Of a stretch of DNA of 64,000 nucleotides, positions 1-64,000 are shown in pieces. The position numbers and the translations under genes are program-made. Every line of letters starts with the position of its first letter. Position 1 is the first letter of the stretch. Origin of the DNA: Prevotella melaninogenica (GTDB lineage: Bacteria > Bacteroidota > Bacteroidia > Bacteroidales > Bacteroidaceae); assembly GCF_018127965.1 (NCBI RefSeq), contig NZ_CP072349.1:1244001-1308000 (forward strand), read 5' to 3'. The notes under the pieces were generated by a model. The model was not told where the DNA came from. It ran no database searches and saw nothing but the letters and a program-made list of their open reading frames with translations.

Positions 1-1085
1 TCTTGTACTGTAAACTCCATATCCTGCATATCGTGATAGTGCTTCTCCAACTTATCTTGAAGTGCATAGAGCTGCTTGTACAACTCTGGCATAGCCTCTT
101 CCATTGAAGGATATTTAGTTGCACGAGTCTCTTCGTCAATATTTTGCTGTGCAGCCCAACGGAGTGAACCTTCCTTTGTAATCTGCTGTGGAGTACGGAT
201 ACCTGCAACAACATCCTCACCCTGTGCATTGATAAGATACTCACCATTAAAGAGGTTCTCACCAGTACCAGCATCACGAGAGAAGCAAACACCAGTTGCA
301 GATGACTCACCCATGTTACCGAATACCATTGCCTGAACTGTTACTGCTGTACCCCACTCTTGTGGAATACCCTCCATCTTACGGTAGAGGATAGCACGCT
401 CGTTCATCCATGAATCGAACACAGCACAAATAGCACCCCACAACTGCTCCATTGGATCATCTGGAAAGTCTTGCCCTGTCTGCTCCTTAATAGCTTTTTT
501 GAAGAGAGCTACAAGCTGCTTCAAGTCTTCAACAGTCATCTCGCTGTCGAGTTTAATGCCACGCTCAGCCTTAACCTGCTGGATAATTGCCTCAAATGGA
601 TCGATATCTTCCTTGTTTACAGGCTTCATACCCAAAACAACATCACCGTACATCTGTACAAAACGACGGTAACTATCGTAAGCAAAACGCTCGTTACCCG
701 TCTTCTCAATCAATCCTGCAACCACAGCATCATTAAGACCAAGGTTAAGGATTGTATCCATCATACCTGGCATAGAAGCACGTGCACCAGAACGTACACT
801 CATCAGGAGAGGATTAGCTGGGTCACCGAAGGTTGAATTCATCAAGCTTTCTACATGCTTAACACTATTCTCTACTTCTGCCTTCAGCAAGCCTACTACA
901 GTCTCTTTACCTTTCTCATAATACTCAGTACATACATCAGTGGTAATTGTGAAACCTGGAGGAACAGGTACACCGATGAGATTCATCTCAGCCAGATTGG
1001 CGCCCTTGCCACCAAGGAGATTTCTCATATCAGCCTTACCCTCAGCCTTACCATTACCAAAGGTATAAACTCTCTTTTCGCTCAT
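1..1085 (-). CDS. ppdK: Pyruvate, phosphate dikinase, N-terminal part (runs off the left edge)
   Basis: The enzyme interconverts pyruvate, ATP and phosphate with PEP, AMP and pyrophosphate in the cytoplasm, and works in glycolysis or gluconeogenesis of anaerobes. The translated minus strand begins MSEKRVYTFGNGKAEGK, followed by GGKGANLAEM and SVRSGARASMPGMMDT, all characteristic of the PPDK nucleotide-binding domain. About 361 residues are visible of a family length near 900, so the phosphohistidine and PEP-binding domains lie outside the window. The start is the ATG that follows a complete promoter by about 40 bases. Family assignment is sure; direction of flux cannot be read from sequence. 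Confidence 0.95.
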   Translation of the reverse strand, partial: MSEKRVYTFGNGKAEGKADMRNLLGGKGANLAEMNLIGVPVPPGFTITTDVCTEYYEKGKETVVGLLKAEVENSVKHVESLMNSTFGDPANPLLMSVRSGARASMPGMMDTILNLGLNDAVVAGLIEKTGNERFAYDSYRRFVQMYGDVVLGMKPVNKEDIDPFEAIIQQVKAERGIKLDSEMTVEDLKQLVALFKKAIKEQTGQDFPDDPMEQLWGAICAVFDSWMNERAILYRKMEGIPQEWGTAVTVQAMVFGNMGESSATGVCFSRDAGTGENLFNGEYLINAQGEDVVAGIRTPQQITKEGSLRWAAQQNIDEETRATKYPSMEEAMPELYKQLYALQDKLEKHYHDMQDMEFTVQ

Positions 1086-1125
1086 AAGTTAAAAATGATA
1101 ATGAATTTTAGTTATTTCTATAGTG

Positions 1126-1157
1126 CAAATATACCAATAAATAGGTAAAGTAACAAA
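1126..1157 (-). promoter_or_regulatory. Promoter of ppdK
   Basis: On the minus strand TTTG (1154-1157) is followed 20 bases later by TATATTTG (1126-1133), an exact match to the Bacteroidota -33/-7 consensus. The dikinase start codon lies 40 bases further on. Confidence 0.75.
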
Positions 1158-1258
1158 CTTTTCTATAAAAATTGCTATCTTCACCTTACATTTTTACTTT
1201 GTTAGCGAACACAGACTTGAAAAAACTATCAAGCAGACTCCAAACGGGAAAAATTTAG

Positions 1259-1266
1259 TAACTTTG
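1259..1266 (+). promoter_or_regulatory. -7 box of the rlmD promoter
   Basis: TAACTTTG matches TAnnTTTG. No good -33 TTTG is visible at the expected distance. The box rules out the upstream in-frame TTG as a start, because that codon would lie inside the promoter. Confidence 0.6.
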
Positions 1267-1287
1267 CAGCGAAATACAAAACAGATT

Positions 1288-2712
1288 ATGAGTAGAAAAA
1301 GAAAGCCATTACCCATTCTGGAGAATGTCACAATAGAAGCTGTGGCAGCCGAAGGTAAATGTGTTGCACATGTTGATGATAAAGTTATTTTTGTTCCTTT
1401 TGTTGTACCTGGGGACGTAGTTGACCTTCAGGTGCGCAAGAAGAAGCGTAGCTATTGCGAAGCTACAGTCGTTCGCTTCATCAGTAAAAGTGCTGTACGT
1501 CAGGAACCTATGTGTGAACACTTTGGTATCTGTGGTGGATGTAAGTGGCAAAACCTTCCTTACGAAGAACAGTTGAAAGCAAAGCAACAGCAAGTATATG
1601 ATCAACTGAGTCGTATCGGTAAGGTTGAGCTCCCTGAGTTTCGCCCAATCATGGGTTCAGTACACACCAAGGAATATCGTAACAAGCTCGAATTTGGTTG
1701 TGCTAACAAGCGTTGGTACACAGAAGAAGAGTTAAAAGCTCTACCAAAAGGCGTTGGCTTGGCTGAAGGAGCCATCGGCTTCCATATTACAGGTGCCTTT
1801 GATAAGGTATATCCTATAGAGAAATGCTGGTTGATGAACGACCTCTGCAACAAGATTCGCAAGGATATACGCGACTATGCATTCTCTACTGGAATGAAGT
1901 TCTACGATATTCGTGCACAACATGGCTTATTGCGAGATATTATGGTGCGCAACTCTAATACTGGCGAATGGATGGTACTTGTACAGTTCCACTATGACGA
2001 GGAGGGAGACGATAAGCGTGCAAAGGCATTAATGCAGCATATTGCAGACCGTTTTCCGCAAATCACTTCACTCTTCTACGTTGATAATCAGAAAGGTAAC
2101 GACACGTTCAACGACCTTGAATTGACACTTTTCAAAGGTAATGACCACATCTTTGAAACGATGGAAGACTTAAGATTCAAGGTGGGTCCAAAGAGTTTCT
2201 ACCAGACCAATACCGAACAGGCATATCACCTCTATTCTGTTGCACGCGAATTTGCCAACCTTACAGGTAACGAACTTGTATATGACCTCTATACGGGTAC
2301 GGGTACAATTGCGAACTTCGTAGCGAAGAAAGCTCAGAAAGTAATTGGTATTGAATATGTTCCAGAGGCAATAGAAGATGCAAAGGTTAACTCAGAAGTC
2401 AACAAGATTGACAACACACTCTTCTATGCAGGTGACATGAAAGACATTCTGACCGAAGACTTCATCCACGAGCATGGACGTCCAGACGTTATCATCACTG
2501 ACCCTCCACGTGCAGGTATGCATCCAGACGTTGTGAACGTTATACTCGGAGCAAGTCCAAAGCGAATTGTTTACGTTAGTTGTAACCCTGCAACACAGGC
2601 ACGCGACCTTGCTCTGCTTGATGCAGACTATAAAGTTTCTGCCGTCCAACCTGTAGACATGTTCCCACATACACCACATGTTGAGAACGTTGTCTTATTG
2701 GAGAAACGATAA
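1288..2712 (+). CDS. rlmD: 23S rRNA (uracil-5-)-methyltransferase, RlmD/RumA type
   Basis: SAM-dependent methylation of a uracil C5 in RNA, by family most likely 23S rRNA. The 474-aa product has an N-terminal TRAM-like beta domain (about residues 8-66). Cysteines 76, 82 and 85 (CEHFGICGGC), with a later one in EKCW, fit a 4Fe-4S site. The C-terminal methyltransferase domain has the SAM loop DLYTGTGTIA, then TDPPRAGMH and the catalytic cysteine in YVSCNP. I chose the ATG at 1288, 22 bases past the -7 box. RlmD versus RlmC/TrmA specificity is inferred from the Fe-S cysteines and TRAM domain. Confidence 0.88.
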   Translation: MSRKRKPLPILENVTIEAVAAEGKCVAHVDDKVIFVPFVVPGDVVDLQVRKKKRSYCEATVVRFISKSAVRQEPMCEHFGICGGCKWQNLPYEEQLKAKQQQVYDQLSRIGKVELPEFRPIMGSVHTKEYRNKLEFGCANKRWYTEEELKALPKGVGLAEGAIGFHITGAFDKVYPIEKCWLMNDLCNKIRKDIRDYAFSTGMKFYDIRAQHGLLRDIMVRNSNTGEWMVLVQFHYDEEGDDKRAKALMQHIADRFPQITSLFYVDNQKGNDTFNDLELTLFKGNDHIFETMEDLRFKVGPKSFYQTNTEQAYHLYSVAREFANLTGNELVYDLYTGTGTIANFVAKKAQKVIGIEYVPEAIEDAKVNSEVNKIDNTLFYAGDMKDILTEDFIHEHGRPDVIITDPPRAGMHPDVVNVILGASPKRIVYVSCNPATQARDLALLDADYKVSAVQPVDMFPHTPHVENVVLLEKR

Positions 2713-2737
2713 AAGACAGTAAACTACATATTTAAAG

Positions 2738-2796
2738 ATTGCCCACTATTCCAGCCAAAGGATTTATCCTTTACAGCGACTGATATAGTGGGCAAT
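2738..2796 (+). terminator. Nested hairpin after rlmD
   Basis: ATTGCCCACTAT (2738-2749) pairs perfectly with 2785-2796, and a second hairpin AAAGGA/TCCTTT (2757-2772) sits in its loop. There is only a short T run after the stem, so it is a probable rather than classical terminator. Confidence 0.5.
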
Positions 2797-2871
2797 TTCA
2801 CCTTAATATATAGAAAATCCTTATCTTCAAACCCTAACCAAGAAAAAGACACGACAAAAGCAGCATAACAT

Positions 2872-2902
2872 TTTGTTATTATTTGATAAAATACTATCTT
2901 TG
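2872..2902 (+). promoter_or_regulatory. Promoter of the porin gene
   Basis: TTTG (2872-2875) and TATCTTTG (2895-2902) are separated by 19 bases. The start codon is 60 bases downstream. Confidence 0.7.
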
Positions 2903-2961
2903 CACCATCAACAGCCGAGTTATCAACCTAAAATATTATCATTACCTAAATTCATAGAGTT

Positions 2962-4089
2962 ATGAGAAAAACAATTATCCTATCTGCAATGATGCTATGC
3001 TCACTTCTCGGTAAAGCACAGGAAGCACCAAAGTGGATTAATAACGTGAAATTGTCTGGCTTCGGTATCGTTCAGTACCAATACAATGGTATGAACAACA
3101 ACAAGTCAAACAGTTTCAATCTCCGCTTAGGCCGTGTATCACTTAATGGTCGTATCCTTGAAGATTGGGCTTGGAAAGCACAGTTACAGTTCAACGGCAA
3201 CACATCTACCTTGGGCGCATCACCACGATTAGTCGACCTCTTTATTGAATGGCAGAAGTATGATTTCTTCCGTGTTAAAGCGGGACAGTTCAAAAATCCA
3301 TTCACTTTTGACAACCCTATCCATCCTATTGATCAAGGATTTATGAGTGTAGCACAAGGTGTTCAGAAATTAGCAAGTTTCTCTGACCGAGCTGGTGCAC
3401 ATCCATCTAATGGACGTGACATAGGTGTACAGATACAAGGTGATTTCCTAAAGACAGGTACAGGTAGAAATCTTGTTCACTATCAGGTAGGTGTATTCGA
3501 CGGTCAAGGTATCAACGTAAGAGATGTTGACCAACAGAAGAATATCATTGGTGGCGTATGGGTAATGCCTGTTGAAGGCATGCGCTTAGGCTGGTTCGGT
3601 TGGACAGGTTCTTATGCTCGCAAGGGAACATGGACAGACGCAGCTGGCACCACACATTCAGGTGTACGTAGTCTGCAGCAACGTCGTTATGCTGTGTCTG
3701 GAGAGTACAAAGTAAAAGACTGGACTATCCGTTCTGAGTATGTTCATTCAACAGGTTATGCATTTGCAAAGGCGTTGAGCAATACCGATGCTGCAGCTGC
3801 ATCAGATTGTAATCTCAGCGCAGATGGTGACAAAGCTCAGGGTGTTTATGCACTCGCTATTGCACCACTTATTCCGAACAAATTACACGCAAAGGCACGT
3901 TACGATATGTATCAGCCATCTGATGGTGCTGAAAAGCAGCGTACACAATACGACTTAGGACTTGACTATGAGTTCACCAAAAACCTTGCATTGAGTGGTA
4001 TTTACTCTTATGTTCATGACCGCTCTATGAATAGTACAGGAAAACCAAACTATTCAATGTTTGACTTAGAATTAAGTTTTCGCTTTTAA
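2962..4089 (+). CDS. OprO/OprP-like porin (Porin_O_P family)
   Basis: Predicted outer-membrane beta-barrel of 375 aa. It starts with a signal peptide (MRKTIILSAMMLCSLLGKAQ, cleavage probably after KAQ). Alternating amphipathic strands follow, such as WAWKAQLQFNG and FFRVKAGQFKNPF, and the chain ends in FDLELSFRF, the terminal Phe typical of barrel proteins. The segment around AGQFKNPFTFDNP resembles the phosphate-selective porin family. The substrate is unknown; phosphate or polyphosphate specificity should not be assumed. It is a single-gene unit with its own promoter and terminator. Confidence 0.8.
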   Translation: MRKTIILSAMMLCSLLGKAQEAPKWINNVKLSGFGIVQYQYNGMNNNKSNSFNLRLGRVSLNGRILEDWAWKAQLQFNGNTSTLGASPRLVDLFIEWQKYDFFRVKAGQFKNPFTFDNPIHPIDQGFMSVAQGVQKLASFSDRAGAHPSNGRDIGVQIQGDFLKTGTGRNLVHYQVGVFDGQGINVRDVDQQKNIIGGVWVMPVEGMRLGWFGWTGSYARKGTWTDAAGTTHSGVRSLQQRRYAVSGEYKVKDWTIRSEYVHSTGYAFAKALSNTDAAAASDCNLSADGDKAQGVYALAIAPLIPNKLHAKARYDMYQPSDGAEKQRTQYDLGLDYEFTKNLALSGIYSYVHDRSMNSTGKPNYSMFDLELSFRF

Positions 4090-4108
4090 AATAAATAAAA
4101 TTTAAAGA

Positions 4109-4146
4109 AAATCACGGATACATTAGGTTGTATCCGTGATTTTTTG
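4109..4146 (+). terminator. Rho-independent terminator of the porin gene
   Basis: ATCACGGATACA (4111-4122) pairs perfectly with 4129-4140 across a 6-base loop and is followed by six T. Confidence 0.9.
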
Positions 4147-4154
4147 TATCTTTG
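4147..4154 (+). promoter_or_regulatory. -7 box directly behind the porin terminator
   Basis: TATCTTTG begins at the base after the terminator T run. It would drive the 53-aa gene at 4235, leaving an untranslated leader of about 75 bases. Confidence 0.55.
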
Positions 4155-4234
4155 CCGAAGATATAATAAACAAATATTAACAAGCGAAGGTTGTATATAT
4201 TCACGATAAAACATCCTCGTACAAACTCTAAAAC

Positions 4235-4396
4235 ATGACAAGACATCAGCACATCGACTATCAGACAGGAGGAATCAACCCTCCTTCTTCATCAGCAGCA
4301 CGCCGTCGTAAGGCTTTTAATAAGGTAATGAAGATTGTTATGACATTCTTTGCCTTAGCAGTTGTTGGCTTGGCTTACTGGATGTATCACAACTAA
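4235..4396 (+). CDS. Small single-pass membrane protein, 53 aa
   Basis: The ORF reads MTRHQHIDYQTGGINPPSSS, then a basic AARRRKAFNKVMK stretch and one hydrophobic segment (IVMTFFALAVVGLAYWM, about residues 34-50). That is the layout of a small inner-membrane protein with a cytoplasmic N-terminus by the positive-inside rule. It has its own -7 box 80 bases upstream and a 13-bp perfect hairpin (4439-4466) downstream. I do not recognise a family and assign no function. Confidence 0.6.
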   Translation: MTRHQHIDYQTGGINPPSSSAARRRKAFNKVMKIVMTFFALAVVGLAYWMYHN

Positions 4397-4438
4397 GCCT
4401 ATTAATTCTTTAACGAACAAAAGTTCAAACGTCTACGT

Positions 4439-4466
4439 CTTATTCAGCTATTTATAGCTGAATAAG
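4439..4466. terminator. Perfect 13-bp hairpin after the 53-aa gene
   Basis: CTTATTCAGCTAT (4439-4451) pairs with 4454-4466 over a 2-base loop. A second inverted repeat, ATTGTCATTAA (4554-4564) with 4583-4593, lies further on. Neither has a long T run, so their role is uncertain. Confidence 0.4.
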
Positions 4467-4635
4467 TCTGAATTTGTAAGTAAAATCAAGCTTGCAACAT
4501 CATGAGAATGTTATTGTTAAATACCATTTCTTGGTAAACATTTCCTATATAAGATTGTCATTAACAGCTTACTAAAGTGTAATTAATGACAATTGGGGTC
4601 TTCTATCCCACTTTATTTAATGATATCTGCAGCCC

Positions 4636-4717
4636 AACACATATGGTGCGGAGCACTAACACTATTCGTGCGGAGGGTAAACACAAGTTGTGTTGCAGGC
4701 TAACACATCACAAATAG
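4636..4717. repeat. 22-bp tandem array, family I (locus A)
   Basis: Units start at 4636, 4658, 4680 and 4702, exactly 22 bases apart. Each carries AACAC at positions 1-5, and the first three also carry GTG at positions 11-13 (AACACATATGGTGCGGAG is the first unit). It fills the gap between two convergently oriented genes; I see nothing else in that gap beyond the hairpins noted separately. Confidence 0.7.
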
Positions 4718-4771
4718 AAACCTGATACTACTTCACATACTCTTCTATAAGCAATTATTCAAGTACAGACA

Positions 4772-5835
4772 TTATCTATCTTTGTGAACTATATGAAGAT
4801 GATAATGAGAACCATCATAATCTATTCGCATCATTCTATTATGGAGTTCTTCCCAAGTAGATAAAGACAAGGCAACATGCCCCATCGTATGTCTCAAGTT
4901 AATCTCCACTACAGGGTGAAGCATGAAACTATCTTCTGCAGCAACAATCATCATATCAACGCCTAAAGGACCACTATAAACACCTCGCAAGTGATTGGTA
5001 AGTAACTGTTCCAAAGCTGAAATAACTTCATGCAACTGTTCATTCGACACATAAGTAGACAGAGTAGAATGTTTTTCAGCTTCGTCTGCAAGGCTATTAC
5101 CTACATATGCACCGTTAACAGTATGAAATACAGATAGTCCTGCGTAATGGACTCCATCCGCATCCGCATAAAATTCTACACCAAAATCTTTCACCTTATT
5201 GTAATAAGGCTCTATCATTATACCGCCTTGCGTCTTTATCACATTCTTAGACCAATTAGCCAAGGCAGCATCCAAGACAGTATCAACATAGCGCACTCCT
5301 CTCCCACTGCTACTCCACGGAGCCTTTATCACAGCCTTACCCAATCTCTGAAGAATACGTTCTAATTCTATAATACTATCAACATAGGACGACTTACCAA
5401 GTAAATAGGATGAATAAAGTTATCTTGTAGTTCCTTTAATACAGCAGAAGAGAACTGACGATTACTAAGTCTACGTACATTTGCAAGCATCTCATCATCA
5501 GGAAGTATAGATGGTTTAAAACCCATCTGACCCAACTGAAACTTAATAGAAGAATCCCACCCCCATGGCAAAACCTTATCAATCTGCTCTGATAGACGTT
5601 CTACACCATTCTTATCAACAAAATTCACCTGCTTACCATAACGCTGAAGGCGAGACGCATGCTGCTGAGCAGAACTCACATTTTCCACAAGTACATAATC
5701 ACCTTCTTCTGCCCACAGAACAGGTAGATAATCTAAATCATTGCGAAGCTGCCTACCTGCGTGTGGAGCCGTAAAATACTTGTTATCATAAGCTAACGCT
5801 ATATCATGTTCGGGGTTAAATACGTGTAATGTCAT
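4772..5835 (-). pseudogene. ATP-grasp-like conserved protein, split by a frameshift
   Basis: Two adjacent minus-strand frames form one gene. The upstream part (5835-5368) begins MTLHVFNPEHDIALAYDN. The downstream part (to 4772) contains GKAVIKAPWSSSGRGVRYVD, resembling an ATP-grasp nucleotide-binding loop, then GIMIEPYYNKVKDFGVEF and PVVEINLRHTMGH, like the ATP-grasp metal-binding end. Restoring one T in the short T run near 5408 joins the frames as LLGKSSYVDSIIELERILQR. Full length would be about 354 aa. Function unknown; peptide or cofactor ligation is only a family-level guess. The defect could be genuine or a sequencing error. Confidence 0.7.
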
Positions 5836-5858
5836 CGAAATCCTTTGTTAATGCTGTG

Positions 5859-5889
5859 CAAAGGTACATCAAACCAAATATAACACAAA
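5859..5889 (-). promoter_or_regulatory. Promoter of the ATP-grasp-like gene
   Basis: On the minus strand TTTG (5886-5889) and TACCTTTG (5859-5866) are 19 bases apart. The start codon is 24 bases downstream. Confidence 0.7.
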
Positions 5890-5924
5890 ATAAAAACAAA
5901 AAAAACATTTTTTGCTATCTATAG

Positions 5925-5956
5925 TTTGCAAATTAAAGAAATTAATAGTAACTTTG
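5925..5956 (+). promoter_or_regulatory. Promoter of the AAA_14 ATPase gene
   Basis: TTTG (5925-5928) and TAACTTTG (5949-5956) with a 20-base spacer. This places transcription start after the longer in-frame starts and supports the ATG at 5990. Confidence 0.75.
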
Positions 5957-5989
5957 CATGTGGATAATATTATATATAACGGGAACAAG

Positions 5990-7174
5990 ATGGACGCATT
6001 CTTTCGCACGCATACTTACTTGGTGGAGCATGTAAATGCCCCAGTGCGTCGTCGTCTCATGGATGAGATTAATTGGGACGACCGGCTCATCGGCATCAAG
6101 GGTACGCGAGGCGTAGGTAAAACGACCTTCCTCCTACAATATGCCAAAGAGCGTTACGGCTCTACTGATCGCCAATGCCTTTATGTAAACATGAACAACT
6201 TTTACTTCCAAGGCAGAGGTATAGCAGACTTCGCTGGCGAGTTTTATCGTCATGGTGGAAAAGTCTTGTTGATTGACCAAGTATTCAAGCAGCCTGATTG
6301 GAGCCATGAACTCCGTCAATGCTATGACAATTATCCTGAGTTGAAGATAGTTTTCACAGGCTCAAGTGTCATGAGACTGAAAGAAGAAAACCCTGAACTT
6401 AATGGCATTGTAAAGAGCTATAACTTGAGAGGTTTCTCTTTTCGCGAATACTTGAATTTACAAACAAACCAACAGTTTGAGCCTTACGCATTAAAGGATA
6501 TTATAAACAACCACGAGGAGATAACAAGACATATTCTCTCAAAGGTTAGCCCGATGAAGTACTTTGCAGACTATATTCACCACGGCTTTTATCCCTTCTT
6601 CTTAGAACATCGTAACTTCTCAGAGAATCTACTGAAGACGATGAATATGATGACAGAGGTAGATATCCTTCTCATCAAACAAATAGACTTGAAATATCTG
6701 ACCAAGATTAAAAAGTTATTTTACCTTCTTGCCTTGGAAGGTCCTAAGGCTCCAAACATCAGCAACCTTGCTAAAGATATCAACACAAGCCGTGCTACGG
6801 TAATGAACTATATCAAAAATCTTGCTGATGCACGACTTATCAACCTTGTATATCCAGTAGGACAAGAGTTTCCTAAAAAGCCAGCAAAGGTTATGTTACA
6901 GAACTCTAACTTGATATATGCCATCTACCCCATCCAACTTGACGAACAGCAACTCATGGAGACATTCTTTGTAAATGCGTTACAAGAGGTATGCTCGGTA
7001 AATGAAGGTAATAAACAAGGTACATATATTATCAATCAAAAAGAAAAGTTTAAGGTATGTGATACTGGAAAGACTAAAAAGCGATTTAGCACAGACACAA
7101 CCTATACTATATATAATACTGAGGTGGGAAAAGACAATCAAGTACCACTTTGGCTAATAGGTTTCCTATATTAG
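5990..7174 (+). CDS. AAA_14/DUF4143-type ATP-binding protein
   Basis: A 394-aa P-loop ATPase of a family widespread in Bacteroidota and often annotated only as ATP-binding protein. Walker A is GTRGVGKTT (residues 38-46), Walker B is VLLIDQ (92-97) and a sensor-like FTGSS lies at 122-126. The C-terminal half is DUF4143-like, with a winged-helix stretch (NISNLAKDINTSRATVMNYI). Odd point: the residue after the Walker B Asp is Gln, where this family normally has the catalytic Glu (DE). ATP hydrolysis may therefore be weak. The cellular role is unknown. Confidence 0.75.
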   Translation: MDAFFRTHTYLVEHVNAPVRRRLMDEINWDDRLIGIKGTRGVGKTTFLLQYAKERYGSTDRQCLYVNMNNFYFQGRGIADFAGEFYRHGGKVLLIDQVFKQPDWSHELRQCYDNYPELKIVFTGSSVMRLKEENPELNGIVKSYNLRGFSFREYLNLQTNQQFEPYALKDIINNHEEITRHILSKVSPMKYFADYIHHGFYPFFLEHRNFSENLLKTMNMMTEVDILLIKQIDLKYLTKIKKLFYLLALEGPKAPNISNLAKDINTSRATVMNYIKNLADARLINLVYPVGQEFPKKPAKVMLQNSNLIYAIYPIQLDEQQLMETFFVNALQEVCSVNEGNKQGTYIINQKEKFKVCDTGKTKKRFSTDTTYTIYNTEVGKDNQVPLWLIGFLY

Positions 7175-7220
7175 GCAAGACCAAAAACATTATAACAATA
7201 TTCATTTAATAAATTTCAAA

Positions 7221-10200
7221 ATGGCTAAAGAAAAGAAGTTTATCACTTGTGATGGTAACGAGGCCGCTGCTCATGTGAGCTACATGTTCTCTGAGGTAGC
7301 AGCTATCTATCCTATCACTCCATCATCTCCAATGGCTGAGCACGTAGACGAGTGGTCAGCACGTGGTCGTAAGAACCTTTGGGGTCAGACAGTAAGCGTT
7401 CAGGAGATGCAGTCAGAGGGTGGCGCAGCTGGTGCCGTACACGGTTCACTGCAGTCTGGTGCTCTCACGACAACCTTCACCGCATCACAGGGTCTTCTCT
7501 TGATGATTCCTAACATGTATAAGATTGCTGGTGAACTTTTGCCATGTGTATTCAACGTTTCAGCACGTACACTCGCAAGTCACGCTCTTTGTATCTTCGG
7601 TGACCACCAGGACGTAATGGCTTGCCGTCAGACAGGTTTCGCTATGTTCTGTTCAGGTTCTGTACAGGAGGTTATGGACCTCTCTGCAGTTCCTCACCTT
7701 GCTTCATTGAAGACATCAGTACCATTCATCAACTTCTTCGATGGTTTCCGTACATCACACGAGTATCATAAGATTGAGTGCCTTGATCAGGAAGATATCC
7801 GTCCATTGGTTGACGAGGAAGATATTAAGCGTTTCCGCGATCGTGCAATGACTCCAGAGCGTCCAGTAGTTCGTGGTACAGCTGAGAACCCTGAGACATT
7901 CTTCACACATCGTGAGGCATCTAACAGTGCTTACGAGAATGTAGCAGAGGTTGTTGAGCACTATCTCGGCGAAATCTCAAAGATTACAGGCCGTGAGTAT
8001 CACCTCTTCGATTACTATGGTGCTAAGGATGCAGAGAACATCATCATCTTGATGGGTTCAGCAACTGAGGCAGCTCGTGAGGCTATCGACTACTTGATGT
8101 CTCAGGGTAAGAAGGTTGGTATGATTGCTGTACACCTCTATCGTCCATTCTCAGTTAAGCACTTGCTCGCTGCAGTACCAAAGTCTGTTAAGCGTATTGC
8201 AGTTCTTGACCGTACTAAGGAGCCAGGTGCAGAGGGTGAGCCACTGTACCTCGATGTTAAGAGTGCATTCTATGATGTTGAGAACAAGCCATTGATCGTT
8301 GGTGGTCGTTATGGTCTCGGTTCTTCAGATACAACACCAGCTAAGATTATCGCTGTTTATGACAACCTCGAGTTGCCAGAGCCAAAGAATCACTTCACTG
8401 TAGGTATTGTTGATGACGTAACCTTCACTTCTCTCCCAGAGGTTGAGGAGATTCCATTGGGTGGTGAAAGCACATACGAGGCTAAGTTCTACGGTCTTGG
8501 TGCTGACGGTACCGTTGGTGCTAACAAGAACTCAGTAAAGATTATCGGTGACAACACCAATAAGTACTGTCAGGCTTACTTCTCTTATGACTCTAAGAAG
8601 TCTGGTGGTTTCACATGTTCTCACCTCCGCTTCGGTGATAATCCAATCCGTTCTACTTATCAGGTAAATACACCTAACTTCGTTGCTTGTCACGTTCAGG
8701 CTTACTTGAACATGTACGATGTTACACGTGGTTTGCGTAAGAATGGTACATTCTTGTTGAACACTATCTTTGATGGTGAGGAACTTGTACACTTCATTCC
8801 TAATAAGGTTAAGCGTTACTTTGCAAAGAACAATATCAGCGTTTACTATATCAACGCTACTAAGATTGCACAGGAGATTGGTCTTGGTAACCGTACCAAT
8901 ACTATCCTCCAGTCTGCGTTCTTCCGTATTACTGAGGTAATCCCTCTCGACCTTGCTGTTGATCAGATGAAGAAGTTCATCGTTAAGAGTTACAGTAAGA
9001 AGGGTCAGGACGTTGTAGACAAGAACTTCGCTGCTGTTGACCGTGGTAACGAGTACAAGCAGTTGACTGTTGACCCAGCATGGGCTAACCTCGCTGATGA
9101 TGATACTAAGGCTGACGATGCACCAGCATTCGTTAAGGAGCTTGTTCGTCCAATGAACGCACAGGCAGGTGACCTCTTGAAGGTTTCTGACTTCGTTAAT
9201 CATGGTACTGTTGACGGTACATGGTCAGTAGGTACAGCAGCTTTCGACAAGCGTGGTGTTGCTACCTTCGTTCCAAAGTGGGATGCAGAGAACTGTATCC
9301 AGTGTAACAAGTGTTCATACGTTTGTCCTCACGCTTGTATCCGTCCATTCGTATTGGATGAGGCAGAGAAGGCTAACTTCAACGAAGAGACACTCGACGT
9401 CATCGCTCCTAAGCAGCTCAAGGGAATGCAGTTCCGTATTGAGGTGTCAGTTCTCGACTGTACAGGTTGTAGCAACTGTGCTGATGTATGTCCAGGTAAG
9501 AAGGGTAACAAGGCTCTCTCTATGACACAGTTCGTTGCTGGAGAGGAAGAGGCTAACCACCGTGCAGCTAACTGGGATTACCTCGTTAAGAACGTTAAGA
9601 GCAAGCAGAACTTGGTAGACATCAAGTCTAACGCTAAGAACTCTCAGTTTGCTCAGCCTTTGTTCGAGTTCTCTGGTGCTTGTGCTGGTTGCGGTGAGAC
9701 TCCATACGTTAAGCTTGTTTCACAGCTCTTCGGTGATCGTGAGATGATTGCTAACGCTACAGGTTGTTCTTCAATCTACTCAGCTTCAGTACCTTCTACT
9801 CCATACACAACTAACGAGGAAGGTCATGGTCCTGCATTCAACAACTCACTGTTTGAGGACTTCTGTGAGTTCGGTATGGGTATGGCTATGGGTAACAAGA
9901 AGATGCGCGAGCGTATCGCTGTACTTCTTAACGATTCTATGGCTAACGACCATACACCTGCAGAGTTCAAGGAGGCTGCTCAGGAGTGGCTTGACAACAT
10001 GAATGATGCTGATGCATCTAAGGTTGCTGCTGCTAAGTTGAAGCCATTGATCGCTGCTGGTGCTGAGAAGGGATGCCCTGTATGTGCAGAGCTGAAGACA
10101 CTCGACCACTATCTCGTTAAGCGTAGCCAGTGGATCATTGGTGGTGACGGTGCTTCTTACGATATCGGTTATGGTGGTCTCGACCACGTTATCGCTTCTG

Positions 10201-10796
10201 GTGAGGACGTTAACATCTTGGTTCTCGATACTGAGGTTTACTCTAATACTGGTGGTCAGAGCTCTAAGTCTACTCCACTCGGTGCTATTGCTCAGTTCGC
10301 TGCTAAGGGTAAGCGTATCCGCAAGAAGGACCTCGGTCTGATGGCAACAACATACGGTTATGTTTACGTAGCTCAGATTGCTATGGGTGCTGACAATGCA
10401 CAGACATTGAAGGCTATCCGTGAGGCTGAGGCTTATCCTGGACCATCACTCATCATCGCTTACTCTCCATGTATCAACCATGGTTTGAAGGTGAAGGGCG
10501 GTATGGGTCGTAGTCAGGCTCAGGAAGCAAACGCTGTTGCTTGTGGTTACTGGCACCTCTGGCGTTACAACCCACTGTTGGCTGAAGAGGGTAAGAACCC
10601 ATTCTCACTCGATTCTAAGGAACCAGAATGGGATAAGTTCCAAGACTTCCTTCACAGTGAAGTTCGTTTCCTCTCTGTCCTCAAGGCTTATCCAAATGAG
10701 GGCGAGGAGCTCTTCAAGGCTTGTGAGGATATGGCTAAGCTCCGTTACAAGAGCTATGTTCGCAAGACTCAGGAAGACTGGAGCGAGGAGGCATAA
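7221..10796 (+). CDS. nifJ: Pyruvate:ferredoxin (flavodoxin) oxidoreductase
   Basis: Oxidatively decarboxylates pyruvate to acetyl-CoA and CO2, passing electrons to flavodoxin or ferredoxin; a core fermentative enzyme. The single-chain form of 1191 aa matches the family length. N-terminal TPP/CoA domain begins KKFITCDGNEAAAHVSYMFS. Two ferredoxin clusters are visible: CIQCNKCSYVCPHAC and CTGCSNCADVCPG. The proximal cluster region is GACAGCGETPYVK, and the TPP-Mg site includes GDGASYDIGYGGLDH and LDTEVYSNTGGQ. Codon choice is markedly more uniform than in the neighbours, as expected for high expression. A flavodoxin gene lies at 61713-62201. Confidence 0.97.
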   Translation: MAKEKKFITCDGNEAAAHVSYMFSEVAAIYPITPSSPMAEHVDEWSARGRKNLWGQTVSVQEMQSEGGAAGAVHGSLQSGALTTTFTASQGLLLMIPNMYKIAGELLPCVFNVSARTLASHALCIFGDHQDVMACRQTGFAMFCSGSVQEVMDLSAVPHLASLKTSVPFINFFDGFRTSHEYHKIECLDQEDIRPLVDEEDIKRFRDRAMTPERPVVRGTAENPETFFTHREASNSAYENVAEVVEHYLGEISKITGREYHLFDYYGAKDAENIIILMGSATEAAREAIDYLMSQGKKVGMIAVHLYRPFSVKHLLAAVPKSVKRIAVLDRTKEPGAEGEPLYLDVKSAFYDVENKPLIVGGRYGLGSSDTTPAKIIAVYDNLELPEPKNHFTVGIVDDVTFTSLPEVEEIPLGGESTYEAKFYGLGADGTVGANKNSVKIIGDNTNKYCQAYFSYDSKKSGGFTCSHLRFGDNPIRSTYQVNTPNFVACHVQAYLNMYDVTRGLRKNGTFLLNTIFDGEELVHFIPNKVKRYFAKNNISVYYINATKIAQEIGLGNRTNTILQSAFFRITEVIPLDLAVDQMKKFIVKSYSKKGQDVVDKNFAAVDRGNEYKQLTVDPAWANLADDDTKADDAPAFVKELVRPMNAQAGDLLKVSDFVNHGTVDGTWSVGTAAFDKRGVATFVPKWDAENCIQCNKCSYVCPHACIRPFVLDEAEKANFNEETLDVIAPKQLKGMQFRIEVSVLDCTGCSNCADVCPGKKGNKALSMTQFVAGEEEANHRAANWDYLVKNVKSKQNLVDIKSNAKNSQFAQPLFEFSGACAGCGETPYVKLVSQLFGDREMIANATGCSSIYSASVPSTPYTTNEEGHGPAFNNSLFEDFCEFGMGMAMGNKKMRERIAVLLNDSMANDHTPAEFKEAAQEWLDNMNDADASKVAAAKLKPLIAAGAEKGCPVCAELKTLDHYLVKRSQWIIGGDGASYDIGYGGLDHVIASGEDVNILVLDTEVYSNTGGQSSKSTPLGAIAQFAAKGKRIRKKDLGLMATTYGYVYVAQIAMGADNAQTLKAIREAEAYPGPSLIIAYSPCINHGLKVKGGMGRSQAQEANAVACGYWHLWRYNPLLAEEGKNPFSLDSKEPEWDKFQDFLHSEVRFLSVLKAYPNEGEELFKACEDMAKLRYKSYVRKTQEDWSEEA

Positions 10797-10849
10797 TCGC
10801 CTAATCCACAGATTAAACGGATATAGTTAAAACACTATATAACATATGT

Positions 10850-10888
10850 AAAGAGGCTTCTTCATTATGGAGGAGCCTCTTTTTTTTA
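10850..10888 (+). terminator. Terminator of nifJ
   Basis: AAGAGGCTTC and GGAGCCTCTT form a stem around an ATTATGGA loop, followed by a long T run. Confidence 0.85.
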
Positions 10889-11001
10889 CCTATTCGTACA
10901 GCTTGCTATACCTTTCTCATATATGTATTAGCATCTTATGTCCTCATAATTATAATCTTAATGTCTCACTTTCATTCTCATTAACCGATGTATCACTATC
11001 C

Positions 11002-11080
11002 AACACCAATCGTGCTAAGGGTTAGCACCAATGGTGTTAATAGTGAGCACCATTGGTGCGGAGTAATAAACACGTTGGAA
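11002..11080. repeat. 22-bp tandem array, family I (locus B)
   Basis: Units at 11002, 11024 and 11046, exactly 22 bases apart: AACACCAATCGTGC, AGCACCAATGGTGT and AGCACCATTGGTGC. A decayed fourth (AACACGTTGG) follows one base out of register. The rest of the 10889-11216 gap holds no gene I can support. Confidence 0.75.
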
Positions 11081-11216
11081 TATACTACCAAAAAAAAACA
11101 ACTTATTATTAAGAACAAGCTATGCTACTAAAAACAAACTTAACTGATGTGCTTAGGAGCTTAACTTTCAGAAGCAAATACAAAATTAAGGCTTATATAA
11201 CAAAAGGTGTATTTGC

Positions 11217-11247
11217 TTTGTATTTTATAAAATAAATTGTATTTTTG
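11217..11247 (+). promoter_or_regulatory. Promoter of the DUF1648-like gene
   Basis: TTTG (11217-11220) and TATTTTTG (11240-11247) with 19-base spacing. An in-frame ATG at 11250 is too close to this box, so the later ATG was preferred. Confidence 0.65.
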
Positions 11248-11288
11248 TCATGAGAACTGAATCTTCTAACGTAAACAACAATCATAAT

Positions 11289-11705
11289 ATGAAAAGTAAA
11301 ATCTTATCATTAGCCATTATTATTGCTATTACAATAATTGCATTATATTGTGTTCTGAATGGACCTGAGACGATTATCCTACATTGGAACATTAGTGGGG
11401 AGGCAGAAAGCTATGGTTCTAAGTATCTTATACTGGCACTTCCTGCTATTTCAATAATCGTCTTCTTGCTGATTGTCAATCAAGAAAAGCATCCATACGA
11501 CACAAGTCTTGTGAGCGGAAAAACTCGAAAGAACAGGAATCCGAAAGCACTTCGTGATATAATGCCAATCCTATTGTTGGTTATATTGTATCTTACAGCA
11601 TGTTCTGTCCAAATAATTTCCATGTCATCAATAGTACCCTTCTCTCTTATTATTATTGCTATAATTCTCTTTATGTATAAATCACGCAAGTCGACAAAGC
11701 TATAA
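11289..11705 (+). CDS. Small membrane protein with DUF1648-like N-terminus
   Basis: A 138-aa protein with four hydrophobic segments and a basic loop (KTRKNRNPKALRD). The stretch PETIILHWNISGEAESYGSK, between the first two membrane segments, fits the DUF1648 pattern (P...HwN..G). This domain occurs in SdpI-type immunity or sensor proteins and in small unknown membrane proteins. There is no neighbouring toxin gene, so an immunity role is not supported here. Start chosen from the promoter position; a longer 151-aa form starting at 11250 is less likely. Confidence 0.65.
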   Translation: MKSKILSLAIIIAITIIALYCVLNGPETIILHWNISGEAESYGSKYLILALPAISIIVFLLIVNQEKHPYDTSLVSGKTRKNRNPKALRDIMPILLLVILYLTACSVQIISMSSIVPFSLIIIAIILFMYKSRKSTKL

Positions 11706-11721
11706 AAACGACCTTATTTAT

Positions 11722-11752
11722 TTTGCATTTCGCTTGATTTAATGTATCTTTG
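11722..11752 (+). promoter_or_regulatory. Promoter of the gene at 11758
   Basis: TTTG (11722-11725) and TATCTTTG (11745-11752) with a 19-base spacer. Only five bases separate the -7 box from the ATG, so the transcript probably starts at or next to the start codon. Confidence 0.7.
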
Positions 11753-11757
11753 TAGCT

Positions 11758-12378
11758 ATGAATGCACAAGAAGCACAGAACATTAAATGGAGTGAGAATA
11801 TCATCATTGTGGATGGTGATTATATAGACCATGTCGCTTTCGACCTCATTGTCAACTTTGAGCGAATGTTGAACCGTCGCATTCCTGCTGCTGATTTCAG
11901 CCAGTGGGTTGTAAACATTGCCCTTGATGGACGTTTAAAGCCAGGAAATCACGAAACACAAGTGGTTCTTTTACATGATAAGAAGAATCCAAGACTTGAG
12001 AATTTTGCCCCAGCCGATTATCTGAAAGAACTGAATGGGCAAGCATTCAAAGATTCACAGCTTGGCGAATTTATTATCAATGCTATTGCTACAGGTGATG
12101 AAGTAGCCAAGAAAGACGATGTTCTTCTCGACCTTTTAAAGACAATTCTTAATCATGAGGAGGTTAAACGTATTATGATTGTATCAAACGCTGAGGACAG
12201 CCAATTGATGAGTACACTTCGTTCTACGCTTCGCGATGTAGATGATGAGCTAAAACATATTACCTTGTTTGCAATGCAACCACTCGAAGGAGGTAATTTT
12301 AAACAGCAAATTTTGGGTTACTCGCTTCTTAATGCAATGGGTATATCCTCTTCAGAGATTGAAAGTAAGATTAAGTAA
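11758..12378 (+). CDS. Conserved Bacteroidales protein of unknown function, 206 aa
   Basis: A soluble, acidic protein without signal peptide or membrane segment, beginning MNAQEAQNIKWSENIIIVDG. It has an alpha/beta look (IIIVDGDYIDHVAFD; TQVVLLHDKKNP; VKRIMIVSNAEDSQLMS), but I recognise no catalytic motif. It may correspond to a Bacteroidales DUF family, which I cannot confirm. The start codon sits five bases after the -7 box, so translation is probably leaderless; the next in-frame ATG would remove about 40 residues of this well-ordered N-terminus. Confidence 0.7.
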   Translation: MNAQEAQNIKWSENIIIVDGDYIDHVAFDLIVNFERMLNRRIPAADFSQWVVNIALDGRLKPGNHETQVVLLHDKKNPRLENFAPADYLKELNGQAFKDSQLGEFIINAIATGDEVAKKDDVLLDLLKTILNHEEVKRIMIVSNAEDSQLMSTLRSTLRDVDDELKHITLFAMQPLEGGNFKQQILGYSLLNAMGISSSEIESKIK

Positions 12379-12488
12379 GACATAAAATAAAGTAATAATA
12401 ATAAAATAAGAATTCTCAAAATAACATTCCGTTGATCCCTTCTTTGGAGTGGAGAATAGAATGGGAAGACAGAGAATTAAATTGAACT

Positions 12489-13727
12489 ATGGGAAAAGTT
12501 TTAATGATTGGCGCAGGTGGCGTAGCTACTGTAGCCGCTTTTAAGATTGTCCAAAACCAGGACGTGTTTACGGAGTTCATGATTGCCAGCCGTCGTAAGG
12601 AAAAGTGTGACGAACTGGTTAAGGCAATTCATGATAAGGGCTACAAGGCTGACATCAAGACTGCACAGGTTGATGCAGACGATGTTGAGCAGTTGAAGGA
12701 GCTTTTCAACTCATTCAAGCCTGAGCTGGTTGTCAATCTTGCACTACCCTATCAGGACCTCACCATCATGGATGCCTGCTTAGCTTGCGGTTGCAACTAC
12801 CTTGACACCGCTAACTATGAGCCAAAAGATGAGGCACACTTTGAGTATAGCTGGCAGTGGGCTTACAAGGATAAGTTCGAGAAGGCTGGCTTGACAGCTA
12901 TCCTCGGTTGTGGTTTCGACCCTGGAGTGTCACAGGCTTATACTGCATATGCAGCAAAGCATCACTTTGATGAGATTCACTATCTTGATATTGTTGACTG
13001 TAACGCAGGTAACCACCACAAGGCGTTTGCAACCAACTTTAACCCAGAAATCAATATCCGTGAGATTACCCAAAAGGGACTTTATTATGAAAATGGCAAA
13101 TGGATTGAGACAGATCCATTGGTAGTACATCAAGATATTACCTATCCAAACATCGGTCCTCGCGACTCATACTTGATGCACCACGAAGAATTGGAGTCAT
13201 TGGTTAAGAACTATCCTACCATCAAGCGCGCTCGCTTCTGGATGACTTTTGGTCAACAATACCTTACTTACCTTGATTGTATTCAGAATCTTGGTATGAG
13301 CCGTATCGATGAGATTGAGTATGAAGCACCATTGGCTGATGGTTCAGGCAAGACAGTTAAGGTTAATATCGTTCCTTTGCAGTTCTTGAAAGCAGTGTTG
13401 CCTAACCCACAGGATCTCGGTGAGAACTATGATGGTGAGACCTCTATCGGCTGCCGTATTCGTGGTATCAAGGATGGTAAGGAACAGACTTACTACATCT
13501 ATAACAACTGTAAGCATCAGGATGCCTATAATGAAACAGGTATGCAGGGCGTAAGCTATACGACTGGCGTACCAGCAATGGCTGGTGCGATGATGTTCTT
13601 CAAGGGTCTTTGGCGTAAGCCAGGAGTCTGGAATGTGGAAGACTTCGACCCAGATCCATTCTTGGAGGTACTCAATAAGCAGGGCTTACCTTGGCACGAA
13701 GAGTTTGGTGGTGATTTAGAACTATAG
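12489..13727 (+). CDS. Saccharopine dehydrogenase family, carboxynorspermidine dehydrogenase-like
   Basis: Likely NAD(P)H-dependent reductive condensation in the alternative polyamine pathway, joining aspartate semialdehyde with a diamine to give carboxy(nor)spermidine. The 412-aa product has an N-terminal Rossmann fold (KVLMIGAGGVATVAAFKI) and the family stretch PELVVNLALPYQDLTIMDAC. CGCNYLDTANYEP and LGCGFDPGVSQAYTAYA follow. The family also contains lysine-pathway saccharopine dehydrogenases; the sequence looks nearer the polyamine branch, but that is judgement. No decarboxylase partner (nspC) lies nearby. The TfoX-like gene starts four bases after its stop. Confidence 0.8.
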   Translation: MGKVLMIGAGGVATVAAFKIVQNQDVFTEFMIASRRKEKCDELVKAIHDKGYKADIKTAQVDADDVEQLKELFNSFKPELVVNLALPYQDLTIMDACLACGCNYLDTANYEPKDEAHFEYSWQWAYKDKFEKAGLTAILGCGFDPGVSQAYTAYAAKHHFDEIHYLDIVDCNAGNHHKAFATNFNPEINIREITQKGLYYENGKWIETDPLVVHQDITYPNIGPRDSYLMHHEELESLVKNYPTIKRARFWMTFGQQYLTYLDCIQNLGMSRIDEIEYEAPLADGSGKTVKVNIVPLQFLKAVLPNPQDLGENYDGETSIGCRIRGIKDGKEQTYYIYNNCKHQDAYNETGMQGVSYTTGVPAMAGAMMFFKGLWRKPGVWNVEDFDPDPFLEVLNKQGLPWHEEFGGDLEL

Positions 13728-13731
13728 GAAG

Positions 13732-14052
13732 ATGGCTTGCTCTTTAGACTTTATTGAATTTGTCAGTAGTCAGATAGCTGCTGCAGGGACTGTGAGATGT
13801 AGGAAGATGTTTGGTGGCTACATAGTTTATGTTGACGAAAAGCCTGTTATCATAGTTTGTGACAATATACCGTATGTCAAAGAACACGAGGCAATTAAGT
13901 CAATGATGCTATCTGCCGAACGTGGATTCCCTTATGAAGGAGCTAAGGAACACTACGTTTTAGATGTTTCAAGGTCTGATTTTGCAGTCAGGGTTGTTAA
14001 GACCTTAGTAGAGGTTTTACCCTATCCAAAAAGCAGAAAGAAGAATAAATAA
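13732..14052 (+). CDS. TfoX/Sxy N-terminal domain protein
   Basis: A 106-aa protein matching the TfoX N-terminal domain: CRKMFGGYIVYVDEKPVIIV and PYEGAKEHYVLD are typical. In gammaproteobacteria full-length TfoX regulates competence; single-domain versions like this are common and of unknown role. It begins four bases after the dehydrogenase stop and so is almost certainly cotranscribed with it, ending 32 bases before recA. Confidence 0.75.
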   Translation: MACSLDFIEFVSSQIAAAGTVRCRKMFGGYIVYVDEKPVIIVCDNIPYVKEHEAIKSMMLSAERGFPYEGAKEHYVLDVSRSDFAVRVVKTLVEVLPYPKSRKKNK

Positions 14053-14084
14053 TGTTTTATCAATCAAAAACAAGATAATAGTAT

Positions 14085-15110
14085 ATGGCAAAAGAAGATA
14101 CAAGTACGACATCGGCAGCTGAAGGAAAACTGAAAGCATTGCAAGCTGCAATGTCTAAGATAGAAAAAGACTTTGGTAAAGGGTCCATCATGCGTATGGG
14201 CGACGAACAAATAGAACAGGTGGAGGTTATCCCAACAGGTAGTGTTGCGCTCGACACAGCACTCGGTGTAGGCGGTTATCCACGTGGTAGAATCATTGAG
14301 ATTTATGGTCCGGAAAGTTCTGGTAAGACAACATTAGCTATCCATGCCATTGCTGAGGCACAGAAGCAGGGTGGTATTGCAGCCTTCATTGATGCTGAGC
14401 ACGCATTCGACCGTTTCTATGCAGAGAAGTTAGGCGTAGATGTTGATAATCTTTGGATTTCACAGCCAGACAATGGTGAGCAGGCTTTAGAGATTGCAGA
14501 CCAGCTGATTCGCTCTTCTGCTATTGACATTCTCGTTGTCGACTCAGTTGCTGCTTTGACTCCAAAGAAGGAGATTGAGGGTGACATGGGTGACTCTGCA
14601 GTAGGTTTACAGGCAAGATTGATGAGTCAGGCATTGCGTAAACTTACTTCAACTATCGCAAAAACTAATACTTGCTGCATCTTCATCAACCAGTTGCGTG
14701 AGAAGATTGGCATGATGTTTGGTAATCCAGAGACAACAACAGGTGGTAACGCACTGAAGTTCTATAGCTCTGTACGCCTTGACATCCGCCGTGTTACATC
14801 TATTAAGGATGGCGATCAGGTTATCGGTAATCAGGTTCGTGTGAAGATAGTAAAGAATAAGGTTGCTCCTCCTTTCCGCAAGGCAGAGTTCGAGATTACC
14901 TTCGGTGAAGGTATTTCAAAGATTGGTGAGATTGTTGACTTGGGCGTTCAGTATGGTATCATTCAGAAGAGTGGTAGCTGGTTTAGCTACAATGGAACCA
15001 AACTTGCACAGGGACGTGATGCAACTAAGACTATGATTAAGGATAATCCAGAACTTGCAGAAGAACTGGAGGGCTTGATTAAGAATGCTATCATCGAACA
15101 GACGAAGTAA
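14085..15110 (+). CDS. recA: Recombinase RecA
   Basis: ATP-dependent strand exchange and SOS co-protease. The 341-aa length is normal. Visible are [11 protein letters not shown], Walker [18 protein letters not shown], Walker [13 protein letters not shown], the L2-like loop [16 protein letters not shown] and the C-terminal [10 protein letters not shown]. No intein. No SOS-box-like palindrome was seen upstream. It lies 32 bases after the TfoX-like gene and ends at a strong terminator. Confidence 0.98.
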
Positions 15111-15117
15111 TAAGCAC

Positions 15118-15180
15118 AAACCTATGGTAACTTGAATGTAATTCTTTCACATAAATACATTCCTGATACCATAGGTTTTT
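15118..15180 (+). terminator. Two-tier hairpin terminator of recA
   Basis: AAACCTATGGTA (15118-15129) pairs perfectly with 15167-15178, with an inner stem GAATGTA/TACATTC (15134-15162), and then T bases. Confidence 0.85.
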
Positions 15181-15251
15181 GTATACCCTTATTAAATTCC
15201 AGTCCTATAAGGTTTAACAAGGATACTACATTAATTATAAGCTTTATTTTT

Positions 15252-17069
15252 ATGCTTTCATTCTCTTCTCTTAATTCCAACGAGCGCACACTTCTTATGC
15301 TGATGGCTTATTTTTACAAATATGGTCAAACTAAGAAAAAACTATCAAAATTGTTGGAGAAGATAATGTTGCCATCTCTTTCCGATTTGGCTTTTAAAAA
15401 GTTAATGACTGATGGTTTACTGGTAGAAGTAAACCTTCACTATTATGGAGGTGGAAAAGTATTGTACATAAATAAGGATATGCTGATTCCTTCTCTCTTT
15501 GAACTTTTCAAAGAAGAAAACAGCCTATTATTACAGAATATTCGCAGACTTTATAAAAAGACTTATAATAATGAAAACCCATCTCCTTTGGTGCGTTTGA
15601 TAATATATTACATTGCGACAAATGCAGAGGAAGCAATATCGACTTCCTATGCGCAAGTCTTAGAATCGTTCAATGACTGTTGCCTTAACTTGATTGATGA
15701 AAGAGAATATGAGACCTTCTTTCTATCAATGCCCACAGAATTATTGTCTTTTGTGCTGAACGCAACTCTTCGTATGGCAATGGCTCAGGATAAAGTAATG
15801 GACTGGGAATATTTAAAAGGACTTGTTTTCAGTCGTAAAAAAATAGGCAATAGTATAGCAAAAAAAAGCGATTTAGAATCAGTCTTTGCTTATTATTACT
15901 ATTTAGGTACGGGTAAAATCTGTATTAATCTCAAAACATCTGTAAGCAATATCTTTACACTTCAGATAGCAGCGATTAATGCATTGTATAAAGGAGATTA
16001 CGCTTTAGCCTATAAGCTATATACCAAGGTGATGACTGTTAATAATAAGGTAGCTCCTATTAAGGGACTTTTCGTAAACCCTATTGCTAATTATTATTTC
16101 GCAATTGCAGCAATCTTTACCAACACAGAGGCCTCTCTGAAGAAGTTAGAAACGATGATGAAGCGTAATGGGGATAGAGAATACACGCCTACATTCTTCC
16201 TTGTACAACCGTTGAAGACTTATTTTTATGATAAGTCTGATGCAAATATACGAAAAGAGTCTTATCTTGAATTGTGTAAGGAGCCAGATATGCAGATGGT
16301 ATCTTGGCTTACTTGGACGATGTATCCGTCTTTTGGCATACTTCCGACAAAGGCAACTAAGCCTATTAATCCACCTAACTGGGCTTTCTTGCAGCTGGAG
16401 ACTGGCATTATGAAGAGTAGCTCTTCTGAAGCAAATTTGGTGAAAGACTTCGGTGGTACATCACTGTTGAGCCGATTAGAAGTAAAATCTCTTTGGCAGC
16501 TTCGCCTTGAAACGCTAATTGCGGAGAATCAAACAGTAGGGAATCAAACAACAGAGACTGTTCGAGACACAATGCTCGTATATCTGTTGCGTTATGGAAT
16601 TGTTGTTCCCATTCTTAAACGTAGGTTGAAAAATGGTAGTTGGTCTGTGGGTAAAGAGCTTTCTGTTCGTGAACTTATAAATCTGGATGTTCCGTGCTTA
16701 GACAGTGTTGATCAGCGTATTAAAGAAGGAATCTTTTCGTGGGAATATAGTGTCTATATTGAAAAGTATCTGTATCTTTTTGTTGATTGTGACCATATTT
16801 ACACTGGTTCCACCTATGACTTGCAGCCTGTGAAGATTCATAAGGACAATCCACACCTTATCATAGATAAACGTTCGGATGGTTCTTTCAGTGTCTCTAC
16901 GAATGTAAAGAGTTACAAAAAGGTGAAAAGTCGTCTTTCTTTTACAAGAAGAATTCAGAAACAGACTATTCTGTCTTTACCCCTTCTGAGTTTGAATATA
17001 AGACTTATAAGGAAATTCTGGCACAAGAGATTTATCCAGCTGAAGCCGAGACCTTGCTGGTTCAGCTGA
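15252..17069 (+). CDS. SNF2-type helicase, N-terminal fragment (frameshifted)
   Basis: N-terminal, non-catalytic part of a large SNF2 ATPase, begun at MLSFSSLNSNERTLL because upstream in-frame codons overlap the recA terminator. The frame is sensible up to about NVKSYKK. The remaining residues are a shift product, because the next frame continues as KSSFFYKKNSETDY and runs straight into the helicase. The shift lies at a run of five A (16917-16921); six would restore one chain of about 1340 aa. The region has alpha-helical repeats but no motif I recognise. Whether one or two proteins are made is unknown. Confidence 0.7.
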   Translation: MLSFSSLNSNERTLLMLMAYFYKYGQTKKKLSKLLEKIMLPSLSDLAFKKLMTDGLLVEVNLHYYGGGKVLYINKDMLIPSLFELFKEENSLLLQNIRRLYKKTYNNENPSPLVRLIIYYIATNAEEAISTSYAQVLESFNDCCLNLIDEREYETFFLSMPTELLSFVLNATLRMAMAQDKVMDWEYLKGLVFSRKKIGNSIAKKSDLESVFAYYYYLGTGKICINLKTSVSNIFTLQIAAINALYKGDYALAYKLYTKVMTVNNKVAPIKGLFVNPIANYYFAIAAIFTNTEASLKKLETMMKRNGDREYTPTFFLVQPLKTYFYDKSDANIRKESYLELCKEPDMQMVSWLTWTMYPSFGILPTKATKPINPPNWAFLQLETGIMKSSSSEANLVKDFGGTSLLSRLEVKSLWQLRLETLIAENQTVGNQTTETVRDTMLVYLLRYGIVVPILKRRLKNGSWSVGKELSVRELINLDVPCLDSVDQRIKEGIFSWEYSVYIEKYLYLFVDCDHIYTGSTYDLQPVKIHKDNPHLIIDKRSDGSFSVSTNVKSYKKVKSRLSFTRRIQKQTILSLPLLSLNIRLIRKFWHKRFIQLKPRPCWFS

Positions 17070-19282
17070 TTAAAGCTGTAGGTGGAAAGACGGAAATCCA
17101 CTCTAATATGGTGGCTGAGCTTGACGATTTACAGCGTGTTGATGTGCAACCTTGTATAACGCTCCGTGTTGTTTCCACTGCTAACAACTGTTTCCAACTT
17201 ACTGCTTTGGTGCGTATCTCTGATAGCCTTTCCTTTGTTCCGGGAAAGGGAAATGTCACCACTATTGCAGAACAAGAGCATAAGAAAGTGCAATTAGTTC
17301 GTAACCTAAAGAAAGAGCGAGATTATCTTAAAGCGATTAATGAGGGTCTAATTGAGGTAGAGTTCTTTGATGAAGGCGAAGCATGGAAGCCTCAAAGTAT
17401 TACGGATTCGATAACACTTCCTATCTACACGATGCTACCTTTTATTCAGTGGTGTAAAGAACACCGTGATATTTGCATAATGGAATGGGCTGAAGGTAGT
17501 AAGATAAAGTATTATCCGGGCATCAGCAGTAGTGCTGCTCATATTTCTTTTAAATCAAAGAATAACTGGTTTGAGGTCGAAGGTGATATTGAAATTAGCG
17601 AGGGGCAGGTCATTTCCCTTCAAAAGCTGCTCGGAATGATGCATCAGAGTGCTCATCAGAAGTATATTCTTGTCGGTGATAATGAATTTATTACGATAAG
17701 CACCCAGCTCTCACGCATACTTAAACGACTTGACACAGTAACGACCGAGAATCGTTCACATCTGCAGATAGCACCTACTGCAGTCTCTTTGTTAGGCGAC
17801 TTGCTGGATGATACATCCTTGAATATAAAGCGTAATGAGACTATGGATGCCTTACGTCAGCGCATTGAAGCGTGCAGTAAGAAGATCCCAGTTGTACCCA
17901 AGACCTTGCAGGCACAGTTACGTGACTATCAGGAAGAGGGATTTGAATGGATGTCAAGATTGACAGCGTGGGGAGCTGGTGTCTGTCTGGCTGATGATAT
18001 GGGATTAGGAAAGACCGTTCAGACTATCGCCCTACTTCTTGAACAGAGCGAAAACGGAGCTTCGCTGATTGTGGCACCATCCTCTGTCGTACCTAACTGG
18101 CGCAATGAACTTCAGCGATTTGCACCGACGTTGAATCTCACTATTCTCAATCAGAGTGAGGATCGTTCAAAAGATATTAAGGAGGCAAAGGCAGGAGATG
18201 TTATTATCACCACGTATGGTTTGTTGAATATTCAGCAGGATGACCTCACTGGGAGGGAATGGAACGTAGTCTGTCTTGATGAAGCACATACCATCAAGAA
18301 TGCCAATACGAAGATGTCAAAATCAGCTATGCTGTTGAATGCACAACGCAAAGTTATCCTTACGGGTACTCCTATTCAAAACCATCTTGCAGAGTTGTGG
18401 AATCTCTTCCAGTTTATTAACCCTGGTCTTTTAGGAAGTGCAGAACAGTTCAAGAAGAAGTTTATCCTGCCTATTGAAGGAGATAACGACAAAGCACGCC
18501 AAAGCCAGTTACGTCGTCTGATTTCTCCGTTCCTTTTACGTAGAACGAAAGCAGAAGTCATTGACGAATTACCAGCAAAGAACGAAATAAAACTCCCTGT
18601 TGAACTATCATCGGAGGAGATGGCTATGTATGAGGTTAAAAGGAGAGAAACAGAGACGAAGATTCTTGAAAATAAAGCTGACAAAGTAAGTACGTTGGCA
18701 GAGATTACTCATTTGCGCCAGATGGCGTGTAGCTGTTCGTTGGTTGACAAGAAATGGAAGCTACCAAGCAGCAAAGTGCTTGCGTTCATAGACTTGGCGG
18801 AGAGTCTCAATGACAGCGGTAATCGTGCGCTTGTTTTCAGTCAGTTTACCAGTTTCTTTGAAGAGGTGAGAAAGGCGATGGATAAGGCAAAACTTCCATA
18901 TCTTTACCTTGACGGAAGCACCCCAATGGCTATACGTGAAAAGTTAGTTAAGGAGTTTCAGTCAGGAAAATGTCCTTTCTTCCTTATCAGTCTGAAGGCT
19001 GGAGGATTGGGACTAAATCTTACGGGTGCAAACTATGTTATCCATCTTGATCCATGGTGGAATCCTGCCATCGAACAGCAGGCTACCGACCGCGCTTATC
19101 GTATCGGTCAAAAACAGGACGTAACAGTCTATCGTCTAATTAGTCAACACACCATTGAGGAGAAGATACTACGTTTACATAAGACAAAGCGCAACCTTTC
19201 AGACTCTCTTCTTGAGGGCTCTGATATCTCTCATGCACTGACGCAGGAAGAACTACTCGAACTGTTACAAGACAATAGATAA
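17054..19282 (+). CDS. SNF2-family helicase, catalytic part
   Basis: DNA-dependent ATPase of the SNF2 superfamily, probably acting on protein-DNA complexes or transcription. Helicase motifs occur in order: DDMGLGKTVQT (I), VAPSSVVPNW (Ia), CLDEAHTIKN (II), LTGTPIQN (III), LVFSQFTSFF (IV), LISLKAGGLGLNLT (V) and QATDRAYRIGQ (VI). The first recorded start is a TTG inside the coding sequence. Open frame actually extends back to the frameshift near 16917, so this is the C-terminal two-thirds of the gene at 15252, not a separate gene. All catalytic motifs are intact. Confidence 0.85.
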   Translation: MLVQLIKAVGGKTEIHSNMVAELDDLQRVDVQPCITLRVVSTANNCFQLTALVRISDSLSFVPGKGNVTTIAEQEHKKVQLVRNLKKERDYLKAINEGLIEVEFFDEGEAWKPQSITDSITLPIYTMLPFIQWCKEHRDICIMEWAEGSKIKYYPGISSSAAHISFKSKNNWFEVEGDIEISEGQVISLQKLLGMMHQSAHQKYILVGDNEFITISTQLSRILKRLDTVTTENRSHLQIAPTAVSLLGDLLDDTSLNIKRNETMDALRQRIEACSKKIPVVPKTLQAQLRDYQEEGFEWMSRLTAWGAGVCLADDMGLGKTVQTIALLLEQSENGASLIVAPSSVVPNWRNELQRFAPTLNLTILNQSEDRSKDIKEAKAGDVIITTYGLLNIQQDDLTGREWNVVCLDEAHTIKNANTKMSKSAMLLNAQRKVILTGTPIQNHLAELWNLFQFINPGLLGSAEQFKKKFILPIEGDNDKARQSQLRRLISPFLLRRTKAEVIDELPAKNEIKLPVELSSEEMAMYEVKRRETETKILENKADKVSTLAEITHLRQMACSCSLVDKKWKLPSSKVLAFIDLAESLNDSGNRALVFSQFTSFFEEVRKAMDKAKLPYLYLDGSTPMAIREKLVKEFQSGKCPFFLISLKAGGLGLNLTGANYVIHLDPWWNPAIEQQATDRAYRIGQKQDVTVYRLISQHTIEEKILRLHKTKRNLSDSLLEGSDISHALTQEELLELLQDNR

Positions 19283-19314
19283 CAGATTTGAGCCTCCTTT
19301 CGACATCTATAAAG

Positions 19315-19364
19315 TAGGCAAAACAAGAACTTACAATCAGTAGGTTCCTGTTTTGCCTATTTTT
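19315..19364. terminator. Terminator between the helicase and the GntR operon
   Basis: A near-perfect 20-bp stem (19315-19334 with 19340-19359, starting TAGGCAAAAC) is followed by T bases. It could serve both convergent transcripts. Confidence 0.8.
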
Positions 19365-19454
19365 ATTTGTATTGTAAGATACAACAACTAACTTATTGGA
19401 AGATATCTACAAGTTACACTCTCTTGCAAATGTATTTATTTGTGGATAGAACGA

Positions 19455-19817
19455 CTATTGCCGTTGCGCTTTATTCCATTCTTTCTCAATCTCTTCTATT
19501 GTGATTCCTAACAGATTCATCTCACGGAAGATGGAAGGGAGAGACTGAGTAAGGAATGTTTTACGTCGAGTAGTCATAATTTGCTCACGTGCATCAGCCG
19601 AAACAAAGTAACCAAGTCCACGCCTGTTGTATATTATCTCCTCACGAGAGAGTAGCTCGTAGGCCTTCACTGCAGTGTTGGTATTCACCTGCAGCATAAC
19701 GGCATACTCCCGGACAGACGGTATTCGGTCGTCAGCTTTATAGGTTCCAGCTATGATCTCATCACAAAGGCGGTCAGCCATTTGCTCATAGATAGCCTTA
19801 TTATTTTCGAAATTCAT
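19455..19817 (-). CDS. GntR-family regulator, YtrA-like
   Basis: A 120-aa repressor-type protein: winged helix (AIYEQMADRLCDEIIAGTYK; RIPSVREYAVMLQVNTNTAV; YELLSREEIIYNRRGLGYFV) and a short helical tail instead of a large effector domain, as in YtrA regulators of ABC transporter operons. It is the last gene of a four-gene minus-strand operon, 27 bases after the permease. A perfect palindrome at the operon promoter is the likely operator, so negative autoregulation is expected. The ligand is unknown. Confidence 0.88.
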   Translation of the reverse strand: MNFENNKAIYEQMADRLCDEIIAGTYKADDRIPSVREYAVMLQVNTNTAVKAYELLSREEIIYNRRGLGYFVSADAREQIMTTRRKTFLTQSLPSIFREMNLLGITIEEIEKEWNKAQRQ

Positions 19818-19844
19818 AAGCCTTAATATTTAATCCACGTCATG

Positions 19845-20648
19845 TTAAATATTTCTCCATCGGTTGTTGATAACCTGCAGACGTGTATAGAGTTTGTAAG
19901 AACTCCAGTACATCAAGACTGTTAATCCGATACAGATGAGGTTGCTTATAACAGTGGTGAGTGCATTATTAGTTAAGACAAGCTCGTAGTCCGTGTACTC
20001 GTAAAGAAGATAGGCAAAAGTCGTGAGACTTATTGCAATGCCGATAATGATGACAAATAAGCTGATTAGCGTCTTCAACCATGCAGCCTTGCGGAAGAAC
20101 ATACCACCTAAGAGTGCGAATGAATTGGTAAAAAGAACTATTTCTGCCCTAACCCATAATGGAGAACCTATTCTTAAACTTTGGCAGTATTCATACCACG
20201 TTGCGACCAAGGAAGCTCTTCCACCATAGAAAATAAGCATTGTTGTCAGCTGTTGCAATCCATCGGCAGCGATAAAGGCGATGGCAATAAGCAATGGATA
20301 AACCACGGAAACGAGTATGACACGTGCAAGGAACTTCTCAAGATTTGTGGCAGGCAACATCATTTCATTTATACGTTGCTGGCGTTTACCGAGGTCGCTG
20401 ATAATAAATGTAGCTATTATGAAGAATGACATTGCAAATACTACACTGATAAAAGGTGAATTTCCCCATAACCTAATTCTTATATCAGTATCTGACATGG
20501 CAAACCAGTGAAAGAACGGAAAAAACATTATCGCAATGACAAAGAAACCTATGAGGAAACCAGCGAAGAGTTTGATGATAGAGCGGCGGCGAACAAGGAT
20601 GAGTCGGCTCATTACTTTACCGAAGCGGTTTATATCAAATTTTTTCAT
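19845..20648 (-). CDS. ABC transporter permease
   Basis: A 267-aa membrane protein with six likely transmembrane segments (for example SIIKLFAGFLIGFFVIAIMF and FISVVFAMSFFIIATFII). I started it at MKKFDINRFGKVM because AGGAGG stands eight bases before that ATG; the longer frame overlaps the upstream gene. It is probably the membrane part of the transporter whose ATPase is at 21539-22360. Together with the YtrA-like regulator this resembles cell-envelope stress or peptide-export operons; the substrate cannot be read from sequence. Confidence 0.75.
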   Translation of the reverse strand: MKKFDINRFGKVMSRLILVRRRSIIKLFAGFLIGFFVIAIMFFPFFHWFAMSDTDIRIRLWGNSPFISVVFAMSFFIIATFIISDLGKRQQRINEMMLPATNLEKFLARVILVSVVYPLLIAIAFIAADGLQQLTTMLIFYGGRASLVATWYEYCQSLRIGSPLWVRAEIVLFTNSFALLGGMFFRKAAWLKTLISLFVIIIGIAISLTTFAYLLYEYTDYELVLTNNALTTVISNLICIGLTVLMYWSSYKLYTRLQVINNRWRNI

Positions 20649-20667
20649 ATTTATATCCTCCTTATGT

Positions 20668-21519
20668 TTATTTAATTCTTGTTGTTTCATTCTTGATAAC
20701 GGCTTTACCCCCTTCTATCATTTGTATAGGCAGACGTGTTGTTCCCGTGATCTTGGCATCTGTATTACCCATTATATAGAAGGATGCTGTGTCTGTGCGG
20801 TTGAAGTTTACGTCTAAGTCTGCATTCCCCGGAACAGCAAAGCGGGCTTTCTTAGCTGTCAGATTTCTGATTTTCAGGTCAGCATTACCTGCTATGGAGA
20901 AAGAGGTATTGTCAATATGCCCTGAGTTCAGTCTTATTTTACCATTCCCAGAGATATCAAAATTGGCTTGCTTAGCGGTTAGGCTCTTAATATTTATACC
21001 CATATCATCAGCTATGACAAAGTTCAATTGATTAATTCTCATCTTATTTATAGTAACATTACAACCAAAATCAGAATTAATTATCAAATTATCAAGTGTA
21101 ATAGAGTCTGAGAAAATAATCGGGTTAGAGCCGTACAAATTTATGTGTGTTAAGGTGGGAGCAGTAATATAAACTTCAATATTGCTATTTACTTTCTCCA
21201 TGCTAAAGGGAAAGAATAGCTGACCAAATGCAGAATCTGGGTTCTTTATTTGTACTGTCAATTTGCCATCAATGACATCAAAATCCAAATATGAAAGCAA
21301 TCTTTCCTTTCCTTTTACCTTTATACTACATTTCTTACCTTGTATGATATGAACTGGAACTAATGCTGCAACCTCTAATTCCTGGAACTTTTCAACAGAA
21401 ATATTCTTGGTTACGACCTTACCAAAATCCCCTTTCTTGCGAATACAAGAACTGAAAAGGAATAGGCAAGCAGCGATGATAAGGCTGATATTTACTAATT
21501 TTGCTAATGTTGTCTTCAT
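20668..21519 (-). CDS. DUF2807 (GIN domain) lipoprotein
   Basis: A 283-aa predicted lipoprotein: signal with lipobox ending FSSC (Cys25), then a right-handed beta-helix-like GIN/DUF2807 domain (VEKFQELEVAALVPVHIIQG; repeated hydrophobic beta turns such as KQANFDISGNGKIRLNSG and SFSIAGNADLKIRNL). These domains have no established biochemical role. Start chosen at MKTTLAKL, with GGAGGG nine bases upstream. It sits between the ABC ATPase and permease genes, 19-20 bases from each, so it is part of the same transcription unit and perhaps of the same envelope complex. Confidence 0.75.
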   Translation of the reverse strand: MKTTLAKLVNISLIIAACLFLFSSCIRKKGDFGKVVTKNISVEKFQELEVAALVPVHIIQGKKCSIKVKGKERLLSYLDFDVIDGKLTVQIKNPDSAFGQLFFPFSMEKVNSNIEVYITAPTLTHINLYGSNPIIFSDSITLDNLIINSDFGCNVTINKMRINQLNFVIADDMGINIKSLTAKQANFDISGNGKIRLNSGHIDNTSFSIAGNADLKIRNLTAKKARFAVPGNADLDVNFNRTDTASFYIMGNTDAKITGTTRLPIQMIEGGKAVIKNETTRIK

Positions 21520-21538
21520 AATAACATCCCTCCCTCTT

Positions 21539-22360
21539 TTATTTAAGTTTACCTGCTGTTGCTGCATTGAACAACAATTCAAGATTAATAGTTGTCTCGC
21601 TATCTCCCTCCTGACGTCGAGCAATCACATTATTGCCCTGAATCGAAGGCTCCGCGTAGAGTACGTCATCTCCCATCTCATTGGTTTGACAAATACCGAA
21701 GGTGTAATCATTTGTTATATCCTCAGTTGATGCGTTCACAATTATTTGTGAATTGTCAAGGATGATGATATGGTCAAGCAACTGCTCAACATCATGCACC
21801 TGATGAGTAGAGATAAACAGCGAGGCGTCTTCTGCCATATTGCCAGCAACTACCTTACGGAAAAGAGCCTTTGAAGGAATATCAAGTCCGTTAGTAGGCT
21901 CATCCATCAGAAGAATACGACAACCTGTAGCGAGTGCAAAACTCATATAAACCTTCTTTTTCTGTCCCATAGAGAGTTGCTTAAAGTCGAGATCAGAGGA
22001 CATCTCGAAGTCTGATAAGCACTTTTCAAGAACCTCCTCGCTAAATCGAGGGTAGAAGTCTTCATGAATCTTAGCATACTTACTGAGTGACATATTGGGC
22101 AAGTCATACTCCTCAGGTACAATATACAGTTCCTCTAACATTTCTGGATAACGGCATGAAGCGGTGTAACCATCAACGATAACACTACCCTTCTTCGGTT
22201 TCAGAAGTCCTGCTATAAGATATAACAGCGTACTCTTTCCTGTTCCGTTCTTGCCTAACAGACCATAAATTCGGTTCTCATTGAGTTGTAGATTCAACCC
22301 CTCAAACACGTTGTGCTTGCTTTTAGGATAGCTGAAAGTAAGTTCATTTACTTGAATCAT
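21539..22360 (-). CDS. ABC transporter ATP-binding protein
   Basis: A 273-aa ABC ATPase: Walker A GLLGKNGTGKSTLL, signature LSMGQKKKVYMS, Walker B CRILLMDEPTNGLD and H-loop ISTHQVHD. It belongs to the exporter-type branch often paired with YtrA-type regulators. The roughly 60-residue C-terminal extension after the H-loop (TEDITNDYTFGICQTNE) is not catalytic. It is the first gene of the operon, about 67 bases after the operator palindrome. Confidence 0.92.
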   Translation of the reverse strand: MIQVNELTFSYPKSKHNVFEGLNLQLNENRIYGLLGKNGTGKSTLLYLIAGLLKPKKGSVIVDGYTASCRYPEMLEELYIVPEEYDLPNMSLSKYAKIHEDFYPRFSEEVLEKCLSDFEMSSDLDFKQLSMGQKKKVYMSFALATGCRILLMDEPTNGLDIPSKALFRKVVAGNMAEDASLFISTHQVHDVEQLLDHIIILDNSQIIVNASTEDITNDYTFGICQTNEMGDDVLYAEPSIQGNNVIARRQEGDSETTINLELLFNAATAGKLK

Positions 22361-22426
22361 AAGGCTTTTCTTTTTAATAGATTGTTTTCTTTGATTGCAT
22401 TTTTTATTCTCATTTTTTAAACCTAA

Positions 22427-22450
22427 AGTGTACTACTATAATAGTACACT
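22427..22450. promoter_or_regulatory. Operator palindrome of the GntR/ABC operon
   Basis: AGTGTACTA (22427-22435) and TAGTACACT (22442-22450) form a perfect 9-bp inverted repeat with a 6-base centre. It lies immediately downstream of the -7 box, over the expected transcription start, an ideal position for repression by the operon's own YtrA-like regulator. Confidence 0.8.
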
Positions 22451-22451
22451 G

Positions 22452-22482
22452 CAAATGTAAGACTAAAAATCAATACTTGCAA
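22452..22482 (-). promoter_or_regulatory. Promoter of the ABC/DUF2807/GntR operon
   Basis: On the minus strand TTG (22480-22482) and TACATTTG (22452-22459) are separated by 20 bases. Confidence 0.75.
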
Positions 22483-22705
22483 GTATTTTAGTAAAAAAAT
22501 GATGGAAAGATAAGCATTTTCTTATGACCAGCCTCAACTAAACAATCACGCTATTTAGGTTTTCTAAGAAAAAAGATAGCCATATATAAATAAGGTATAA
22601 ATGGAATAGAGTGACAACGACAAAGCACATTTTGTAATAAATTTTTCATTACTTCATTTTCAATTCATGCTTAATAGCATTTGAATTAAGCCTTAATTGG
22701 CTTTC

Positions 22706-22771
22706 AAAAGACGCCCTTTGGGGCTCTAACTAACGCCCTTTAAGAAGCCAATTAAGCACCTTTTAAAATCC
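22706..22771. repeat. 22-bp tandem array, family II (locus G)
   Basis: The core (A)CGCCCTTT recurs with its CCT at 22715, 22737 and (as GCACCTTTT) 22759, exactly 22 bases apart. Blocks ACTAACGCCCTTT and CCAATTAAGCACCTTTT are shared with the array at 55.5 kb. The rest of the 22.46-23.0 kb gap is AT-rich and I see no gene in it. Confidence 0.7.
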
Positions 22772-23008
22772 AACCTTATAACCACCAGAATATAAGGAAG
22801 TTACAAAGACAACACAAAACACACTTTTATACATTTCAAAAGGCTTAAAGGCAATAAATTATGTAAAGATATTTCGCACCTTAAAGGATAAATACATTCT
22901 ATCAAAGAATAAGCCATTAACCACACGCCAAATCCCAAAAAGCAAATAAAAGACAGCTTTTAAGTGAAGTCTTTAATGAAAAGCACCTATTAAATAACAA
23001 GAAAATAG

Positions 23009-23016
23009 TAACTTTG
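23009..23016 (+). promoter_or_regulatory. -7 box and long leader of the nuclease gene
   Basis: TAACTTTG stands 175 bases before the nuclease ATG; no -33 match is visible. The leader contains a 5-codon ORF (23043) followed at once by a 26-codon ORF (23061-23141). I do not recognise a riboswitch class in it. Confidence 0.45.
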
Positions 23017-23190
23017 TAAACATAAACAATTTACCGTAAAGTATGAAACTCAGCAGGTAAATGCTACCCTTCCCATATATTCTTAACCGACGATTTGAGA
23101 CGGAAAGTTCTCTTGTACTCATTAGAAAAGGGAATAAATGAGGGAGAGACGTAACTATCATAAATAGCATTAAATTCAAAACAACAATAA

Positions 23191-24075
23191 ATGAAGCATA
23201 TATTCCTAAAAACAATCATACTTTCTCTGTCCCTATTGGCTGTTGCATGCAAAGGAGAGAAACAGAGGCGAGATTTCTCAACATTAGACAAACCCTTTGT
23301 AGAATCCTATAACAACAATAGGTCTGAAGACACTAATACATCAAAGGGAAAGAAGAATGCGAACCAGAAAAACACATTTGAAGTAAAACAAGGCTTAGAA
23401 ATTCCTATCGGTAAAGCTAATATTCCGTCTTTCATACTCTATCGTGAGGGCTATACAACATCGTATAACGCAGAAACACGTACGCCTAATTGGGTAGCAT
23501 GGCATCTGACAGCAGCTCACACAAACGGACCTATTAAGCGCAAGGATATCACCTTCCAAGCAGACGAAGAAATACCAGCACCACGTGTTGACACTTACGA
23601 TTATATGCGTTCTGGCTACGACCGAGGACACATGTGTCCTGCTGGCGACAACCATTGGAGCCAAAAAGCAATGGAACAGAGCTTCCTAATGACAAATATT
23701 TGTCCACAAGAACCAGCGTTGAATAGTGGTTTGTGGAATACAGTAGAAAAGCTTTGTCGAACATGGGCAGAGCAATACGGCGATGTTTATATTGTCTGTG
23801 GACCTATCTATTTCAATCGAAAGCATAAGACAATTGGTAAGAATAAAGTGCAAGTGCCAGAGGCTTTCTTCAAAGTTGTCCTCCGACTGAAAGACGAACC
23901 GAAGGCTATTGGCTTTATTTGTAGGAACGCATCTGCTAAAGGACACAAGAAGACTGATTACGTCAATACAGTTGACGAGGTAGAACGTTTCACAGGAATG
24001 GACTTCTTCTCACAACTTCCTGATAACATTGAACAGGTAATAGAAAGCCAAGCTAATATAAAAGAGTGGTATTAA
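23191..24075 (+). CDS. DNA/RNA non-specific endonuclease, lipoprotein
   Basis: Metal-dependent nuclease of the NucA/NUC1 (beta-beta-alpha-Me) family. The 294-aa product starts with a lipoprotein signal (LAVAC, Cys20), has a polar linker to about residue 65, then the catalytic domain with the DRGH motif (144-147, in SGYDRGHMCPAGD) and the metal-binding Asn region (MTNICPQEPALNSGLWN). An envelope location, with nucleic-acid scavenging or DNA degradation, is likely. A RecD-like helicase follows 23 bases later on the same strand. Confidence 0.9.
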   Translation: MKHIFLKTIILSLSLLAVACKGEKQRRDFSTLDKPFVESYNNNRSEDTNTSKGKKNANQKNTFEVKQGLEIPIGKANIPSFILYREGYTTSYNAETRTPNWVAWHLTAAHTNGPIKRKDITFQADEEIPAPRVDTYDYMRSGYDRGHMCPAGDNHWSQKAMEQSFLMTNICPQEPALNSGLWNTVEKLCRTWAEQYGDVYIVCGPIYFNRKHKTIGKNKVQVPEAFFKVVLRLKDEPKAIGFICRNASAKGHKKTDYVNTVDEVERFTGMDFFSQLPDNIEQVIESQANIKEWY

Positions 24076-24098
24076 TAAGGAGTTAAAGACTTTAAGCG

Positions 24099-25631
24099 AT
24101 GGTAAATGAAGAACTAAAATATAGGATTTTACAGAACTTCGGATTTGCTCCTACTGCCGACCAGCTACATGCCGTAGAGGTCTTTGCACGCTTTATGACC
24201 GACCGTGATGAGCGTGCTGTAATGATTCTCAGAGGTAGTGCTGGTACGGGTAAGACCTCCTTAGCAGGTGCGATCGTGCGTACAATGCAGGAATTACGAC
24301 AGAAGGTTACACTCTTGGCACCAACTGGTCGTGCCGCAAAAGTATTCTCACAGAATGCCAATCAGCCTGCCGCAACGATTCATCGTTCTATCTATCGGGA
24401 AAAAGCATTTACAGGACTTGATGGGAAGTTTAATCTAAATGTCAATCTCTTCCATGACCGTTTGTTTATGGTTGATGAGGCATCTATGATTAGTCTGTCA
24501 TCAGGTAATACAACGTTCGGCAGTGGTTGCCTACTTGACGACCTTATCCAATATGTTTATAACGACCGTAACTGCCGTATGTTGCTTGTCGGTGACAAAG
24601 CACAGCTCCCTCCTGTTGGTGAAGAAGAGAGTCCTGCGCTGCGCGCAGATGTCCTCCGTGCTTATGGTCTGACGGTCTATGAGTGTGATTTAAACGAGGT
24701 TCTTCGTCAGAGTCAAGACTCTGGCATCCTCTATAACGCCACCGTTATTCGTCAAATGATAACCCATGACGAGGTTACGCAACTACCAAAGATTCGCTTC
24801 AACGGCTTTGCAGACATCTCCATCGTTTCAGGTGATGAACTTATCGAACGACTGGCTTCCAGCTATTCTGAGGTGGGAATCGATGAGACGATGGTTATCA
24901 CACGCTCCAACAAACGTACTAATGTATTCAATCAAGGTATTCGCAACATGGTTCTTGGACGTGAGGAAGAACTGACAACAGGCGATATGTTGATGGTCGT
25001 GAAGAATAAGTATAAGAACACCCCACCCCCTTCTCCATCCATCAATGGCAGCCTCAACAATGCTACAAATAATGTAAACAGCCTTACTACACAAGCGACA
25101 AGACAGATTACGCAACTCCCTTCAGGAGGTGGAAAGGAGATAGAAAAACCCGCACTTACCTTCATTGCCAACGGCGACCGAGCTGTTGTGCGTCGTGTTC
25201 GCAATGTTCGCGAGTTCTATGGGTTCCGCTTTGCCGATGTGTCACTGGAGTTTCCCGACTATAATAATGCCGAAGAGGAGATGACAGTCATTCTTGATGC
25301 ACTGATGACAGAAGCCCCCGCCTTAACACAAGAGCAGAACGAACAACTCTTCCAACGTGTGTTGGAGGATTATGAAGACATCCCCTTAAAGGCAGACCGC
25401 ATGAAAAAGGTGCGCGAAGATGAGTATTATAACGCCCTACAGGTAAAGTTCGGTTATGCTATCACCTGTCATAAAGCACAAGGCGGACAGTGGGCACACA
25501 TCTATCTTGACCAAGGATATATGACAGATGAGATGCTCACACCCGACTATATTCATTGGCTTTACACCGCTTTCACTCGTGCTACTGAACATCTCTACCT
25601 TGTCAACTGGCCCAAAACGCAAGTAGAATAG
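24099..25631 (+). CDS. RecD-like ATP-dependent helicase (UvrD_C_2)
   Basis: A 510-aa superfamily 1 helicase: Walker A GSAGTGKTS (46-54), LLAPTGRAAKVFS, Walker B MVDEASMIS, LLVGDKAQLPPVG, and the C-terminal motif GYAITCHKAQGGQW with YTAFTRATEHLYL. Residues about 307-350 form a Pro/Ser/Asn/Thr-rich insert (PPPSPS...NNATNN) in frame between KNKY and the conserved FIANGD block. The DNA of the insert is flanked by C-rich and G-rich stretches, suggesting a sequence inserted into the gene. It follows the nuclease gene by 23 bases. Confidence 0.87.
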   Translation: MVNEELKYRILQNFGFAPTADQLHAVEVFARFMTDRDERAVMILRGSAGTGKTSLAGAIVRTMQELRQKVTLLAPTGRAAKVFSQNANQPAATIHRSIYREKAFTGLDGKFNLNVNLFHDRLFMVDEASMISLSSGNTTFGSGCLLDDLIQYVYNDRNCRMLLVGDKAQLPPVGEEESPALRADVLRAYGLTVYECDLNEVLRQSQDSGILYNATVIRQMITHDEVTQLPKIRFNGFADISIVSGDELIERLASSYSEVGIDETMVITRSNKRTNVFNQGIRNMVLGREEELTTGDMLMVVKNKYKNTPPPSPSINGSLNNATNNVNSLTTQATRQITQLPSGGGKEIEKPALTFIANGDRAVVRRVRNVREFYGFRFADVSLEFPDYNNAEEEMTVILDALMTEAPALTQEQNEQLFQRVLEDYEDIPLKADRMKKVREDEYYNALQVKFGYAITCHKAQGGQWAHIYLDQGYMTDEMLTPDYIHWLYTAFTRATEHLYLVNWPKTQVE

Positions 25632-25954
25632 GCATTTGTAGCCGAAGTTTTAATCTCATTACATGGATAATAAACATTTCCATAAGACCTAAACAGCATA
25701 AAAAACATAATGATGTGCATCATCTACAGAGGCTATTAACACAGAGTACACCTATGATGCAAAAGGAATATACTGCTCTTTTATCTTTATAATAAAACAA
25801 TCTGGACTTAGCCTGAGTTGGTTTCATTTGTTCCTCCAAGCCTTTCCACATGATTAAACCCGATTTAACAATCAGAAGACACTTATCATAGACGCTTACA
25901 GAAAACATTCTAAGATGTATCTATCTATCGATTACCACATCTCCCACTGCCCTC

Positions 25955-26066
25955 TTTTAGAATTGTGTTGATGCCCAACACATGTGGTGCGCATGCCCCG
26001 CACCAATGGTGCGGAAGCTTAACACCAATAGTGTTGACCGCTTAACACAAGACGCCATGTTGTCAA
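25955..26066. repeat. 22-bp tandem array, family I (locus C)
   Basis: Five units begin at 25955 (decayed), 25977, 25999, 26021 and 26044. The best are AACACATGTGGTGC, CGCACCAATGGTGC and AACACCAATAGTGT. Spacing is 22 bases throughout except the last step of 23. The remaining 25632-26205 sequence holds no gene I can support. Confidence 0.75.
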
Positions 26067-26205
26067 CAAGAAAACAAAATACCATTAGCAAATATGAATA
26101 CGACCATTAGCAAATAACAATTACTTGCTTAAACCCAAATCATTCAACCACACAGATTTATAGTTAAAACATACTAAAAATAAACCAACTAAACGAAATT
26201 ATACC

Positions 26206-26213
26206 TATCTTTG
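26206..26213 (+). promoter_or_regulatory. -7 box for the Ala-rich lipoprotein
   Basis: TATCTTTG, 47 bases before the start codon; no -33 match seen. Confidence 0.55.
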
Positions 26214-26260
26214 GAAAATATAGTCGTTAAAATTTTAATTCACTTAAGCTAAAAAAGATT

Positions 26261-26842
26261 ATGAAGAAAGTATTTATTATGGCTATTGCTGTAGCAGCAA
26301 TGACCCTCGCAAGTTGTAACAACGGTAAGACTAATGCTCCTAAGGCTAATGCAGACTCAGACACAACAGAGTCAGTGGCAACTGATTCAGCAACAACTGC
26401 AGCAGCTCCAGCCTCAGCTGATCAGCTCATCGATCAACTCAACGAGAAAGTAAAGGCTAAGGACGATAAGGGTGTAGCTGCATTGCTTACAGCAGCACAG
26501 ACCAAAATGGCTGAATTGGCACAGAAGGATCCAAAAGAGGCACAGGCTTATGTTGCAAAACTTCAGCAGTGGATGCAGAGTAACTCTGAGAATATTAAGG
26601 CTGCTTTGAAGTCTTCTGGTAATGAAGCTGCTGCTAACGCAGTTGGTGCTGCTATCGACGCTGCATCAAAGGCAGACCCAAAGGCTATTACCGAAGGTAT
26701 GTCAAAGGCTAAGGAAGCTATGCAATCAGCATCACCTGAGCAGGTAGAAGCTGCTAAGAAGGCTGCCAAGGAAGCTGCAGAAAAGATGCAGGGCAAGTCT
26801 GGCGAGGCTGCACAGAAGGCAATGAAAGACTTAGGTCTTTAA
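26261..26842 (+). CDS. Ala-rich predicted lipoprotein, 193 aa
   Basis: Signal with lipobox MTLASC (Cys19), then a Thr/Ala-rich acidic linker (to about residue 52) and a long helical, Ala/Lys-rich region (DQLIDQLNEKVKAKDDKGV; EAAKKAAKEAAEKMQGK) of probable coiled-coil character. I recognise no enzymatic family. It is probably an abundant envelope lipoprotein, since codon choice resembles that of the highly expressed genes. Monocistronic, with its own -7 box and a 14-bp hairpin behind it. Confidence 0.7.
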   Translation: MKKVFIMAIAVAAMTLASCNNGKTNAPKANADSDTTESVATDSATTAAAPASADQLIDQLNEKVKAKDDKGVAALLTAAQTKMAELAQKDPKEAQAYVAKLQQWMQSNSENIKAALKSSGNEAAANAVGAAIDAASKADPKAITEGMSKAKEAMQSASPEQVEAAKKAAKEAAEKMQGKSGEAAQKAMKDLGL

Positions 26843-26851
26843 TATCATCTA

Positions 26852-26884
26852 CCCCACTTCCTTCACAGCTTGAAGGAAGTGGGG
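26852..26884 (+). terminator. Hairpin after the Ala-rich lipoprotein
   Basis: CCCCACTTCCTTCA (26852-26865) pairs perfectly with 26871-26884. No T run follows, so termination efficiency is uncertain. Confidence 0.6.
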
Positions 26885-26962
26885 AGATTATTCAAACCGA
26901 TACGATAAAGAAATCATCCAAGAGAAACACACTATCTCAAATAGTTTTCGTATCTTCGCACT

Positions 26963-27532
26963 ATGATCAAGATTGAAGATGCACAAAAGAAGCAGGCTAC
27001 AGTGATAGCCCGCTTGATTATGGAGGCTATGAACCACGAGTGTTGTCAGTGGTTTGCAGGTCCTAACCACACCTTAGAAGACTTTCATCTGCTAATGACA
27101 AGATTAGTGGGGCGTGAAGACTCGCAATACTCCTATCTTAATACACTTGTAGCAATAACAGAAACAAATAAGATTGTTGGTATCTGCGTCAGCTACGATG
27201 GAGCTAAACTTAGAGAGCTAAGAAAGGCTTTCATTGAAGGAGCTTTGGAGGCTTTCGGGCGTGACTTTTCTGGTATGGAGGACGAGACAACAGCTGGTGA
27301 ACTATATATTGACTCACTTTGTGTTGACAATTCTTTCCGTGGACGAGGGCTTGCTAAGCAGCTACTTGAAGCTACAATAGAGAAAGGAAGAAAGATGAAC
27401 CTCCCTACTGGATTACTTGTTGACACAGGAAACCCTCAGGCAGAACGACTTTATCACCATGTAGGATTCGTATATATGGGTGATAATCAATGGGGCGGTC
27501 ATAAGATGAAGCACCTACAAAAGTCACTCTAA
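26963..27532 (+). CDS. GNAT-family N-acetyltransferase
   Basis: A 189-aa GNAT. The acetyl-CoA site is LCVDNSFRGRGLAKQLLEA and the C-terminal beta bulge region is GLLVDTGNPQAERLYHHVGF. Substrate unknown. A -7-like box TATCTTCG (26951-26958) lies only four bases before the ATG, so the transcript is probably leaderless or nearly so. No operon partner; the cobalamin-regulated unit follows with its own promoter. Confidence 0.85.
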   Translation: MIKIEDAQKKQATVIARLIMEAMNHECCQWFAGPNHTLEDFHLLMTRLVGREDSQYSYLNTLVAITETNKIVGICVSYDGAKLRELRKAFIEGALEAFGRDFSGMEDETTAGELYIDSLCVDNSFRGRGLAKQLLEATIEKGRKMNLPTGLLVDTGNPQAERLYHHVGFVYMGDNQWGGHKMKHLQKSL

Positions 27533-27588
27533 AATCACATTTCAATAGGTGATAAGCATTATGCTGTAAGTAGAAAAGTACACCTTTA

Positions 27589-27620
27589 TTTGCCTATCTC
27601 TCCCCTTTGTCGTATCTTTG
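27589..27620 (+). promoter_or_regulatory. Promoter of the cobalamin uptake unit
   Basis: TTTG (27589-27592) and TATCTTTG (27613-27620) with a 20-base spacer; transcription would begin just before the riboswitch. Confidence 0.8.
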
Positions 27621-27627
27621 CATATGC

Positions 27628-27790
27628 AATAGGTTCATTACTATCATGATTAAAAAGGGAAAGCGGTGTAATTCCGCTACTGTCCCGCAGCTGTAAGTTG
27701 TCTCTCATTGGTAAGCTGATACCACTGGTGAATATAAAACCGGGAAGGTGCTTACCTACATTGGATAACAAGTCAGAAGACCTGCCATTG
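27628..27790 (+). promoter_or_regulatory. Cobalamin (AdoCbl) riboswitch
   Basis: The classical conserved blocks are all present: GGGAAAGCGGTG with AATTCCGCTACTGTCCCGC and GCTGTAA, then ACCACTGG, CGGGAAGGTG, and the B12 box AAGTCAGAAGACCTGCC (27770-27786). Downstream, CCCTCGAGGAAGGG can form a hairpin that would hide the purine-rich region before the receptor start. Binding of cobalamin should repress the genes behind it. Confidence 0.95.
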
Positions 27791-27851
27791 CAAGTCATTG
27801 CATCCCTCGAGGAAGGGCACTGCATAGAACCATTTGATTACAGAAAGAGAT

Positions 27852-29831
27852 ATGAGGCAGTTGGCTTCTTTCTTACTTTTATTGTGCCCACTCGGTGCGA
27901 TAGCACAGACTATTGATTCTGACACAACACAAACTATAGAGGAGGTTGTAGTCAATGGTTTCCGCATTTCTGGAAATGTATTGGCGAGTTCGCCAGTACA
28001 GACGCTTTCACATGCAGATATGGAACGACTTGGCATCCGTGATATGGGCGATGCCCTGAAACGCTTTGCTGGTGTGCAAGTGAAAGACTATGGTGGTGTA
28101 GGCGGTATGAAGACGGTCAACATCCGTGGACTTGGAGCTGGTCATACGGGAGTCGTTTATGATGGTGTTCAGGTGGGTGACTGCCAAAGCGGACAAGTAG
28201 ACCTATCTCGCTTTACCCTCGATAATATCTCACTCATCAGTCTTCAAATTGGTCAAGACGACAATATTTATCAGAGTGCAAAGTCATATGCTTCTGCAGG
28301 AATGATTAATATTAGTACACTGCAGGGCTATACAGACCGTAATAGTCAATCAACAAGAAAGAAGACTCAGCTCGCGGCAACCATCCGAACAGGTAGTTAT
28401 GGTCTATTCTCACCTTCCCTACTCTTCCACCAGCAGTTTTCACGCCTTGGTATTGGGGCATACGGAAGCTATGAAAGGGCTGATGGCGTTTACGCTTTCA
28501 AATTGAAAAATGGTGTTAAGACTATCAATGAACGACGTAACAATAGTGACATTGAGACTTGGAGAGGAGAAATTAACCTTGATTATCAGTTCAGTGATAA
28601 GCAAATACTGAAGTGGAAGACATACGGTTTCACCTCTCATCGAGGCTTACCGGGTGCAGTCATCTACGATAACACCTACTCTGCTGAACGATTAGTAGAC
28701 AAAAATGTCTTTACACAACTGTTCTATGAGAACCAATTTAGCCAGCATATCAAGTTGAAAGCAGCTGCTAAATGGAATTATTCATGGTCACGCTACTCAG
28801 ATGTGCCTGCCAGTGGCTATAAAGAAGATATCTACAGACAGCAGGAAGCATATCTAACAGCAACCTTATGGAGCGAGCCTTTACAAGGACTTCATCTCTC
28901 TTTGGCACAAGACTATGCACATAATCACCTTTCAATGTCGCTTTCACAGGCTGCAAACCCTACACGTAACTCTCTGTGGACAGCATTGGCAGCAAACTAT
29001 CGCATAGGTCAATTCACATTCAACACATCACTTCTTGCAACGAATATAACAGAACAAGTAAGACTCGGTAATGCCTCTAACGGCTTCCATCGTCTTTCGC
29101 CAGCCTTCAGTTTACAATGGAGAGCCTTACAAGACCTTCGTTTCCGCTTTGGATATAAGGATATCTTCCGCACACCAACACTCAATGAACTTTACTATAC
29201 AGGCATTGGCAATCGCCGATTAAACCCAGAAAAGTCACGTCAGTGGAATCTTGGTGCAACCTATTCTCACACCTTCAATCACACCCTTCAGCTTTCGTTG
29301 ACGGCAGATGGATACTTCGGTAATGTCACAGATAAGATTATTGCAGTACCAAAGATGTTCTACTGGCAAATGATGAATGCTGGTAAAGTGCGACAATTAG
29401 GGCTTGACATATCCGCTAACGCCGAGAAACGATGGGGCAAAGACTGGACCCTCAGTGTGACAGGAAGCTATAGCATGCTCAATGCAACCGACAGAACTAA
29501 TCCAACCGATATTTACTATGGACACCAGATAGCTTATACTCCACGCCATTCGGGTTCAATCAGTTCGCTGCTACATACCCCGTGGCTGGACTTAAGCTAT
29601 AATCTACTGTTAATGGGTGAACGTTATTCGCTGGGATATAATATTCCAAATAACCGTATGGCAGCCTTTACCGACCATAGTATCACGATTTCAAAGGATA
29701 TAAACTTCCTCGAACAGCAACTACATCTACAGTTTGACTTACGCAACCTTGGTAATAAAAACTATGAGGTTGTACGCTTTTATCCTATGCCAGGAACAAA
29801 CTGGCGATTCTCAGTAAGTTGGAAACTCTGA
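27852..29831 (+). CDS. btuB: BtuB-like TonB-dependent vitamin B12 receptor
   Basis: Outer-membrane receptor for cobalamin uptake, energised by TonB. The 659-aa product has a signal peptide (MRQLASFLLLLCPLGAIAQ), a TonB-box-like start (TIEEVVVNG), a plug domain (MERLGIRDMGDALKRFAGVQ; GGMKTVNIRGLG) and a barrel ending in NWRFSVSWKL. The start at 27852 precedes the signal peptide directly; an earlier in-frame codon adds six residues that break it. Assignment to cobalamin rests on the riboswitch immediately upstream and the BtuG-like gene behind. Confidence 0.9.
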   Translation: MRQLASFLLLLCPLGAIAQTIDSDTTQTIEEVVVNGFRISGNVLASSPVQTLSHADMERLGIRDMGDALKRFAGVQVKDYGGVGGMKTVNIRGLGAGHTGVVYDGVQVGDCQSGQVDLSRFTLDNISLISLQIGQDDNIYQSAKSYASAGMINISTLQGYTDRNSQSTRKKTQLAATIRTGSYGLFSPSLLFHQQFSRLGIGAYGSYERADGVYAFKLKNGVKTINERRNNSDIETWRGEINLDYQFSDKQILKWKTYGFTSHRGLPGAVIYDNTYSAERLVDKNVFTQLFYENQFSQHIKLKAAAKWNYSWSRYSDVPASGYKEDIYRQQEAYLTATLWSEPLQGLHLSLAQDYAHNHLSMSLSQAANPTRNSLWTALAANYRIGQFTFNTSLLATNITEQVRLGNASNGFHRLSPAFSLQWRALQDLRFRFGYKDIFRTPTLNELYYTGIGNRRLNPEKSRQWNLGATYSHTFNHTLQLSLTADGYFGNVTDKIIAVPKMFYWQMMNAGKVRQLGLDISANAEKRWGKDWTLSVTGSYSMLNATDRTNPTDIYYGHQIAYTPRHSGSISSLLHTPWLDLSYNLLLMGERYSLGYNIPNNRMAAFTDHSITISKDINFLEQQLHLQFDLRNLGNKNYEVVRFYPMPGTNWRFSVSWKL

Positions 29832-29929
29832 GGAAAAAGTAGCAAAAAAGCAAAAGAGGAATGTGCAAAAATAATAAGAAAGAGAACAAAACAAGATAAC
29901 AATAAATTATAAACAAAACAACAAGAAAA

Positions 29930-30979
29930 ATGAAAAAGAATCTTCTTACACTTGGTGTTATTCTTATGTCAGCACTTACATTTACGGCTTGTAGTGATGA
30001 TAATGACTTTACTTACACACAGCCAGCAGTATCTAACACAGATGTATATGTTGCTTGTGCTGGTAACTGGAATGCAAATGATGGTACAGTGGGTATTCTC
30101 GACTATAATAGCGAGTCACGTCCAACTGCACCATACATCTACAGTGATGCTTATAGAACTCAGAATGGTATCGGAATCGGTGATGCACAGGACTTAATTG
30201 TCTTTGGAACTAAGCTTGTCGTTACTTGTACAACCTCTTCAAAGGTTGAAGTTTTGGACCGAATGGGTAAGAAAGAACAGACAATTAAGTTGCATAACGC
30301 CAGCCCACGCTATTTGGCAACAGATGGTAATTATGTTTACTTCTCTGCTTACAATGGTAAGCTATACAAGATGAATCCTAACAACCCAGTACAGCCATTG
30401 GTTGACTCTGTAGAAGTAGGCGATCATCCAGAGGCACTTTCTGTTGCTAATGGTAAACTTTATGCAAACATCTCAGGTTATGGTAAAGGAAATACTGTTG
30501 CTGTTGTTGACTGTAACTCATTTAAGAAGACAAAGACACTTACCGTAGGTAAGAATCCTTATAACCAGAATATTGCTGTTGGTAATGATGTTTACTTTGT
30601 ATCAATGTTCAATAACGATGATGCTCTTGTACAGAAGATTAATGCTAAAAACGATGAGGTTAAAAAGCTCTTCAAGGCAAGTTCAATTGCATACAGTGCT
30701 AAGAAGAACGCACTCGTATGCCTATATGCTACCTACTATGATACTAATAAGCGTTTCTTTATCTATGATCTCGCAACAGGAAAGGAAACCGACCTTGATA
30801 TGGCAGGCCTTAAAAATCCTTCACAGGTTAATGTTGACCGTTATGGTAACATCTATGTTATAGATACCCCAAGCTATACAGCACCAAGTGAAGTATTCTA
30901 TTACTCTCCAGAGGGCAAACTCATTCAGGGAAAAATTGTAGTTGGATATAGCGCACAGAACGTTCGCTTTGCCAACTAA
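29930..30979 (+). CDS. BtuG-like surface beta-propeller lipoprotein
   Basis: Probable cell-surface cobalamin-capturing partner of the receptor. The 349-aa product has a lipobox ending TACS (Cys21) followed by SDDND, matching the Bacteroides surface-export signal (S-D-D-D-D type). The body is YncE/DUF5074-like beta-propeller repeats (ASPRYLATDGNYVYFSAYNG; HPEALSVANGKLYANISGYG; NPSQVNVDRYGNIYVIDTP). In Bacteroides thetaiotaomicron, BtuG is such a propeller encoded beside BtuB and binds B12 very tightly. Here it lies 98 bases behind the receptor, under the same riboswitch. The gene name is withheld because identity is by architecture and context. Confidence 0.8.
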   Translation: MKKNLLTLGVILMSALTFTACSDDNDFTYTQPAVSNTDVYVACAGNWNANDGTVGILDYNSESRPTAPYIYSDAYRTQNGIGIGDAQDLIVFGTKLVVTCTTSSKVEVLDRMGKKEQTIKLHNASPRYLATDGNYVYFSAYNGKLYKMNPNNPVQPLVDSVEVGDHPEALSVANGKLYANISGYGKGNTVAVVDCNSFKKTKTLTVGKNPYNQNIAVGNDVYFVSMFNNDDALVQKINAKNDEVKKLFKASSIAYSAKKNALVCLYATYYDTNKRFFIYDLATGKETDLDMAGLKNPSQVNVDRYGNIYVIDTPSYTAPSEVFYYSPEGKLIQGKIVVGYSAQNVRFAN

Positions 30980-30988
30980 GAAAAATAA

Positions 30989-31075
30989 TACAGCCTGACT
31001 TTATGACTTAAGTAAAGCGTCAAACTCATCATAAAGTTTTATACAAAACACAGACACTATAAGGTCAAGGCTGTA
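30989..31075 (+). terminator. Long-range hairpin after the BtuG-like gene
   Basis: TACAGCCTGACTTTAT (30989-31004) pairs with 31059-31075 with small bulges. An independent compact hairpin follows. Confidence 0.5.
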
Positions 31076-31096
31076 TAAAACTCGCTATAAACGATA

Positions 31097-31135
31097 AATA
31101 GGAGGTGCATGACTTGTGCATCTCCTATAATTTTA
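31097..31135 (+). terminator. Terminator of the cobalamin unit
   Basis: ATAGGAG (31098-31104) with CTCCTAT (31122-31128), extended by TGCA/TGCA, followed by AATTTT. Confidence 0.7.
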
Positions 31136-31206
31136 TCGTAGTAAAACACGATAATAGCTCTTCCCACCTTACAAATAACAGATTGTTTTCAAAGCTATAA
31201 ACCATT

Positions 31207-31285
31207 CTAATAATTGGTGTTAAGCCTGCGCACCATTGGTGTTAAGCCTCCACACAATATGTGCTGAGCCTCCACACAATGATAA
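31207..31285. repeat. 22-bp tandem array, family I (locus D)
   Basis: Units at 31207 (half decayed), 31229 and 31251, with a partial unit at 31273, all 22 bases apart: CGCACCATTGGTGTTAAGCC and CACACAATATGTGCTGAGCC. The spacer TTAAGCCTC is itself conserved between units. Confidence 0.75.
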
Positions 31286-31481
31286 AGAAAGGGAAGAAAA
31301 CTTAATGATAGATTTCCTTTCATATAGAGAAATAAGCATAATGATAAGGCATGCTTTCAATGTAAAAGATAACCCTTAACTTAACACTATTCACCAAAGA
31401 CAATTCTGTATTTGTAATATTCTATCCTCTTTCATTCCGTTTCTCTGCTTTCTTATAACAAAGCAATTTCTACAAAATAAG

Positions 31482-31567
31482 TTTTCCTGTCATTCCTATC
31501 ATCTAATTTAACCATGCAACCTACTGATTTACAAAACATTTAAACAAAGTGTTAAAAGTGACAGCAA
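31482..31567 (+). repeat. CCTGTCAT element, copy 1
   Basis: Begins TTTTCCTGTCATTCCT and ends GTTAAAAGTGACAGCAA, with a variable centre. The ends contain the inverted pair CTGTCA/TGACAG. Two further copies lie at 44981-45056 (minus) and 61034-61117. The rest of the 31136-31652 gap shows no gene; a 13-codon ORF at 31603 is too short to support. Confidence 0.6.
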
Positions 31568-31652
31568 AACAAAATAAAACTACTTTGTTGCATTTTCGTA
31601 AGATGGAAAAGATTCTACTTCTTACTTTACCTCTCATTTCCTAAAGAATAGA

Positions 31653-31707
31653 ATAAGCCCTCACCTATCCACATGATAATATTCAGATTAAACAGATGAG
31701 GGCTTAT
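31653..31707 (-). terminator. Terminator of nhaD
   Basis: ATAAGCCCTCA (31653-31663) pairs perfectly with 31697-31707, just beyond the nhaD stop codon. Confidence 0.7.
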
Positions 31708-31740
31708 GCTACTAAAATATAGTATTTTAAGAGTTAGCGA

Positions 31741-33126
31741 TTAAAGCGGAGTGGTAAAAATATATGTACGCATAATCCAGTATGAAAGGATACCAGCAAT
31801 ATAACCTAAGAAAGCAATCCACGTAATGCGCTTCATATACCAGCCAAAGGTAATCTTCTCAAGACCCATAACAACAACACCTGCTGCAGAACCAACGATG
31901 AGCATTGAACCGCCCACACCAGCACAATAAGCAAGCAACTGCCAGAAGATACCATCCACTGCCATATCTGGCTCTATTCCAATAGGATACATACCCATAC
32001 TACCAGCTACGAGCGGAACGTTGTCAACAATAGCTGAAAGTACACCGATAATACCAGTCACAGCATAATGATTGCCATTGAAGGTTGTGTTCAAACCACT
32101 ACCTAACTCCTTCAACACACCTACTTCCTCCAAACAAGCCACAGCCATCAAAATACCAAGGAAGAAAAGGATAGTAGACATATCGATACGACTCAACAAA
32201 CTACTTACACGTTTAGAGAACTGAATCTCATCACCTCTTTTCTTATGAAGATTACGATAGAATACTTCTGTCACAGTCCATAAAATACCCAATACGAGCA
32301 AAATACCAGCAAAAGGAGGTAAATCAGTAAAGAAGTGGAACAAAGGAACAGAGCAAAGACCGCCTACACCGATTGCAAAGACAACCTTACGCTGGAACCC
32401 ATTAAACTCCAAGACTTCGCGATCACCTGACATATCGCTTGACATATCATCATACTGGATATTACCTTTCAAAAGCATCTGAAGCAAGAATGCTGGTATC
32501 AACATTGAAACTAATGAAGGAATAAATATCTCACTGAGTACACCACCTGCAGTTATCATACCTGCATTCCACAACATAATCGTAGTTACGTCACCAATTG
32601 GAGAGAAAGCTCCACCTGAATTAGCAGCAATAATAACTAACGAAGCGTAAATCATTCGGTCGTGCTTATCCTGTACAAGCTTACGCAAAATCATAACCAT
32701 CACAATACTTGTCGTTAGGTTATCAAGGATAGCAGAAAGGAAGAAAGTCATAAAGGCAATCTTCCACAACAGACTACGCTTTGTCTTAGACTGCATTACA
32801 TTCTTTACCCAGTTGAAACCACCGTTCTGATCAACGATTTCCACAATCGTCATAGCTCCCATAAGGAAGAAGAGTGTGGTAGCTGTATCGCCTAAATGCT
32901 CCGTTATCAAAGTATTTACAAACGACACAACCTTATCACCTGTTCCCATAAAGTCTGGGTGCATCAGCTGTACAAACGGTGCTGGATCAAACATGTAAAG
33001 TGTCCAGCAGAAAACAAACATCAATAAGGCAACTGCTGCCTTGTTAACCTTAGTAAGGCTCTCCATTGCAATGAGCGCATAGCCCAGCACGAAGACTACA
33101 ATAATCGCAATTGTTAGTGTAGACAT
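31741..33126 (-). CDS. nhaD: Na+/H+ antiporter NhaD
   Basis: Inner-membrane sodium/proton exchanger of the ion transporter superfamily. The 461-aa length is normal for NhaD, with about 12 hydrophobic segments. Family landmarks are ILDNLTTSIVMVMILRK, ANSGGAFSPIGDVTTIMLW, LSAIVDNVPLVAGSMGMY and GVGGSMLIVGSAAGVVVMG. Its -7 box is TATCTTTG at 33161-33168. A role in pH and sodium homeostasis is inferred from the family. Confidence 0.9.
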   Translation of the reverse strand: MSTLTIAIIVVFVLGYALIAMESLTKVNKAAVALLMFVFCWTLYMFDPAPFVQLMHPDFMGTGDKVVSFVNTLITEHLGDTATTLFFLMGAMTIVEIVDQNGGFNWVKNVMQSKTKRSLLWKIAFMTFFLSAILDNLTTSIVMVMILRKLVQDKHDRMIYASLVIIAANSGGAFSPIGDVTTIMLWNAGMITAGGVLSEIFIPSLVSMLIPAFLLQMLLKGNIQYDDMSSDMSGDREVLEFNGFQRKVVFAIGVGGLCSVPLFHFFTDLPPFAGILLVLGILWTVTEVFYRNLHKKRGDEIQFSKRVSSLLSRIDMSTILFFLGILMAVACLEEVGVLKELGSGLNTTFNGNHYAVTGIIGVLSAIVDNVPLVAGSMGMYPIGIEPDMAVDGIFWQLLAYCAGVGGSMLIVGSAAGVVVMGLEKITFGWYMKRITWIAFLGYIAGILSYWIMRTYIFTTPL

Positions 33127-33160
33127 AAATGATTATAATTTCTAATATTTTATTAGTGTA

Positions 33161-33168
33161 CAAAGATA
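33161..33168 (-). promoter_or_regulatory. -7 box of nhaD
   Basis: TATCTTTG on the minus strand, 34 bases before the start codon. A divergent -7 box (TATATTTG, 33243-33250, plus strand) serves the Nudix gene. Confidence 0.6.
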
Positions 33169-33302
33169 CGCAAAAGATATGAGTTGCCTATAAAGAATTG
33201 AAATTAATTCTAAGAAAGATAGACTTATTTGGCAAATTGTAGTATATTTGCAAATAAAGCAAGAAGTAAGAGGTCGAAAATAACCGAACGATAGATAAAA
33301 TT

Positions 33303-33698
33303 ATGGAAAAGAAACATCTCAACGTTGTCTGCGCTGTTATTCATGACGGTGAAAAGATTCTATGTACACAGCGATTGCGTAAAGGTCCTAATTACATTGC
33401 TGAACATTGGGAGTTTCCAGGTGGTAAAGTCAATGAAGGAGAAAGTGATTATGAGGCTTTGCGTCGTGAGATACTTGAGGAAATGGACTGGAACATCTAT
33501 GTCGGAGCAAAACTTGGGAGTGTTGAATATGACTATCCAGACTTTTCAATCAGCCTTACTGCCTATGACTGTATGGCACATGACAATGATTTCAAGCTTC
33601 TCGAACATATTGACTCCTGCTGGTTGAAACCAGAAGAGTTCTCAAGACTCGATTGGGCTGAGGCTGATGCGGCACTAATCAAACAGCTTTGGAAATAA
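33303..33698 (+). CDS. Nudix hydrolase, MutT-like
   Basis: A 131-aa Nudix protein, probably hydrolysing 8-oxo-dGTP or a related nucleotide. The Nudix box is visible as GGKVNEGESDYEALRREILE followed by EM; the box glycine near its end is replaced by Asp (EEMDW). WEFPGGK and the size fit the MutT branch, but substrate cannot be settled from sequence. It precedes the DNA ligase gene by 79 bases on the same strand, a plausible DNA-maintenance pair. Confidence 0.85.
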   Translation: MEKKHLNVVCAVIHDGEKILCTQRLRKGPNYIAEHWEFPGGKVNEGESDYEALRREILEEMDWNIYVGAKLGSVEYDYPDFSISLTAYDCMAHDNDFKLLEHIDSCWLKPEEFSRLDWAEADAALIKQLWK

Positions 33699-33777
33699 AC
33701 TCAACCACCTTTTCACAACCAACTTTTACTTATACTCACTTAGTACGATTTACCATCGTTTATCAACAAACAAAACA

Positions 33778-35799
33778 ATGAACAAAGAGATACAATCACT
33801 TGTTAATCAACTTAATGCTGCATCCGACGCTTATTACAATGGTCGTGACGAACTTATGACAGACTATGAATGGGATGCAGCCTTTGATAAGCTAAAAAAG
33901 TTAGAAGAAGAAACGGGTATTATACTCCCCGATTCTCCAACACAAAATGTATCTGCCGATAATGTTGCCGGTAAAAAAGAAGAACATGAGTTCCCTGCAC
34001 TATCCTTGGCAAAAACTAAGAAGGTAGAAGACCTTGCTAAATGGGCAGAGAATAAACCTATATGGCTCTCATGGAAGTTGGATGGTTTGACACTTGTTGT
34101 TACATACGATAATGGTAAACTGACAAAGGTTGTCACACGTGGAAATGGTCATATTGGCACCAATATTACTCATCTTTCTACGGCTATTGATGGTATCTTG
34201 CAAACCATTCCCTATAAGGGACATCTTGTTATCCGTGGTGAAGCTGTCATCAGTTATCCTGACTTTGAGCAGTTTAACATGGAAGCAGAGGAAGAATATG
34301 CCAACCCTCGCAACCTCGCATCAGGCTCTCTCACACTGAAAGACATCAATGAAGTAAAAGCCCGCCACTTGCGTTGGATTCCTTTTACACTCGTTTATAC
34401 AGAGGAAGAAATAACTTCTTGGGGCAAAAGAATGGAGTGGCTTGAACAACAAGGATTCAAGGTTATAGATAGAGAGGTTATCGAACAGCCTACCGTTGAC
34501 AATATAGAAGCGGTCATTCATCATTGGACAGAAAGAGTTACTGGCGTAAGTTCATCACCATTTCCCTACCCTGTTGACGGCTTGGTAATCTCATACGACG
34601 ACACCGTTTATGCTGCAACAGGTTCTGTCACTGGTCATCATGCCACACGTGCAGGCTATGCTTTTAAATGGCAAGACGAGAGCGCTGAAACAGAATTAGA
34701 CTATATAGAATGGTCATGTGCTGCTTCAACAATCTCGCCAGTAGCTATTTTTCGTCCTGTAGACTTAGAAGGAACAACCGTTAAACGTGCTTCCCTTTGT
34801 AATATCTCCGAATGTGAACGATTAGGGATTGGTGATAAAGGAACGAAGATAGCTGTTATAAAGGCAAATAAGATTATTCCAAAGGTTATCAATGTCATTG
34901 AAAGCGTTGGTACTTTCCATATTCCTGAGACTTGCCCAGTATGCCATTCTGCTACAGAAGTTAGCGAAAGCGAGGTTAGTGGAACACGCACACTACACTG
35001 TACCAATACACATTGTCCAGCTAAACAGCTGAAGAAGTTTGGTAGATTTGTATCAAAAGAAGGTGTAAACATTGACGGCCTCTCTGAACAGACCGTGCAA
35101 AAATTTATTAACCTTGGCTGGATTCGTGAATATGCTGACCTTTTCCATCTTACAGAACATGCCACAGAGCTGCGTACAATGGAAGGTTTCGGAAACAAGA
35201 GTGTCACTAAGTTATTGGCTGCTATTGAAAAGGCTCGTAATGTTGAAGCTCGTCGTCTGCTCTTTGCTTTAAACATTCCCCTTGTTGGACAAGATGTTTG
35301 TAATCGTCTTTTATCAGCATATCCATTGGAGGAACTTATTAAAACGGCTACAGAAAGTGCAGCAGAAGATGTCTTCTCGACCATTGCTGGTATTGGGCCA
35401 GAGAAGAGTGCAAGTTTTGTACGCTGGATGAAAGATAATGATAATCAATCAATGCTACAGCATCTGTTGGTTGAGCTAAACGTTAGTCAACCTTCATCAG
35501 CACCAACTGGTGATAGTTGCCAAGGATTAACCTTCGTCGTTACTGGTGATGTTCACCATTATAAGAATCGTAACGAACTGAAAGCATACATAGAAAGTCA
35601 AGGTGGTAAGGTAACTGGTTCTGTTTCTAAATCAACGAATTATCTTATAAACAATGACGTAGAAAGTACTTCTGGAAAGAATCAGAAAGCAAAGGAACTT
35701 TCCATTCCTATTATCTCTGAAGATGAATTCATAGCTCGCTTTGCACAGGTTACAGCACCAGAAACATCTTCACAACCAACAGAAGGAAGTCTATTCTAA
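33778..35799 (+). CDS. ligA: NAD-dependent DNA ligase, divergent LigA
   Basis: Seals nicks in DNA using NAD. The 673-aa chain has the usual order: Ia domain (AASDAYYNGRDELMTDYEWD), adenylation domain with the active-site lysine in KLDG (100-103) and TRGNGHIG, OB fold, four-Cys zinc finger (CPVCHS ... CTNTHCPAKQ), helix-hairpin-helix repeats, and a C-terminal BRCT domain (LTFVVTGDVHHYKNRNELK). It departs from ordinary LigA in several blocks, for example NPRNLASGSLTLKDI and IKANKIIPKV. It may therefore be a second, specialised ligase rather than the replicative one. Confidence 0.88.
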   Translation: MNKEIQSLVNQLNAASDAYYNGRDELMTDYEWDAAFDKLKKLEEETGIILPDSPTQNVSADNVAGKKEEHEFPALSLAKTKKVEDLAKWAENKPIWLSWKLDGLTLVVTYDNGKLTKVVTRGNGHIGTNITHLSTAIDGILQTIPYKGHLVIRGEAVISYPDFEQFNMEAEEEYANPRNLASGSLTLKDINEVKARHLRWIPFTLVYTEEEITSWGKRMEWLEQQGFKVIDREVIEQPTVDNIEAVIHHWTERVTGVSSSPFPYPVDGLVISYDDTVYAATGSVTGHHATRAGYAFKWQDESAETELDYIEWSCAASTISPVAIFRPVDLEGTTVKRASLCNISECERLGIGDKGTKIAVIKANKIIPKVINVIESVGTFHIPETCPVCHSATEVSESEVSGTRTLHCTNTHCPAKQLKKFGRFVSKEGVNIDGLSEQTVQKFINLGWIREYADLFHLTEHATELRTMEGFGNKSVTKLLAAIEKARNVEARRLLFALNIPLVGQDVCNRLLSAYPLEELIKTATESAAEDVFSTIAGIGPEKSASFVRWMKDNDNQSMLQHLLVELNVSQPSSAPTGDSCQGLTFVVTGDVHHYKNRNELKAYIESQGGKVTGSVSKSTNYLINNDVESTSGKNQKAKELSIPIISEDEFIARFAQVTAPETSSQPTEGSLF

Positions 35800-35827
35800 G
35801 ATATAGATTCTATAAACATATAAAGAA

Positions 35828-35893
35828 GGTGTATCAAAATGCAAATGACCATTTCTATACTCGGTTTTGAGTAAAGAAATGGTCTTTTCTTTA
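35828..35893 (+). terminator. Remnant of the ligA terminator, split by the IS
   Basis: The arm GGTGTATCAAAATGCAAAT (35828-35846) has its partner ATTTGTATTTTGACACATC at 37547-37565, on the far side of the insertion. Between arm and IS sits a second hairpin, GACCATTTCT (35847-35856) with AGAAATGGTC, then TTTTCTTTA. The inner hairpin should still terminate. Confidence 0.65.
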
Positions 35894-35894
35894 A

Positions 35895-37507
35895 CTCTAC
35901 CTTAATTCCGCAGCATAAATTCTTGCAAGAACTCCAAGTGTCTGAGAAACAAAGTTCTCAAAACACTTGGATATGTCAGAAATTTCACCTATCTTAGTGC
36001 TACCAACAAAAAAAACAAATAAAATATCTGACATGACAAAGGTAGCAATTAAAAACGAGAATATCACTTCTTTCGGTGGAATTTATCATATTATGGACGT
36101 TTTCTCAAAGCTGGGCTTTGAAAAACTTACCGAATCTGTATTGGGCAGACGTGGAAGTAGTGGCAAAGCATTCAGCCATGGAAGTATTTTCGGCTCTCTC
36201 TTCTTCAGCTACCTTTGTGGTGGAGAATGCCTTGAGAGGACATCAATGCACTTATAGGGCAGTTCAGGCAGAGACCTAATACGCTATTACCCAGTGCCGA
36301 CACTGTGGGGCGCGGACTAAAGGAGCTTGCCGAGAAAAATATTGTCTATAAGAGCGAGACCTCCGACAAGTCGTATAGTTTCAACACGGCAGAAAAGTTG
36401 AATACCTTACTTTTACGAATGATACGGAGGATGGGGCTTATAAAGGTGGGTAGCCATGTTGACTTAGACTTTGACCACCAGTTTATTCCAGCCCACAAGT
36501 TCGATGCAAAGTATTCTTACAAGCAGGATTTTGGCTATTTCCCTGGTTGGGCTTCCATTGGGGGAATCATAGTCGGAGGTGAGAATCGTGACGGAAACAC
36601 CTATGTGAGATTCCATCAAGAAGACACGCTCCGTCGCATTATGGACCGTGTGACCTCCGAGCTTGGTGTCGTGATAGAGCGTTTCCGTGCCGACTGCGGG
36701 TCGTTTTCAAAGGAAATTATCCAAACCGTAGAGCAGCGTTGCAACACGTTCTATATACGTGCTGCCAACTGTGGCAGCCGCTATGAAGAGTTCCGCCAAC
36801 TGAAAGAATAGAAGAGCGTTGAGCTTGGCTATGAGAAATGCGATGTCACATCCATCAGCATGGACAACCTCATCGAAGGAAAGTCATACAGGCTTGTCGT
36901 ACAGCGTAGTCCTTTAAGGGACAAGGATGGTAAGAAACAGACGGATATGTTCGGAGTGATATACACATACCGCTGTATCCTCACCAATAACTGGACATCT
37001 ACTGAGAAAGACATCATTACATTTTATAATGAGCGTGGAGCAAGCGAAAAGAACTTCGACATACAGAACAATGACTTCGGCTGGTCGCATCTGCCCTTTT
37101 CCTTTATGGCTGAGAACATGGTTTTCATGATGGTTACTGCCATGCTGAAGAACTTCTATCTCTATCTCGTCTGTCATATCAGCGAGAAGGTCAAGCCATT
37201 GAAAAAGACAAGCAGACTGAAAGCCTTTATCCTACATTTTGTCAGCGTGCCAGCAAAATGGGTGCGCACTGGAAGGCAGAACGTTCTGAACCTATATACA
37301 AATAAAAACTACTACTCTGAGGTCTTCCTTGAATAAACATCATTTTGGTGGTTTTTCATACTTCCCCATTGGTTTGGTGGGGGATTTTATGCCTATGCAA
37401 GAACCAAGAACCCCAGAAAATCCCCATATCAATGGATAAATCCAAAAATGTCACTTCAATATATAAAAGTACTTCACAAGGAATAATGCTGCGGAATTGA
37501 GGCTCTA
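35895..37507. mobile_element. IS1380-family insertion sequence, decayed
   Basis: The element spans 35900-37502 (1603 bp) between direct repeats CTCTA (35895-35899 and 37503-37507). Terminal inverted repeats begin CCTTAATTCCGCAGCAT on the left and CCTCAATTCCGCAGCAT on the right (read inward), extending imperfectly through TTCTTG. It carries one transposase gene that is frameshifted and interrupted by a stop, so it cannot move by itself. The 5-bp target duplication is intact, indicating no later rearrangement at this site. Confidence 0.85.
36033..37336 (+). pseudogene. IS1380-family transposase, inactivated
   Basis: DDE transposase broken twice. The first frame (from MTKVAIKNENITSFGG) is coherent until GGECLE, where an extra AG at about 36236 shifts the frame. 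Removing it continues DINALIGQFRQRPN and VGRGLKELAEKN. A second lesion is an in-frame TAG at 36809-36811, after RQLKE, with the same frame resuming as KSVELGYEKC. Recognisable catalytic regions are VDLDFDHQFIPAHKFD, ERFRADCGSFSKE and FYNERGASEKNFD. The repaired length would be about 433 aa, normal for the family. Confidence 0.85.
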
Positions 37508-37604
37508 AAAGAATCTTACATATAGATTGAAAATGTCAAGTTAATGATTTGTATTTTGACACATCCCCCATATAAAGATTAGAAAGTCACGATCATTCGT
37601 CCGT

Positions 37605-38072
37605 TTATGATTCTGCAATCTCTGGTCCCGATTGAGAATGATTCTTAGCTGGCTTCTTAGTTTCTTTTTCAGGTGCAGTAACACGTTCATAGCTCACGCC
37701 AGTAAGTGTAAAATACTTCTTTGAGGGAGTGAGGTGTACCACAGGTTTCGTAATATGAACCTTTGGATTGAACTCTGCTTTTCCCTTCTCAACCAATTTG
37801 CTCTGGAAAGAAGGTGTAAGTGTCCCGATGTCTCCGAAGTCTACAATGTCTCCGTTCTCAACGTGCTTTTTTGCTATTTCAGCTGCAAGTCTGAGAACAG
37901 CCTCAACCTCTGCACCTGTGAACGTTGTAGCGTGTGCCACTTCATCACAGAAGCTACGATGATCAACTCTCTTTCGTCCTGTAGGATGCGCCTGCACAAC
38001 GATTTTTCCTTTCAAATTTCCAACTGTTCCTTTACGCTCCTTTAGCGTATAGGCAATAGGTCTGTTCGCCAT
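37605..38072 (-). CDS. HU-like DNA-binding protein (HU-HIG type)
   Basis: A 155-aa nucleoid protein of the Bacteroidota HU-HIG group, which has an HU fold with an N-terminal extension (MANRPIAYTLKERKGTVGNL). The HU core includes VAHATTFTGAEVEAVLRLAA, NGDIVDFGDIGTLTPSF and an Ig-like or arm segment ending HLTPSKKYFTLTG; the C-terminus is a Lys/Glu/Ser tail. It binds DNA in architectural fashion; a specific site is unknown. Its promoter faces a 22-bp repeat array. Confidence 0.82.
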   Translation of the reverse strand: MANRPIAYTLKERKGTVGNLKGKIVVQAHPTGRKRVDHRSFCDEVAHATTFTGAEVEAVLRLAAEIAKKHVENGDIVDFGDIGTLTPSFQSKLVEKGKAEFNPKVHITKPVVHLTPSKKYFTLTGVSYERVTAPEKETKKPAKNHSQSGPEIAES

Positions 38073-38153
38073 AGTAATTAGTGTTGCCCCCGATTGTTAA
38101 GCCTTTGGAGGCTGGGGCTTTATCCTCCTCAACTTGTTAGTAGATTTATATTA

Positions 38154-38184
38154 CAAAGGTAAGAAATTTCTTGACTATCTCCAA
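38154..38184 (-). promoter_or_regulatory. Promoter of the HU-like gene
   Basis: On the minus strand TTG (38182-38184) and TACCTTTG (38154-38161) with 20-base spacing. The leader of about 75 bases contains a GC-rich self-complementary stretch (GCCTCCAAAGGC with GCCCC/GGGGC). Confidence 0.65.
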
Positions 38185-38214
38185 GGAAAGTACATACTTT
38201 TTTGACACTTATCA

Positions 38215-38349
38215 ACCCTTTTTCGCAAAAGGGTTCACCTAAATGAGTAAAACCATCTACCTATTACCAGAAAACTGTCTACCTTTTCCGCCAAAAGGGT
38301 CTACCTTTTCTATTAAAAAGGTCTACCTTTTTCGCCGAAAAGGTAGACC
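38215..38349. repeat. 22-bp tandem array, family III (locus I)
   Basis: ACC(T/C) recurs at 38215, 38237, 38259, 38281, 38303, 38325 and 38347, seven times at exactly 22 bases. The best units read TCTACCTTTTCCGCCAAAAG. The last unit also forms a perfect 12-bp hairpin: GGTCTACCTTTT (38320-38331) with 38338-38349. The first forms AACCCTTTT/AAAAGGGTT. Confidence 0.75.
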
Positions 38350-38521
38350 ATTTTTGAAGAAAGTGACAAACCTATTTTGAAGATTTGGATATGGTTAATT
38401 AATAACCCTAATAAGAATATGCGGTATTTGGCTTTCATTTTGTCCAACGATTTTCAATCTCTATTTTCATATCTCTGATAATTTAATGGTCATCGGCGTT
38501 GGAAAATAGAAGATTATGATG

Positions 38522-38529
38522 TATCTTTG
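38522..38529 (+). promoter_or_regulatory. -7 box of the PD-(D/E)XK-like gene
   Basis: TATCTTTG, 16 bases before the start codon; no -33 match seen. Confidence 0.55.
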
Positions 38530-38545
38530 TGGTGAATTCTAAAAA

Positions 38546-39406
38546 ATGTATAATATGTCTATAAATGTTATTGAATCGGTTATACAGACCAATCGTTCTC
38601 GAGAGTTGGTAAGTCAAATTATACCTATTCTCATAAGTTGGGCAAAACATCGGTTAACTAATAAGACCTATGGAGACTTGCTTTCAGCCTTGGGGTATAC
38701 ACGCTTTTCAGGTATTGGAAGGCAACTTGGAAATGTGGAAACTGTTTTACAAGAACTTCGAGAGAGTACTGGAGCCGTAGATATCCCAACTCTAAATGCG
38801 TTAGTTAAAAATCCAAAGTCAGACCTTCCCGCTGATGGTTTCGAATTTGTGTATCCTAATTATAAAAAGCTATCTGTTCCTGAAAAGAAGATCTTCATTG
38901 CTGGGATGAATGAAAAAGCATGCGCTTATACAAAATGGGACTGGGTATTGAAAGAGTTGGGATTGAAGGAAGCTATTCTGCTTTCAGAGTATCAACTAAA
39001 TACTATAAAGAACGTACAATTTAACTATGGAGGTGAAGGGGTTGAACATAAAAACTTAAGGGAATACATCCTTGAGCATCCAGAAAGTATTAATTCTAAC
39101 AATATAGTTTTTAAAGAAACAGAATATATATTGCCATCAGGAGACAGACTTGATGTTTACTTTGAATTTGAAGATAGAAAACATGTAGCCATAGAAGTTA
39201 AGCCAAGTACCTCTCCAGAGTCTGATATTATCCGTGGTATTTTCCAGTGTGTCAAATATCAAGCTGTAATGGATGCGTTAAAAAGGATAGAGTGCCAAGA
39301 CTATGGAATAGAAGTCATTTTACTTGTAGCTAAGAAATTATCTTTTCAAGAAAGAACACTTGCAGAAGAGCTCCGGATATCATATATAGAAAACTTTAAA
39401 ATGTAA
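38546..39406 (+). CDS. Orphan PD-(D/E)XK nuclease-like protein, 286 aa
   Basis: Unrecognised as a named family. The N-terminal half holds a helical module (YGDLLSALGYTRFSGIGRQL; DIPTLNALVKNPKSDLPADG) like one I associate with restriction- and HNH-type proteins. The C-terminal half contains GDRLDVYFEFEDRKHVAIEVKP, which fits the D...(D/E)xK core (Asp of LDVYF, Glu and Lys of IEVK), followed by a helical segment with Gln (IFQCVKYQAV). No methyltransferase or partner is present. A DNA-acting or defence role is inference from the motif and the accessory setting beside an IS. Confidence 0.6.
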   Translation: MYNMSINVIESVIQTNRSRELVSQIIPILISWAKHRLTNKTYGDLLSALGYTRFSGIGRQLGNVETVLQELRESTGAVDIPTLNALVKNPKSDLPADGFEFVYPNYKKLSVPEKKIFIAGMNEKACAYTKWDWVLKELGLKEAILLSEYQLNTIKNVQFNYGGEGVEHKNLREYILEHPESINSNNIVFKETEYILPSGDRLDVYFEFEDRKHVAIEVKPSTSPESDIIRGIFQCVKYQAVMDALKRIECQDYGIEVILLVAKKLSFQERTLAEELRISYIENFKM

Positions 39407-39482
39407 CATTCGTACAACTATATCAATACTTTGATTAGCAGTATTTCAAGAGTTTGTTTTTATAGTAGGATTCTTCTAAAGG

Positions 39483-39590
39483 TAAAGAAAAGACCATTCC
39501 TTTACTCAAAACCGAGTATAGAAATGGTCTTTTTGTAGGATTATTTCTCACTGTAAGATTACCAAAATGGTATTTGCATTTTGACACATC
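39483..39590. repeat. Inverted second copy of the ligA terminator sequence
   Basis: Bases 39483-39529 are the reverse complement of 35847-35893 with one mismatch over 47 bases. Further on, ATTTGCATTTTGACACATC (39572-39590) repeats the outer arm. It lies between convergent genes and probably terminates both. Confidence 0.75.
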
Positions 39591-39614
39591 TTCTGTTATA
39601 TATAAATAAATCTT

Positions 39615-40364
39615 TTAGAATGTCCACTTAGCTGCCACTGTAGGAATAGCGTAGAAACGGTTATTCTGTCCTTTGTCATTCCATACGAAGTTATTGCTAA
39701 TCTCAACCTCAGTACCCAAAGAGAGATTTACATCTTTCATTCCCTTAAGCGTATTGAGATTAAACCAGAACTGAGGCTCAGAGAGAAGTATCATTTTACC
39801 ATTAACATTTGGATCATACCAAAGATCACAGAATCCAGAGAATGTACAAAGACCCTTAGCGAAGGTTGTACCCCATACCTCTGTCAGCTGAAAGCCACTG
39901 AAAGGATGTGCACCAGTGTGAGCATTCTTAAACTGATACTTATACATCAACTGAAGGCTAAACGTTTTAGAAAAGTCTTTTGAAGCCCAGTTCCATGCTC
40001 CACCAAGAAGAACAGCATGCTGATAACGGTTACCATAATAGCTATCCATTGTTTTACCAGAGCCTAAACCACCATTATACTCAATATGTGCTGCCCACTG
40101 TTTATTCTTTGAAAGATTAAATTCACGAGCAATCTCCCAATAAGCACCCATTACTCCATCACTCTTGTAATCGATATCAGTAAACATAAAGGTTGAACCC
40201 CAAGTGTCAGGTTTAAACATTTCAACTGTCGTCGTTACCGATGTACGAGAGTTAAGGTCCTTACAAAGACTATGACCTAAGTCATAATGTAACTGAACGT
40301 TTTGTGCACTTGCACAACCAAAAGCTGCTATCAAACAGATAGCGAGGGAAAAGAATCTTTTCAT
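39615..40364 (-). CDS. DUF5020-like outer-membrane channel-type protein
   Basis: A 249-aa protein with a signal peptide (MKRFFSLAICLIAAFGCASA) and a beta-rich body resembling small nucleoside-channel (Tsx-like)/DUF5020 barrels (WGSTFMFTDIDYKSDGVMGA; GNRYQHAVLLGGAWNWASKD), ending in VAAKWTF with terminal Phe. The start was set at the ATG before the signal peptide. Substrate unknown; the Tsx relation is tentative. Its -7 box TAACTTTG (40398-40405, minus) with TTG at 40425-40427 lies back to back with the trmD promoter. Confidence 0.6.
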   Translation of the reverse strand: MKRFFSLAICLIAAFGCASAQNVQLHYDLGHSLCKDLNSRTSVTTTVEMFKPDTWGSTFMFTDIDYKSDGVMGAYWEIAREFNLSKNKQWAAHIEYNGGLGSGKTMDSYYGNRYQHAVLLGGAWNWASKDFSKTFSLQLMYKYQFKNAHTGAHPFSGFQLTEVWGTTFAKGLCTFSGFCDLWYDPNVNGKMILLSEPQFWFNLNTLKGMKDVNLSLGTEVEISNNFVWNDKGQNNRFYAIPTVAAKWTF

Positions 40365-40397
40365 AACTGTTCTTAGTTTATATATTAGAAACTGCAG

Positions 40398-40455
40398 CAA
40401 AGTTACAAAAAAATCCTAAACTATCAACGTAATAGCAAAAGATTAGTTAACTTTG
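40398..40455. promoter_or_regulatory. Divergent promoters of the DUF5020 gene and trmD
   Basis: Minus strand: TTG (40425-40427) and TAACTTTG (40398-40405). Plus strand: TAACTTTG (40448-40455), seven bases before the trmD ATG. The two -7 boxes are 42 bases apart, so the promoters share this short region. Confidence 0.65.
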
Positions 40456-40462
40456 TGCCTAT

Positions 40463-41140
40463 ATGAGAATAGATATCATCACCGTATTACCAGAGATGCT
40501 GGAAGGATTCGTACACGAGAGCATCCTTGCCAGAGCAGAAAAGAAAGGGTTGGCAGAGATTCGTCTGCACAATCTTCGTGACTACACAAAGGATAAATGG
40601 CGCCGTGTTGACGACTATCCTTTTGGTGGACAAGCTGGTATGGTCATGCAGATTGAGCCTATAGACCGTTGTATCGCTGCTTTGAAGGAAGAGCGTGAGT
40701 ATGATGAAGTTATCTTTACATCACCTGATGGCGAACAATTCAATCAGAAGATAGCTAACGACCTCTCATTGGGAGGTAACTTCATTATCCTTGCTGGACA
40801 TTATAAAGGTGTTGACCAACGTGTACGTGATCATCTTATTACACGTGAAATCTCTGTTGGCGACTTTGTACTAACAGGTGGTGAACTACCAGCTGCTATC
40901 ATTGCTGATGCTGTTGTACGACTGGTTCCAGGTGTTATTAGTGACGAACAGAGTGCACTCTCAGACTGTTTTATGGATGATATGCTCTCAGCACCTATCT
41001 ACACTCGCCCTCGTAGTTATAATGGTTGGGATGTTCCAGAGGTACTTCTCAGTGGACACGAGGCAAAGATTAAACAATGGGAGTTTAATCAAGCAATGGA
41101 ACGCACTAAACGACTACGCCCTGACCTCTTGAAAGAATAA
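40463..41140 (+). CDS. trmD: tRNA (guanine-37-N1)-methyltransferase
   Basis: Essential SPOUT methyltransferase giving m1G37 in tRNA. The 225-aa chain begins [20 protein letters not shown] and carries the trefoil-knot SAM site ([33 protein letters not shown]) and the C-terminal [19 protein letters not shown]. It is not in the usual rpsP-rimM-trmD-rplS operon but stands alone between a divergent promoter and a terminator, as is common in Bacteroidota. The leader is almost absent. Confidence 0.96.
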
Positions 41141-41198
41141 GGCTATTGAGCGCTGTAATATAAAACAATAATAACTAAGGTGCACTTTTAAGATATAC

Positions 41199-41266
41199 AA
41201 AGAAGTTGCAATAACAGATAGGTACGCAAACCATATTCCTATCCTTTATTGCAACTTCTTTTTTTC
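41199..41266 (+). terminator. Terminator of trmD
   Basis: AAAGAAGTTGCAATAA (41199-41214) pairs perfectly with 41245-41260, with an inner GATAGG/CCTATC stem, followed by T bases. Confidence 0.85.
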
Positions 41267-41315
41267 GACATGCTTCTATTACTTTAAGAAGAAGCAATTT
41301 ACCCATTGTTAGGTA

Positions 41316-41346
41316 TTGTAGCATTCTGATTTTATCTATACTTTTG
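41316..41346 (+). promoter_or_regulatory. Promoter of the siderophore-type receptor
   Basis: TTG (41316-41318) and TACTTTTG (41339-41346) with a 20-base spacer; ATG 40 bases downstream. No Fur-like site could be identified by eye. Confidence 0.6.
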
Positions 41347-41386
41347 TATTCCAATATTATATTTCAGGATTTATACATTTATCAAT

Positions 41387-43696
41387 ATGGTTAAAAGATT
41401 ACACTCTTATCTCTTATTGACAGGCACCTTATTATATTCTGCAGCCCTGCCAATAAATGCACAAGGGAACTCGGTGGGTAAAGTCCCAACAGACAGCCTT
41501 ACACAAGACACATTATTCTCAACACCTTATCTGCACGATCAAGTGTTGCAGACGGTAGAAGTAATTGGACGTAACGAACGTTCCTATAAGAATACCAACT
41601 CTTTCATCGGTACAAAGACAGAGACACCTTTGAAAGACATTCCACAATCTATCGGTTACGTAACAAAGGAGTTAGTGCGCGACCAAGGAGCAACCACTGT
41701 CAATGAGGTTGTAAAGAATATCAGTGGTGTAAACCAATATACCTTCTATAATGACTTCTCTATCCGTGGCTTCCGTACTACTGGTAACCGTAATTCTGGT
41801 AACCTTGTCAATGGTATGCGAGCACAGACAAGTCTTTGGAAACAGCAGTCATTAGCAAATATCGAGCGTGTTGAAGTTATTAAAGGTCCTGCTTCTGCTC
41901 TCTTCGGCAATGCTGCACCAGGTGGTGTTATTAATCGTGTAACTAAGAAGCCACTACCTTTTCAGCGCAATACAGTATCAACAACCGTTGGTAGCTTCAA
42001 CACACTGAACACCTATGGAGATTTTACTGGACCATTAGACAAGAAGCATACCCTACTTTATCGTCTTAACATCGGTTACGAACATACTGATTCTTACCGT
42101 GACCTACAGGAAAACACAAACTATATCGTTGCACCATCTTTCTCGTTTCTCCCAACACAAAGAACTCGTTTTAACGTCGACATCGTTTATCAACGCACCG
42201 ATGGCAAGGTTGACCGTGGTCAGCCTATCTTTGGAGATGGTGACCTCAATTCAGTACCAATTAGTCGTTCGCTCTCTGCAACAAATGACTATCTTAAGGA
42301 GAACCTCGTGAATATCACGCTTGGTGTAACTCATAAGTTCACGGATAACCTCTCTTTCAATGCTACCTATCTGAACTCTTCCTATGATGAAGACCTTCGT
42401 GAGCACAATCAAGCCAATGCTTACGTAAAGTTAGCCGATGGTACACAGAGTTCGTCACGCATCCTTATGCAGTGCCTTGTACGCCAGCGTCACTTCCGCA
42501 ACAATAGTTTCAACACCTATTTTAACTATAACGTAAGTACAGGTCCTGTTAATCATCGTATCCTTTTAGGTTATGACTATTTCCAGATGGCACAACAAGC
42601 TGGCTCATCAGCAATGACTGCTGGAGGCTATTTGCTAAAAGACGGTACGACAACAACAGCTTTCAAGCCTGCCAACATTGCTAAGTATGTACTTGACAAG
42701 GATGGTAATCCACGAACAAATGTGCCTTATTATGACTTGACAAGCAATAATAACAACATTGAGCGTGACTACTCTAAGTATGTCTTTGTTGCAACAGCAC
42801 TCTCTCCTTATTTACAATATTCTCATGGTATCTACCTTCAAGAGCAGATGGAAGTAGGACCAGTAAAGCTTCTCTTGGGTATTCGTCAGGAGATATTCAC
42901 TGATGTACTAAATTATAAGACCAATAAGGAGACCCGTACCACACAGCATGCATTCATTCCACGCCTTGGCGCTGTCGTTGCTATCAACAAGAATCTGAAT
43001 GTGTATGGTACATGGGTAAAAGGCTTTGAGCCACAGAGTGCATCCGTACAGGGTAACCCTAACACAGGTGGACCATTCGACCCAGAATACAGCCAGCTGT
43101 TAGAGGCGGGCTTGAAAGGTGAATGGTTTGACAAACGACTTAGTACTACCCTTTCTTTCTTCCACCTTCAGAAACGCAACACACTCTATAATGCCAACGA
43201 TGCAAATAATCCAGAGTTGTTAGAACAGGTGGGAGAAGAAACTTCAAAGGGTATTGAATTTGACGTAGCAGGCTTCATCCTTCCTAATTGGAGTATCGTT
43301 GCTAACTATGCCTACACCCATGCTGCTATCACAAAGACTGCTACCAACTCAGAGAAAGACTATGGTATGCAACGTCCAAACACACCACGTAACTCATTCA
43401 ATATTTGGTCGAAGTATATCATTCAGACAGGTGCGCTACGCAACTTTGGTTTCGGTCTGGGTTTCAATGCTGTAACAAAGCGTTACGGACAGGTTGGAAG
43501 ACGTGAGAATACCATTGTCTATCCTGGCTATGGACTCCTCAACGCAGCACTTTACTATCGTCTCCGTAACTTGCAGGTACAGTTAAATCTCGATAATGCA
43601 ATGAACAAAGTTTATTGGGTGGGTGGTTATGACAAACTCCGTTCCTTCCCAGGTGCTCCACGGAACATAAAAGCTACAGTGACTTACAAGTTCTAA
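41387..43696 (+). CDS. TonB-dependent siderophore receptor-like protein
   Basis: A 769-aa outer-membrane receptor: signal peptide ending PINAQ, TonB-box region (LQTVEVIGR), plug (TPLKDIPQSIGYVTKELVRD; DFSIRGFRTTGNRNSG; VEVIKGPASALFGNAAPGGV) and a long barrel ending APRNIKATVTYKF. The DIPQSI and NAAPGGVIN blocks are typical of FhuA/FpvA-type ferric siderophore receptors rather than SusC. No siderophore synthesis genes are in the window, so it would take up iron complexes made by others. Single gene with its own promoter and terminator. Confidence 0.85.
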   Translation: MVKRLHSYLLLTGTLLYSAALPINAQGNSVGKVPTDSLTQDTLFSTPYLHDQVLQTVEVIGRNERSYKNTNSFIGTKTETPLKDIPQSIGYVTKELVRDQGATTVNEVVKNISGVNQYTFYNDFSIRGFRTTGNRNSGNLVNGMRAQTSLWKQQSLANIERVEVIKGPASALFGNAAPGGVINRVTKKPLPFQRNTVSTTVGSFNTLNTYGDFTGPLDKKHTLLYRLNIGYEHTDSYRDLQENTNYIVAPSFSFLPTQRTRFNVDIVYQRTDGKVDRGQPIFGDGDLNSVPISRSLSATNDYLKENLVNITLGVTHKFTDNLSFNATYLNSSYDEDLREHNQANAYVKLADGTQSSSRILMQCLVRQRHFRNNSFNTYFNYNVSTGPVNHRILLGYDYFQMAQQAGSSAMTAGGYLLKDGTTTTAFKPANIAKYVLDKDGNPRTNVPYYDLTSNNNNIERDYSKYVFVATALSPYLQYSHGIYLQEQMEVGPVKLLLGIRQEIFTDVLNYKTNKETRTTQHAFIPRLGAVVAINKNLNVYGTWVKGFEPQSASVQGNPNTGGPFDPEYSQLLEAGLKGEWFDKRLSTTLSFFHLQKRNTLYNANDANNPELLEQVGEETSKGIEFDVAGFILPNWSIVANYAYTHAAITKTATNSEKDYGMQRPNTPRNSFNIWSKYIIQTGALRNFGFGLGFNAVTKRYGQVGRRENTIVYPGYGLLNAALYYRLRNLQVQLNLDNAMNKVYWVGGYDKLRSFPGAPRNIKATVTYKF

Positions 43697-43720
43697 AGAG
43701 CTAAAAAGCATCCTAAATAA

Positions 43721-43776
43721 AAAGCCTTCATCCATCTGCATAGCTTCAGCTTTTGTAAAAGGATGGAGGCTTTCTC
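43721..43776. terminator. Terminator after the siderophore-type receptor
   Basis: AAAGCCTTCATCC (43721-43733) pairs perfectly with 43761-43773. It lies between convergent genes and may serve both. Confidence 0.75.
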
Positions 43777-43823
43777 TATAAGTAACAACGCACTATAAAC
43801 CATGTACGCATCTTTACACCTCA

Positions 43824-44795
43824 CTACTTTGACAATGTATGTTTTTGTAAATAGGCATATTTATCAGGGAAAGGACAATCATAATCAAATGACTCCACAC
43901 AACTAAACACTACATATCGATTGTAGACAATCAGGTTATAACACCGATTTAACTCATGTACAAGCGAGTCTGTGAGCGGCTTATCATAGATTCTATAATC
44001 AAACTCTTTATTCCCACTCACTCCATAAACGATTTCTGTATAGTCACTTACAGTACCACCTCTACTGACAGACAAGCCTCGATAACCCATCTTCTGCAAG
44101 GCTAAACGAACAGAATCGAGTCTTTCTATACTTAATCCTATCTTTTGTAGTTCTCTTTCCTGCTCTTTCTTCGACTCTATCTCATCACCTTTGAAATTAA
44201 CGTCTTGCTTTGAAGATACACCCCAGTCCGTCAGTTTTCCATGCTTCGAATACGCTACAGAGAATCCAGTACTATCTGGTAGCCAACTTCTTGTAACCTT
44301 AATAAGTCTCTCTATATTCTGCCGATTAGCCTTGTAGGACGCCTCCATCGTCTCAGGAGTACATTCTTCTTGTGGAACAACAGCAAATACCGTAATACAC
44401 AACACCTGTAAGATATTAAAGCAATGGAGTCCAAGAAAGATATTGTTCACATAATTACGATACCAAACTGACTGTACAACAGAACTTATATAAACAATAG
44501 CAATAGGTATTGAAACATACCAACCAAGTATTGCAAAAAACATTAACCAGGAGAGCGAACCCTCTGTATCATCCTCTTCGTAGAAGACAAACATGATTGT
44601 TAACAACAGGGCTGTTATAAGAACATATATCAAAAAACGTAGAAACAGCCAGAAGAAGAAACGATAATAGCTTTTACAAGAACCCTCTGCATCGACAACT
44701 ACATCCTTTTGCTTACTTTTCTTCCTGGTATCCATCCATAGCCAAACACCAAGGACAAGTAGGAAAAGTAGAATATTAATCGCAAATACCATCAT
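43824..44795 (-). CDS. Unknown membrane protein, 323 aa, paralogue of 47454-47879
   Basis: I do not recognise a family. The N-terminal half (to about residue 145) has four hydrophobic segments and matches the 141-aa protein at 47454-47879 (SFFWISLR vs FFFWLFLR; SWFISIPILVIYICSAVQ vs GWYVSIPIAIVYISSVVQ; KVFLGFHCFNVLLLLC vs NIFLGLHCFNILQVLC). The C-terminal half is soluble, charged and unique (YSKHGKLTDWGVSSKQDVNF; YNRYVVFSCVESFDYDCPF). A conserved membrane anchor with a variable C-terminal domain is suggestive of immunity-type genes, but no toxin is adjacent. Confidence 0.6.
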   Translation of the reverse strand: MMVFAINILLFLLVLGVWLWMDTRKKSKQKDVVVDAEGSCKSYYRFFFWLFLRFLIYVLITALLLTIMFVFYEEDDTEGSLSWLMFFAILGWYVSIPIAIVYISSVVQSVWYRNYVNNIFLGLHCFNILQVLCITVFAVVPQEECTPETMEASYKANRQNIERLIKVTRSWLPDSTGFSVAYSKHGKLTDWGVSSKQDVNFKGDEIESKKEQERELQKIGLSIERLDSVRLALQKMGYRGLSVSRGGTVSDYTEIVYGVSGNKEFDYRIYDKPLTDSLVHELNRCYNLIVYNRYVVFSCVESFDYDCPFPDKYAYLQKHTLSK

Positions 44796-44980
44796 AATAG
44801 ACTATTGATAAATTCATCAGTACCATGAGTTTTTGGTACTTGTCTGACAACTTTGCTTATCTATCTCCTTAATTTATAAGGTTGCCAACTACAAACATGA
44901 TTACTAATAAAGGGATAAAAAACTACCAAAAACAGAAGTATATTATCACACGCTATTATAAGAATAATGTTATTATCAAG

Positions 44981-45056
44981 TTGCTGTCATTTTAACATTT
45001 GAAAACAACTATCTGTATAACAACATCTTACGCAATCGAAAAGAATGACAGGAAAA
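44981..45056 (-). repeat. CCTGTCAT element, copy 2
   Basis: Read on the minus strand: TTTTCCTGTCATTCTTTT at the left end and AATGTTAAAATGACAGCAA at the right, 76 bases in all. The remainder of the 44796-45109 gap shows only a short AGTACCA/TGGTACT inverted repeat. Confidence 0.6.
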
Positions 45057-45109
45057 TTAGTTTTAATGAATTGCTCACCTTGAACAAGAACGTAAACAAA
45101 AACGGTTTC

Positions 45110-46078
45110 TTAGTTTAATTTATAGAACAGCCACATTAATTTCCTCTTCACAACTGGATTGGACTTTGCGTTCTGATCTGTAACAATTCGCTCATTAATA
45201 CTCATACCTAAAGTATCATCTTTCCCCACATTGATGGGTAATACAGATAAAGGAATTGATCTTATACAAGCTATAATACTATCATTATCAACTTTTGAGA
45301 AATGCTTATATCGTGTATCTGGTACTTCTATACCCACGCTATCACTAAAAAAGAGTTGACGCAACAAGCGTGACTTTGTATCATAGATAGAACGAGTATC
45401 AAATCCATTCTTTAGGTAATACCCATCAGCAAAGACTATATACTTATCGTTCTCACAGAAGAGTTGCTGTGCTAACTGGCTTATCTCCTTCTTGTGGGTC
45501 ATGGCCTTGGCTTCATCAATATAATAGAACTTGTTGTCAGACAGTAGTCCTAAACCTTCATTTAAGTCTTTGTCTGCCGTAAGCACAGCCACTCCGAGGT
45601 CATCATAGAACTTCCATCGCTTATTTTGGTCGCCTGGAAGGTTATAGCCAATGTCCTCTCCCATATAATGATTAATAATCATTCCTTTCTTATAGAACAC
45701 AAACTGCGGATTATAACTTAAGAAAAAGATGGGATCTTGGACCTTTATAAGTATCTCATGACGACTATCACGATACTCACAACCCAGAGCTATATTAGAG
45801 AGGATAAAGTTCATGGAGGGTATTAGGAAGATAAAGAAAACAATAACAGATATTGACCATAGAAGAAACCTACCAACTTTTGAGTCATTAGCACAAAAGG
45901 AGATAAGTTTAGCAAGGTAATAAACCCATACCCAACAAGTGAGAACAGCCCCAACAATCTCCACCTGCTGTATAAAATAGCAGAAGGTGTCTTTTCCTAA
46001 ACAAATGACATCTATCAAGAAAAGTAGTACACAAATCACCTGCACTATCAGGCATACCTTTATTATATTCTTCTTCAT
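45110..46078 (-). CDS. Unknown membrane protein, 322 aa
   Basis: I do not recognise a family. Three hydrophobic segments in the first 110 residues (VCLIVQVICVLLFLIDVICL; ILTCWV-type second segment; LLWSISVIVFFIFLIPSMNF) precede a roughly 210-residue soluble domain with YNLPGDQNKRWKFYDDLG and IVFADGYYLKNGFDTRSIYD. The start at MKKNIIKV lies four bases downstream of the preceding stop, so it is cotranscribed and probably translationally coupled with the gene at 46083-47270. An in-frame start further upstream would overlap that gene by about 75 bases and is unlikely. Confidence 0.55.
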   Translation of the reverse strand: MKKNIIKVCLIVQVICVLLFLIDVICLGKDTFCYFIQQVEIVGAVLTCWVWVYYLAKLISFCANDSKVGRFLLWSISVIVFFIFLIPSMNFILSNIALGCEYRDSRHEILIKVQDPIFFLSYNPQFVFYKKGMIINHYMGEDIGYNLPGDQNKRWKFYDDLGVAVLTADKDLNEGLGLLSDNKFYYIDEAKAMTHKKEISQLAQQLFCENDKYIVFADGYYLKNGFDTRSIYDTKSRLLRQLFFSDSVGIEVPDTRYKHFSKVDNDSIIACIRSIPLSVLPINVGKDDTLGMSINERIVTDQNAKSNPVVKRKLMWLFYKLN

Positions 46079-46082
46079 AATC

Positions 46083-47270
46083 TTAATACGTTTCTTCTGG
46101 CCATTGTTTAACGATATCCCCATCCTTGAAAACAGCCCATGCTCGTAGCTTACCATGCCTATTATACCAATAAGCAGTATCTATAACATCGTCGTTCCTA
46201 TACTTCACTTTAAAACGAAGAACACCATGCGGACGGCGCTTTATTGAATCTTGATAATAGCAATCATAACGCCTTGTACTATCATCAAGTATTGTTACTT
46301 TATCTTGTATCTGTCCATTTGGATAATAAACATTGGCAGGAGCCCATGAGTTACCATCGTCGTAGATAATAGTCTGATAGGCAATAGGATGTCCATGAGT
46401 AGCATAACGGATAACGACCTTATCCTGCTTTAATCCATTCTTTACCCTACATGTATATAAGTCGGGAAATATCTCTTCCTCATCGTCTTCATTTTCTCTT
46501 GGGAAAAAGGCTTCTGGGAATTCGTTGAAATAGTTTTTCAAGTAGACAACAGGCGTATTACTGAGTGTACCAGTAAATAGTTTCCCAGAACCGACTCTGT
46601 ATATCTTTACCCCATCTGTATATAGTTGATACTTCTCAGAAGAGTTTAATCTTACTGCATTCTCGTCATAATTGCGAATATCATCAAGTGTTCCATCAGG
46701 CTTATAGAACTTCCATTCACCTTCTCGATGCGCTAAGTTATCAAAAGTTGTGTACCCCTCAGACTTTAAAGTACCATCCTCATAATAGTACTTAGCATAG
46801 ATTAAGCGGTTATCTGACTTGATAGAAGGGAATTTCTCTTCCTTCCAAATGGTGCCATCTCGCCTATAGGACTTCACCCAACCAACCCATGTATCATAAC
46901 TATGTTCCTTTTTTCCAACTTGTTTCACCTTACCATCTTCATAATACTCTGTGTACTCACTTGGAAGAGTAGCAATGTAATCAGGTATAAGAGATATCCC
47001 CCATCCCAATAATAAAAGTAATAAAGCAATGAAGGGAGGAAGTAGAGTTCGTAGGAAAATACGTGAGAAGATTATACTGATTATAAAGTATACTACGGAA
47101 ACCATGAAGCCTTCTATGTATATACCCAAAGCTACAAACCCCCGACCAGCCGCATCAGTGCTGTCTCCAGAAGCTGCCTCCATTGCAAACAAGAACATAA
47201 AAATAAGTGGGTAAATCAAAGCCATAATAACAGAAGCTATGGCTATCCGAAGCTTTTTATTCTTTATCAT
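46083..47270 (-). CDS. Membrane protein with MORN-like/YwqK-type repeats, 395 aa
   Basis: The N-terminus has three to four membrane segments (IAIASVIMALIYPLIFMFLF; FIALLLLLLGWGISLI). The rest consists of MORN_2-like beta-hairpin repeats of the G.W..Y..dG.l form (EYTEYYEDGKVKQVGKKEH; YYEDGTLKSEGYTT; REGEWKFYKPDGTLDD; ANVYYPNGQIQDKV). Such repeats are sometimes labelled YwqK-family antitoxin, which is a domain name and not evidence of function. It heads a two-gene operon with 45110-46078. Confidence 0.6.
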   Translation of the reverse strand: MIKNKKLRIAIASVIMALIYPLIFMFLFAMEAASGDSTDAAGRGFVALGIYIEGFMVSVVYFIISIIFSRIFLRTLLPPFIALLLLLLGWGISLIPDYIATLPSEYTEYYEDGKVKQVGKKEHSYDTWVGWVKSYRRDGTIWKEEKFPSIKSDNRLIYAKYYYEDGTLKSEGYTTFDNLAHREGEWKFYKPDGTLDDIRNYDENAVRLNSSEKYQLYTDGVKIYRVGSGKLFTGTLSNTPVVYLKNYFNEFPEAFFPRENEDDEEEIFPDLYTCRVKNGLKQDKVVIRYATHGHPIAYQTIIYDDGNSWAPANVYYPNGQIQDKVTILDDSTRRYDCYYQDSIKRRPHGVLRFKVKYRNDDVIDTAYWYNRHGKLRAWAVFKDGDIVKQWPEETY

Positions 47271-47382
47271 GTAAGTTTCTACTCATTATAAATCATCTCT
47301 CCACAAGGGAGTCAAAGATTACAGGTTATTAATATAGGTCTTAAGAAAATGGTTGTCTTTCTGAAAGACTATAGATTGACCA

Positions 47383-47414
47383 CAAAGATAAGAGTTTCTA
47401 TTGATACTTGCAAA
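47383..47414 (-). promoter_or_regulatory. Promoter of the MORN-like operon
   Basis: On the minus strand TTTG (47411-47414) and TATCTTTG (47383-47390) with 20-base spacing; the leader is about 110 bases. Confidence 0.7.
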
Positions 47415-47453
47415 GGAAAAGAATATAAAATAACAATAGATCATACAAGCTAC

Positions 47454-47879
47454 TTATAGCTGACTACTCAATATCACAACGCAAAGTAACAGAAGGACAT
47501 TGAAACAATGAAAGCCAAGAAAAACTTTATTCGTATAATCACGATGTCGAATGGCTTGCACTGCTGAGCAGATATAAATAACAAGAATAGGTATTGAAAT
47601 AAACCAGCTTCCAATAACAAATATCATTAATAAAAAGCAACATTCACCTGCATCATCACCTGCAAACGAAGCAAGTAACATTAAGAACAAAAAGGCAGTA
47701 ACCAAAGCAAACGACACCACACGTAGAGATATCCAAAAAAAGGAGCGCCAGTTCTTTTTGTAAAGTGTTTCTATTTTTACCGCTCCCCCACTCTTCGCTC
47801 CATTATTCCAATGACTCACTAATAGTGATACACCAAGAGCAAGAATACAAATTAGTATAATGATAGTAAATGTAAACAT
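47454..47879 (-). CDS. Unknown membrane protein, 141 aa, short paralogue of 43824-44795
   Basis: Four hydrophobic segments, starting MFTFTIIILICILALGVSLL. It aligns along its whole length with the membrane half of the 323-aa protein at 43824-44795, then ends (LLCVVILSSQL) exactly where the other protein's soluble domain begins. It may be a truncated copy or a deliberately short family member. It has its own promoter: minus-strand TTG (47961-47963) and TATCTTTG (47933-47940), 20 bases apart. Function unknown. Confidence 0.55.
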   Translation of the reverse strand: MFTFTIIILICILALGVSLLVSHWNNGAKSGGAVKIETLYKKNWRSFFWISLRVVSFALVTAFLFLMLLASFAGDDAGECCFLLMIFVIGSWFISIPILVIYICSAVQAIRHRDYTNKVFLGFHCFNVLLLLCVVILSSQL

Positions 47880-48032
47880 AAATAATTTATTGTGGCAAAA
47901 ACCTACGTATAAATATCATGAAAGATCTCTTGCAAAGATATCCTTTTATTCTCACATATACAAGTGAAGCATTTATAAACAAATGACTTCAACAACTTAC
48001 AAGGCTGTTTTATGAAATATATCTTGTTACTC

Positions 48033-48054
48033 GACACACATGGTGTTGAGCATT
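48033..48054. repeat. Single 22-bp unit, family I (locus E)
   Basis: GACACACATGGTGTTGAGC has the ACAC at positions 2-5 and GTG at 11-13 of the family I unit. Neighbouring units are not recognisable. Confidence 0.4.
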
Positions 48055-48079
48055 AAACTCCTTACAACATACTATAGAA

Positions 48080-48111
48080 AGAGGGTGTATCAATCGCTTG
48101 ACACACCCTCT
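48080..48111 (-). terminator. Terminator of the SusC/SusD operon
   Basis: AGAGGGTGT (48080-48088) pairs with ACACCCTCT (48103-48111) around a loop. The ends GGTGTATCAA/TTGACACACC resemble those of the ligA terminator. Confidence 0.7.
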
Positions 48112-48156
48112 GACATTATTTGTAATCTATTTGATTATACTTTGTTCAGCATAAAC

Positions 48157-50220
48157 TTACTTGATAGCTTCACCATTTGCCTCAACTGGCCAGTAGATAT
48201 TCTGGTACAAGTTAGAGTTCTCTGCAGTACCATCAGGAGAACAGAGCTGCATCTCCTGATAAGAGAATGGAGACAGGTAGTGTGCCTGATAGAAGGTGTA
48301 ACCATTATAGAGAATGTTGTTAGTCTTCTGAATCTGGTAAGGACGAACATACTTTGAAAGTGTCTTAGCTGACATTGTAGCCTTAGCATCGCCATCAGCA
48401 ATAATCAGACTCACACCCTTATCATTTACGAAAGAAGGATTCTGATAGATCTGATCCCAGAAGTTAACACCCTCAATCTGATAGTTCTTCACCTGATCCA
48501 AAGATGCCCAACGAATCAAGTCATCATTACGAAGACCCTCACCTGCAAACTCGCTACGACGCTCACGACGGATAGAATAGAGTGTTGCGTCAACAGGCTT
48601 GCCTGCAGAGAATGCTGCCCAGTCGTATGATGGACGCTTCACGTCAGCCTCCTTACTCATATCAGTTGCAGCAATAGTTGTTGAGATAGGAGCAGTAATA
48701 CCAGCACGTTCACGCAAAGCTGTCCAATAACCTGTTGCAGTTGCATCTAATGAACCTCTACGGAGGTAAGAAGCCTCGATGTAATTGAGCATAGCTTCCT
48801 CAACACGGATGATAATCTGACCATCAACATCAGAGAAAGTCTGACCTAACTGCATTGCAGGATCGTAGTTGTAGAACTTACGCTGGCGATAACCAGTTAC
48901 GTCTCTACTTGCCTGGTCTGTTGCAAAGAGAGTTGCAACATTGAACTTGATGTTGTCAATAGGTGCAGTACCGGCAGGACGCTTCTCGTTCACAAGGTCA
49001 ATGCTCTTTTGGTCAATACCGAGTATATCAGACTCACCAAAGAGGAAGAGCTGCAGACGCTCGTCACGATCTTTCTTAACCATATCAATGGTGGTGTCAC
49101 CATTATAACCAGAGCCAGAAGCGTAGATAGGCAAACCATTCTTCATAAGGAATGACTCTACGAGACCGCGTGTCCAACCTGTTGCAGCACCGCCACGAAG
49201 TTTGTTTGATGTGAGGTGAGCCACGTTAATATCTGAATTGAACTGACGCCACAACAACACCTCCGGATACTTAGACAGGTCTGGGCTGGCAAACATATCG
49301 TAGTATGCATTCCATCCATTGTACAGTCCAACGATACTTGGATTCATTACATGACTGTTCTTAGTTTTCAATGGAACTGCATCGCAAACCTTCTTGGCAG
49401 CATCAATAGCCTGATCAAGGAAATAGTTCACCTCATCATCCTGATTGATAGTAAAGTTCTTGTTCCACTCCTTGTTCTTGCCCGGCCAGTTAGCATCACC
49501 CGGCACACGACCAGAACCTCTGTGATACTTCTCGAAGGTTGCCTCATAAAGCGCAATTCTTGACTTCATTGCCAAAGCTGCATACTTATTAATACGTACC
49601 TTATTCGCAAAATTCACCTGCAACTTATCAATCGCCTTATCCATATCAGAAAGAATTTGACGCGCAACGAGATTACGAGGTTGACGCTTATTTGGCGAAA
49701 CAAGGTCATCTTCAGGCTTTAGTTCTGTCAACTGGATAGGAAAATCACCATAAGTTTGGAGCTTACCATAGTAGAGCATTGCTCTGATGAAATATGCCTC
49801 ACCCATATACTGGTTGATAAGATTCGCATCACCAGACACCTTGCCTTCAGCAATCTTTGGCTCGTTCTCATTAATAAACTTATTGACGTTACGAATGTTG
49901 TTCATATCAATACCACCAGATGTAGGAACCTTCCACTGATCCTGTAAGAACATTGCTGTGTTACCACCTCTTGCAGCCTGATTGTCTGTTCCATCATCAA
50001 ATGTTGCTACACCTGCCCACCATCCACTATTGTTACGGAAGATAGTTGTATAGTAGTTGATAGGGAATGTACCTAACTGATCTGCTGTCAGATAATAAGA
50101 AGTAGGAGGTACTTGATCGAGTGGTGGTCTGTCAAGGAAATCGTTACATGACGTAACCGTCATGCCTAAGCAAAGAATAGGCAATCCTCCCTTCAATATA
50201 TTTGATATAATATGTTTCAT
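48157..50220 (-). CDS. SusD/RagB-family nutrient-binding lipoprotein
   Basis: Surface lid protein of a TonB-dependent glycan or peptide importer. The 687-aa product has a lipobox ending TVTSC (Cys25) followed by NDFLDRPPLDQVPPTSYY, the classical SusD start. TPR-like helices follow (YMGEAYFIRAMLYYGKLQTY; RINKYAALAMKSRIALYE). It is longer than typical SusD (about 500-600 aa), resembling the large RagB branch. It follows the SusC gene by 12 bases. The substrate is unknown because no glycoside hydrolase or regulator is adjacent. Confidence 0.92.
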   Translation of the reverse strand: MKHIISNILKGGLPILCLGMTVTSCNDFLDRPPLDQVPPTSYYLTADQLGTFPINYYTTIFRNNSGWWAGVATFDDGTDNQAARGGNTAMFLQDQWKVPTSGGIDMNNIRNVNKFINENEPKIAEGKVSGDANLINQYMGEAYFIRAMLYYGKLQTYGDFPIQLTELKPEDDLVSPNKRQPRNLVARQILSDMDKAIDKLQVNFANKVRINKYAALAMKSRIALYEATFEKYHRGSGRVPGDANWPGKNKEWNKNFTINQDDEVNYFLDQAIDAAKKVCDAVPLKTKNSHVMNPSIVGLYNGWNAYYDMFASPDLSKYPEVLLWRQFNSDINVAHLTSNKLRGGAATGWTRGLVESFLMKNGLPIYASGSGYNGDTTIDMVKKDRDERLQLFLFGESDILGIDQKSIDLVNEKRPAGTAPIDNIKFNVATLFATDQASRDVTGYRQRKFYNYDPAMQLGQTFSDVDGQIIIRVEEAMLNYIEASYLRRGSLDATATGYWTALRERAGITAPISTTIAATDMSKEADVKRPSYDWAAFSAGKPVDATLYSIRRERRSEFAGEGLRNDDLIRWASLDQVKNYQIEGVNFWDQIYQNPSFVNDKGVSLIIADGDAKATMSAKTLSKYVRPYQIQKTNNILYNGYTFYQAHYLSPFSYQEMQLCSPDGTAENSNLYQNIYWPVEANGEAIK

Positions 50221-50232
50221 AATTGCTACGAA

Positions 50233-53200
50233 TTAAAAATTAAGATTTAAACCGAAAGAAACTGTTCTCTGGAGTGGATAGATCTTACCTGGTCCCCAAT
50301 CTCCACCAGTAGCCTCTGGATCAAAGATCTTGTTCATCTTTGTAAATGTTGCGAGGTTCTCAGCAGAGAAATAGAAACGAATGCGATTTGCACCAATCTT
50401 GCTTGCGATAGCAGTAGGGAGTGTATAACCAAGCTGGATATTCTTGATTCTCATGTAAGCTGCATTCTGCAAGTAGCGGTCACTTGTCTGGAAGTTTTTA
50501 GAACCCTGACCAAAGAGAGGACGTGGGTAGAAGCCGTTAGGGTTAGGACCTAAATTGGTGTCTGTTGCTGGACGCCAGTAATCTAAGTGATCCTTGAAAG
50601 CAGCAGCCTGCCACATACCAGTATTTGCACCTACGCTGTAAGGAGAATCATCCCAGAAGTCACGCTTACCAACACCCTGCATAAAGATTAGGAAGTCAAA
50701 TCCATTCCAATTAGCATCCAAAGTAATACCGAAACGATAACGTGGCAAAGAGTTACCAATCTTGGTCAAGTCACCCATATCGTCATAAGTACCCTTACCA
50801 CTATTAACCTTCTTATCACCATTCAAATCCTTATACATAACGTCACCAGCTGCCCAGTTAGAACCCCATGATGGCTTATTATTTGTCAACCATTCGTTCA
50901 TCTGTTCATTTGTCTGTGCAATACCTTCTACTAAGTATCCGTAGATATCACCCATGCGCTTTCCTTCACACCACTTTGAAAGCAGACGATTCGGATTATG
51001 GAATCGAGTAATAGTTTGGTAGTCATCAGAGAGAACGAGCTTGATGCCGTAGCCAACCTGACCAATTCTATCACGCCATCTAACTTCCAAATCCCAACCA
51101 TTAGAACGCATATCGCTATTATTCTCTTTTGGTAGCTCTACACCCAAAATAGAAGGATGAGCTGGTGCAGGACCAACCATATCCTTTGTTGTACGGACAT
51201 AGTAGTCGAAAGTTCCTTGCAATCTATTGTTAAACATACCAAAGTCAAGACCAATATTCCATGAGCGAACACTCTCCCATGTAAGAGAAGGTGATACCAA
51301 ACCTGGAGCATTAGAGATATTCACACGCTGCCCATTAACAAGCCATGAAGATGCAGATGCGTTTGCTGGCTGACTCAAGAACCAAGGATAGAGTGCTTTA
51401 ATATTAGTGTTACCCAAGGCACCATAGGTAGCACGAAGTTTAAGTGTATTAACAGTCTTTGTCAATGGCTTGAAGAACTGCTCATTAGCAATATTCCAAC
51501 CCAATGCGAATGATGGGAATGTACTCCATGTCTTATCACCAATAAAGCGTGAAGAACCATCACGACGGATAGAGAACTCTGCAAGGTAACGTGAATCGTA
51601 TGCATAGTTGATACGACCAAAAGCACCCATTGTTGCCCACTGAGTATTTGAGAAACTTGGTCTCACATCCTTATGAGTAGCATTGTTGAGTGATGGAACT
51701 AATGGGGATATCAAGTCTGCACGTGCTGCACCAAGAGAAGTATAACGGTTAGATTCCATATCCAGACCAGCCAAGAACTTAAAGTCATGCTTATCGTTCA
51801 ATGTGAACATATACTCTGTGAAGAAACGACCATTATAATAGTTGTTTCTTGACATACTATCACCAACATCAGACTTACCAGCTGCATAGCCACCGCTCCA
51901 TGCCGCAGGTATTAATTTTTGATCTGGGTCATAATAATAGATTGGCAATACATCCCAATGGTTGTAGTAGTGAACGGTATTATAGTTACCCTCCAAACGA
52001 ATCTTCCAACCCTTGAGTGGTCTGAACTCAAGTGCTAACTGCTGATAGAGCTTGTCTTGTTGTGTAGCATCAAGACCACCATTCTCCATCTGAAGAATCT
52101 CATTACCATGAACATAATGTCCGTTTGGATCGTAAACAGGGTTAGTTGGCCAACGACGAGCAATATTATGGAAGAAGAGACCTGTCATATAAGAAGGACG
52201 GCTGTAGTCCTCACGTATCCACTTTGTATTATAGGTAACTGTAAACCAGTCTTTCAGGTTAGCAGTAATCTTGCCTGAGAAGTTGTAACGCTTGAGTTGG
52301 TCCTTACCATGACGAATCAAACCACGCTGGCTGAGAACTGCACCACTAAGATAGTAGTTCACCTTGCTTCCACCACCACTGAGGGCTACATTATGCTCGG
52401 TAGAAGGGACTCCAGATTTGTACATCTCATCAAACCAGTTAACATTGTTCCAAGAACCAGTATACATACTCCAAGGCTCATTAGCTGCATAACCCGCCCA
52501 TGTAGTAGTTGCCTCATCACCAGGTTTAGGAGTTCCATTGATATGATTCTTAATCTTATCCAGTATATCCTGCTTGAATGGTGCATTACCACCACTATTT
52601 GCAGCAGCATCATTCCAGTAGCGTGCGAAGTCGTATGAATTAGGCATCTCTGGAATCTGAGTAGCTGTTGAGAAACGTACATTACCATTATAAGACACGT
52701 TCATACGTGAATCCTTACCACTCTTTGTGGTAACGAGGATTACACCAAAGGCTGCACGTGAACCATAGATAGCACTTGAAGAAGCATCCTTCAATACAGA
52801 GATACTCTCGATATCGTTCGGAGAAATTGAATACAAATCACCCTCAGAACCATCGATAAGAACGAGAGGAGCAGCGTTTGAACCTTCACCGATGGTACCA
52901 ACACCACGGATGTTCATACTCATACGACTGTTAAGTGAACCACCAGAATTGCCAACGCTGAAGTTCAAACCGGGAACCTCACCCTGCAATGCCTGAGCGA
53001 CACTTGTTACTGGACGAGAGTCAAGAGCCTTTGAAGATACAACAGAGACAGCACCAGTAAGGTTAACCTTCTTCTGTGTACCATAACCAACAACGACAAC
53101 GTTATCAAGCATCTCACTGTTCTCCTGGAGTGTAACCTTAAGGTCCTTGCCACTCCAAGTTACCTGCTGGGTCTTGTAACCAACATAAGAAATAGTAAGT

Positions 53201-53460
53201 GATGAGCCAGAAGCAACGCCTACAATCTCAAAATTACCATCAAGGTCAGTCACACTTCCCTTTTTCTGTCCATTACTTACGACAAAGACAGAGGCACCAA
53301 CAACAGGGTCTCCGTTATTGTCGACAACAGTTCCTTTACATACAGACTGCTGTTGAACAACAGCTGCATTCGCTTCATACGTAATGTTGGCATGCAGTAA
53401 ACTTGTACTGAACAAAGCCACCATCAATAAGCTCGTAGTCCTTTTTCTTTTTAGGTACAT
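50233..53460 (-). CDS. SusC/RagA-family TonB-dependent transporter
   Basis: Outer-membrane importer of 1075 aa paired with the SusD protein. In order: signal peptide (SLLMVALFSTSLLHA), carboxypeptidase-D-like regulatory domain (VCKGTVVDNNGDPVVGASVF; DLDGNFEIVGVASGSSLTIS), the SusC signature VVVVGYGTQKKVNLTGAVS, plug (PLVLIDGSEGDLYSISPNDI; IYGSRAAFGVILVTTKSG) and barrel ending TVSFGLNLNF. No ECF sigma/anti-sigma or hybrid two-component gene is adjacent, so regulation is from elsewhere or constitutive. Confidence 0.95.
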   Translation of the reverse strand: MYLKRKRTTSLLMVALFSTSLLHANITYEANAAVVQQQSVCKGTVVDNNGDPVVGASVFVVSNGQKKGSVTDLDGNFEIVGVASGSSLTISYVGYKTQQVTWSGKDLKVTLQENSEMLDNVVVVGYGTQKKVNLTGAVSVVSSKALDSRPVTSVAQALQGEVPGLNFSVGNSGGSLNSRMSMNIRGVGTIGEGSNAAPLVLIDGSEGDLYSISPNDIESISVLKDASSSAIYGSRAAFGVILVTTKSGKDSRMNVSYNGNVRFSTATQIPEMPNSYDFARYWNDAAANSGGNAPFKQDILDKIKNHINGTPKPGDEATTTWAGYAANEPWSMYTGSWNNVNWFDEMYKSGVPSTEHNVALSGGGSKVNYYLSGAVLSQRGLIRHGKDQLKRYNFSGKITANLKDWFTVTYNTKWIREDYSRPSYMTGLFFHNIARRWPTNPVYDPNGHYVHGNEILQMENGGLDATQQDKLYQQLALEFRPLKGWKIRLEGNYNTVHYYNHWDVLPIYYYDPDQKLIPAAWSGGYAAGKSDVGDSMSRNNYYNGRFFTEYMFTLNDKHDFKFLAGLDMESNRYTSLGAARADLISPLVPSLNNATHKDVRPSFSNTQWATMGAFGRINYAYDSRYLAEFSIRRDGSSRFIGDKTWSTFPSFALGWNIANEQFFKPLTKTVNTLKLRATYGALGNTNIKALYPWFLSQPANASASSWLVNGQRVNISNAPGLVSPSLTWESVRSWNIGLDFGMFNNRLQGTFDYYVRTTKDMVGPAPAHPSILGVELPKENNSDMRSNGWDLEVRWRDRIGQVGYGIKLVLSDDYQTITRFHNPNRLLSKWCEGKRMGDIYGYLVEGIAQTNEQMNEWLTNNKPSWGSNWAAGDVMYKDLNGDKKVNSGKGTYDDMGDLTKIGNSLPRYRFGITLDANWNGFDFLIFMQGVGKRDFWDDSPYSVGANTGMWQAAAFKDHLDYWRPATDTNLGPNPNGFYPRPLFGQGSKNFQTSDRYLQNAAYMRIKNIQLGYTLPTAIASKIGANRIRFYFSAENLATFTKMNKIFDPEATGGDWGPGKIYPLQRTVSFGLNLNF

Positions 53461-53510
53461 AGGCTTTAAGTATACTTTAGGTTAAAAAATGCTTTTAGGT
53501 TTATTAATCG

Positions 53511-53518
53511 CAAAGTTA
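53511..53518 (-). promoter_or_regulatory. -7 box of the SusC/SusD operon
   Basis: TAACTTTG on the minus strand, 50 bases before the SusC ATG; the nearest TTG is 23 bases further upstream, longer than usual. The rest of the 53519-53814 gap is AT-rich and shows nothing else. Confidence 0.5.
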
Positions 53519-53814
53519 AATCATTTTAAACGTCCGTTCTACAATTACACTTATAAAAGATGTTAAATATGTGTTTTGTTTAGTTTATTGTAAAAAAAAC
53601 AACCACAAAACAGGTCTTCTTTTACATTTTTCTACATTCATCATTACTTAGAAAAGCCTTATCATATACTTTGAATGTTCATAAACACCTCCCTAAGCAT
53701 AGAACAACAAGCATAAAGACTATAGTCCATCTACGCCCTATTATAAAATAGGTGAGTTATACTTTTGCATATCATCTTCTTTATGCTTCCAATCTTTCTT
53801 AAGCTATAACGCTC

Positions 53815-54372
53815 TTATTTCTCCAGTTTTCTTATCACCCTACACGGATTACCAGCAGCCACGACGCCACTTGGAATATCATGTGTAACAACAGAACCAG
53901 CCCCAATCGTAGTATTATCGCCTATCGTCACACCCGGCACAACTACCACATTGCCACCTATCCACACATTATTCCCAACATGAATAGGTAGTGCATACTC
54001 AATCTTCTTATTACGCTGTTCAACATCGAGTGGATGACCAGCAGTATAGAAGGCGCAATTAGGTGCAATAAAAACATTATCGCCGAATGTCACCTTAGCC
54101 TCATCGAGAATCACACAATTAGTATTGGCAAAGAAATTCTCACCTACTTCAATATTATAACCATAGTCGCAAAAGAATGGGGCAACAATAAACATTCCGT
54201 CGCCAGCCTTACCAAACAATCTTCTCAGACGCTCCATGCGTTCCTCCCTACGTGAAGGAGGAATCTGATTGATTTCAAAACATTCATTCTCGCAGTAGTA
54301 TAAGTCTTTTAAAACTTCTGGGTCGTTTGCTTGATAAAGCATCCCTTTCTGCTGTTTCTCCTTCTCTGTCAT
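53815..54372 (-). CDS. Sugar O-acetyltransferase, maltose/galactoside type
   Basis: Acetyl-CoA-dependent O-acetyltransferase of the left-handed beta-helix (hexapeptide) family. The 185-aa protein has the N-terminal Maa/NodL helix region (MLYQANDPEVLKDLYYCENE) and hexapeptide repeats (FGDNVFIAPNCAFYTAGHPL; IGGNVVVVPGVTIGDNTTIG), with the catalytic His in TAGHPL. The start was set at MTEKEKQ, 27 bases after the -7 box TATCTTTG (54399-54406, minus). The acceptor sugar is unknown. Confidence 0.88.
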   Translation of the reverse strand: MTEKEKQQKGMLYQANDPEVLKDLYYCENECFEINQIPPSRREERMERLRRLFGKAGDGMFIVAPFFCDYGYNIEVGENFFANTNCVILDEAKVTFGDNVFIAPNCAFYTAGHPLDVEQRNKKIEYALPIHVGNNVWIGGNVVVVPGVTIGDNTTIGAGSVVTHDIPSGVVAAGNPCRVIRKLEK

Positions 54373-54537
54373 ATTCCAGGCTTTAACGTTTATATGCGCA
54401 AAGATACAAATCAATTTCTAAGAAACATAGAAATTCATTCATGAAAAAGATACTTTTAGGGAAGAAAAGAGTGAGATGCGTGAAGTTTTTTGTATTTTTG
54501 CGACAACGATTTATTCATTATATAATAAAGAAAGAAC

Positions 54538-55212
54538 ATGAACATGATAACTTATGAATTTGTACTGAGACTATTCGTTGCTGCTATGCTTGGTGGTGTG
54601 ATTGGCTTGGAGCGTGAGTATCGTGCAAAGGAGGCAGGTTTCCGAACCCACTTCCTTGTGGCATTAGGTAGTGGTTTGTTTATGATTCTATCACAGTTTG
54701 GCTTTGATGATGTACTCGGCCATTACGAGCAAGTGTCACTCGACCCCAGTCGTATAGCCTCACAAGTAGTAACGGGTATTGGTTTCATTGGTGCAGGGAC
54801 GATTATCTTTCAGAAGCATGTCGTACGCGGACTGACAACAGCGGCAGGTCTATGGGTAACATCTGCTATTGGTATGACTGCAGGTGCAGGAATGTATGTA
54901 CTCTCTATTGCAACAACAGTCCTCGTCTTGCTCTGTTTAGAAGCACTTTATTTTATCCTACAGCATTTTGGAACACGCAATATAACCGTTACTTTTAGTA
55001 CTCCAAAAGAAGAAAACATTCAACCTGTTTTGCAACGATTACGCGATAAGGAGATTATTATTGACTCCTATGAGATGACACGCAAAGACACTTCTTCAGG
55101 TCATTACTTTGTTGTGACAATGGAAATGAAGTTCAAGCGGAAACGTTATAAGAATCATCTCCTTAACTTTATGGCTGAATTTGAAAACGTAACTGTTGAA
55201 ACTATGGAGTAA
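54538..55212 (+). CDS. MgtC/SapB-family membrane protein
   Basis: A 224-aa inner-membrane protein. The N-terminal MgtC domain is clear (FVAAMLGGVIGLEREYRAKE; GFRTHFLVALGSGLFMILSQ; VVTGIGFIGAGTII; RGLTTAAGLWVTSAIGM), with about five membrane segments. A soluble ACT-like C-terminal domain starts near residue 150 (NITVTFSTPKEENIQPVLQR). MgtC proteins act in magnesium or acid homeostasis in other bacteria; the role here is unknown. The -7 box is TATTTTTG at 54493-54500. Confidence 0.9.
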   Translation: MNMITYEFVLRLFVAAMLGGVIGLEREYRAKEAGFRTHFLVALGSGLFMILSQFGFDDVLGHYEQVSLDPSRIASQVVTGIGFIGAGTIIFQKHVVRGLTTAAGLWVTSAIGMTAGAGMYVLSIATTVLVLLCLEALYFILQHFGTRNITVTFSTPKEENIQPVLQRLRDKEIIIDSYEMTRKDTSSGHYFVVTMEMKFKRKRYKNHLLNFMAEFENVTVETME

Positions 55213-55254
55213 ATAGGAGCTGAAAAAATGGTTTTTCTGTTAAGCACCAAATCG

Positions 55255-55288
55255 ATGTTTAACCTCTAATGACCGACTTTGGTTTAAT
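55255..55288 (+). repeat. Short dispersed repeat, copy 1
   Basis: ATGTTTAACCTCTAATGACC matches ATGTTTAGGCTCTAATGACG at 60657 (19 of 22 bases, then looser similarity). It lies behind the MgtC gene; a GATAGTCTTA hairpin (55330-55358) follows. Confidence 0.35.
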
Positions 55289-55498
55289 ACATAGATTGAA
55301 AATAGAATAAAGACTGATACATTTGCATAGTAAGACTATCCTAAATAGATAGTCTTACATAGTGAACAAACTACAAGATAAAATGCAAATAGATACTATG
55401 TCTTTCTGTATTCTACAAATAGCTTATTCTCACATTATTGGTATTTGTAAACTATTTTCATGCAACTCAAAACCAATATATGCTCTTTTGCCTTCTTA

Positions 55499-55580
55499 TA
55501 GACGCCCTTTAAGCTTGCAAAAGGTGCCCTTTAAGACCCTTACTAACGCCCTTTTGAAGTCCAATTAAGCACCTTTTTTC
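55499..55580. repeat. 22-bp tandem array, family II (locus H)
   Basis: The CCTTT core recurs at 55506, 55528, 55550 and 55572, exactly 22 bases apart: GACGCCCTTT, GGTGCCCTTT, AACGCCCTTT and AAGCACCTTTT. Spacers include ACTAACGCC and CCAATTAAGC, shared with the 22.7-kb array. No gene is visible in the 55213-55835 gap. Confidence 0.75.
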
Positions 55581-55835
55581 AAACTACTTCATAAACAACT
55601 GATTTACTGTTGGTTACAAACTTGCTTTTTACACTTGTTTTTGCCGTTATTTATAGATACTTTACCAGAAACTATGTAATGATTTTTCAAAGGTTTATCT
55701 ATAAGTTTTCTTCATGTAAATGACTTCTTCTTTTTACAAAATAGCTCAGCAGTAGGACTTAGATATCCCCCAAAGTTGCTAAAATGAAGGAGTAAAATTT
55801 AGACAATCAAGGAGTAGATAACCACTAACAAAATA

Positions 55836-56357
55836 CTAAAAAACGCGCTGAAAAGCTAATCTACTATCTCCATTCTCAACATAGATAATACCACAATAAA
55901 CGAAACCTAAACGAATCAAAGAAACCTGCATCGGGCGATTATCTGCATGCGTATCTATACGAATAGAAGAGGTAAATGCCGAACAATAGTTGATTATGTC
56001 AGCCAATACACCATGTACACCTTCCAAAGAAGCCACACGATGGATGACATAATAAGGTTGCTCATCAAGCCAACTACCATTATCAATACGGTGGTAATTT
56101 GGTTCTGGACCCGCCTTAGCTACAAAGGTTGCGATAGGCTTCCCACACTCATAAAGTAGATAACAATCACCTTGTGCAATGTCACGCCTTATAGTACTAT
56201 CCGCAGGATAATTTGCTGACCATTGATTAGGATTACCAGCTTTAATCATCTTTGCTTTCCCCTGCTCAATTAGGTTCGATACTATAGTAAAATCATCTGT
56301 TGATGTTTTGCGGATAGTACGATTAGATGACAGATTTATTGTTTTCTCCTTTGTCAT
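55836..56357 (-). CDS. GNAT-family N-acetyltransferase
   Basis: A 173-aa GNAT-fold protein beginning MTKEKTINLSSNRTIRKTST. YYVIHRVASLEGVHGVLADI corresponds to the acetyl-CoA region, though the usual R/Q-x-x-G-x-G/A loop is degenerate (SLEGVHG). IRIDTHADNRPMQVSLIRLG is the C-terminal motif. Substrate unknown. The -7 box TATTTTTG is at 56388-56395 (minus). It is divergent from glutamine synthetase. Confidence 0.78.
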   Translation of the reverse strand: MTKEKTINLSSNRTIRKTSTDDFTIVSNLIEQGKAKMIKAGNPNQWSANYPADSTIRRDIAQGDCYLLYECGKPIATFVAKAGPEPNYHRIDNGSWLDEQPYYVIHRVASLEGVHGVLADIINYCSAFTSSIRIDTHADNRPMQVSLIRLGFVYCGIIYVENGDSRLAFQRVF

Positions 56358-56500
56358 AAGATTTATACTTTTCTATTTCTAACGAGGCAAAAATACGAAG
56401 AAAAACTAACATCAAGTTCCTAATATAAAGAAAGTTGTACAAAACGAAAAATAAAGAATACCACACTGATAATAAATAGAGAAAAATAGTATGAAAATAA

Positions 56501-56531
56501 TTGCGAATAAAGAAATTAATATGTATTTTTG
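56501..56531 (+). promoter_or_regulatory. Promoter of glnA
   Basis: TTG (56501-56503) and TATTTTTG (56524-56531) with a 20-base spacer; ATG 39 bases downstream. Confidence 0.7.
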
Positions 56532-56570
56532 TCCTCATAATCAAATACTAATCTTATAAAAGCTACGACA

Positions 56571-58076
56571 ATGGAGAATAACCTTTTTAAGTGTTCAGCA
56601 AATAGACTGGAAGCACACTTGGGCAAAGACTCACATGAATTTACTAAAGATGATATCAAGCAAGTTGTCAGTGACTTGAACATCAGAATGGTCAACTTCA
56701 TGTATCCTGCTGGTGACGGACGATTGAAGACACTAAACTTCATGCTTCACACACCCGACTACTTGGAGACAATACTTACAAGTGGCGAGCGCGTGGATGG
56801 TTCTTCGCTCTTCAGCTTTATTGCAGCTGGAAGTAGTGACCTCTATGTAATGCCACGCTTCTCTACAGCGTTCATCGATCCTTTCTCAGAGATACCAACA
56901 CTTTGCATGCTCTGTTCTTTCTTCGATCGAGATGGTAATCCATTAGCATCATCTCCAGAATATACACTCCGCAAGGCTATGGATGCCTTTAAGAAAGTAA
57001 CTGGTATGGAGTTCCATGCTATGGGTGAGTTAGAATACTACGTTATCCGAGAGGATGAAGGTGTATTCCCTGCTGACGACCAACATGGTTATCACGAGAG
57101 TTCTCCTTTCTCTAAAGGCAATGACTTCCGTATGCGCTCTATGCAGTTGATTGCTGAATGTGGCGGTAAGATTAAGTATGGACATTCTGAGGTAGGTAAT
57201 TTCATTGAGAATGGACGTTGCTACGAACAGAATGAAATTGAGTTCTTGCCAGTTCCAGCAAATGAATGTGCTGAACAGTTACTCATTGCTAAATGGGTGA
57301 TTCGTAGCTTAGGTTACGAAGAAGGACTTGATATTACCTTCGCTCCAAAGATTACTGTGGGTAAGGCTGGTTCTGGTATGCATATCCACATGCGTATAAT
57401 GAAGGATGGAAAGAACATGATGCTCGATGGTGGAAAGCTGTCTAAGGATGCTCGTCGCGCCATTGCTGGTATGATGGACTTAGCTGAAAGTATCACTGCC
57501 TTTGGTAACAAGAACCCAACTTCATACTTCCGTCTCGTTCCACATCAGGAGGCTCCTACAAATGTATGCTGGGGTATGAGTAACCGTTCTGTTCTTGTGC
57601 GCGTACCATTAGGTTGGACTTCTGGCGAGGATATGTGCCACAAGGCTAATGATATAGAACCACTTACAGCGCGTGACTACTCTATCAAACAGACTGTAGA
57701 AATGCGTTCTCCAGACGCTTCTGCTGATATCTATCAGCTTTTAGCTGGTCTTTGCGTGGCTTGTCGTCATGGTTTTGAGATGGCAAACGCTGAAGCTGAG
57801 GCTGAGAGAACCTTTGCAGACGGTGATATTCACGACCCAAAGAATGCAGAACGCTATGCTACCTTGGCTCAGTTGCCTGATAGCTGTGCTGCTTCAGCAG
57901 ACTGTTTGGAACATCAACGTAAGGTTTATGAAGAGTATGATGTGTTCTCTCCTGCAATGATTGATGGTATTATCAAACAGCTTCGCTCATACAATGACCG
58001 TACACTACGTCAAGAGATTGAAGGCAAGGAGATGATGATGGAGAAACTTGTTCGTCAATACTTCCACTGCGGATAA
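56571..58076 (+). CDS. glnA: Glutamine synthetase, type I-like
   Basis: ATP-dependent amidation of glutamate, the main ammonia assimilation step. The 501-aa product shows MGELEYYVIRED (metal-binding Glu), NEIEFLPVPANECAEQLLIAK, GSGMHIHMRI (His of the ammonia site), NKNPTSYFRLVPHQEAPTNV and VEMRSPDASADIYQLLAGL. The region where adenylylated GSI enzymes have NLYDLPP reads ATLAQLPDS here, so the adenylylation tyrosine appears to be absent. It is clearly distinct from the large GSIII type of Bacteroidales. Confidence 0.92.
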   Translation: MENNLFKCSANRLEAHLGKDSHEFTKDDIKQVVSDLNIRMVNFMYPAGDGRLKTLNFMLHTPDYLETILTSGERVDGSSLFSFIAAGSSDLYVMPRFSTAFIDPFSEIPTLCMLCSFFDRDGNPLASSPEYTLRKAMDAFKKVTGMEFHAMGELEYYVIREDEGVFPADDQHGYHESSPFSKGNDFRMRSMQLIAECGGKIKYGHSEVGNFIENGRCYEQNEIEFLPVPANECAEQLLIAKWVIRSLGYEEGLDITFAPKITVGKAGSGMHIHMRIMKDGKNMMLDGGKLSKDARRAIAGMMDLAESITAFGNKNPTSYFRLVPHQEAPTNVCWGMSNRSVLVRVPLGWTSGEDMCHKANDIEPLTARDYSIKQTVEMRSPDASADIYQLLAGLCVACRHGFEMANAEAEAERTFADGDIHDPKNAERYATLAQLPDSCAASADCLEHQRKVYEEYDVFSPAMIDGIIKQLRSYNDRTLRQEIEGKEMMMEKLVRQYFHCG

Positions 58077-58120
58077 AGTATACATCATTCTAATATATCA
58101 CTACTATTAGTCCAAATATA

Positions 58121-58157
58121 AAATCCCAGGCAACGAAAAGGTTGTCTGGGATTTTTT
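58121..58157 (+). terminator. Terminator of glnA
   Basis: AAATCCCAGGCAAC (58121-58134) pairs with 58141-58154 (one G-T pair), followed by T bases. Confidence 0.88.
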
Positions 58158-58298
58158 AAATGGAAATGTTTTACTTAGTAATATATACATCTAATCTCTT
58201 GTTTAACATATTATTACAAAACTATCATAGAAACCTATCAGAAGAGAAATAATGGCATACACTTTGCTCCTTTTAAATCTATTAAAGAATAAGAGATT

Positions 58299-59024
58299 AT
58301 GAGTTTACAAGAAATATTAGATCATAGAAGGGCTGTCAGACATTTCGATCCTAAGAAACCACTCGATAGCACAGTTGTAAAGAAATGTATTGAACAAGCG
58401 ACATTGGCTCCAACAAGTTCTAACTTACAACTTTGGGAGGCTTATCATGTAACTGACAAGAAGGTTTTGGAGAAGTTGGCACCAGCATGCTTGGACCAGT
58501 TAACAGCGCGTTCTGCCCAACAGATAGTTGTATTTGTGACTCGACAGGACCTCTATAAGAAACATGCACAGGCAACACTTGCATTTGAGAAGCAGAACAT
58601 CAACAAGTACAGTCCTACAGAGAAGAAGGAAAAGCGCATTAAGAAATTAGAACTATATTATGCAAAAGTAATGCCGTTTCTCTATTCACGTTGCTTTGGC
58701 TTGTGGGGACTTGTTCGTAAAGGCTTAGCACAAACGATTGGACTTTTCCGCCCGATCATGCGTCAAGTAAGTGAAGGCGACATGCGAGTTAGTGTACACA
58801 AGAGTTGTGCTTTGGCTGTTCAGACATTTATGTTAGCAATGAGTGAGGCTGGCTATGACACTTGTCCACTTGAAGGTTTCGATAGTCTGTTGGTAAAGAA
58901 GGCACTGAATCTACCTTACAATACAGAAATAAACATGGTTATAACCTGTGGTGTTCGTATACAAGATGGCGTTTGGGGAGATCGTTATCGCCGTCCATTT
59001 GAGGAAACCTATCATTTGGTTTAG
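58299..59024 (+). CDS. Nitroreductase-family protein
   Basis: FMN-dependent oxidoreductase fold, 241 aa. The start LQEILDHRRAVRHFDPKKPL carries the R(S/A)VR FMN phosphate-binding segment, APTSSNLQLWEAYHV follows, and the C-terminal part has ALAVQTFMLAMSEAGYDTCP and NMVITCGV. A roughly 50-residue insert in the middle (FEKQNINKYSPTEKKEKRIK to GLFRPIMRQV) is longer than in classic NfsB. The physiological substrate is unknown. It stands alone; no -7 box was convincing. Confidence 0.85.
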   Translation: MSLQEILDHRRAVRHFDPKKPLDSTVVKKCIEQATLAPTSSNLQLWEAYHVTDKKVLEKLAPACLDQLTARSAQQIVVFVTRQDLYKKHAQATLAFEKQNINKYSPTEKKEKRIKKLELYYAKVMPFLYSRCFGLWGLVRKGLAQTIGLFRPIMRQVSEGDMRVSVHKSCALAVQTFMLAMSEAGYDTCPLEGFDSLLVKKALNLPYNTEINMVITCGVRIQDGVWGDRYRRPFEETYHLV

Positions 59025-59191
59025 CCTCCTTTCTGTAACAACGCCCTTATTTTCTATATATGTTTCCTCAAAAAATTAGTGAAAGTATATCCTATCACAA
59101 GAACAAAAAACGAAAGACCTAAATACGTATACAAAAGAGAGTTAATTAGTATTTTATTCCTACTCCTCTATTGTATATAAAAGAAAAAGCG

Positions 59192-59199
59192 TATCTTTG
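59192..59199 (+). promoter_or_regulatory. -7 box of ugd
   Basis: TATCTTTG, 26 bases before the chosen ATG; TTG at 59171-59173 is 18 bases upstream. The longer in-frame start at 59171 would precede the box and is rejected. Confidence 0.6.
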
Positions 59200-59224
59200 C
59201 AAAATAAACAATCTGAACAAGACA

Positions 59225-60484
59225 ATGGATAAGGATATTAAAGACTTAAAAATAGCTGTAGCCGGAACGGGCTATGTAGGTCTCAGCATTGCAACACTGC
59301 TGAGCCAACACCATCATGTAACAGCTGTTGACGTAGTAAAGGAAAAGGTTGACCTCATAAACAACAGACGTTCGCCTATTCAAGATGATTATATTGAACA
59401 GTATTTGGCAGAGAAGGATTTAGATCTTACTGCCACATTGGATGCAGAGACTGCTTATAGGGATGCGGACTTTGTAGTCATCGCTACGCCAACTAATTAC
59501 GATCCTGTAAAGAACTACTTTGACACACGACGTGTTGAGGAAGTTATCGAAATCGTAATGAAGGTGAATCCTGGTGCGATAATGGTCGTTAAGTCTACGA
59601 TTCCTGTTGGCTACACTGAGCATATTAGAGCAAAATACAAGTGTAATAACATTCTCTTTGCTCCAGAATTCCTACGTGAAAGCAAGGCTCTTTATGACAA
59701 TCTTTACCCAAGTCGTATTATCATTGGTCGACCTGAAGGTGACGAACGCTTGGAACAAGCAGCACAGCTATTTGCTCAATTACTGCAAGAAGGAGCGATA
59801 AAGGAGAACATCCCTACTCTATTTATGGGACTAACAGAGGCAGAAGCGGTGAAACTCTTTGCTAATACTTACCTTGCACTACGTGTAAGTTACTTCAATG
59901 AGTTAGACACCTATGCTGAGGTAAAAGGTCTTGACACATCTAACATCATTCAAGGTGTATGTCTTGACCCACGTATCGGCTCCTTCTACAACAATCCTTC
60001 TTTCGGTTATGGCGGCTATTGTCTGCCTAAGGACACTAAGCAGTTACTTGCTAACTATGCCGATGTACCTGAAAATCTTATCCAGGCAATCGTTGAAAGC
60101 AATCGTACACGCAAGGACTTCATAGCTGACCAAGTATTGCATAAAGCTGGATATTACGACTATTACGACCGTGGCGACTATAGCCCAGAAGATGAGAAAG
60201 AGTGCGTCATCGGTGTCTATCGTCTCACGATGAAGTCAAACAGTGACAACTTCCGACAGAGTTCTATTCAGGGAGTCATGAAGCGTATTAAGGCAAAGGG
60301 TGCGCAAGTCATCATCTATGAGCCTACGCTTGAAGATGGCGCAACCTTCTTCGGCAGTCTTGTTGTCAATAATCTTGAAGATTTCAAACAGCGTTGTCAT
60401 GCCATTATCGCCAACAGATACGACAAATGTCTTGATGATGTAAAGGAAAAAGTGTACACAAGAGATATATTTAGAAGGGATTAA
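59225..60484 (+). CDS. ugd: UDP-glucose 6-dehydrogenase-type nucleotide-sugar dehydrogenase
   Basis: Oxidises UDP-glucose (or a related UDP-sugar) to the uronic acid for polysaccharide or capsule synthesis. The 419-aa chain has the NAD-binding fold ([20 protein letters not shown]), [43 protein letters not shown], the active-site Cys in [11 protein letters not shown] and the C-terminal UDP-binding domain ([20 protein letters not shown]). No other polysaccharide genes are adjacent. UDP-glucose is the most likely substrate; UDP-ManNAc type enzymes cannot be fully excluded. Confidence 0.85.
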
Positions 60485-60495
60485 TATAATCCCAA

Positions 60496-60645
60496 ATGCG
60501 GTCATTAGACCACAAAAGCATAGCTCTTATTACTATAGTCTTGTTTCCTAACATCTTTTATTTCCTTATCGGCATCTTGTCTGTCTTTGTAACTTGGCGT
60601 AGCCCGCTACGCCTGTGTTCCAAAGCCAAACAATCTACTCGATAA
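60496..60645 (+). CDS. Possible 49-aa membrane peptide over a palindrome
   Basis: The ORF starts 11 bases after the ugd stop: MRSLDHKSIALITIVLFPNI then FYFLIGILSVFVTWRSPLRL, with one long hydrophobic segment and a basic tail. The same DNA contains a strong hairpin (GGCGTAGC 60596-60603 with GCTACGCC 60606-60613, extended by CTTTG/CAAAG), which could be the ugd terminator or a palindromic repeat. The coding reading is therefore doubtful, and no family is recognised. Confidence 0.3.
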   Translation: MRSLDHKSIALITIVLFPNIFYFLIGILSVFVTWRSPLRLCSKAKQSTR

Positions 60646-60656
60646 TAAAACAAAAT

Positions 60657-60689
60657 ATGTTTAGGCTCTAATGACGGATTTGGGATAAT
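60657..60689 (+). repeat. Short dispersed repeat, copy 2
   Basis: ATGTTTAGGCTCTAATGACG, the second copy of the sequence at 55255. Confidence 0.35.
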
Positions 60690-60724
60690 CCCATTCTCCC
60701 CCCTCAGCCAATGTATTCATACTC

Positions 60725-60780
60725 ATCACTCATGGTGCTAACAGTAAACACCATGAGTGCTAATGATATACACCTTCCGA
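60725..60780. repeat. 22-bp tandem array, family I (locus F)
   Basis: Units at 60725 (ATCACTCATGGTGCTAACAG), 60747 (AACACCATGAGTGCTAATG) and a partial at 60769 (TACACC), exactly 22 bases apart. The rest of the 60646-61206 gap holds the CCTGTCAT element and no gene. Confidence 0.7.
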
Positions 60781-61033
60781 AAAGTAGATAGGAAGACCTT
60801 TACCCATTTGTTAGTAAATGAGACTTACACCACCAAGAGAGAGTATTTATTACTTGGTTATATTGAGAAATACCCCTCCCAAGTAAACACAAAATTACCT
60901 ATATAAAAGAGAGCCCTCAGCGAATTATATACTAACAAAATACTGTTAATATTAACCCTCGTCCTTTCATTTAGAGTCTTCTATTGCCCTCTATAAACTA
61001 AACATCACTATATCAACTTTTAGGTAAAACTAT

Positions 61034-61117
61034 TTTTCCTGTCATATCTGTCACATCTTATATACTCATAACCTTTTATCGTCAATAAAATACGGCAAAT
61101 GTTAAAAGTGATAGCAA
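61034..61117 (+). repeat. CCTGTCAT element, copy 3
   Basis: TTTTCCTGTCATATCTGTCA at the left end and AATGTTAAAAGTGATAGCAA at the right, 84 bases. As with copy 1, a family I 22-bp array lies roughly 200-260 bases upstream. Confidence 0.6.
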
Positions 61118-61206
61118 CGTACATTTAAACTAAATGTGGTGTTATTCACAAGATAAATACGCTTTATAAAGAGATTACCCAGACTTATAACTATATAAAG
61201 ATAAAA

Positions 61207-61228
61207 AGGCTTGTCTCCCGACAAGCCT
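61207..61228 (-). terminator. Terminator of the flavodoxin/DUF2023 unit
   Basis: AGGCTTGTC (61207-61215) pairs perfectly with GACAAGCCT (61220-61228) over a 4-base loop; on the minus strand it is followed by TTTTTAT. Confidence 0.85.
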
Positions 61229-61296
61229 ATTTATAATACAAAAACATTATGAAATAATTTATTTCGCGAACAAGATTATCATTTAATAATTCTGGC

Positions 61297-61659
61297 TTAT
61301 GTCGCACATTTACAAGTGCGGCACTTGCGTTCACAGTACCGCTCGCACTGTACGCGAATGTCATACCCCAACATTGCACCGAGAATAAAATCCTCTTCTG
61401 GCGTTAGTTGGTTAAGAGGTTTGGTAATCATCAGCCGGATGGCATCAAGACACTCCTGACGACCAAAGAACAGGTTCATACGGTCACGACCCACCGGCTG
61501 AATGATATATGGGATATTCTGATGCTCAAGGCGGAGCGTAGCGAATGACTCATACTTCTTATTACAAGTATACAAGACCATCTGTCGAACACCCTTCTTG
61601 TACTCATAGATGTGATTCATCAACACCTTCATATCGGCGGTCATCATATCTGTCATCAT
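61297..61659 (-). CDS. DUF2023-family protein
   Basis: A 120-aa protein of the DUF2023 group, which in Bacteroidales is found next to flavodoxin. It begins MMTDMMTADMKVLMNHIYEY and has YIIQPVGRDRMNLFFGRQEC and LTPEEDFILGAMLGYD. It ends in a Cys-rich tail (CERYCERKCRTCKC) with six cysteines, suggestive of metal or cluster binding. It starts 53 bases after the flavodoxin stop and shares its transcript. Function unknown; a role in flavodoxin maturation or control is inference from context. The ATG clusters make the exact start uncertain. Confidence 0.75.
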   Translation of the reverse strand: MMTDMMTADMKVLMNHIYEYKKGVRQMVLYTCNKKYESFATLRLEHQNIPYIIQPVGRDRMNLFFGRQECLDAIRLMITKPLNQLTPEEDFILGAMLGYDIRVQCERYCERKCRTCKCAT

Positions 61660-61712
61660 AGTTATCCCTTCGTGTGAATAGTTATAATGTAAGCACTAAG
61701 TTTCAATTTATC

Positions 61713-62201
61713 CTACAATGCTGGCTTGATAGCCTCCAACCATGCATCAATACGGCTTTCAGTCTGATCCTCTTCGTTTACATCATCCAAAGCAAGACCT
61801 ACGAACTTACCATCAACAACAGCCTCGCTGTCATCAAAAGTATAGCCATCTGTTGATACACCAGGAAGGATATTTGCACCCTGTGCTGCATCATAAATCT
61901 CCTTCATTGCACTACAGAAAGTATCTGAATAGCTCTCGCTATCACCGCAACCGAAGATTGCAACAGTCTTACCAGAGAGGTCAGCACCCTTCAGTACGTT
62001 AATACCATCATACCAATCATCCTGCAACTCACCTGCGCCCCATGTTGAAGAGCCAAGGATAAGATTGTCATTCTCTGCTACAACTTCTGCAGAGAAATCT
62101 GATACGTTAATAGCTTCAACGCCGAGCTTCTCAGCGATGGTATTTGCAATGCTTTCGCATGTACCGGTTGATGAACCGTAAACAACAATAGTCTTCTTCA
62201 T
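61713..62201 (-). CDS. fldA: Flavodoxin, long-chain type
   Basis: FMN-containing electron carrier, 162 aa. The FMN phosphate loop is YGSSTGTCESIANTIAEKLG. LILGSSTWGAGELQDDWYDG and VAIFGCGDSESYSDTFCSAM are the flavin-binding loops, and FVGLALDDVNEEDQTESRID is the long-chain C-terminal end. It probably receives electrons from NifJ. Promoter: minus-strand TTG (62276-62278) and TATCTTTG (62248-62255), 20 bases apart. Confidence 0.95.
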   Translation of the reverse strand: MKKTIVVYGSSTGTCESIANTIAEKLGVEAINVSDFSAEVVAENDNLILGSSTWGAGELQDDWYDGINVLKGADLSGKTVAIFGCGDSESYSDTFCSAMKEIYDAAQGANILPGVSTDGYTFDDSEAVVDGKFVGLALDDVNEEDQTESRIDAWLEAIKPAL

Positions 62202-62247
62202 ATTTTGTTACTGATTTAATTTCTGATTTTATTAATCTTTACGGTTG

Positions 62248-62278
62248 CAAAGATACAATGAAAAACTATTACCTGCAA
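62248..62278 (-). promoter_or_regulatory. Promoter of fldA
   Basis: TTG at 62276-62278 and TATCTTTG at 62248-62255 on the minus strand, 20-base spacer; ATG 47 bases downstream. Confidence 0.72.
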
Positions 62279-62331
62279 TACCTAAAAATGATGGTTTGTG
62301 CAAAATACCTACTTTTAGTGAGTACTTTCTT

Positions 62332-64000
62332 TTACTTTACAAACTTCTTTCCGTTTCTTATATATATACCTTTAGGTAGATTCGCATCAGAAGTTCCTAC
62401 ATAACGACCATCTAAGAGGTAAATACGGTTATCATATTGCTCTGATACCTTCTTTTGACCAATCGTATTAATACCCAAAGCCTTTCTACGTAAAACTTCT
62501 CTCAGTCCTGCAGCAACGTCAATCTGCCCATATCCATAAAGATTATTAGGATAACTGAGTGACATATCATAATGAGAACAAGTCTTAGCGAATATCTCCA
62601 GACAATCAGCTGGCGTCAACGTTGGATCAGCTTGTAACCAAAGTGCTATCGCACCCGTCACAACTGGTGCAGACATTGACGTTCCTGCATTAGCATTCCA
62701 AGCATAGGTACGACCATTATATTCAAAATGACGCACATCACTTTTTACAGAAGCATTTACATTCTTTGGATTATTGATAAAGAAGGTACTATAAGATGAG
62801 ATGATATTCTGACCTGGTGCCATTACGTCTGGCTTTATACGTCCATCCAATGTTGGTCCCATAGCTGAGAAAGAAGAACGGATGCCCTTCTGTCCACTAT
62901 CATACACCTTCTTTTCCCCTAAATAATTAACAAACTGTGTACGATAGCTTGTCGATCCAACACATATCACATCTGGCGAACTGGATGGTGAGAAGATTGT
63001 ATATCTACAATCCCCTGCATCCAACACGGGGTCAAGTGAATGTGGAAACATGTAGCCCGACATACGGTAAAGTTCTATATCAGCATCCCTACCCATAACT
63101 TGAAGTGAAACTTGCGGACTATCTCCAAGCTTCGATGGGCTACTAATTTGAAAATCATAAGCCGTCTCACGTGCATCATAACTATTCGGATATGCCAACA
63201 CACGCCATATATATTTCTTTCCACCTACTAATAAGGAATCAGTAAGTAGTGAGTCTTGAGCATTACAAACATTAACCGTTGAAATATCAACGATTTGTGG
63301 GGAAACTACGTTATCATATACACTTACTCGAAAAGTAAACGTCTGCTTAGACTTTGCCGTACAACTAAAGCGTTTCTCATTACCCATGATAAAAGCTCCA
63401 GCTCGCTCTTTTCCTATATTCTTATGTATATACGAATTTCTTGCTCCATCGTTACCAGCAGAAGAAACAATGATTCGTCCTGGTCCTATTAGTTTAGCAA
63501 GTAGCTCATAATATAATTGGTCATAGCCATGAAAATCCTGCGAACTACCCTCACTAAAATTGATGACACACGGTTGATGCATACGTTCCGCATAATCGAA
63601 TATATACTTAAAACCAAGTGCATCCGTGGCATAGGTAAACTTATAATAATCTTTTGGATCTATCAAAGAAGCATTATCAGCAGCATTATCAACCAATACC
63701 AAGTCGGCATCACAAGCCATACCACAATAAGGAGAAACGACTCCATTCCCTTCTGCCCCACTACCGGCAGCAATGCCAGCTGTATGCGTTCCGTGTGTCT
63801 GTGTCTCACCATCAATGGGATGTCCCAGTTCTAACAAGGCATCACGACCTACATAATCGCGACCTACATATAATGTTGAACCGATAGTATCACGCGACAA
63901 CTGATCCCATAATGCTTTGATACGATACCGGCTCATATCAGCTGAATAAAAATTAGGATGCGTCAAATCAAAACCAATATCTTGTACACCAACAACGACA
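62332..64000 (-). CDS. Subtilisin-like serine protease, C-terminal part (runs off the right edge)
   Basis: Secreted S8-family peptidase; about 556 residues visible, with signal and any propeptide outside. At the window edge the frame reads VVVGVQDIGFDLTHPNF, giving the catalytic Asp in a D-I-G context instead of the usual D-T/S-G. The catalytic His is in HGTHTAGIAAG and the Ser in AGTSMSAPVVTG. A roughly 150-residue beta-rich insert separates His and Ser regions. The chain ends YLLDGRYVGTSDANLPKGIY followed by IRNGKKFVK, a short form of the C-terminal sorting tail seen in Prevotella secreted proteins; secretion by the type IX system is possible but not shown. Confidence 0.88.
   Translation of the reverse strand, partial: VVVGVQDIGFDLTHPNFYSADMSRYRIKALWDQLSRDTIGSTLYVGRDYVGRDALLELGHPIDGETQTHGTHTAGIAAGSGAEGNGVVSPYCGMACDADLVLVDNAADNASLIDPKDYYKFTYATDALGFKYIFDYAERMHQPCVINFSEGSSQDFHGYDQLYYELLAKLIGPGRIIVSSAGNDGARNSYIHKNIGKERAGAFIMGNEKRFSCTAKSKQTFTFRVSVYDNVVSPQIVDISTVNVCNAQDSLLTDSLLVGGKKYIWRVLAYPNSYDARETAYDFQISSPSKLGDSPQVSLQVMGRDADIELYRMSGYMFPHSLDPVLDAGDCRYTIFSPSSSPDVICVGSTSYRTQFVNYLGEKKVYDSGQKGIRSSFSAMGPTLDGRIKPDVMAPGQNIISSYSTFFINNPKNVNASVKSDVRHFEYNGRTYAWNANAGTSMSAPVVTGAIALWLQADPTLTPADCLEIFAKTCSHYDMSLSYPNNLYGYGQIDVAAGLREVLRRKALGINTIGQKKVSEQYDNRIYLLDGRYVGTSDANLPKGIYIRNGKKFVK

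What the first reader, a model, noticed from the sequence alone, without database searches (positions are those of the whole stretch)
22706..60780. Three unrelated intergenic repeat families share one 22-bp period
Families I, II and III differ in sequence and symmetry, yet all are spaced at 22 bases. Chance agreement of three families at nine loci is unlikely. A common mechanism is implied: either one machinery that builds 22-bp arrays by copying, or one filament-forming DNA-binding protein that tolerates different sequences but fixes the spacing. I know of no described Bacteroidota system with this property. This is the best candidate for an undescribed system in the window.
Basis: inference. 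Interest (0 to 1): 0.72.

Follow-up and report, generated by a model that had tools for sequence, protein, structure and literature searches.

The report
22-bp arrays beside HU-like genes
Prevotella genomes carry many short DNA arrays of different sequences that repeat every 22 letters, and such arrays often sit in front of genes for a family of HU-like DNA-binding proteins, which suggests that these proteins line up on them at a fixed pitch.

Summary
Intergenic DNA of the window and of a 1.24-Mb sample of its genome (a Prevotella) has a sharp 22-bp peak (888 matches; other lags mostly 20-120), made by several repeat families. Pooled Prevotellaceae relatives show the same peak with other unit sequences. 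In 26 array comparisons with two close relatives there was no indel; in family I the CAC/GTG core did not change while the linker drifted but kept its length. That fits spaced protein-binding sites, not a copying machine. The likely binder is the HU-HIG family (PF18291): the family III array (38249-38362) lies upstream of the window's own HU-HIG gene (37605-38072, minus strand). Of 119 HU-HIG genes examined, 70 have a 22-bp and 9 a 23-bp array within 500 bp upstream; 76 of 316 control genes with long upstream regions have a 22-bp one. Motifs are subfamily-specific, and two subfamily clusters use 23 bp (8 of 8 genes). Against it: most arrays are not beside HU-HIG genes, family I has no partner found, some HU-HIG clusters lack arrays, and one relative has family IV arrays without the gene. 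Binding is not shown.

The parts
37605..38072 (-). HU-HIG gene, 155 aa (HU family DNA-binding protein)
   Evidence: Pfam PF18291 E 1.9e-16, 60.7 bits, cut-off 26.2; NCBIfam HU_rel TIGR01201 E 3.3e-16 but below its cut-off; 338 homologues, the 120 listed all carry PF18291
38249..38362 (.). family III array, about five 22-bp units with core AAAAGGTnnACCTTTT; home array of the HU-HIG gene
   Evidence: TRF and lag-22 score 40; same motif upstream of the like gene in P. vespertina, P. denticola, P. multiformis, G358 and the second copy in this genome
38154..38184 (-). predicted Bacteroidota-type promoter of the HU-HIG gene, TTGG-N19-TACCTTTG, between array and gene
   Evidence: sequence and motif scan; the consensus is recalled, not from a call
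4636..4707 (.). family I array (CACnnnnnGTG, 22-bp pitch)
   Evidence: inside aligned stretches of G358 and G156
11004..11058 (.). family I array, three units, downstream of the PFOR gene
   Evidence: present in G358, region replaced in G156
22658..22773 (.). family II array (AACGCCCTTT / AAAGGGCRT units)
   Evidence: present in G358 and G156
25971..26033 (.). family I array
26081..26121 (.). two-unit 22-bp repeat ACCATTAGCAAATA, family not assigned
31213..31280 (.). family I array
   Evidence: present in G156; in G358 the region holds another 22-bp array with an HU-HIG gene
55476..55554 (.). family II array
60727..60759 (.). family I array, two units

Best explanation
The arrays are runs of binding sites for HU-HIG proteins, an HU-like family expanded in Prevotella. 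Each HU-HIG paralogue recognises its own short, often dyad-symmetric core. Dimers on neighbouring units are held at a fixed distance of about two helical turns (22 bp, or 23 bp for two subfamily clusters), so they sit on one face of the DNA and bind cooperatively as a short filament. The array in front of the HU-HIG gene, upstream of its promoter, serves autoregulation; dispersed arrays of the same motif in other intergenic regions are further sites of the same protein and act as local silencers, boundaries or nucleoid anchors. Shown here: the 22-bp pitch, conservation of core and spacing, and the association of HU-HIG genes with upstream arrays that are subfamily-specific. Inferred: binding, dimers, cooperativity, autoregulation, and that dispersed arrays (family I above all) have HU-HIG binders.
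For: Pitch without sequence likeness across the genome and relatives. Constraint: family I core 0 of 198 substitutions, inner five bases 6 of 165, linker 21 of 231, no indel in 1891 array bases. HU-HIG association: 70 of 119 genes with a 22-bp array, 9 with 23 bp, 2 with 21 bp, against 76 of 316 own genes and 15 of 60 G358 genes with at least 250 bp of upstream intergenic DNA; at score 30 or more 31 of 119 against 16 of 316. Of 36 clusters at 60% identity, 25 have an array in at least one member (one of the 25, L196, is probably a wrong ORF). Period follows subfamily: the clusters led by MISFKVVETT and MVEFEVKSKK have 23 bp in 8 of 8 genes, all from one genome. Motif follows subfamily: pairs at 80% identity or more share motif in 161 of 196, below 45% in 74 of 2827 (partly plain co-descent). 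Family III and IV motifs recur upstream of the like gene in P. multiformis and G358. TAnnTTTG between array and start in 28 of 81, mean 6.5 by shuffling; of 20 loci with a full promoter match past the array 7 lie at 32-39 bp and 2 at 57-58 bp from the array end.
Against: Only 2 of 152 arrays in the own sample, 2 of 56 in the relatives' loci, 5 of 26 in the G358 region and 0 of 19 in the G156 region lie within 700 bp upstream of an HU-HIG-like ORF (those samples hold 4, 4, 6 and 0 such ORFs). Family I, the largest family, has no HU-HIG gene beside it. Family IV pairs are present in G156 (56) although no protein like the family IV HU-HIG was found there at E <= 1e-20, and P. multiformis has that gene (91%) but only 2 pairs. 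The clusters led by MANKPIQFIL (6 of 7) and MSIKFRMYQD (5 of 5) lack arrays, as do 9 of 13 in the MSVEIRLEQS cluster. The family II link rests on an array 425 bp upstream in this genome. Dyad symmetry is significant in 71 of 146 own dispersed arrays, not far above 41 of 132 other-period segments. Home motifs of genes foreign to this genome also share 8-mers with own arrays (L315 50, L242 20, L314 and L321 19 each, L262 15, L217 11, L223 8 of 146). Full promoter matches upstream are only somewhat commoner for HU-HIG (37 of 119) than for control genes (64 of 316). The second family III copy has one 21-bp step.
Confidence: 0.55

Rival explanations
1. The arrays are cooperative binding sites, but for other DNA-binding proteins; HU-HIG genes have arrays upstream because they are themselves targets of such regulators or live in array-rich regions.
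For: Most arrays are far from HU-HIG genes and family I has no HU-HIG neighbour; long intergenic regions often hold an array anyway, 76 of 316; G156 has family IV pairs without the gene.
Against: Upstream arrays of HU-HIG genes are mostly private to each subfamily rather than copies of the common dispersed families, and the period changes to 23 with the HU-HIG subfamily.
Confidence: 0.25
2. The arrays are dispersed mobile or selfish repeats (REP, REPIN or MITE-like) without a function for the host.
For: Families I and II look like ordered dispersed elements of roughly 190 and 220 bp (judged by eye) with conserved flanks, in intergenic regions of every orientation.
Against: No Y1 transposase (RAYT) found in this genome; arrays in aligned stretches stay in place between relatives without indels and with an unchanged core; several unlike families keep one pitch.
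Confidence: 0.1
3. A copying process makes tandem arrays with 22-bp steps (slippage or a dedicated enzyme).
For: Some arrays have near-identical units, for example L084:7252 and L104:7119.
Against: No unit gained or lost in 26 comparisons; in family I linkers differ while cores agree; HU-HIG genes with 23-bp arrays would need a second machine.
Confidence: 0.04
4. The arrays act as RNA, as tandem hairpins in transcripts.
For: Units contain inverted repeats.
Against: No Rfam match at the window's arrays up to E 1. In family I the outer base pair shows no covariation: GT 67 and AC 15 of 193, what independent columns give (table; expectation of 68 and 16 worked out by hand); arrays lie between genes of every orientation.
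Confidence: 0.05

Closest known systems
HU-HIG family (PF18291) and NCBIfam HU_rel (TIGR01201)
   Same: The window gene and the genes with upstream arrays are PF18291 members by profile search.
   Different: Searches of the held library gave no paper on a DNA target of this family; the pairing with 22-bp arrays is new to me.
IHF and HU (DNABII) nucleoid proteins; P. gingivalis HU PG0121 with a 77-bp inverted repeat (PMC3969353, passages read)
   Same: HU-type protein with a preferred target next to a regulated locus.
   Different: PG0121 prefers distorted DNA and one long inverted repeat; here there are arrays of short units with fixed pitch and many paralogues. That PG0121 is not HU-HIG is assumed, not tested.
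BldC of Streptomyces (PMC5859096, passages read)
   Same: Cooperative head-to-tail binding on direct repeats of varying number, forming protein-DNA filaments.
   Different: MerR-like protein on short AATTXXXX(C) direct repeats; one protein, no relation to HU.
BrickBuilt MITE and the 22/23/41-nt repeats of P. gingivalis (PMC4596501, passages read)
   Same: Tandem intergenic repeats of similar unit length in another member of the phylum.
   Different: One family of 23-nt direct repeats without spacer, up to 22.8 units, MITE ends, unit number differs between strains.
REP/REPIN with RAYT (search listing only)
   Same: Many short palindromic intergenic elements, species-specific families (recalled).
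   Different: No RAYT found in this genome; fixed 22-bp pitch; positions kept between close relatives.

Membership tests
HU-HIG (PF18291) | profile match over the curated cut-off | tested here: met
   window 37605-38072: 60.7 bits, cut-off 26.2
HU-HIG (PF18291) | HU-type fold | tested here: inconclusive
   AlphaFold2 model mean pLDDT 43.9, not used; only chance-level PDB match by sequence, E 0.51
HU_rel (TIGR01201) | score over the curated cut-off of 68.6 bits | tested here: not met
   window gene 59.6 bits; the MSVEIRLEQ gene of this genome reaches 80.1
REP/REPIN system | RAYT (Y1_Tnp, PF01797) gene in the genome | tested here: not met
   0 matches in G000; 4 of 13 genomes have one
MITE | terminal inverted repeats, target duplication, empty sites | not tested
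   Family II has TTTGTAAC / TTTACAAA ends by eye; no empty-site survey of single arrays was made
sequence-specific cooperative DNA-binding arrays | conserved core with drifting linker of fixed length | tested here: met
   family I; core and linker were not split for the other families
sequence-specific cooperative DNA-binding arrays | protein binding in vitro or in vivo | not testable with these tools
   needs EMSA, DAP-seq or ChIP
known structured RNA | match to an Rfam family | tested here: not met
   no match at the window's arrays up to E 1

The most novel reading that the evidence does not exclude
Prevotella runs many parallel chromatin systems at once: each HU-HIG paralogue polymerises on its own palindromic array at a 22- or 23-bp pitch, motif and protein diversify together by duplication, and dispersed arrays mark many intergenic boundaries per genome. 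In a 220-kb stretch of one close relative (G358, 65 PF18291 matches in its genome) five HU-HIG genes, four of them with a detected upstream array, follow lipoprotein-like genes that have a long dinucleotide repeat 450-700 bp upstream, as if each HU-HIG gated one phase-variable surface antigen cassette.
Probability: 0.3. Interest if true: 0.9.

Novelty: new variant of a known kind. Interest (0 to 1): 0.75.

Why it matters
HU-like proteins are mostly taken as unspecific or, like IHF, specific for single sites. If a family of HU variants each reads its own array at one fixed pitch, Bacteroidota have a large set of orthogonal, sequence-addressed nucleoid proteins whose targets can be predicted from sequence. 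It would give a function to an expanded family of unknown role, explain a large part of the intergenic repeats in a major human and rumen genus, and yield a ready set of protein-site pairs for testing how HU folds gain specificity.

Tried and rejected
REPIN/RAYT (no Y1 transposase found in this genome). Copying machine (no unit changes). RNA hairpins (no Rfam match at the arrays; no covariation at the outer pair of family I). Promoter-only or terminator-only element: arrays lie in intergenic regions of every orientation. A partner for family I among the PF18291 matches of this genome: of nine loci scanned none has a family I array near the gene (single CACnnnnnGTG words do occur). A structure of the window HU-HIG: model too poor, so no fold search was made. 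Literature: searches listed no report of 22-bp arrays in Prevotella or of HU-HIG targets; the library holds open papers only, and of the listed papers I read passages of four. The HU superfamily paper that I recall as defining HU-HIG (Burroughs and colleagues, 2017) is not held and was not read.

Corrections and limits: the loci L184-L213 with minus-strand matches were read in the wrong direction; one search repeats the count with the orientation set right. ORF calls of L196, L197 and L211 look wrong and stay in the totals. Controls take all genes; one search repeats them for genes with long upstream regions, which lowers the enrichment from about 5.5-fold to about 2.4-fold. In some searches the own family II gene (L266) is counted with a 23-bp AT-rich array close to its start, not with the family II array. 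One search uses arrays of score 13 or more in the window and L023-L026 that lie within an aligned stretch; arrays whose region is replaced in a relative (for example 11004 in G156, 31213 in G358, 38249 in G156) are not in it. The family IV pattern is AT-rich: its reversed control gives up to 8 hits in some genomes, so counts of 1-2 mean nothing.
Full report
What was checked. An autocorrelation of the window's intergenic DNA gives 59 exact 7-mer matches at distance 22, 13 at 44 and 9 at 66, and 0 to 8 at the other distances from 3 to 80; coding DNA has no peak. A sample of the same genome (window plus 59 stretches, 1.244 Mb) gives 888 at 22, 560 at 44 and 176 at 66 where other lags mostly give 20-120; lags 7, 14 and 21 rise to 295, 299 and 232. 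Intergenic lag-22 segments with score 12 or more number 158, against 2 to 26 at the other periods from 15 to 30. For the commonest family the spacing is exact: CACnnnnnGTG pairs occur at 22 and 44 and almost nowhere else.

Families. In this genome the arrays fall into family I (CACnnnnnGTG with an 11-bp linker), family II (AAAGGGCRT units), family III (AAAAGGTnnACCTTTT), family IV (TTATTTTCATGAAAATAA) and rarer ones such as TCTTATAAGA and GTAGAAATATTCATC. Of 75 family I arrays in the sample 33 have two, 41 three and 1 four units, and they seem to sit in a longer ordered element of about 190 bp; family II elements run over about 220 bp in fixed order (lengths judged by eye). Families II and III share outer AAAAGG and CTTTT, so these two may be related (read by eye; they also share 8-mers).

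Relatives. One scan of genome contigs with the PFOR protein beside the 11004 array brought 80 named Prevotellaceae loci (the best 80 of more). Pooled, their intergenic DNA peaks at 22 (744) and 44 (430); next come 21 (314) and 14 (302). Segments of score 12 or more number 53 at 22 and 2 to 23 at the other periods from 16 to 30. Unit sequences differ from species to species. Downstream of the PFOR gene itself this genome has family I, P. vespertina TTGTTCGCGAACAA, P. denticola TGGGA...TCCC and P. multiformis family II; I saw none there in P. histicola and P. dentasini. The following gene is not the same in all, so this is a like place rather than a strictly orthologous one.

Constraint. Two very close relatives, G358 and G156 (95% and 94-97% nucleotide identity around this array), were compared over stretches that match the window and L023-L026. 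In 26 array comparisons there were 0 gap openings in 1891 array bases and 43 in 9212 flank bases; substitutions were 5.1% against 7.4%. In family I the CAC and GTG bases changed 0 of 198 times, the inner five 6 of 165, the linker 21 of 231. The arrays were chosen for carrying the core in this genome and for lying in aligned DNA, which lowers the core and gap counts somewhat. Linker sequence thus drifts at about flank rate while linker length is kept. This is what spaced binding sites do, and it speaks against frequent gain or loss of units on this time scale.

The protein. The family III array lies upstream of gene 37605-38072 (minus strand), an HU-HIG protein (PF18291, E 1.9e-16). In G358 two arrays with no counterpart in the window lie directly upstream of HU-HIG genes. 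G358 has 65 PF18291 matches, P. vespertina 30, this genome 9, G156 6 (canonical HU genes are among the matches). In 99 genomes of the class, high-scoring HU-HIG matches were listed for this genome, two others of its family and one more; most other listed matches start inside the profile and look like plain HU (capped list). Upstream regions of 96 HU-HIG genes were examined, 59 of them from G358: 57 have a 22-bp and 10 a 23-bp array within 500 bp, against 87 and 5 of 801 genes of this genome and 19 and 1 of 155 genes of the G358 region. With 23 more genes (20 picked from the matches, three from other genera of the class search) the count is 81 of 119 (70 with 22, 9 with 23, 2 with 21). Against genes with at least 250 bp of upstream intergenic DNA the excess is smaller but stands: 70 of 119 against 76 of 316 and 15 of 60; for strong arrays (score 30 or more) 31 of 119 against 16 of 316. 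Of 36 clusters (60% identity) 25 have an array in some member.

Specificity. Subfamilies have their own motifs: family III for MANRPIAY genes in G000 (two copies), G358, P. vespertina, P. multiformis and P. denticola; family IV for the MTVNYKLLRTS gene (198 aa in this genome, longer than the HU-HIG profile) in G000, G358 and P. multiformis; AAGTATGATACTT and CTCGGTATAGGAC for MAFFKKVKKK genes; CAAATTCAGTGTATTTG for genes of G228 and G348; and others. Pairs of proteins at 80% identity or more share motif in 161 of 196, pairs below 45% in 74 of 2827; because gene and upstream array descend together this alone does not prove binding. The pitch itself follows the protein: the clusters led by MISFKVVETT and MVEFEVKSKK, with several different motifs, have 23 bp in 8 of 8 genes, all in G358. 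This is the strongest hint that the protein sets the spacing.

Promoter. Between array and start codon a TAnnTTTG box occurs in 28 of 81, mean 6.5 and at most 12 in 200 shufflings. Of 20 loci with TTGn-N19-TAnnTTTG past the array, 7 have the box at 32-39 bp and 2 at 57-58 bp from the array end, about one unit further; the other 11 are scattered from 2 to 394. Full promoter matches are found upstream of 37 of 119 HU-HIG and 64 of 316 control genes. The window gene has TTGG-N19-TACCTTTG at 38184-38154. This fits a regulator site upstream of the -33 element; the promoter consensus is recalled.

Trans link and its limits. Dispersed arrays of families II, III and IV coexist with HU-HIG genes that carry a like motif upstream. 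Over 44 genomes family II pairs (forward plus reverse) number 104, 80, 86, 135 and 217 in G000, G358, G156, G320 and P. histicola, which have the MSVEIRLEQ protein at 100, 99, 98, 99 and 92%; P. multiformis (89%) has 7, P. denticola (90%) 1, G026 (73%) 4, G188 2, the other 35 none, P. vespertina (72%) among them. Family IV pairs: G320 165, G358 73, G000 57, G156 56, P. denticola 11, P. multiformis 2, three genomes 1, the rest 0; its HU-HIG is found at 88-100% in G000, P. multiformis, G320, P. denticola and G358, but not in G156. These genomes are close kin, so shared descent explains much of this, and G156 is a clear exception, perhaps a recent gene loss. Family I (274, 245, 267 and 144 pairs in G000, G358, G156 and G320; 62, 42 and 22 in P. 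denticola, P. multiformis and P. histicola; 82 in G067, a Prevotellaceae MAG) has no HU-HIG found beside it. Only 2 of 152 own arrays are within 700 bp upstream of an HU-HIG-like ORF, of which that sample has 4. Dyad symmetry passes p 0.05 in 60 of 81 home arrays, 71 of 146 own and 25 of 48 relatives' dispersed arrays, and 41 of 132 other-period segments, so symmetry is common but not universal. In one search motifs of many G358-only subfamilies share no or one own array, but several foreign ones share 8 to 50 of 146, so that comparison is not clean.

Conclusion. The 22-bp pitch is genuine, conserved and largely independent of sequence. The best reading is a set of HU-HIG proteins with private arrays and a common pitch; for family III and IV home arrays I hold this at about 0.65, for dispersed arrays in general at about 0.5. 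My searches listed no report that shows binding.

Noticed in passing
L172, L164, L165, L168, L181/L182 (G358:C2:708000-715500, 753000-766000, 791000-797500, 840000-847500, 894500-902500): Five of six HU-HIG genes in a 220-kb stretch of G358 follow a 526-553 aa lipoprotein-like gene with a long dinucleotide repeat (12-27 units) about 450-700 bp upstream of its start; a sixth repeat (37 units) lies some 5 kb off. This genome's 1.244-Mb sample and 180 kb of G156 have no such repeat. None of 52 other G358 HU-HIG loci shows one within its 2.9 kb, which would not reach that far. Two of the lipoproteins have no Pfam match. It may be a family of phase-variable surface cassettes.
   Followed up: partly
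window 22865-22874; L165:4057-4599 (G358:C2:784057-784599): G358 carries a 541-bp insert about 100 bp from the family II array, with inverted ends (TTTCTGTGTTTTGATAAAAGTACTAA) and about 10 bp of the site repeated; it encodes 140 aa, probably an IS remnant.
   Followed up: partly
P0025, P0079, P0096, P0100 (homologues of window 37605-38072): Public records name some HU-HIG proteins 'histidinol phosphate phosphatase', evidently a wrong name.
   Followed up: no
window 27613-27803: Cobalamin riboswitch, E 3.4e-26.
   Followed up: no
window 38546-39406: ORF next to the family III array with a weak match to Tox-REase-9 (24.9 bits, below the cut-off of 27.3).
   Followed up: no
window 41197-41263: Sequence that matches a plastid psbA 3'UTR hairpin family on both strands, below the gathering score (34.4 against 56.8 bits); probably just a symmetric hairpin such as a terminator.
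   Followed up: no
L060-L139 pooled; G358 L241, L242, L259, L260, L262-L265; L209: Secondary peaks at 21 and 14 bp in relatives' intergenic DNA, 23-bp arrays in one HU-HIG group and a 21-bp array upstream of a P. histicola HU-HIG gene: the pitch is not the same for all.
   Followed up: partly
G000:C2:227971-230915 (L267): A second, near-identical copy of the window's HU-HIG gene with its own family III array on the other contig, with one 21-bp step.
   Followed up: partly
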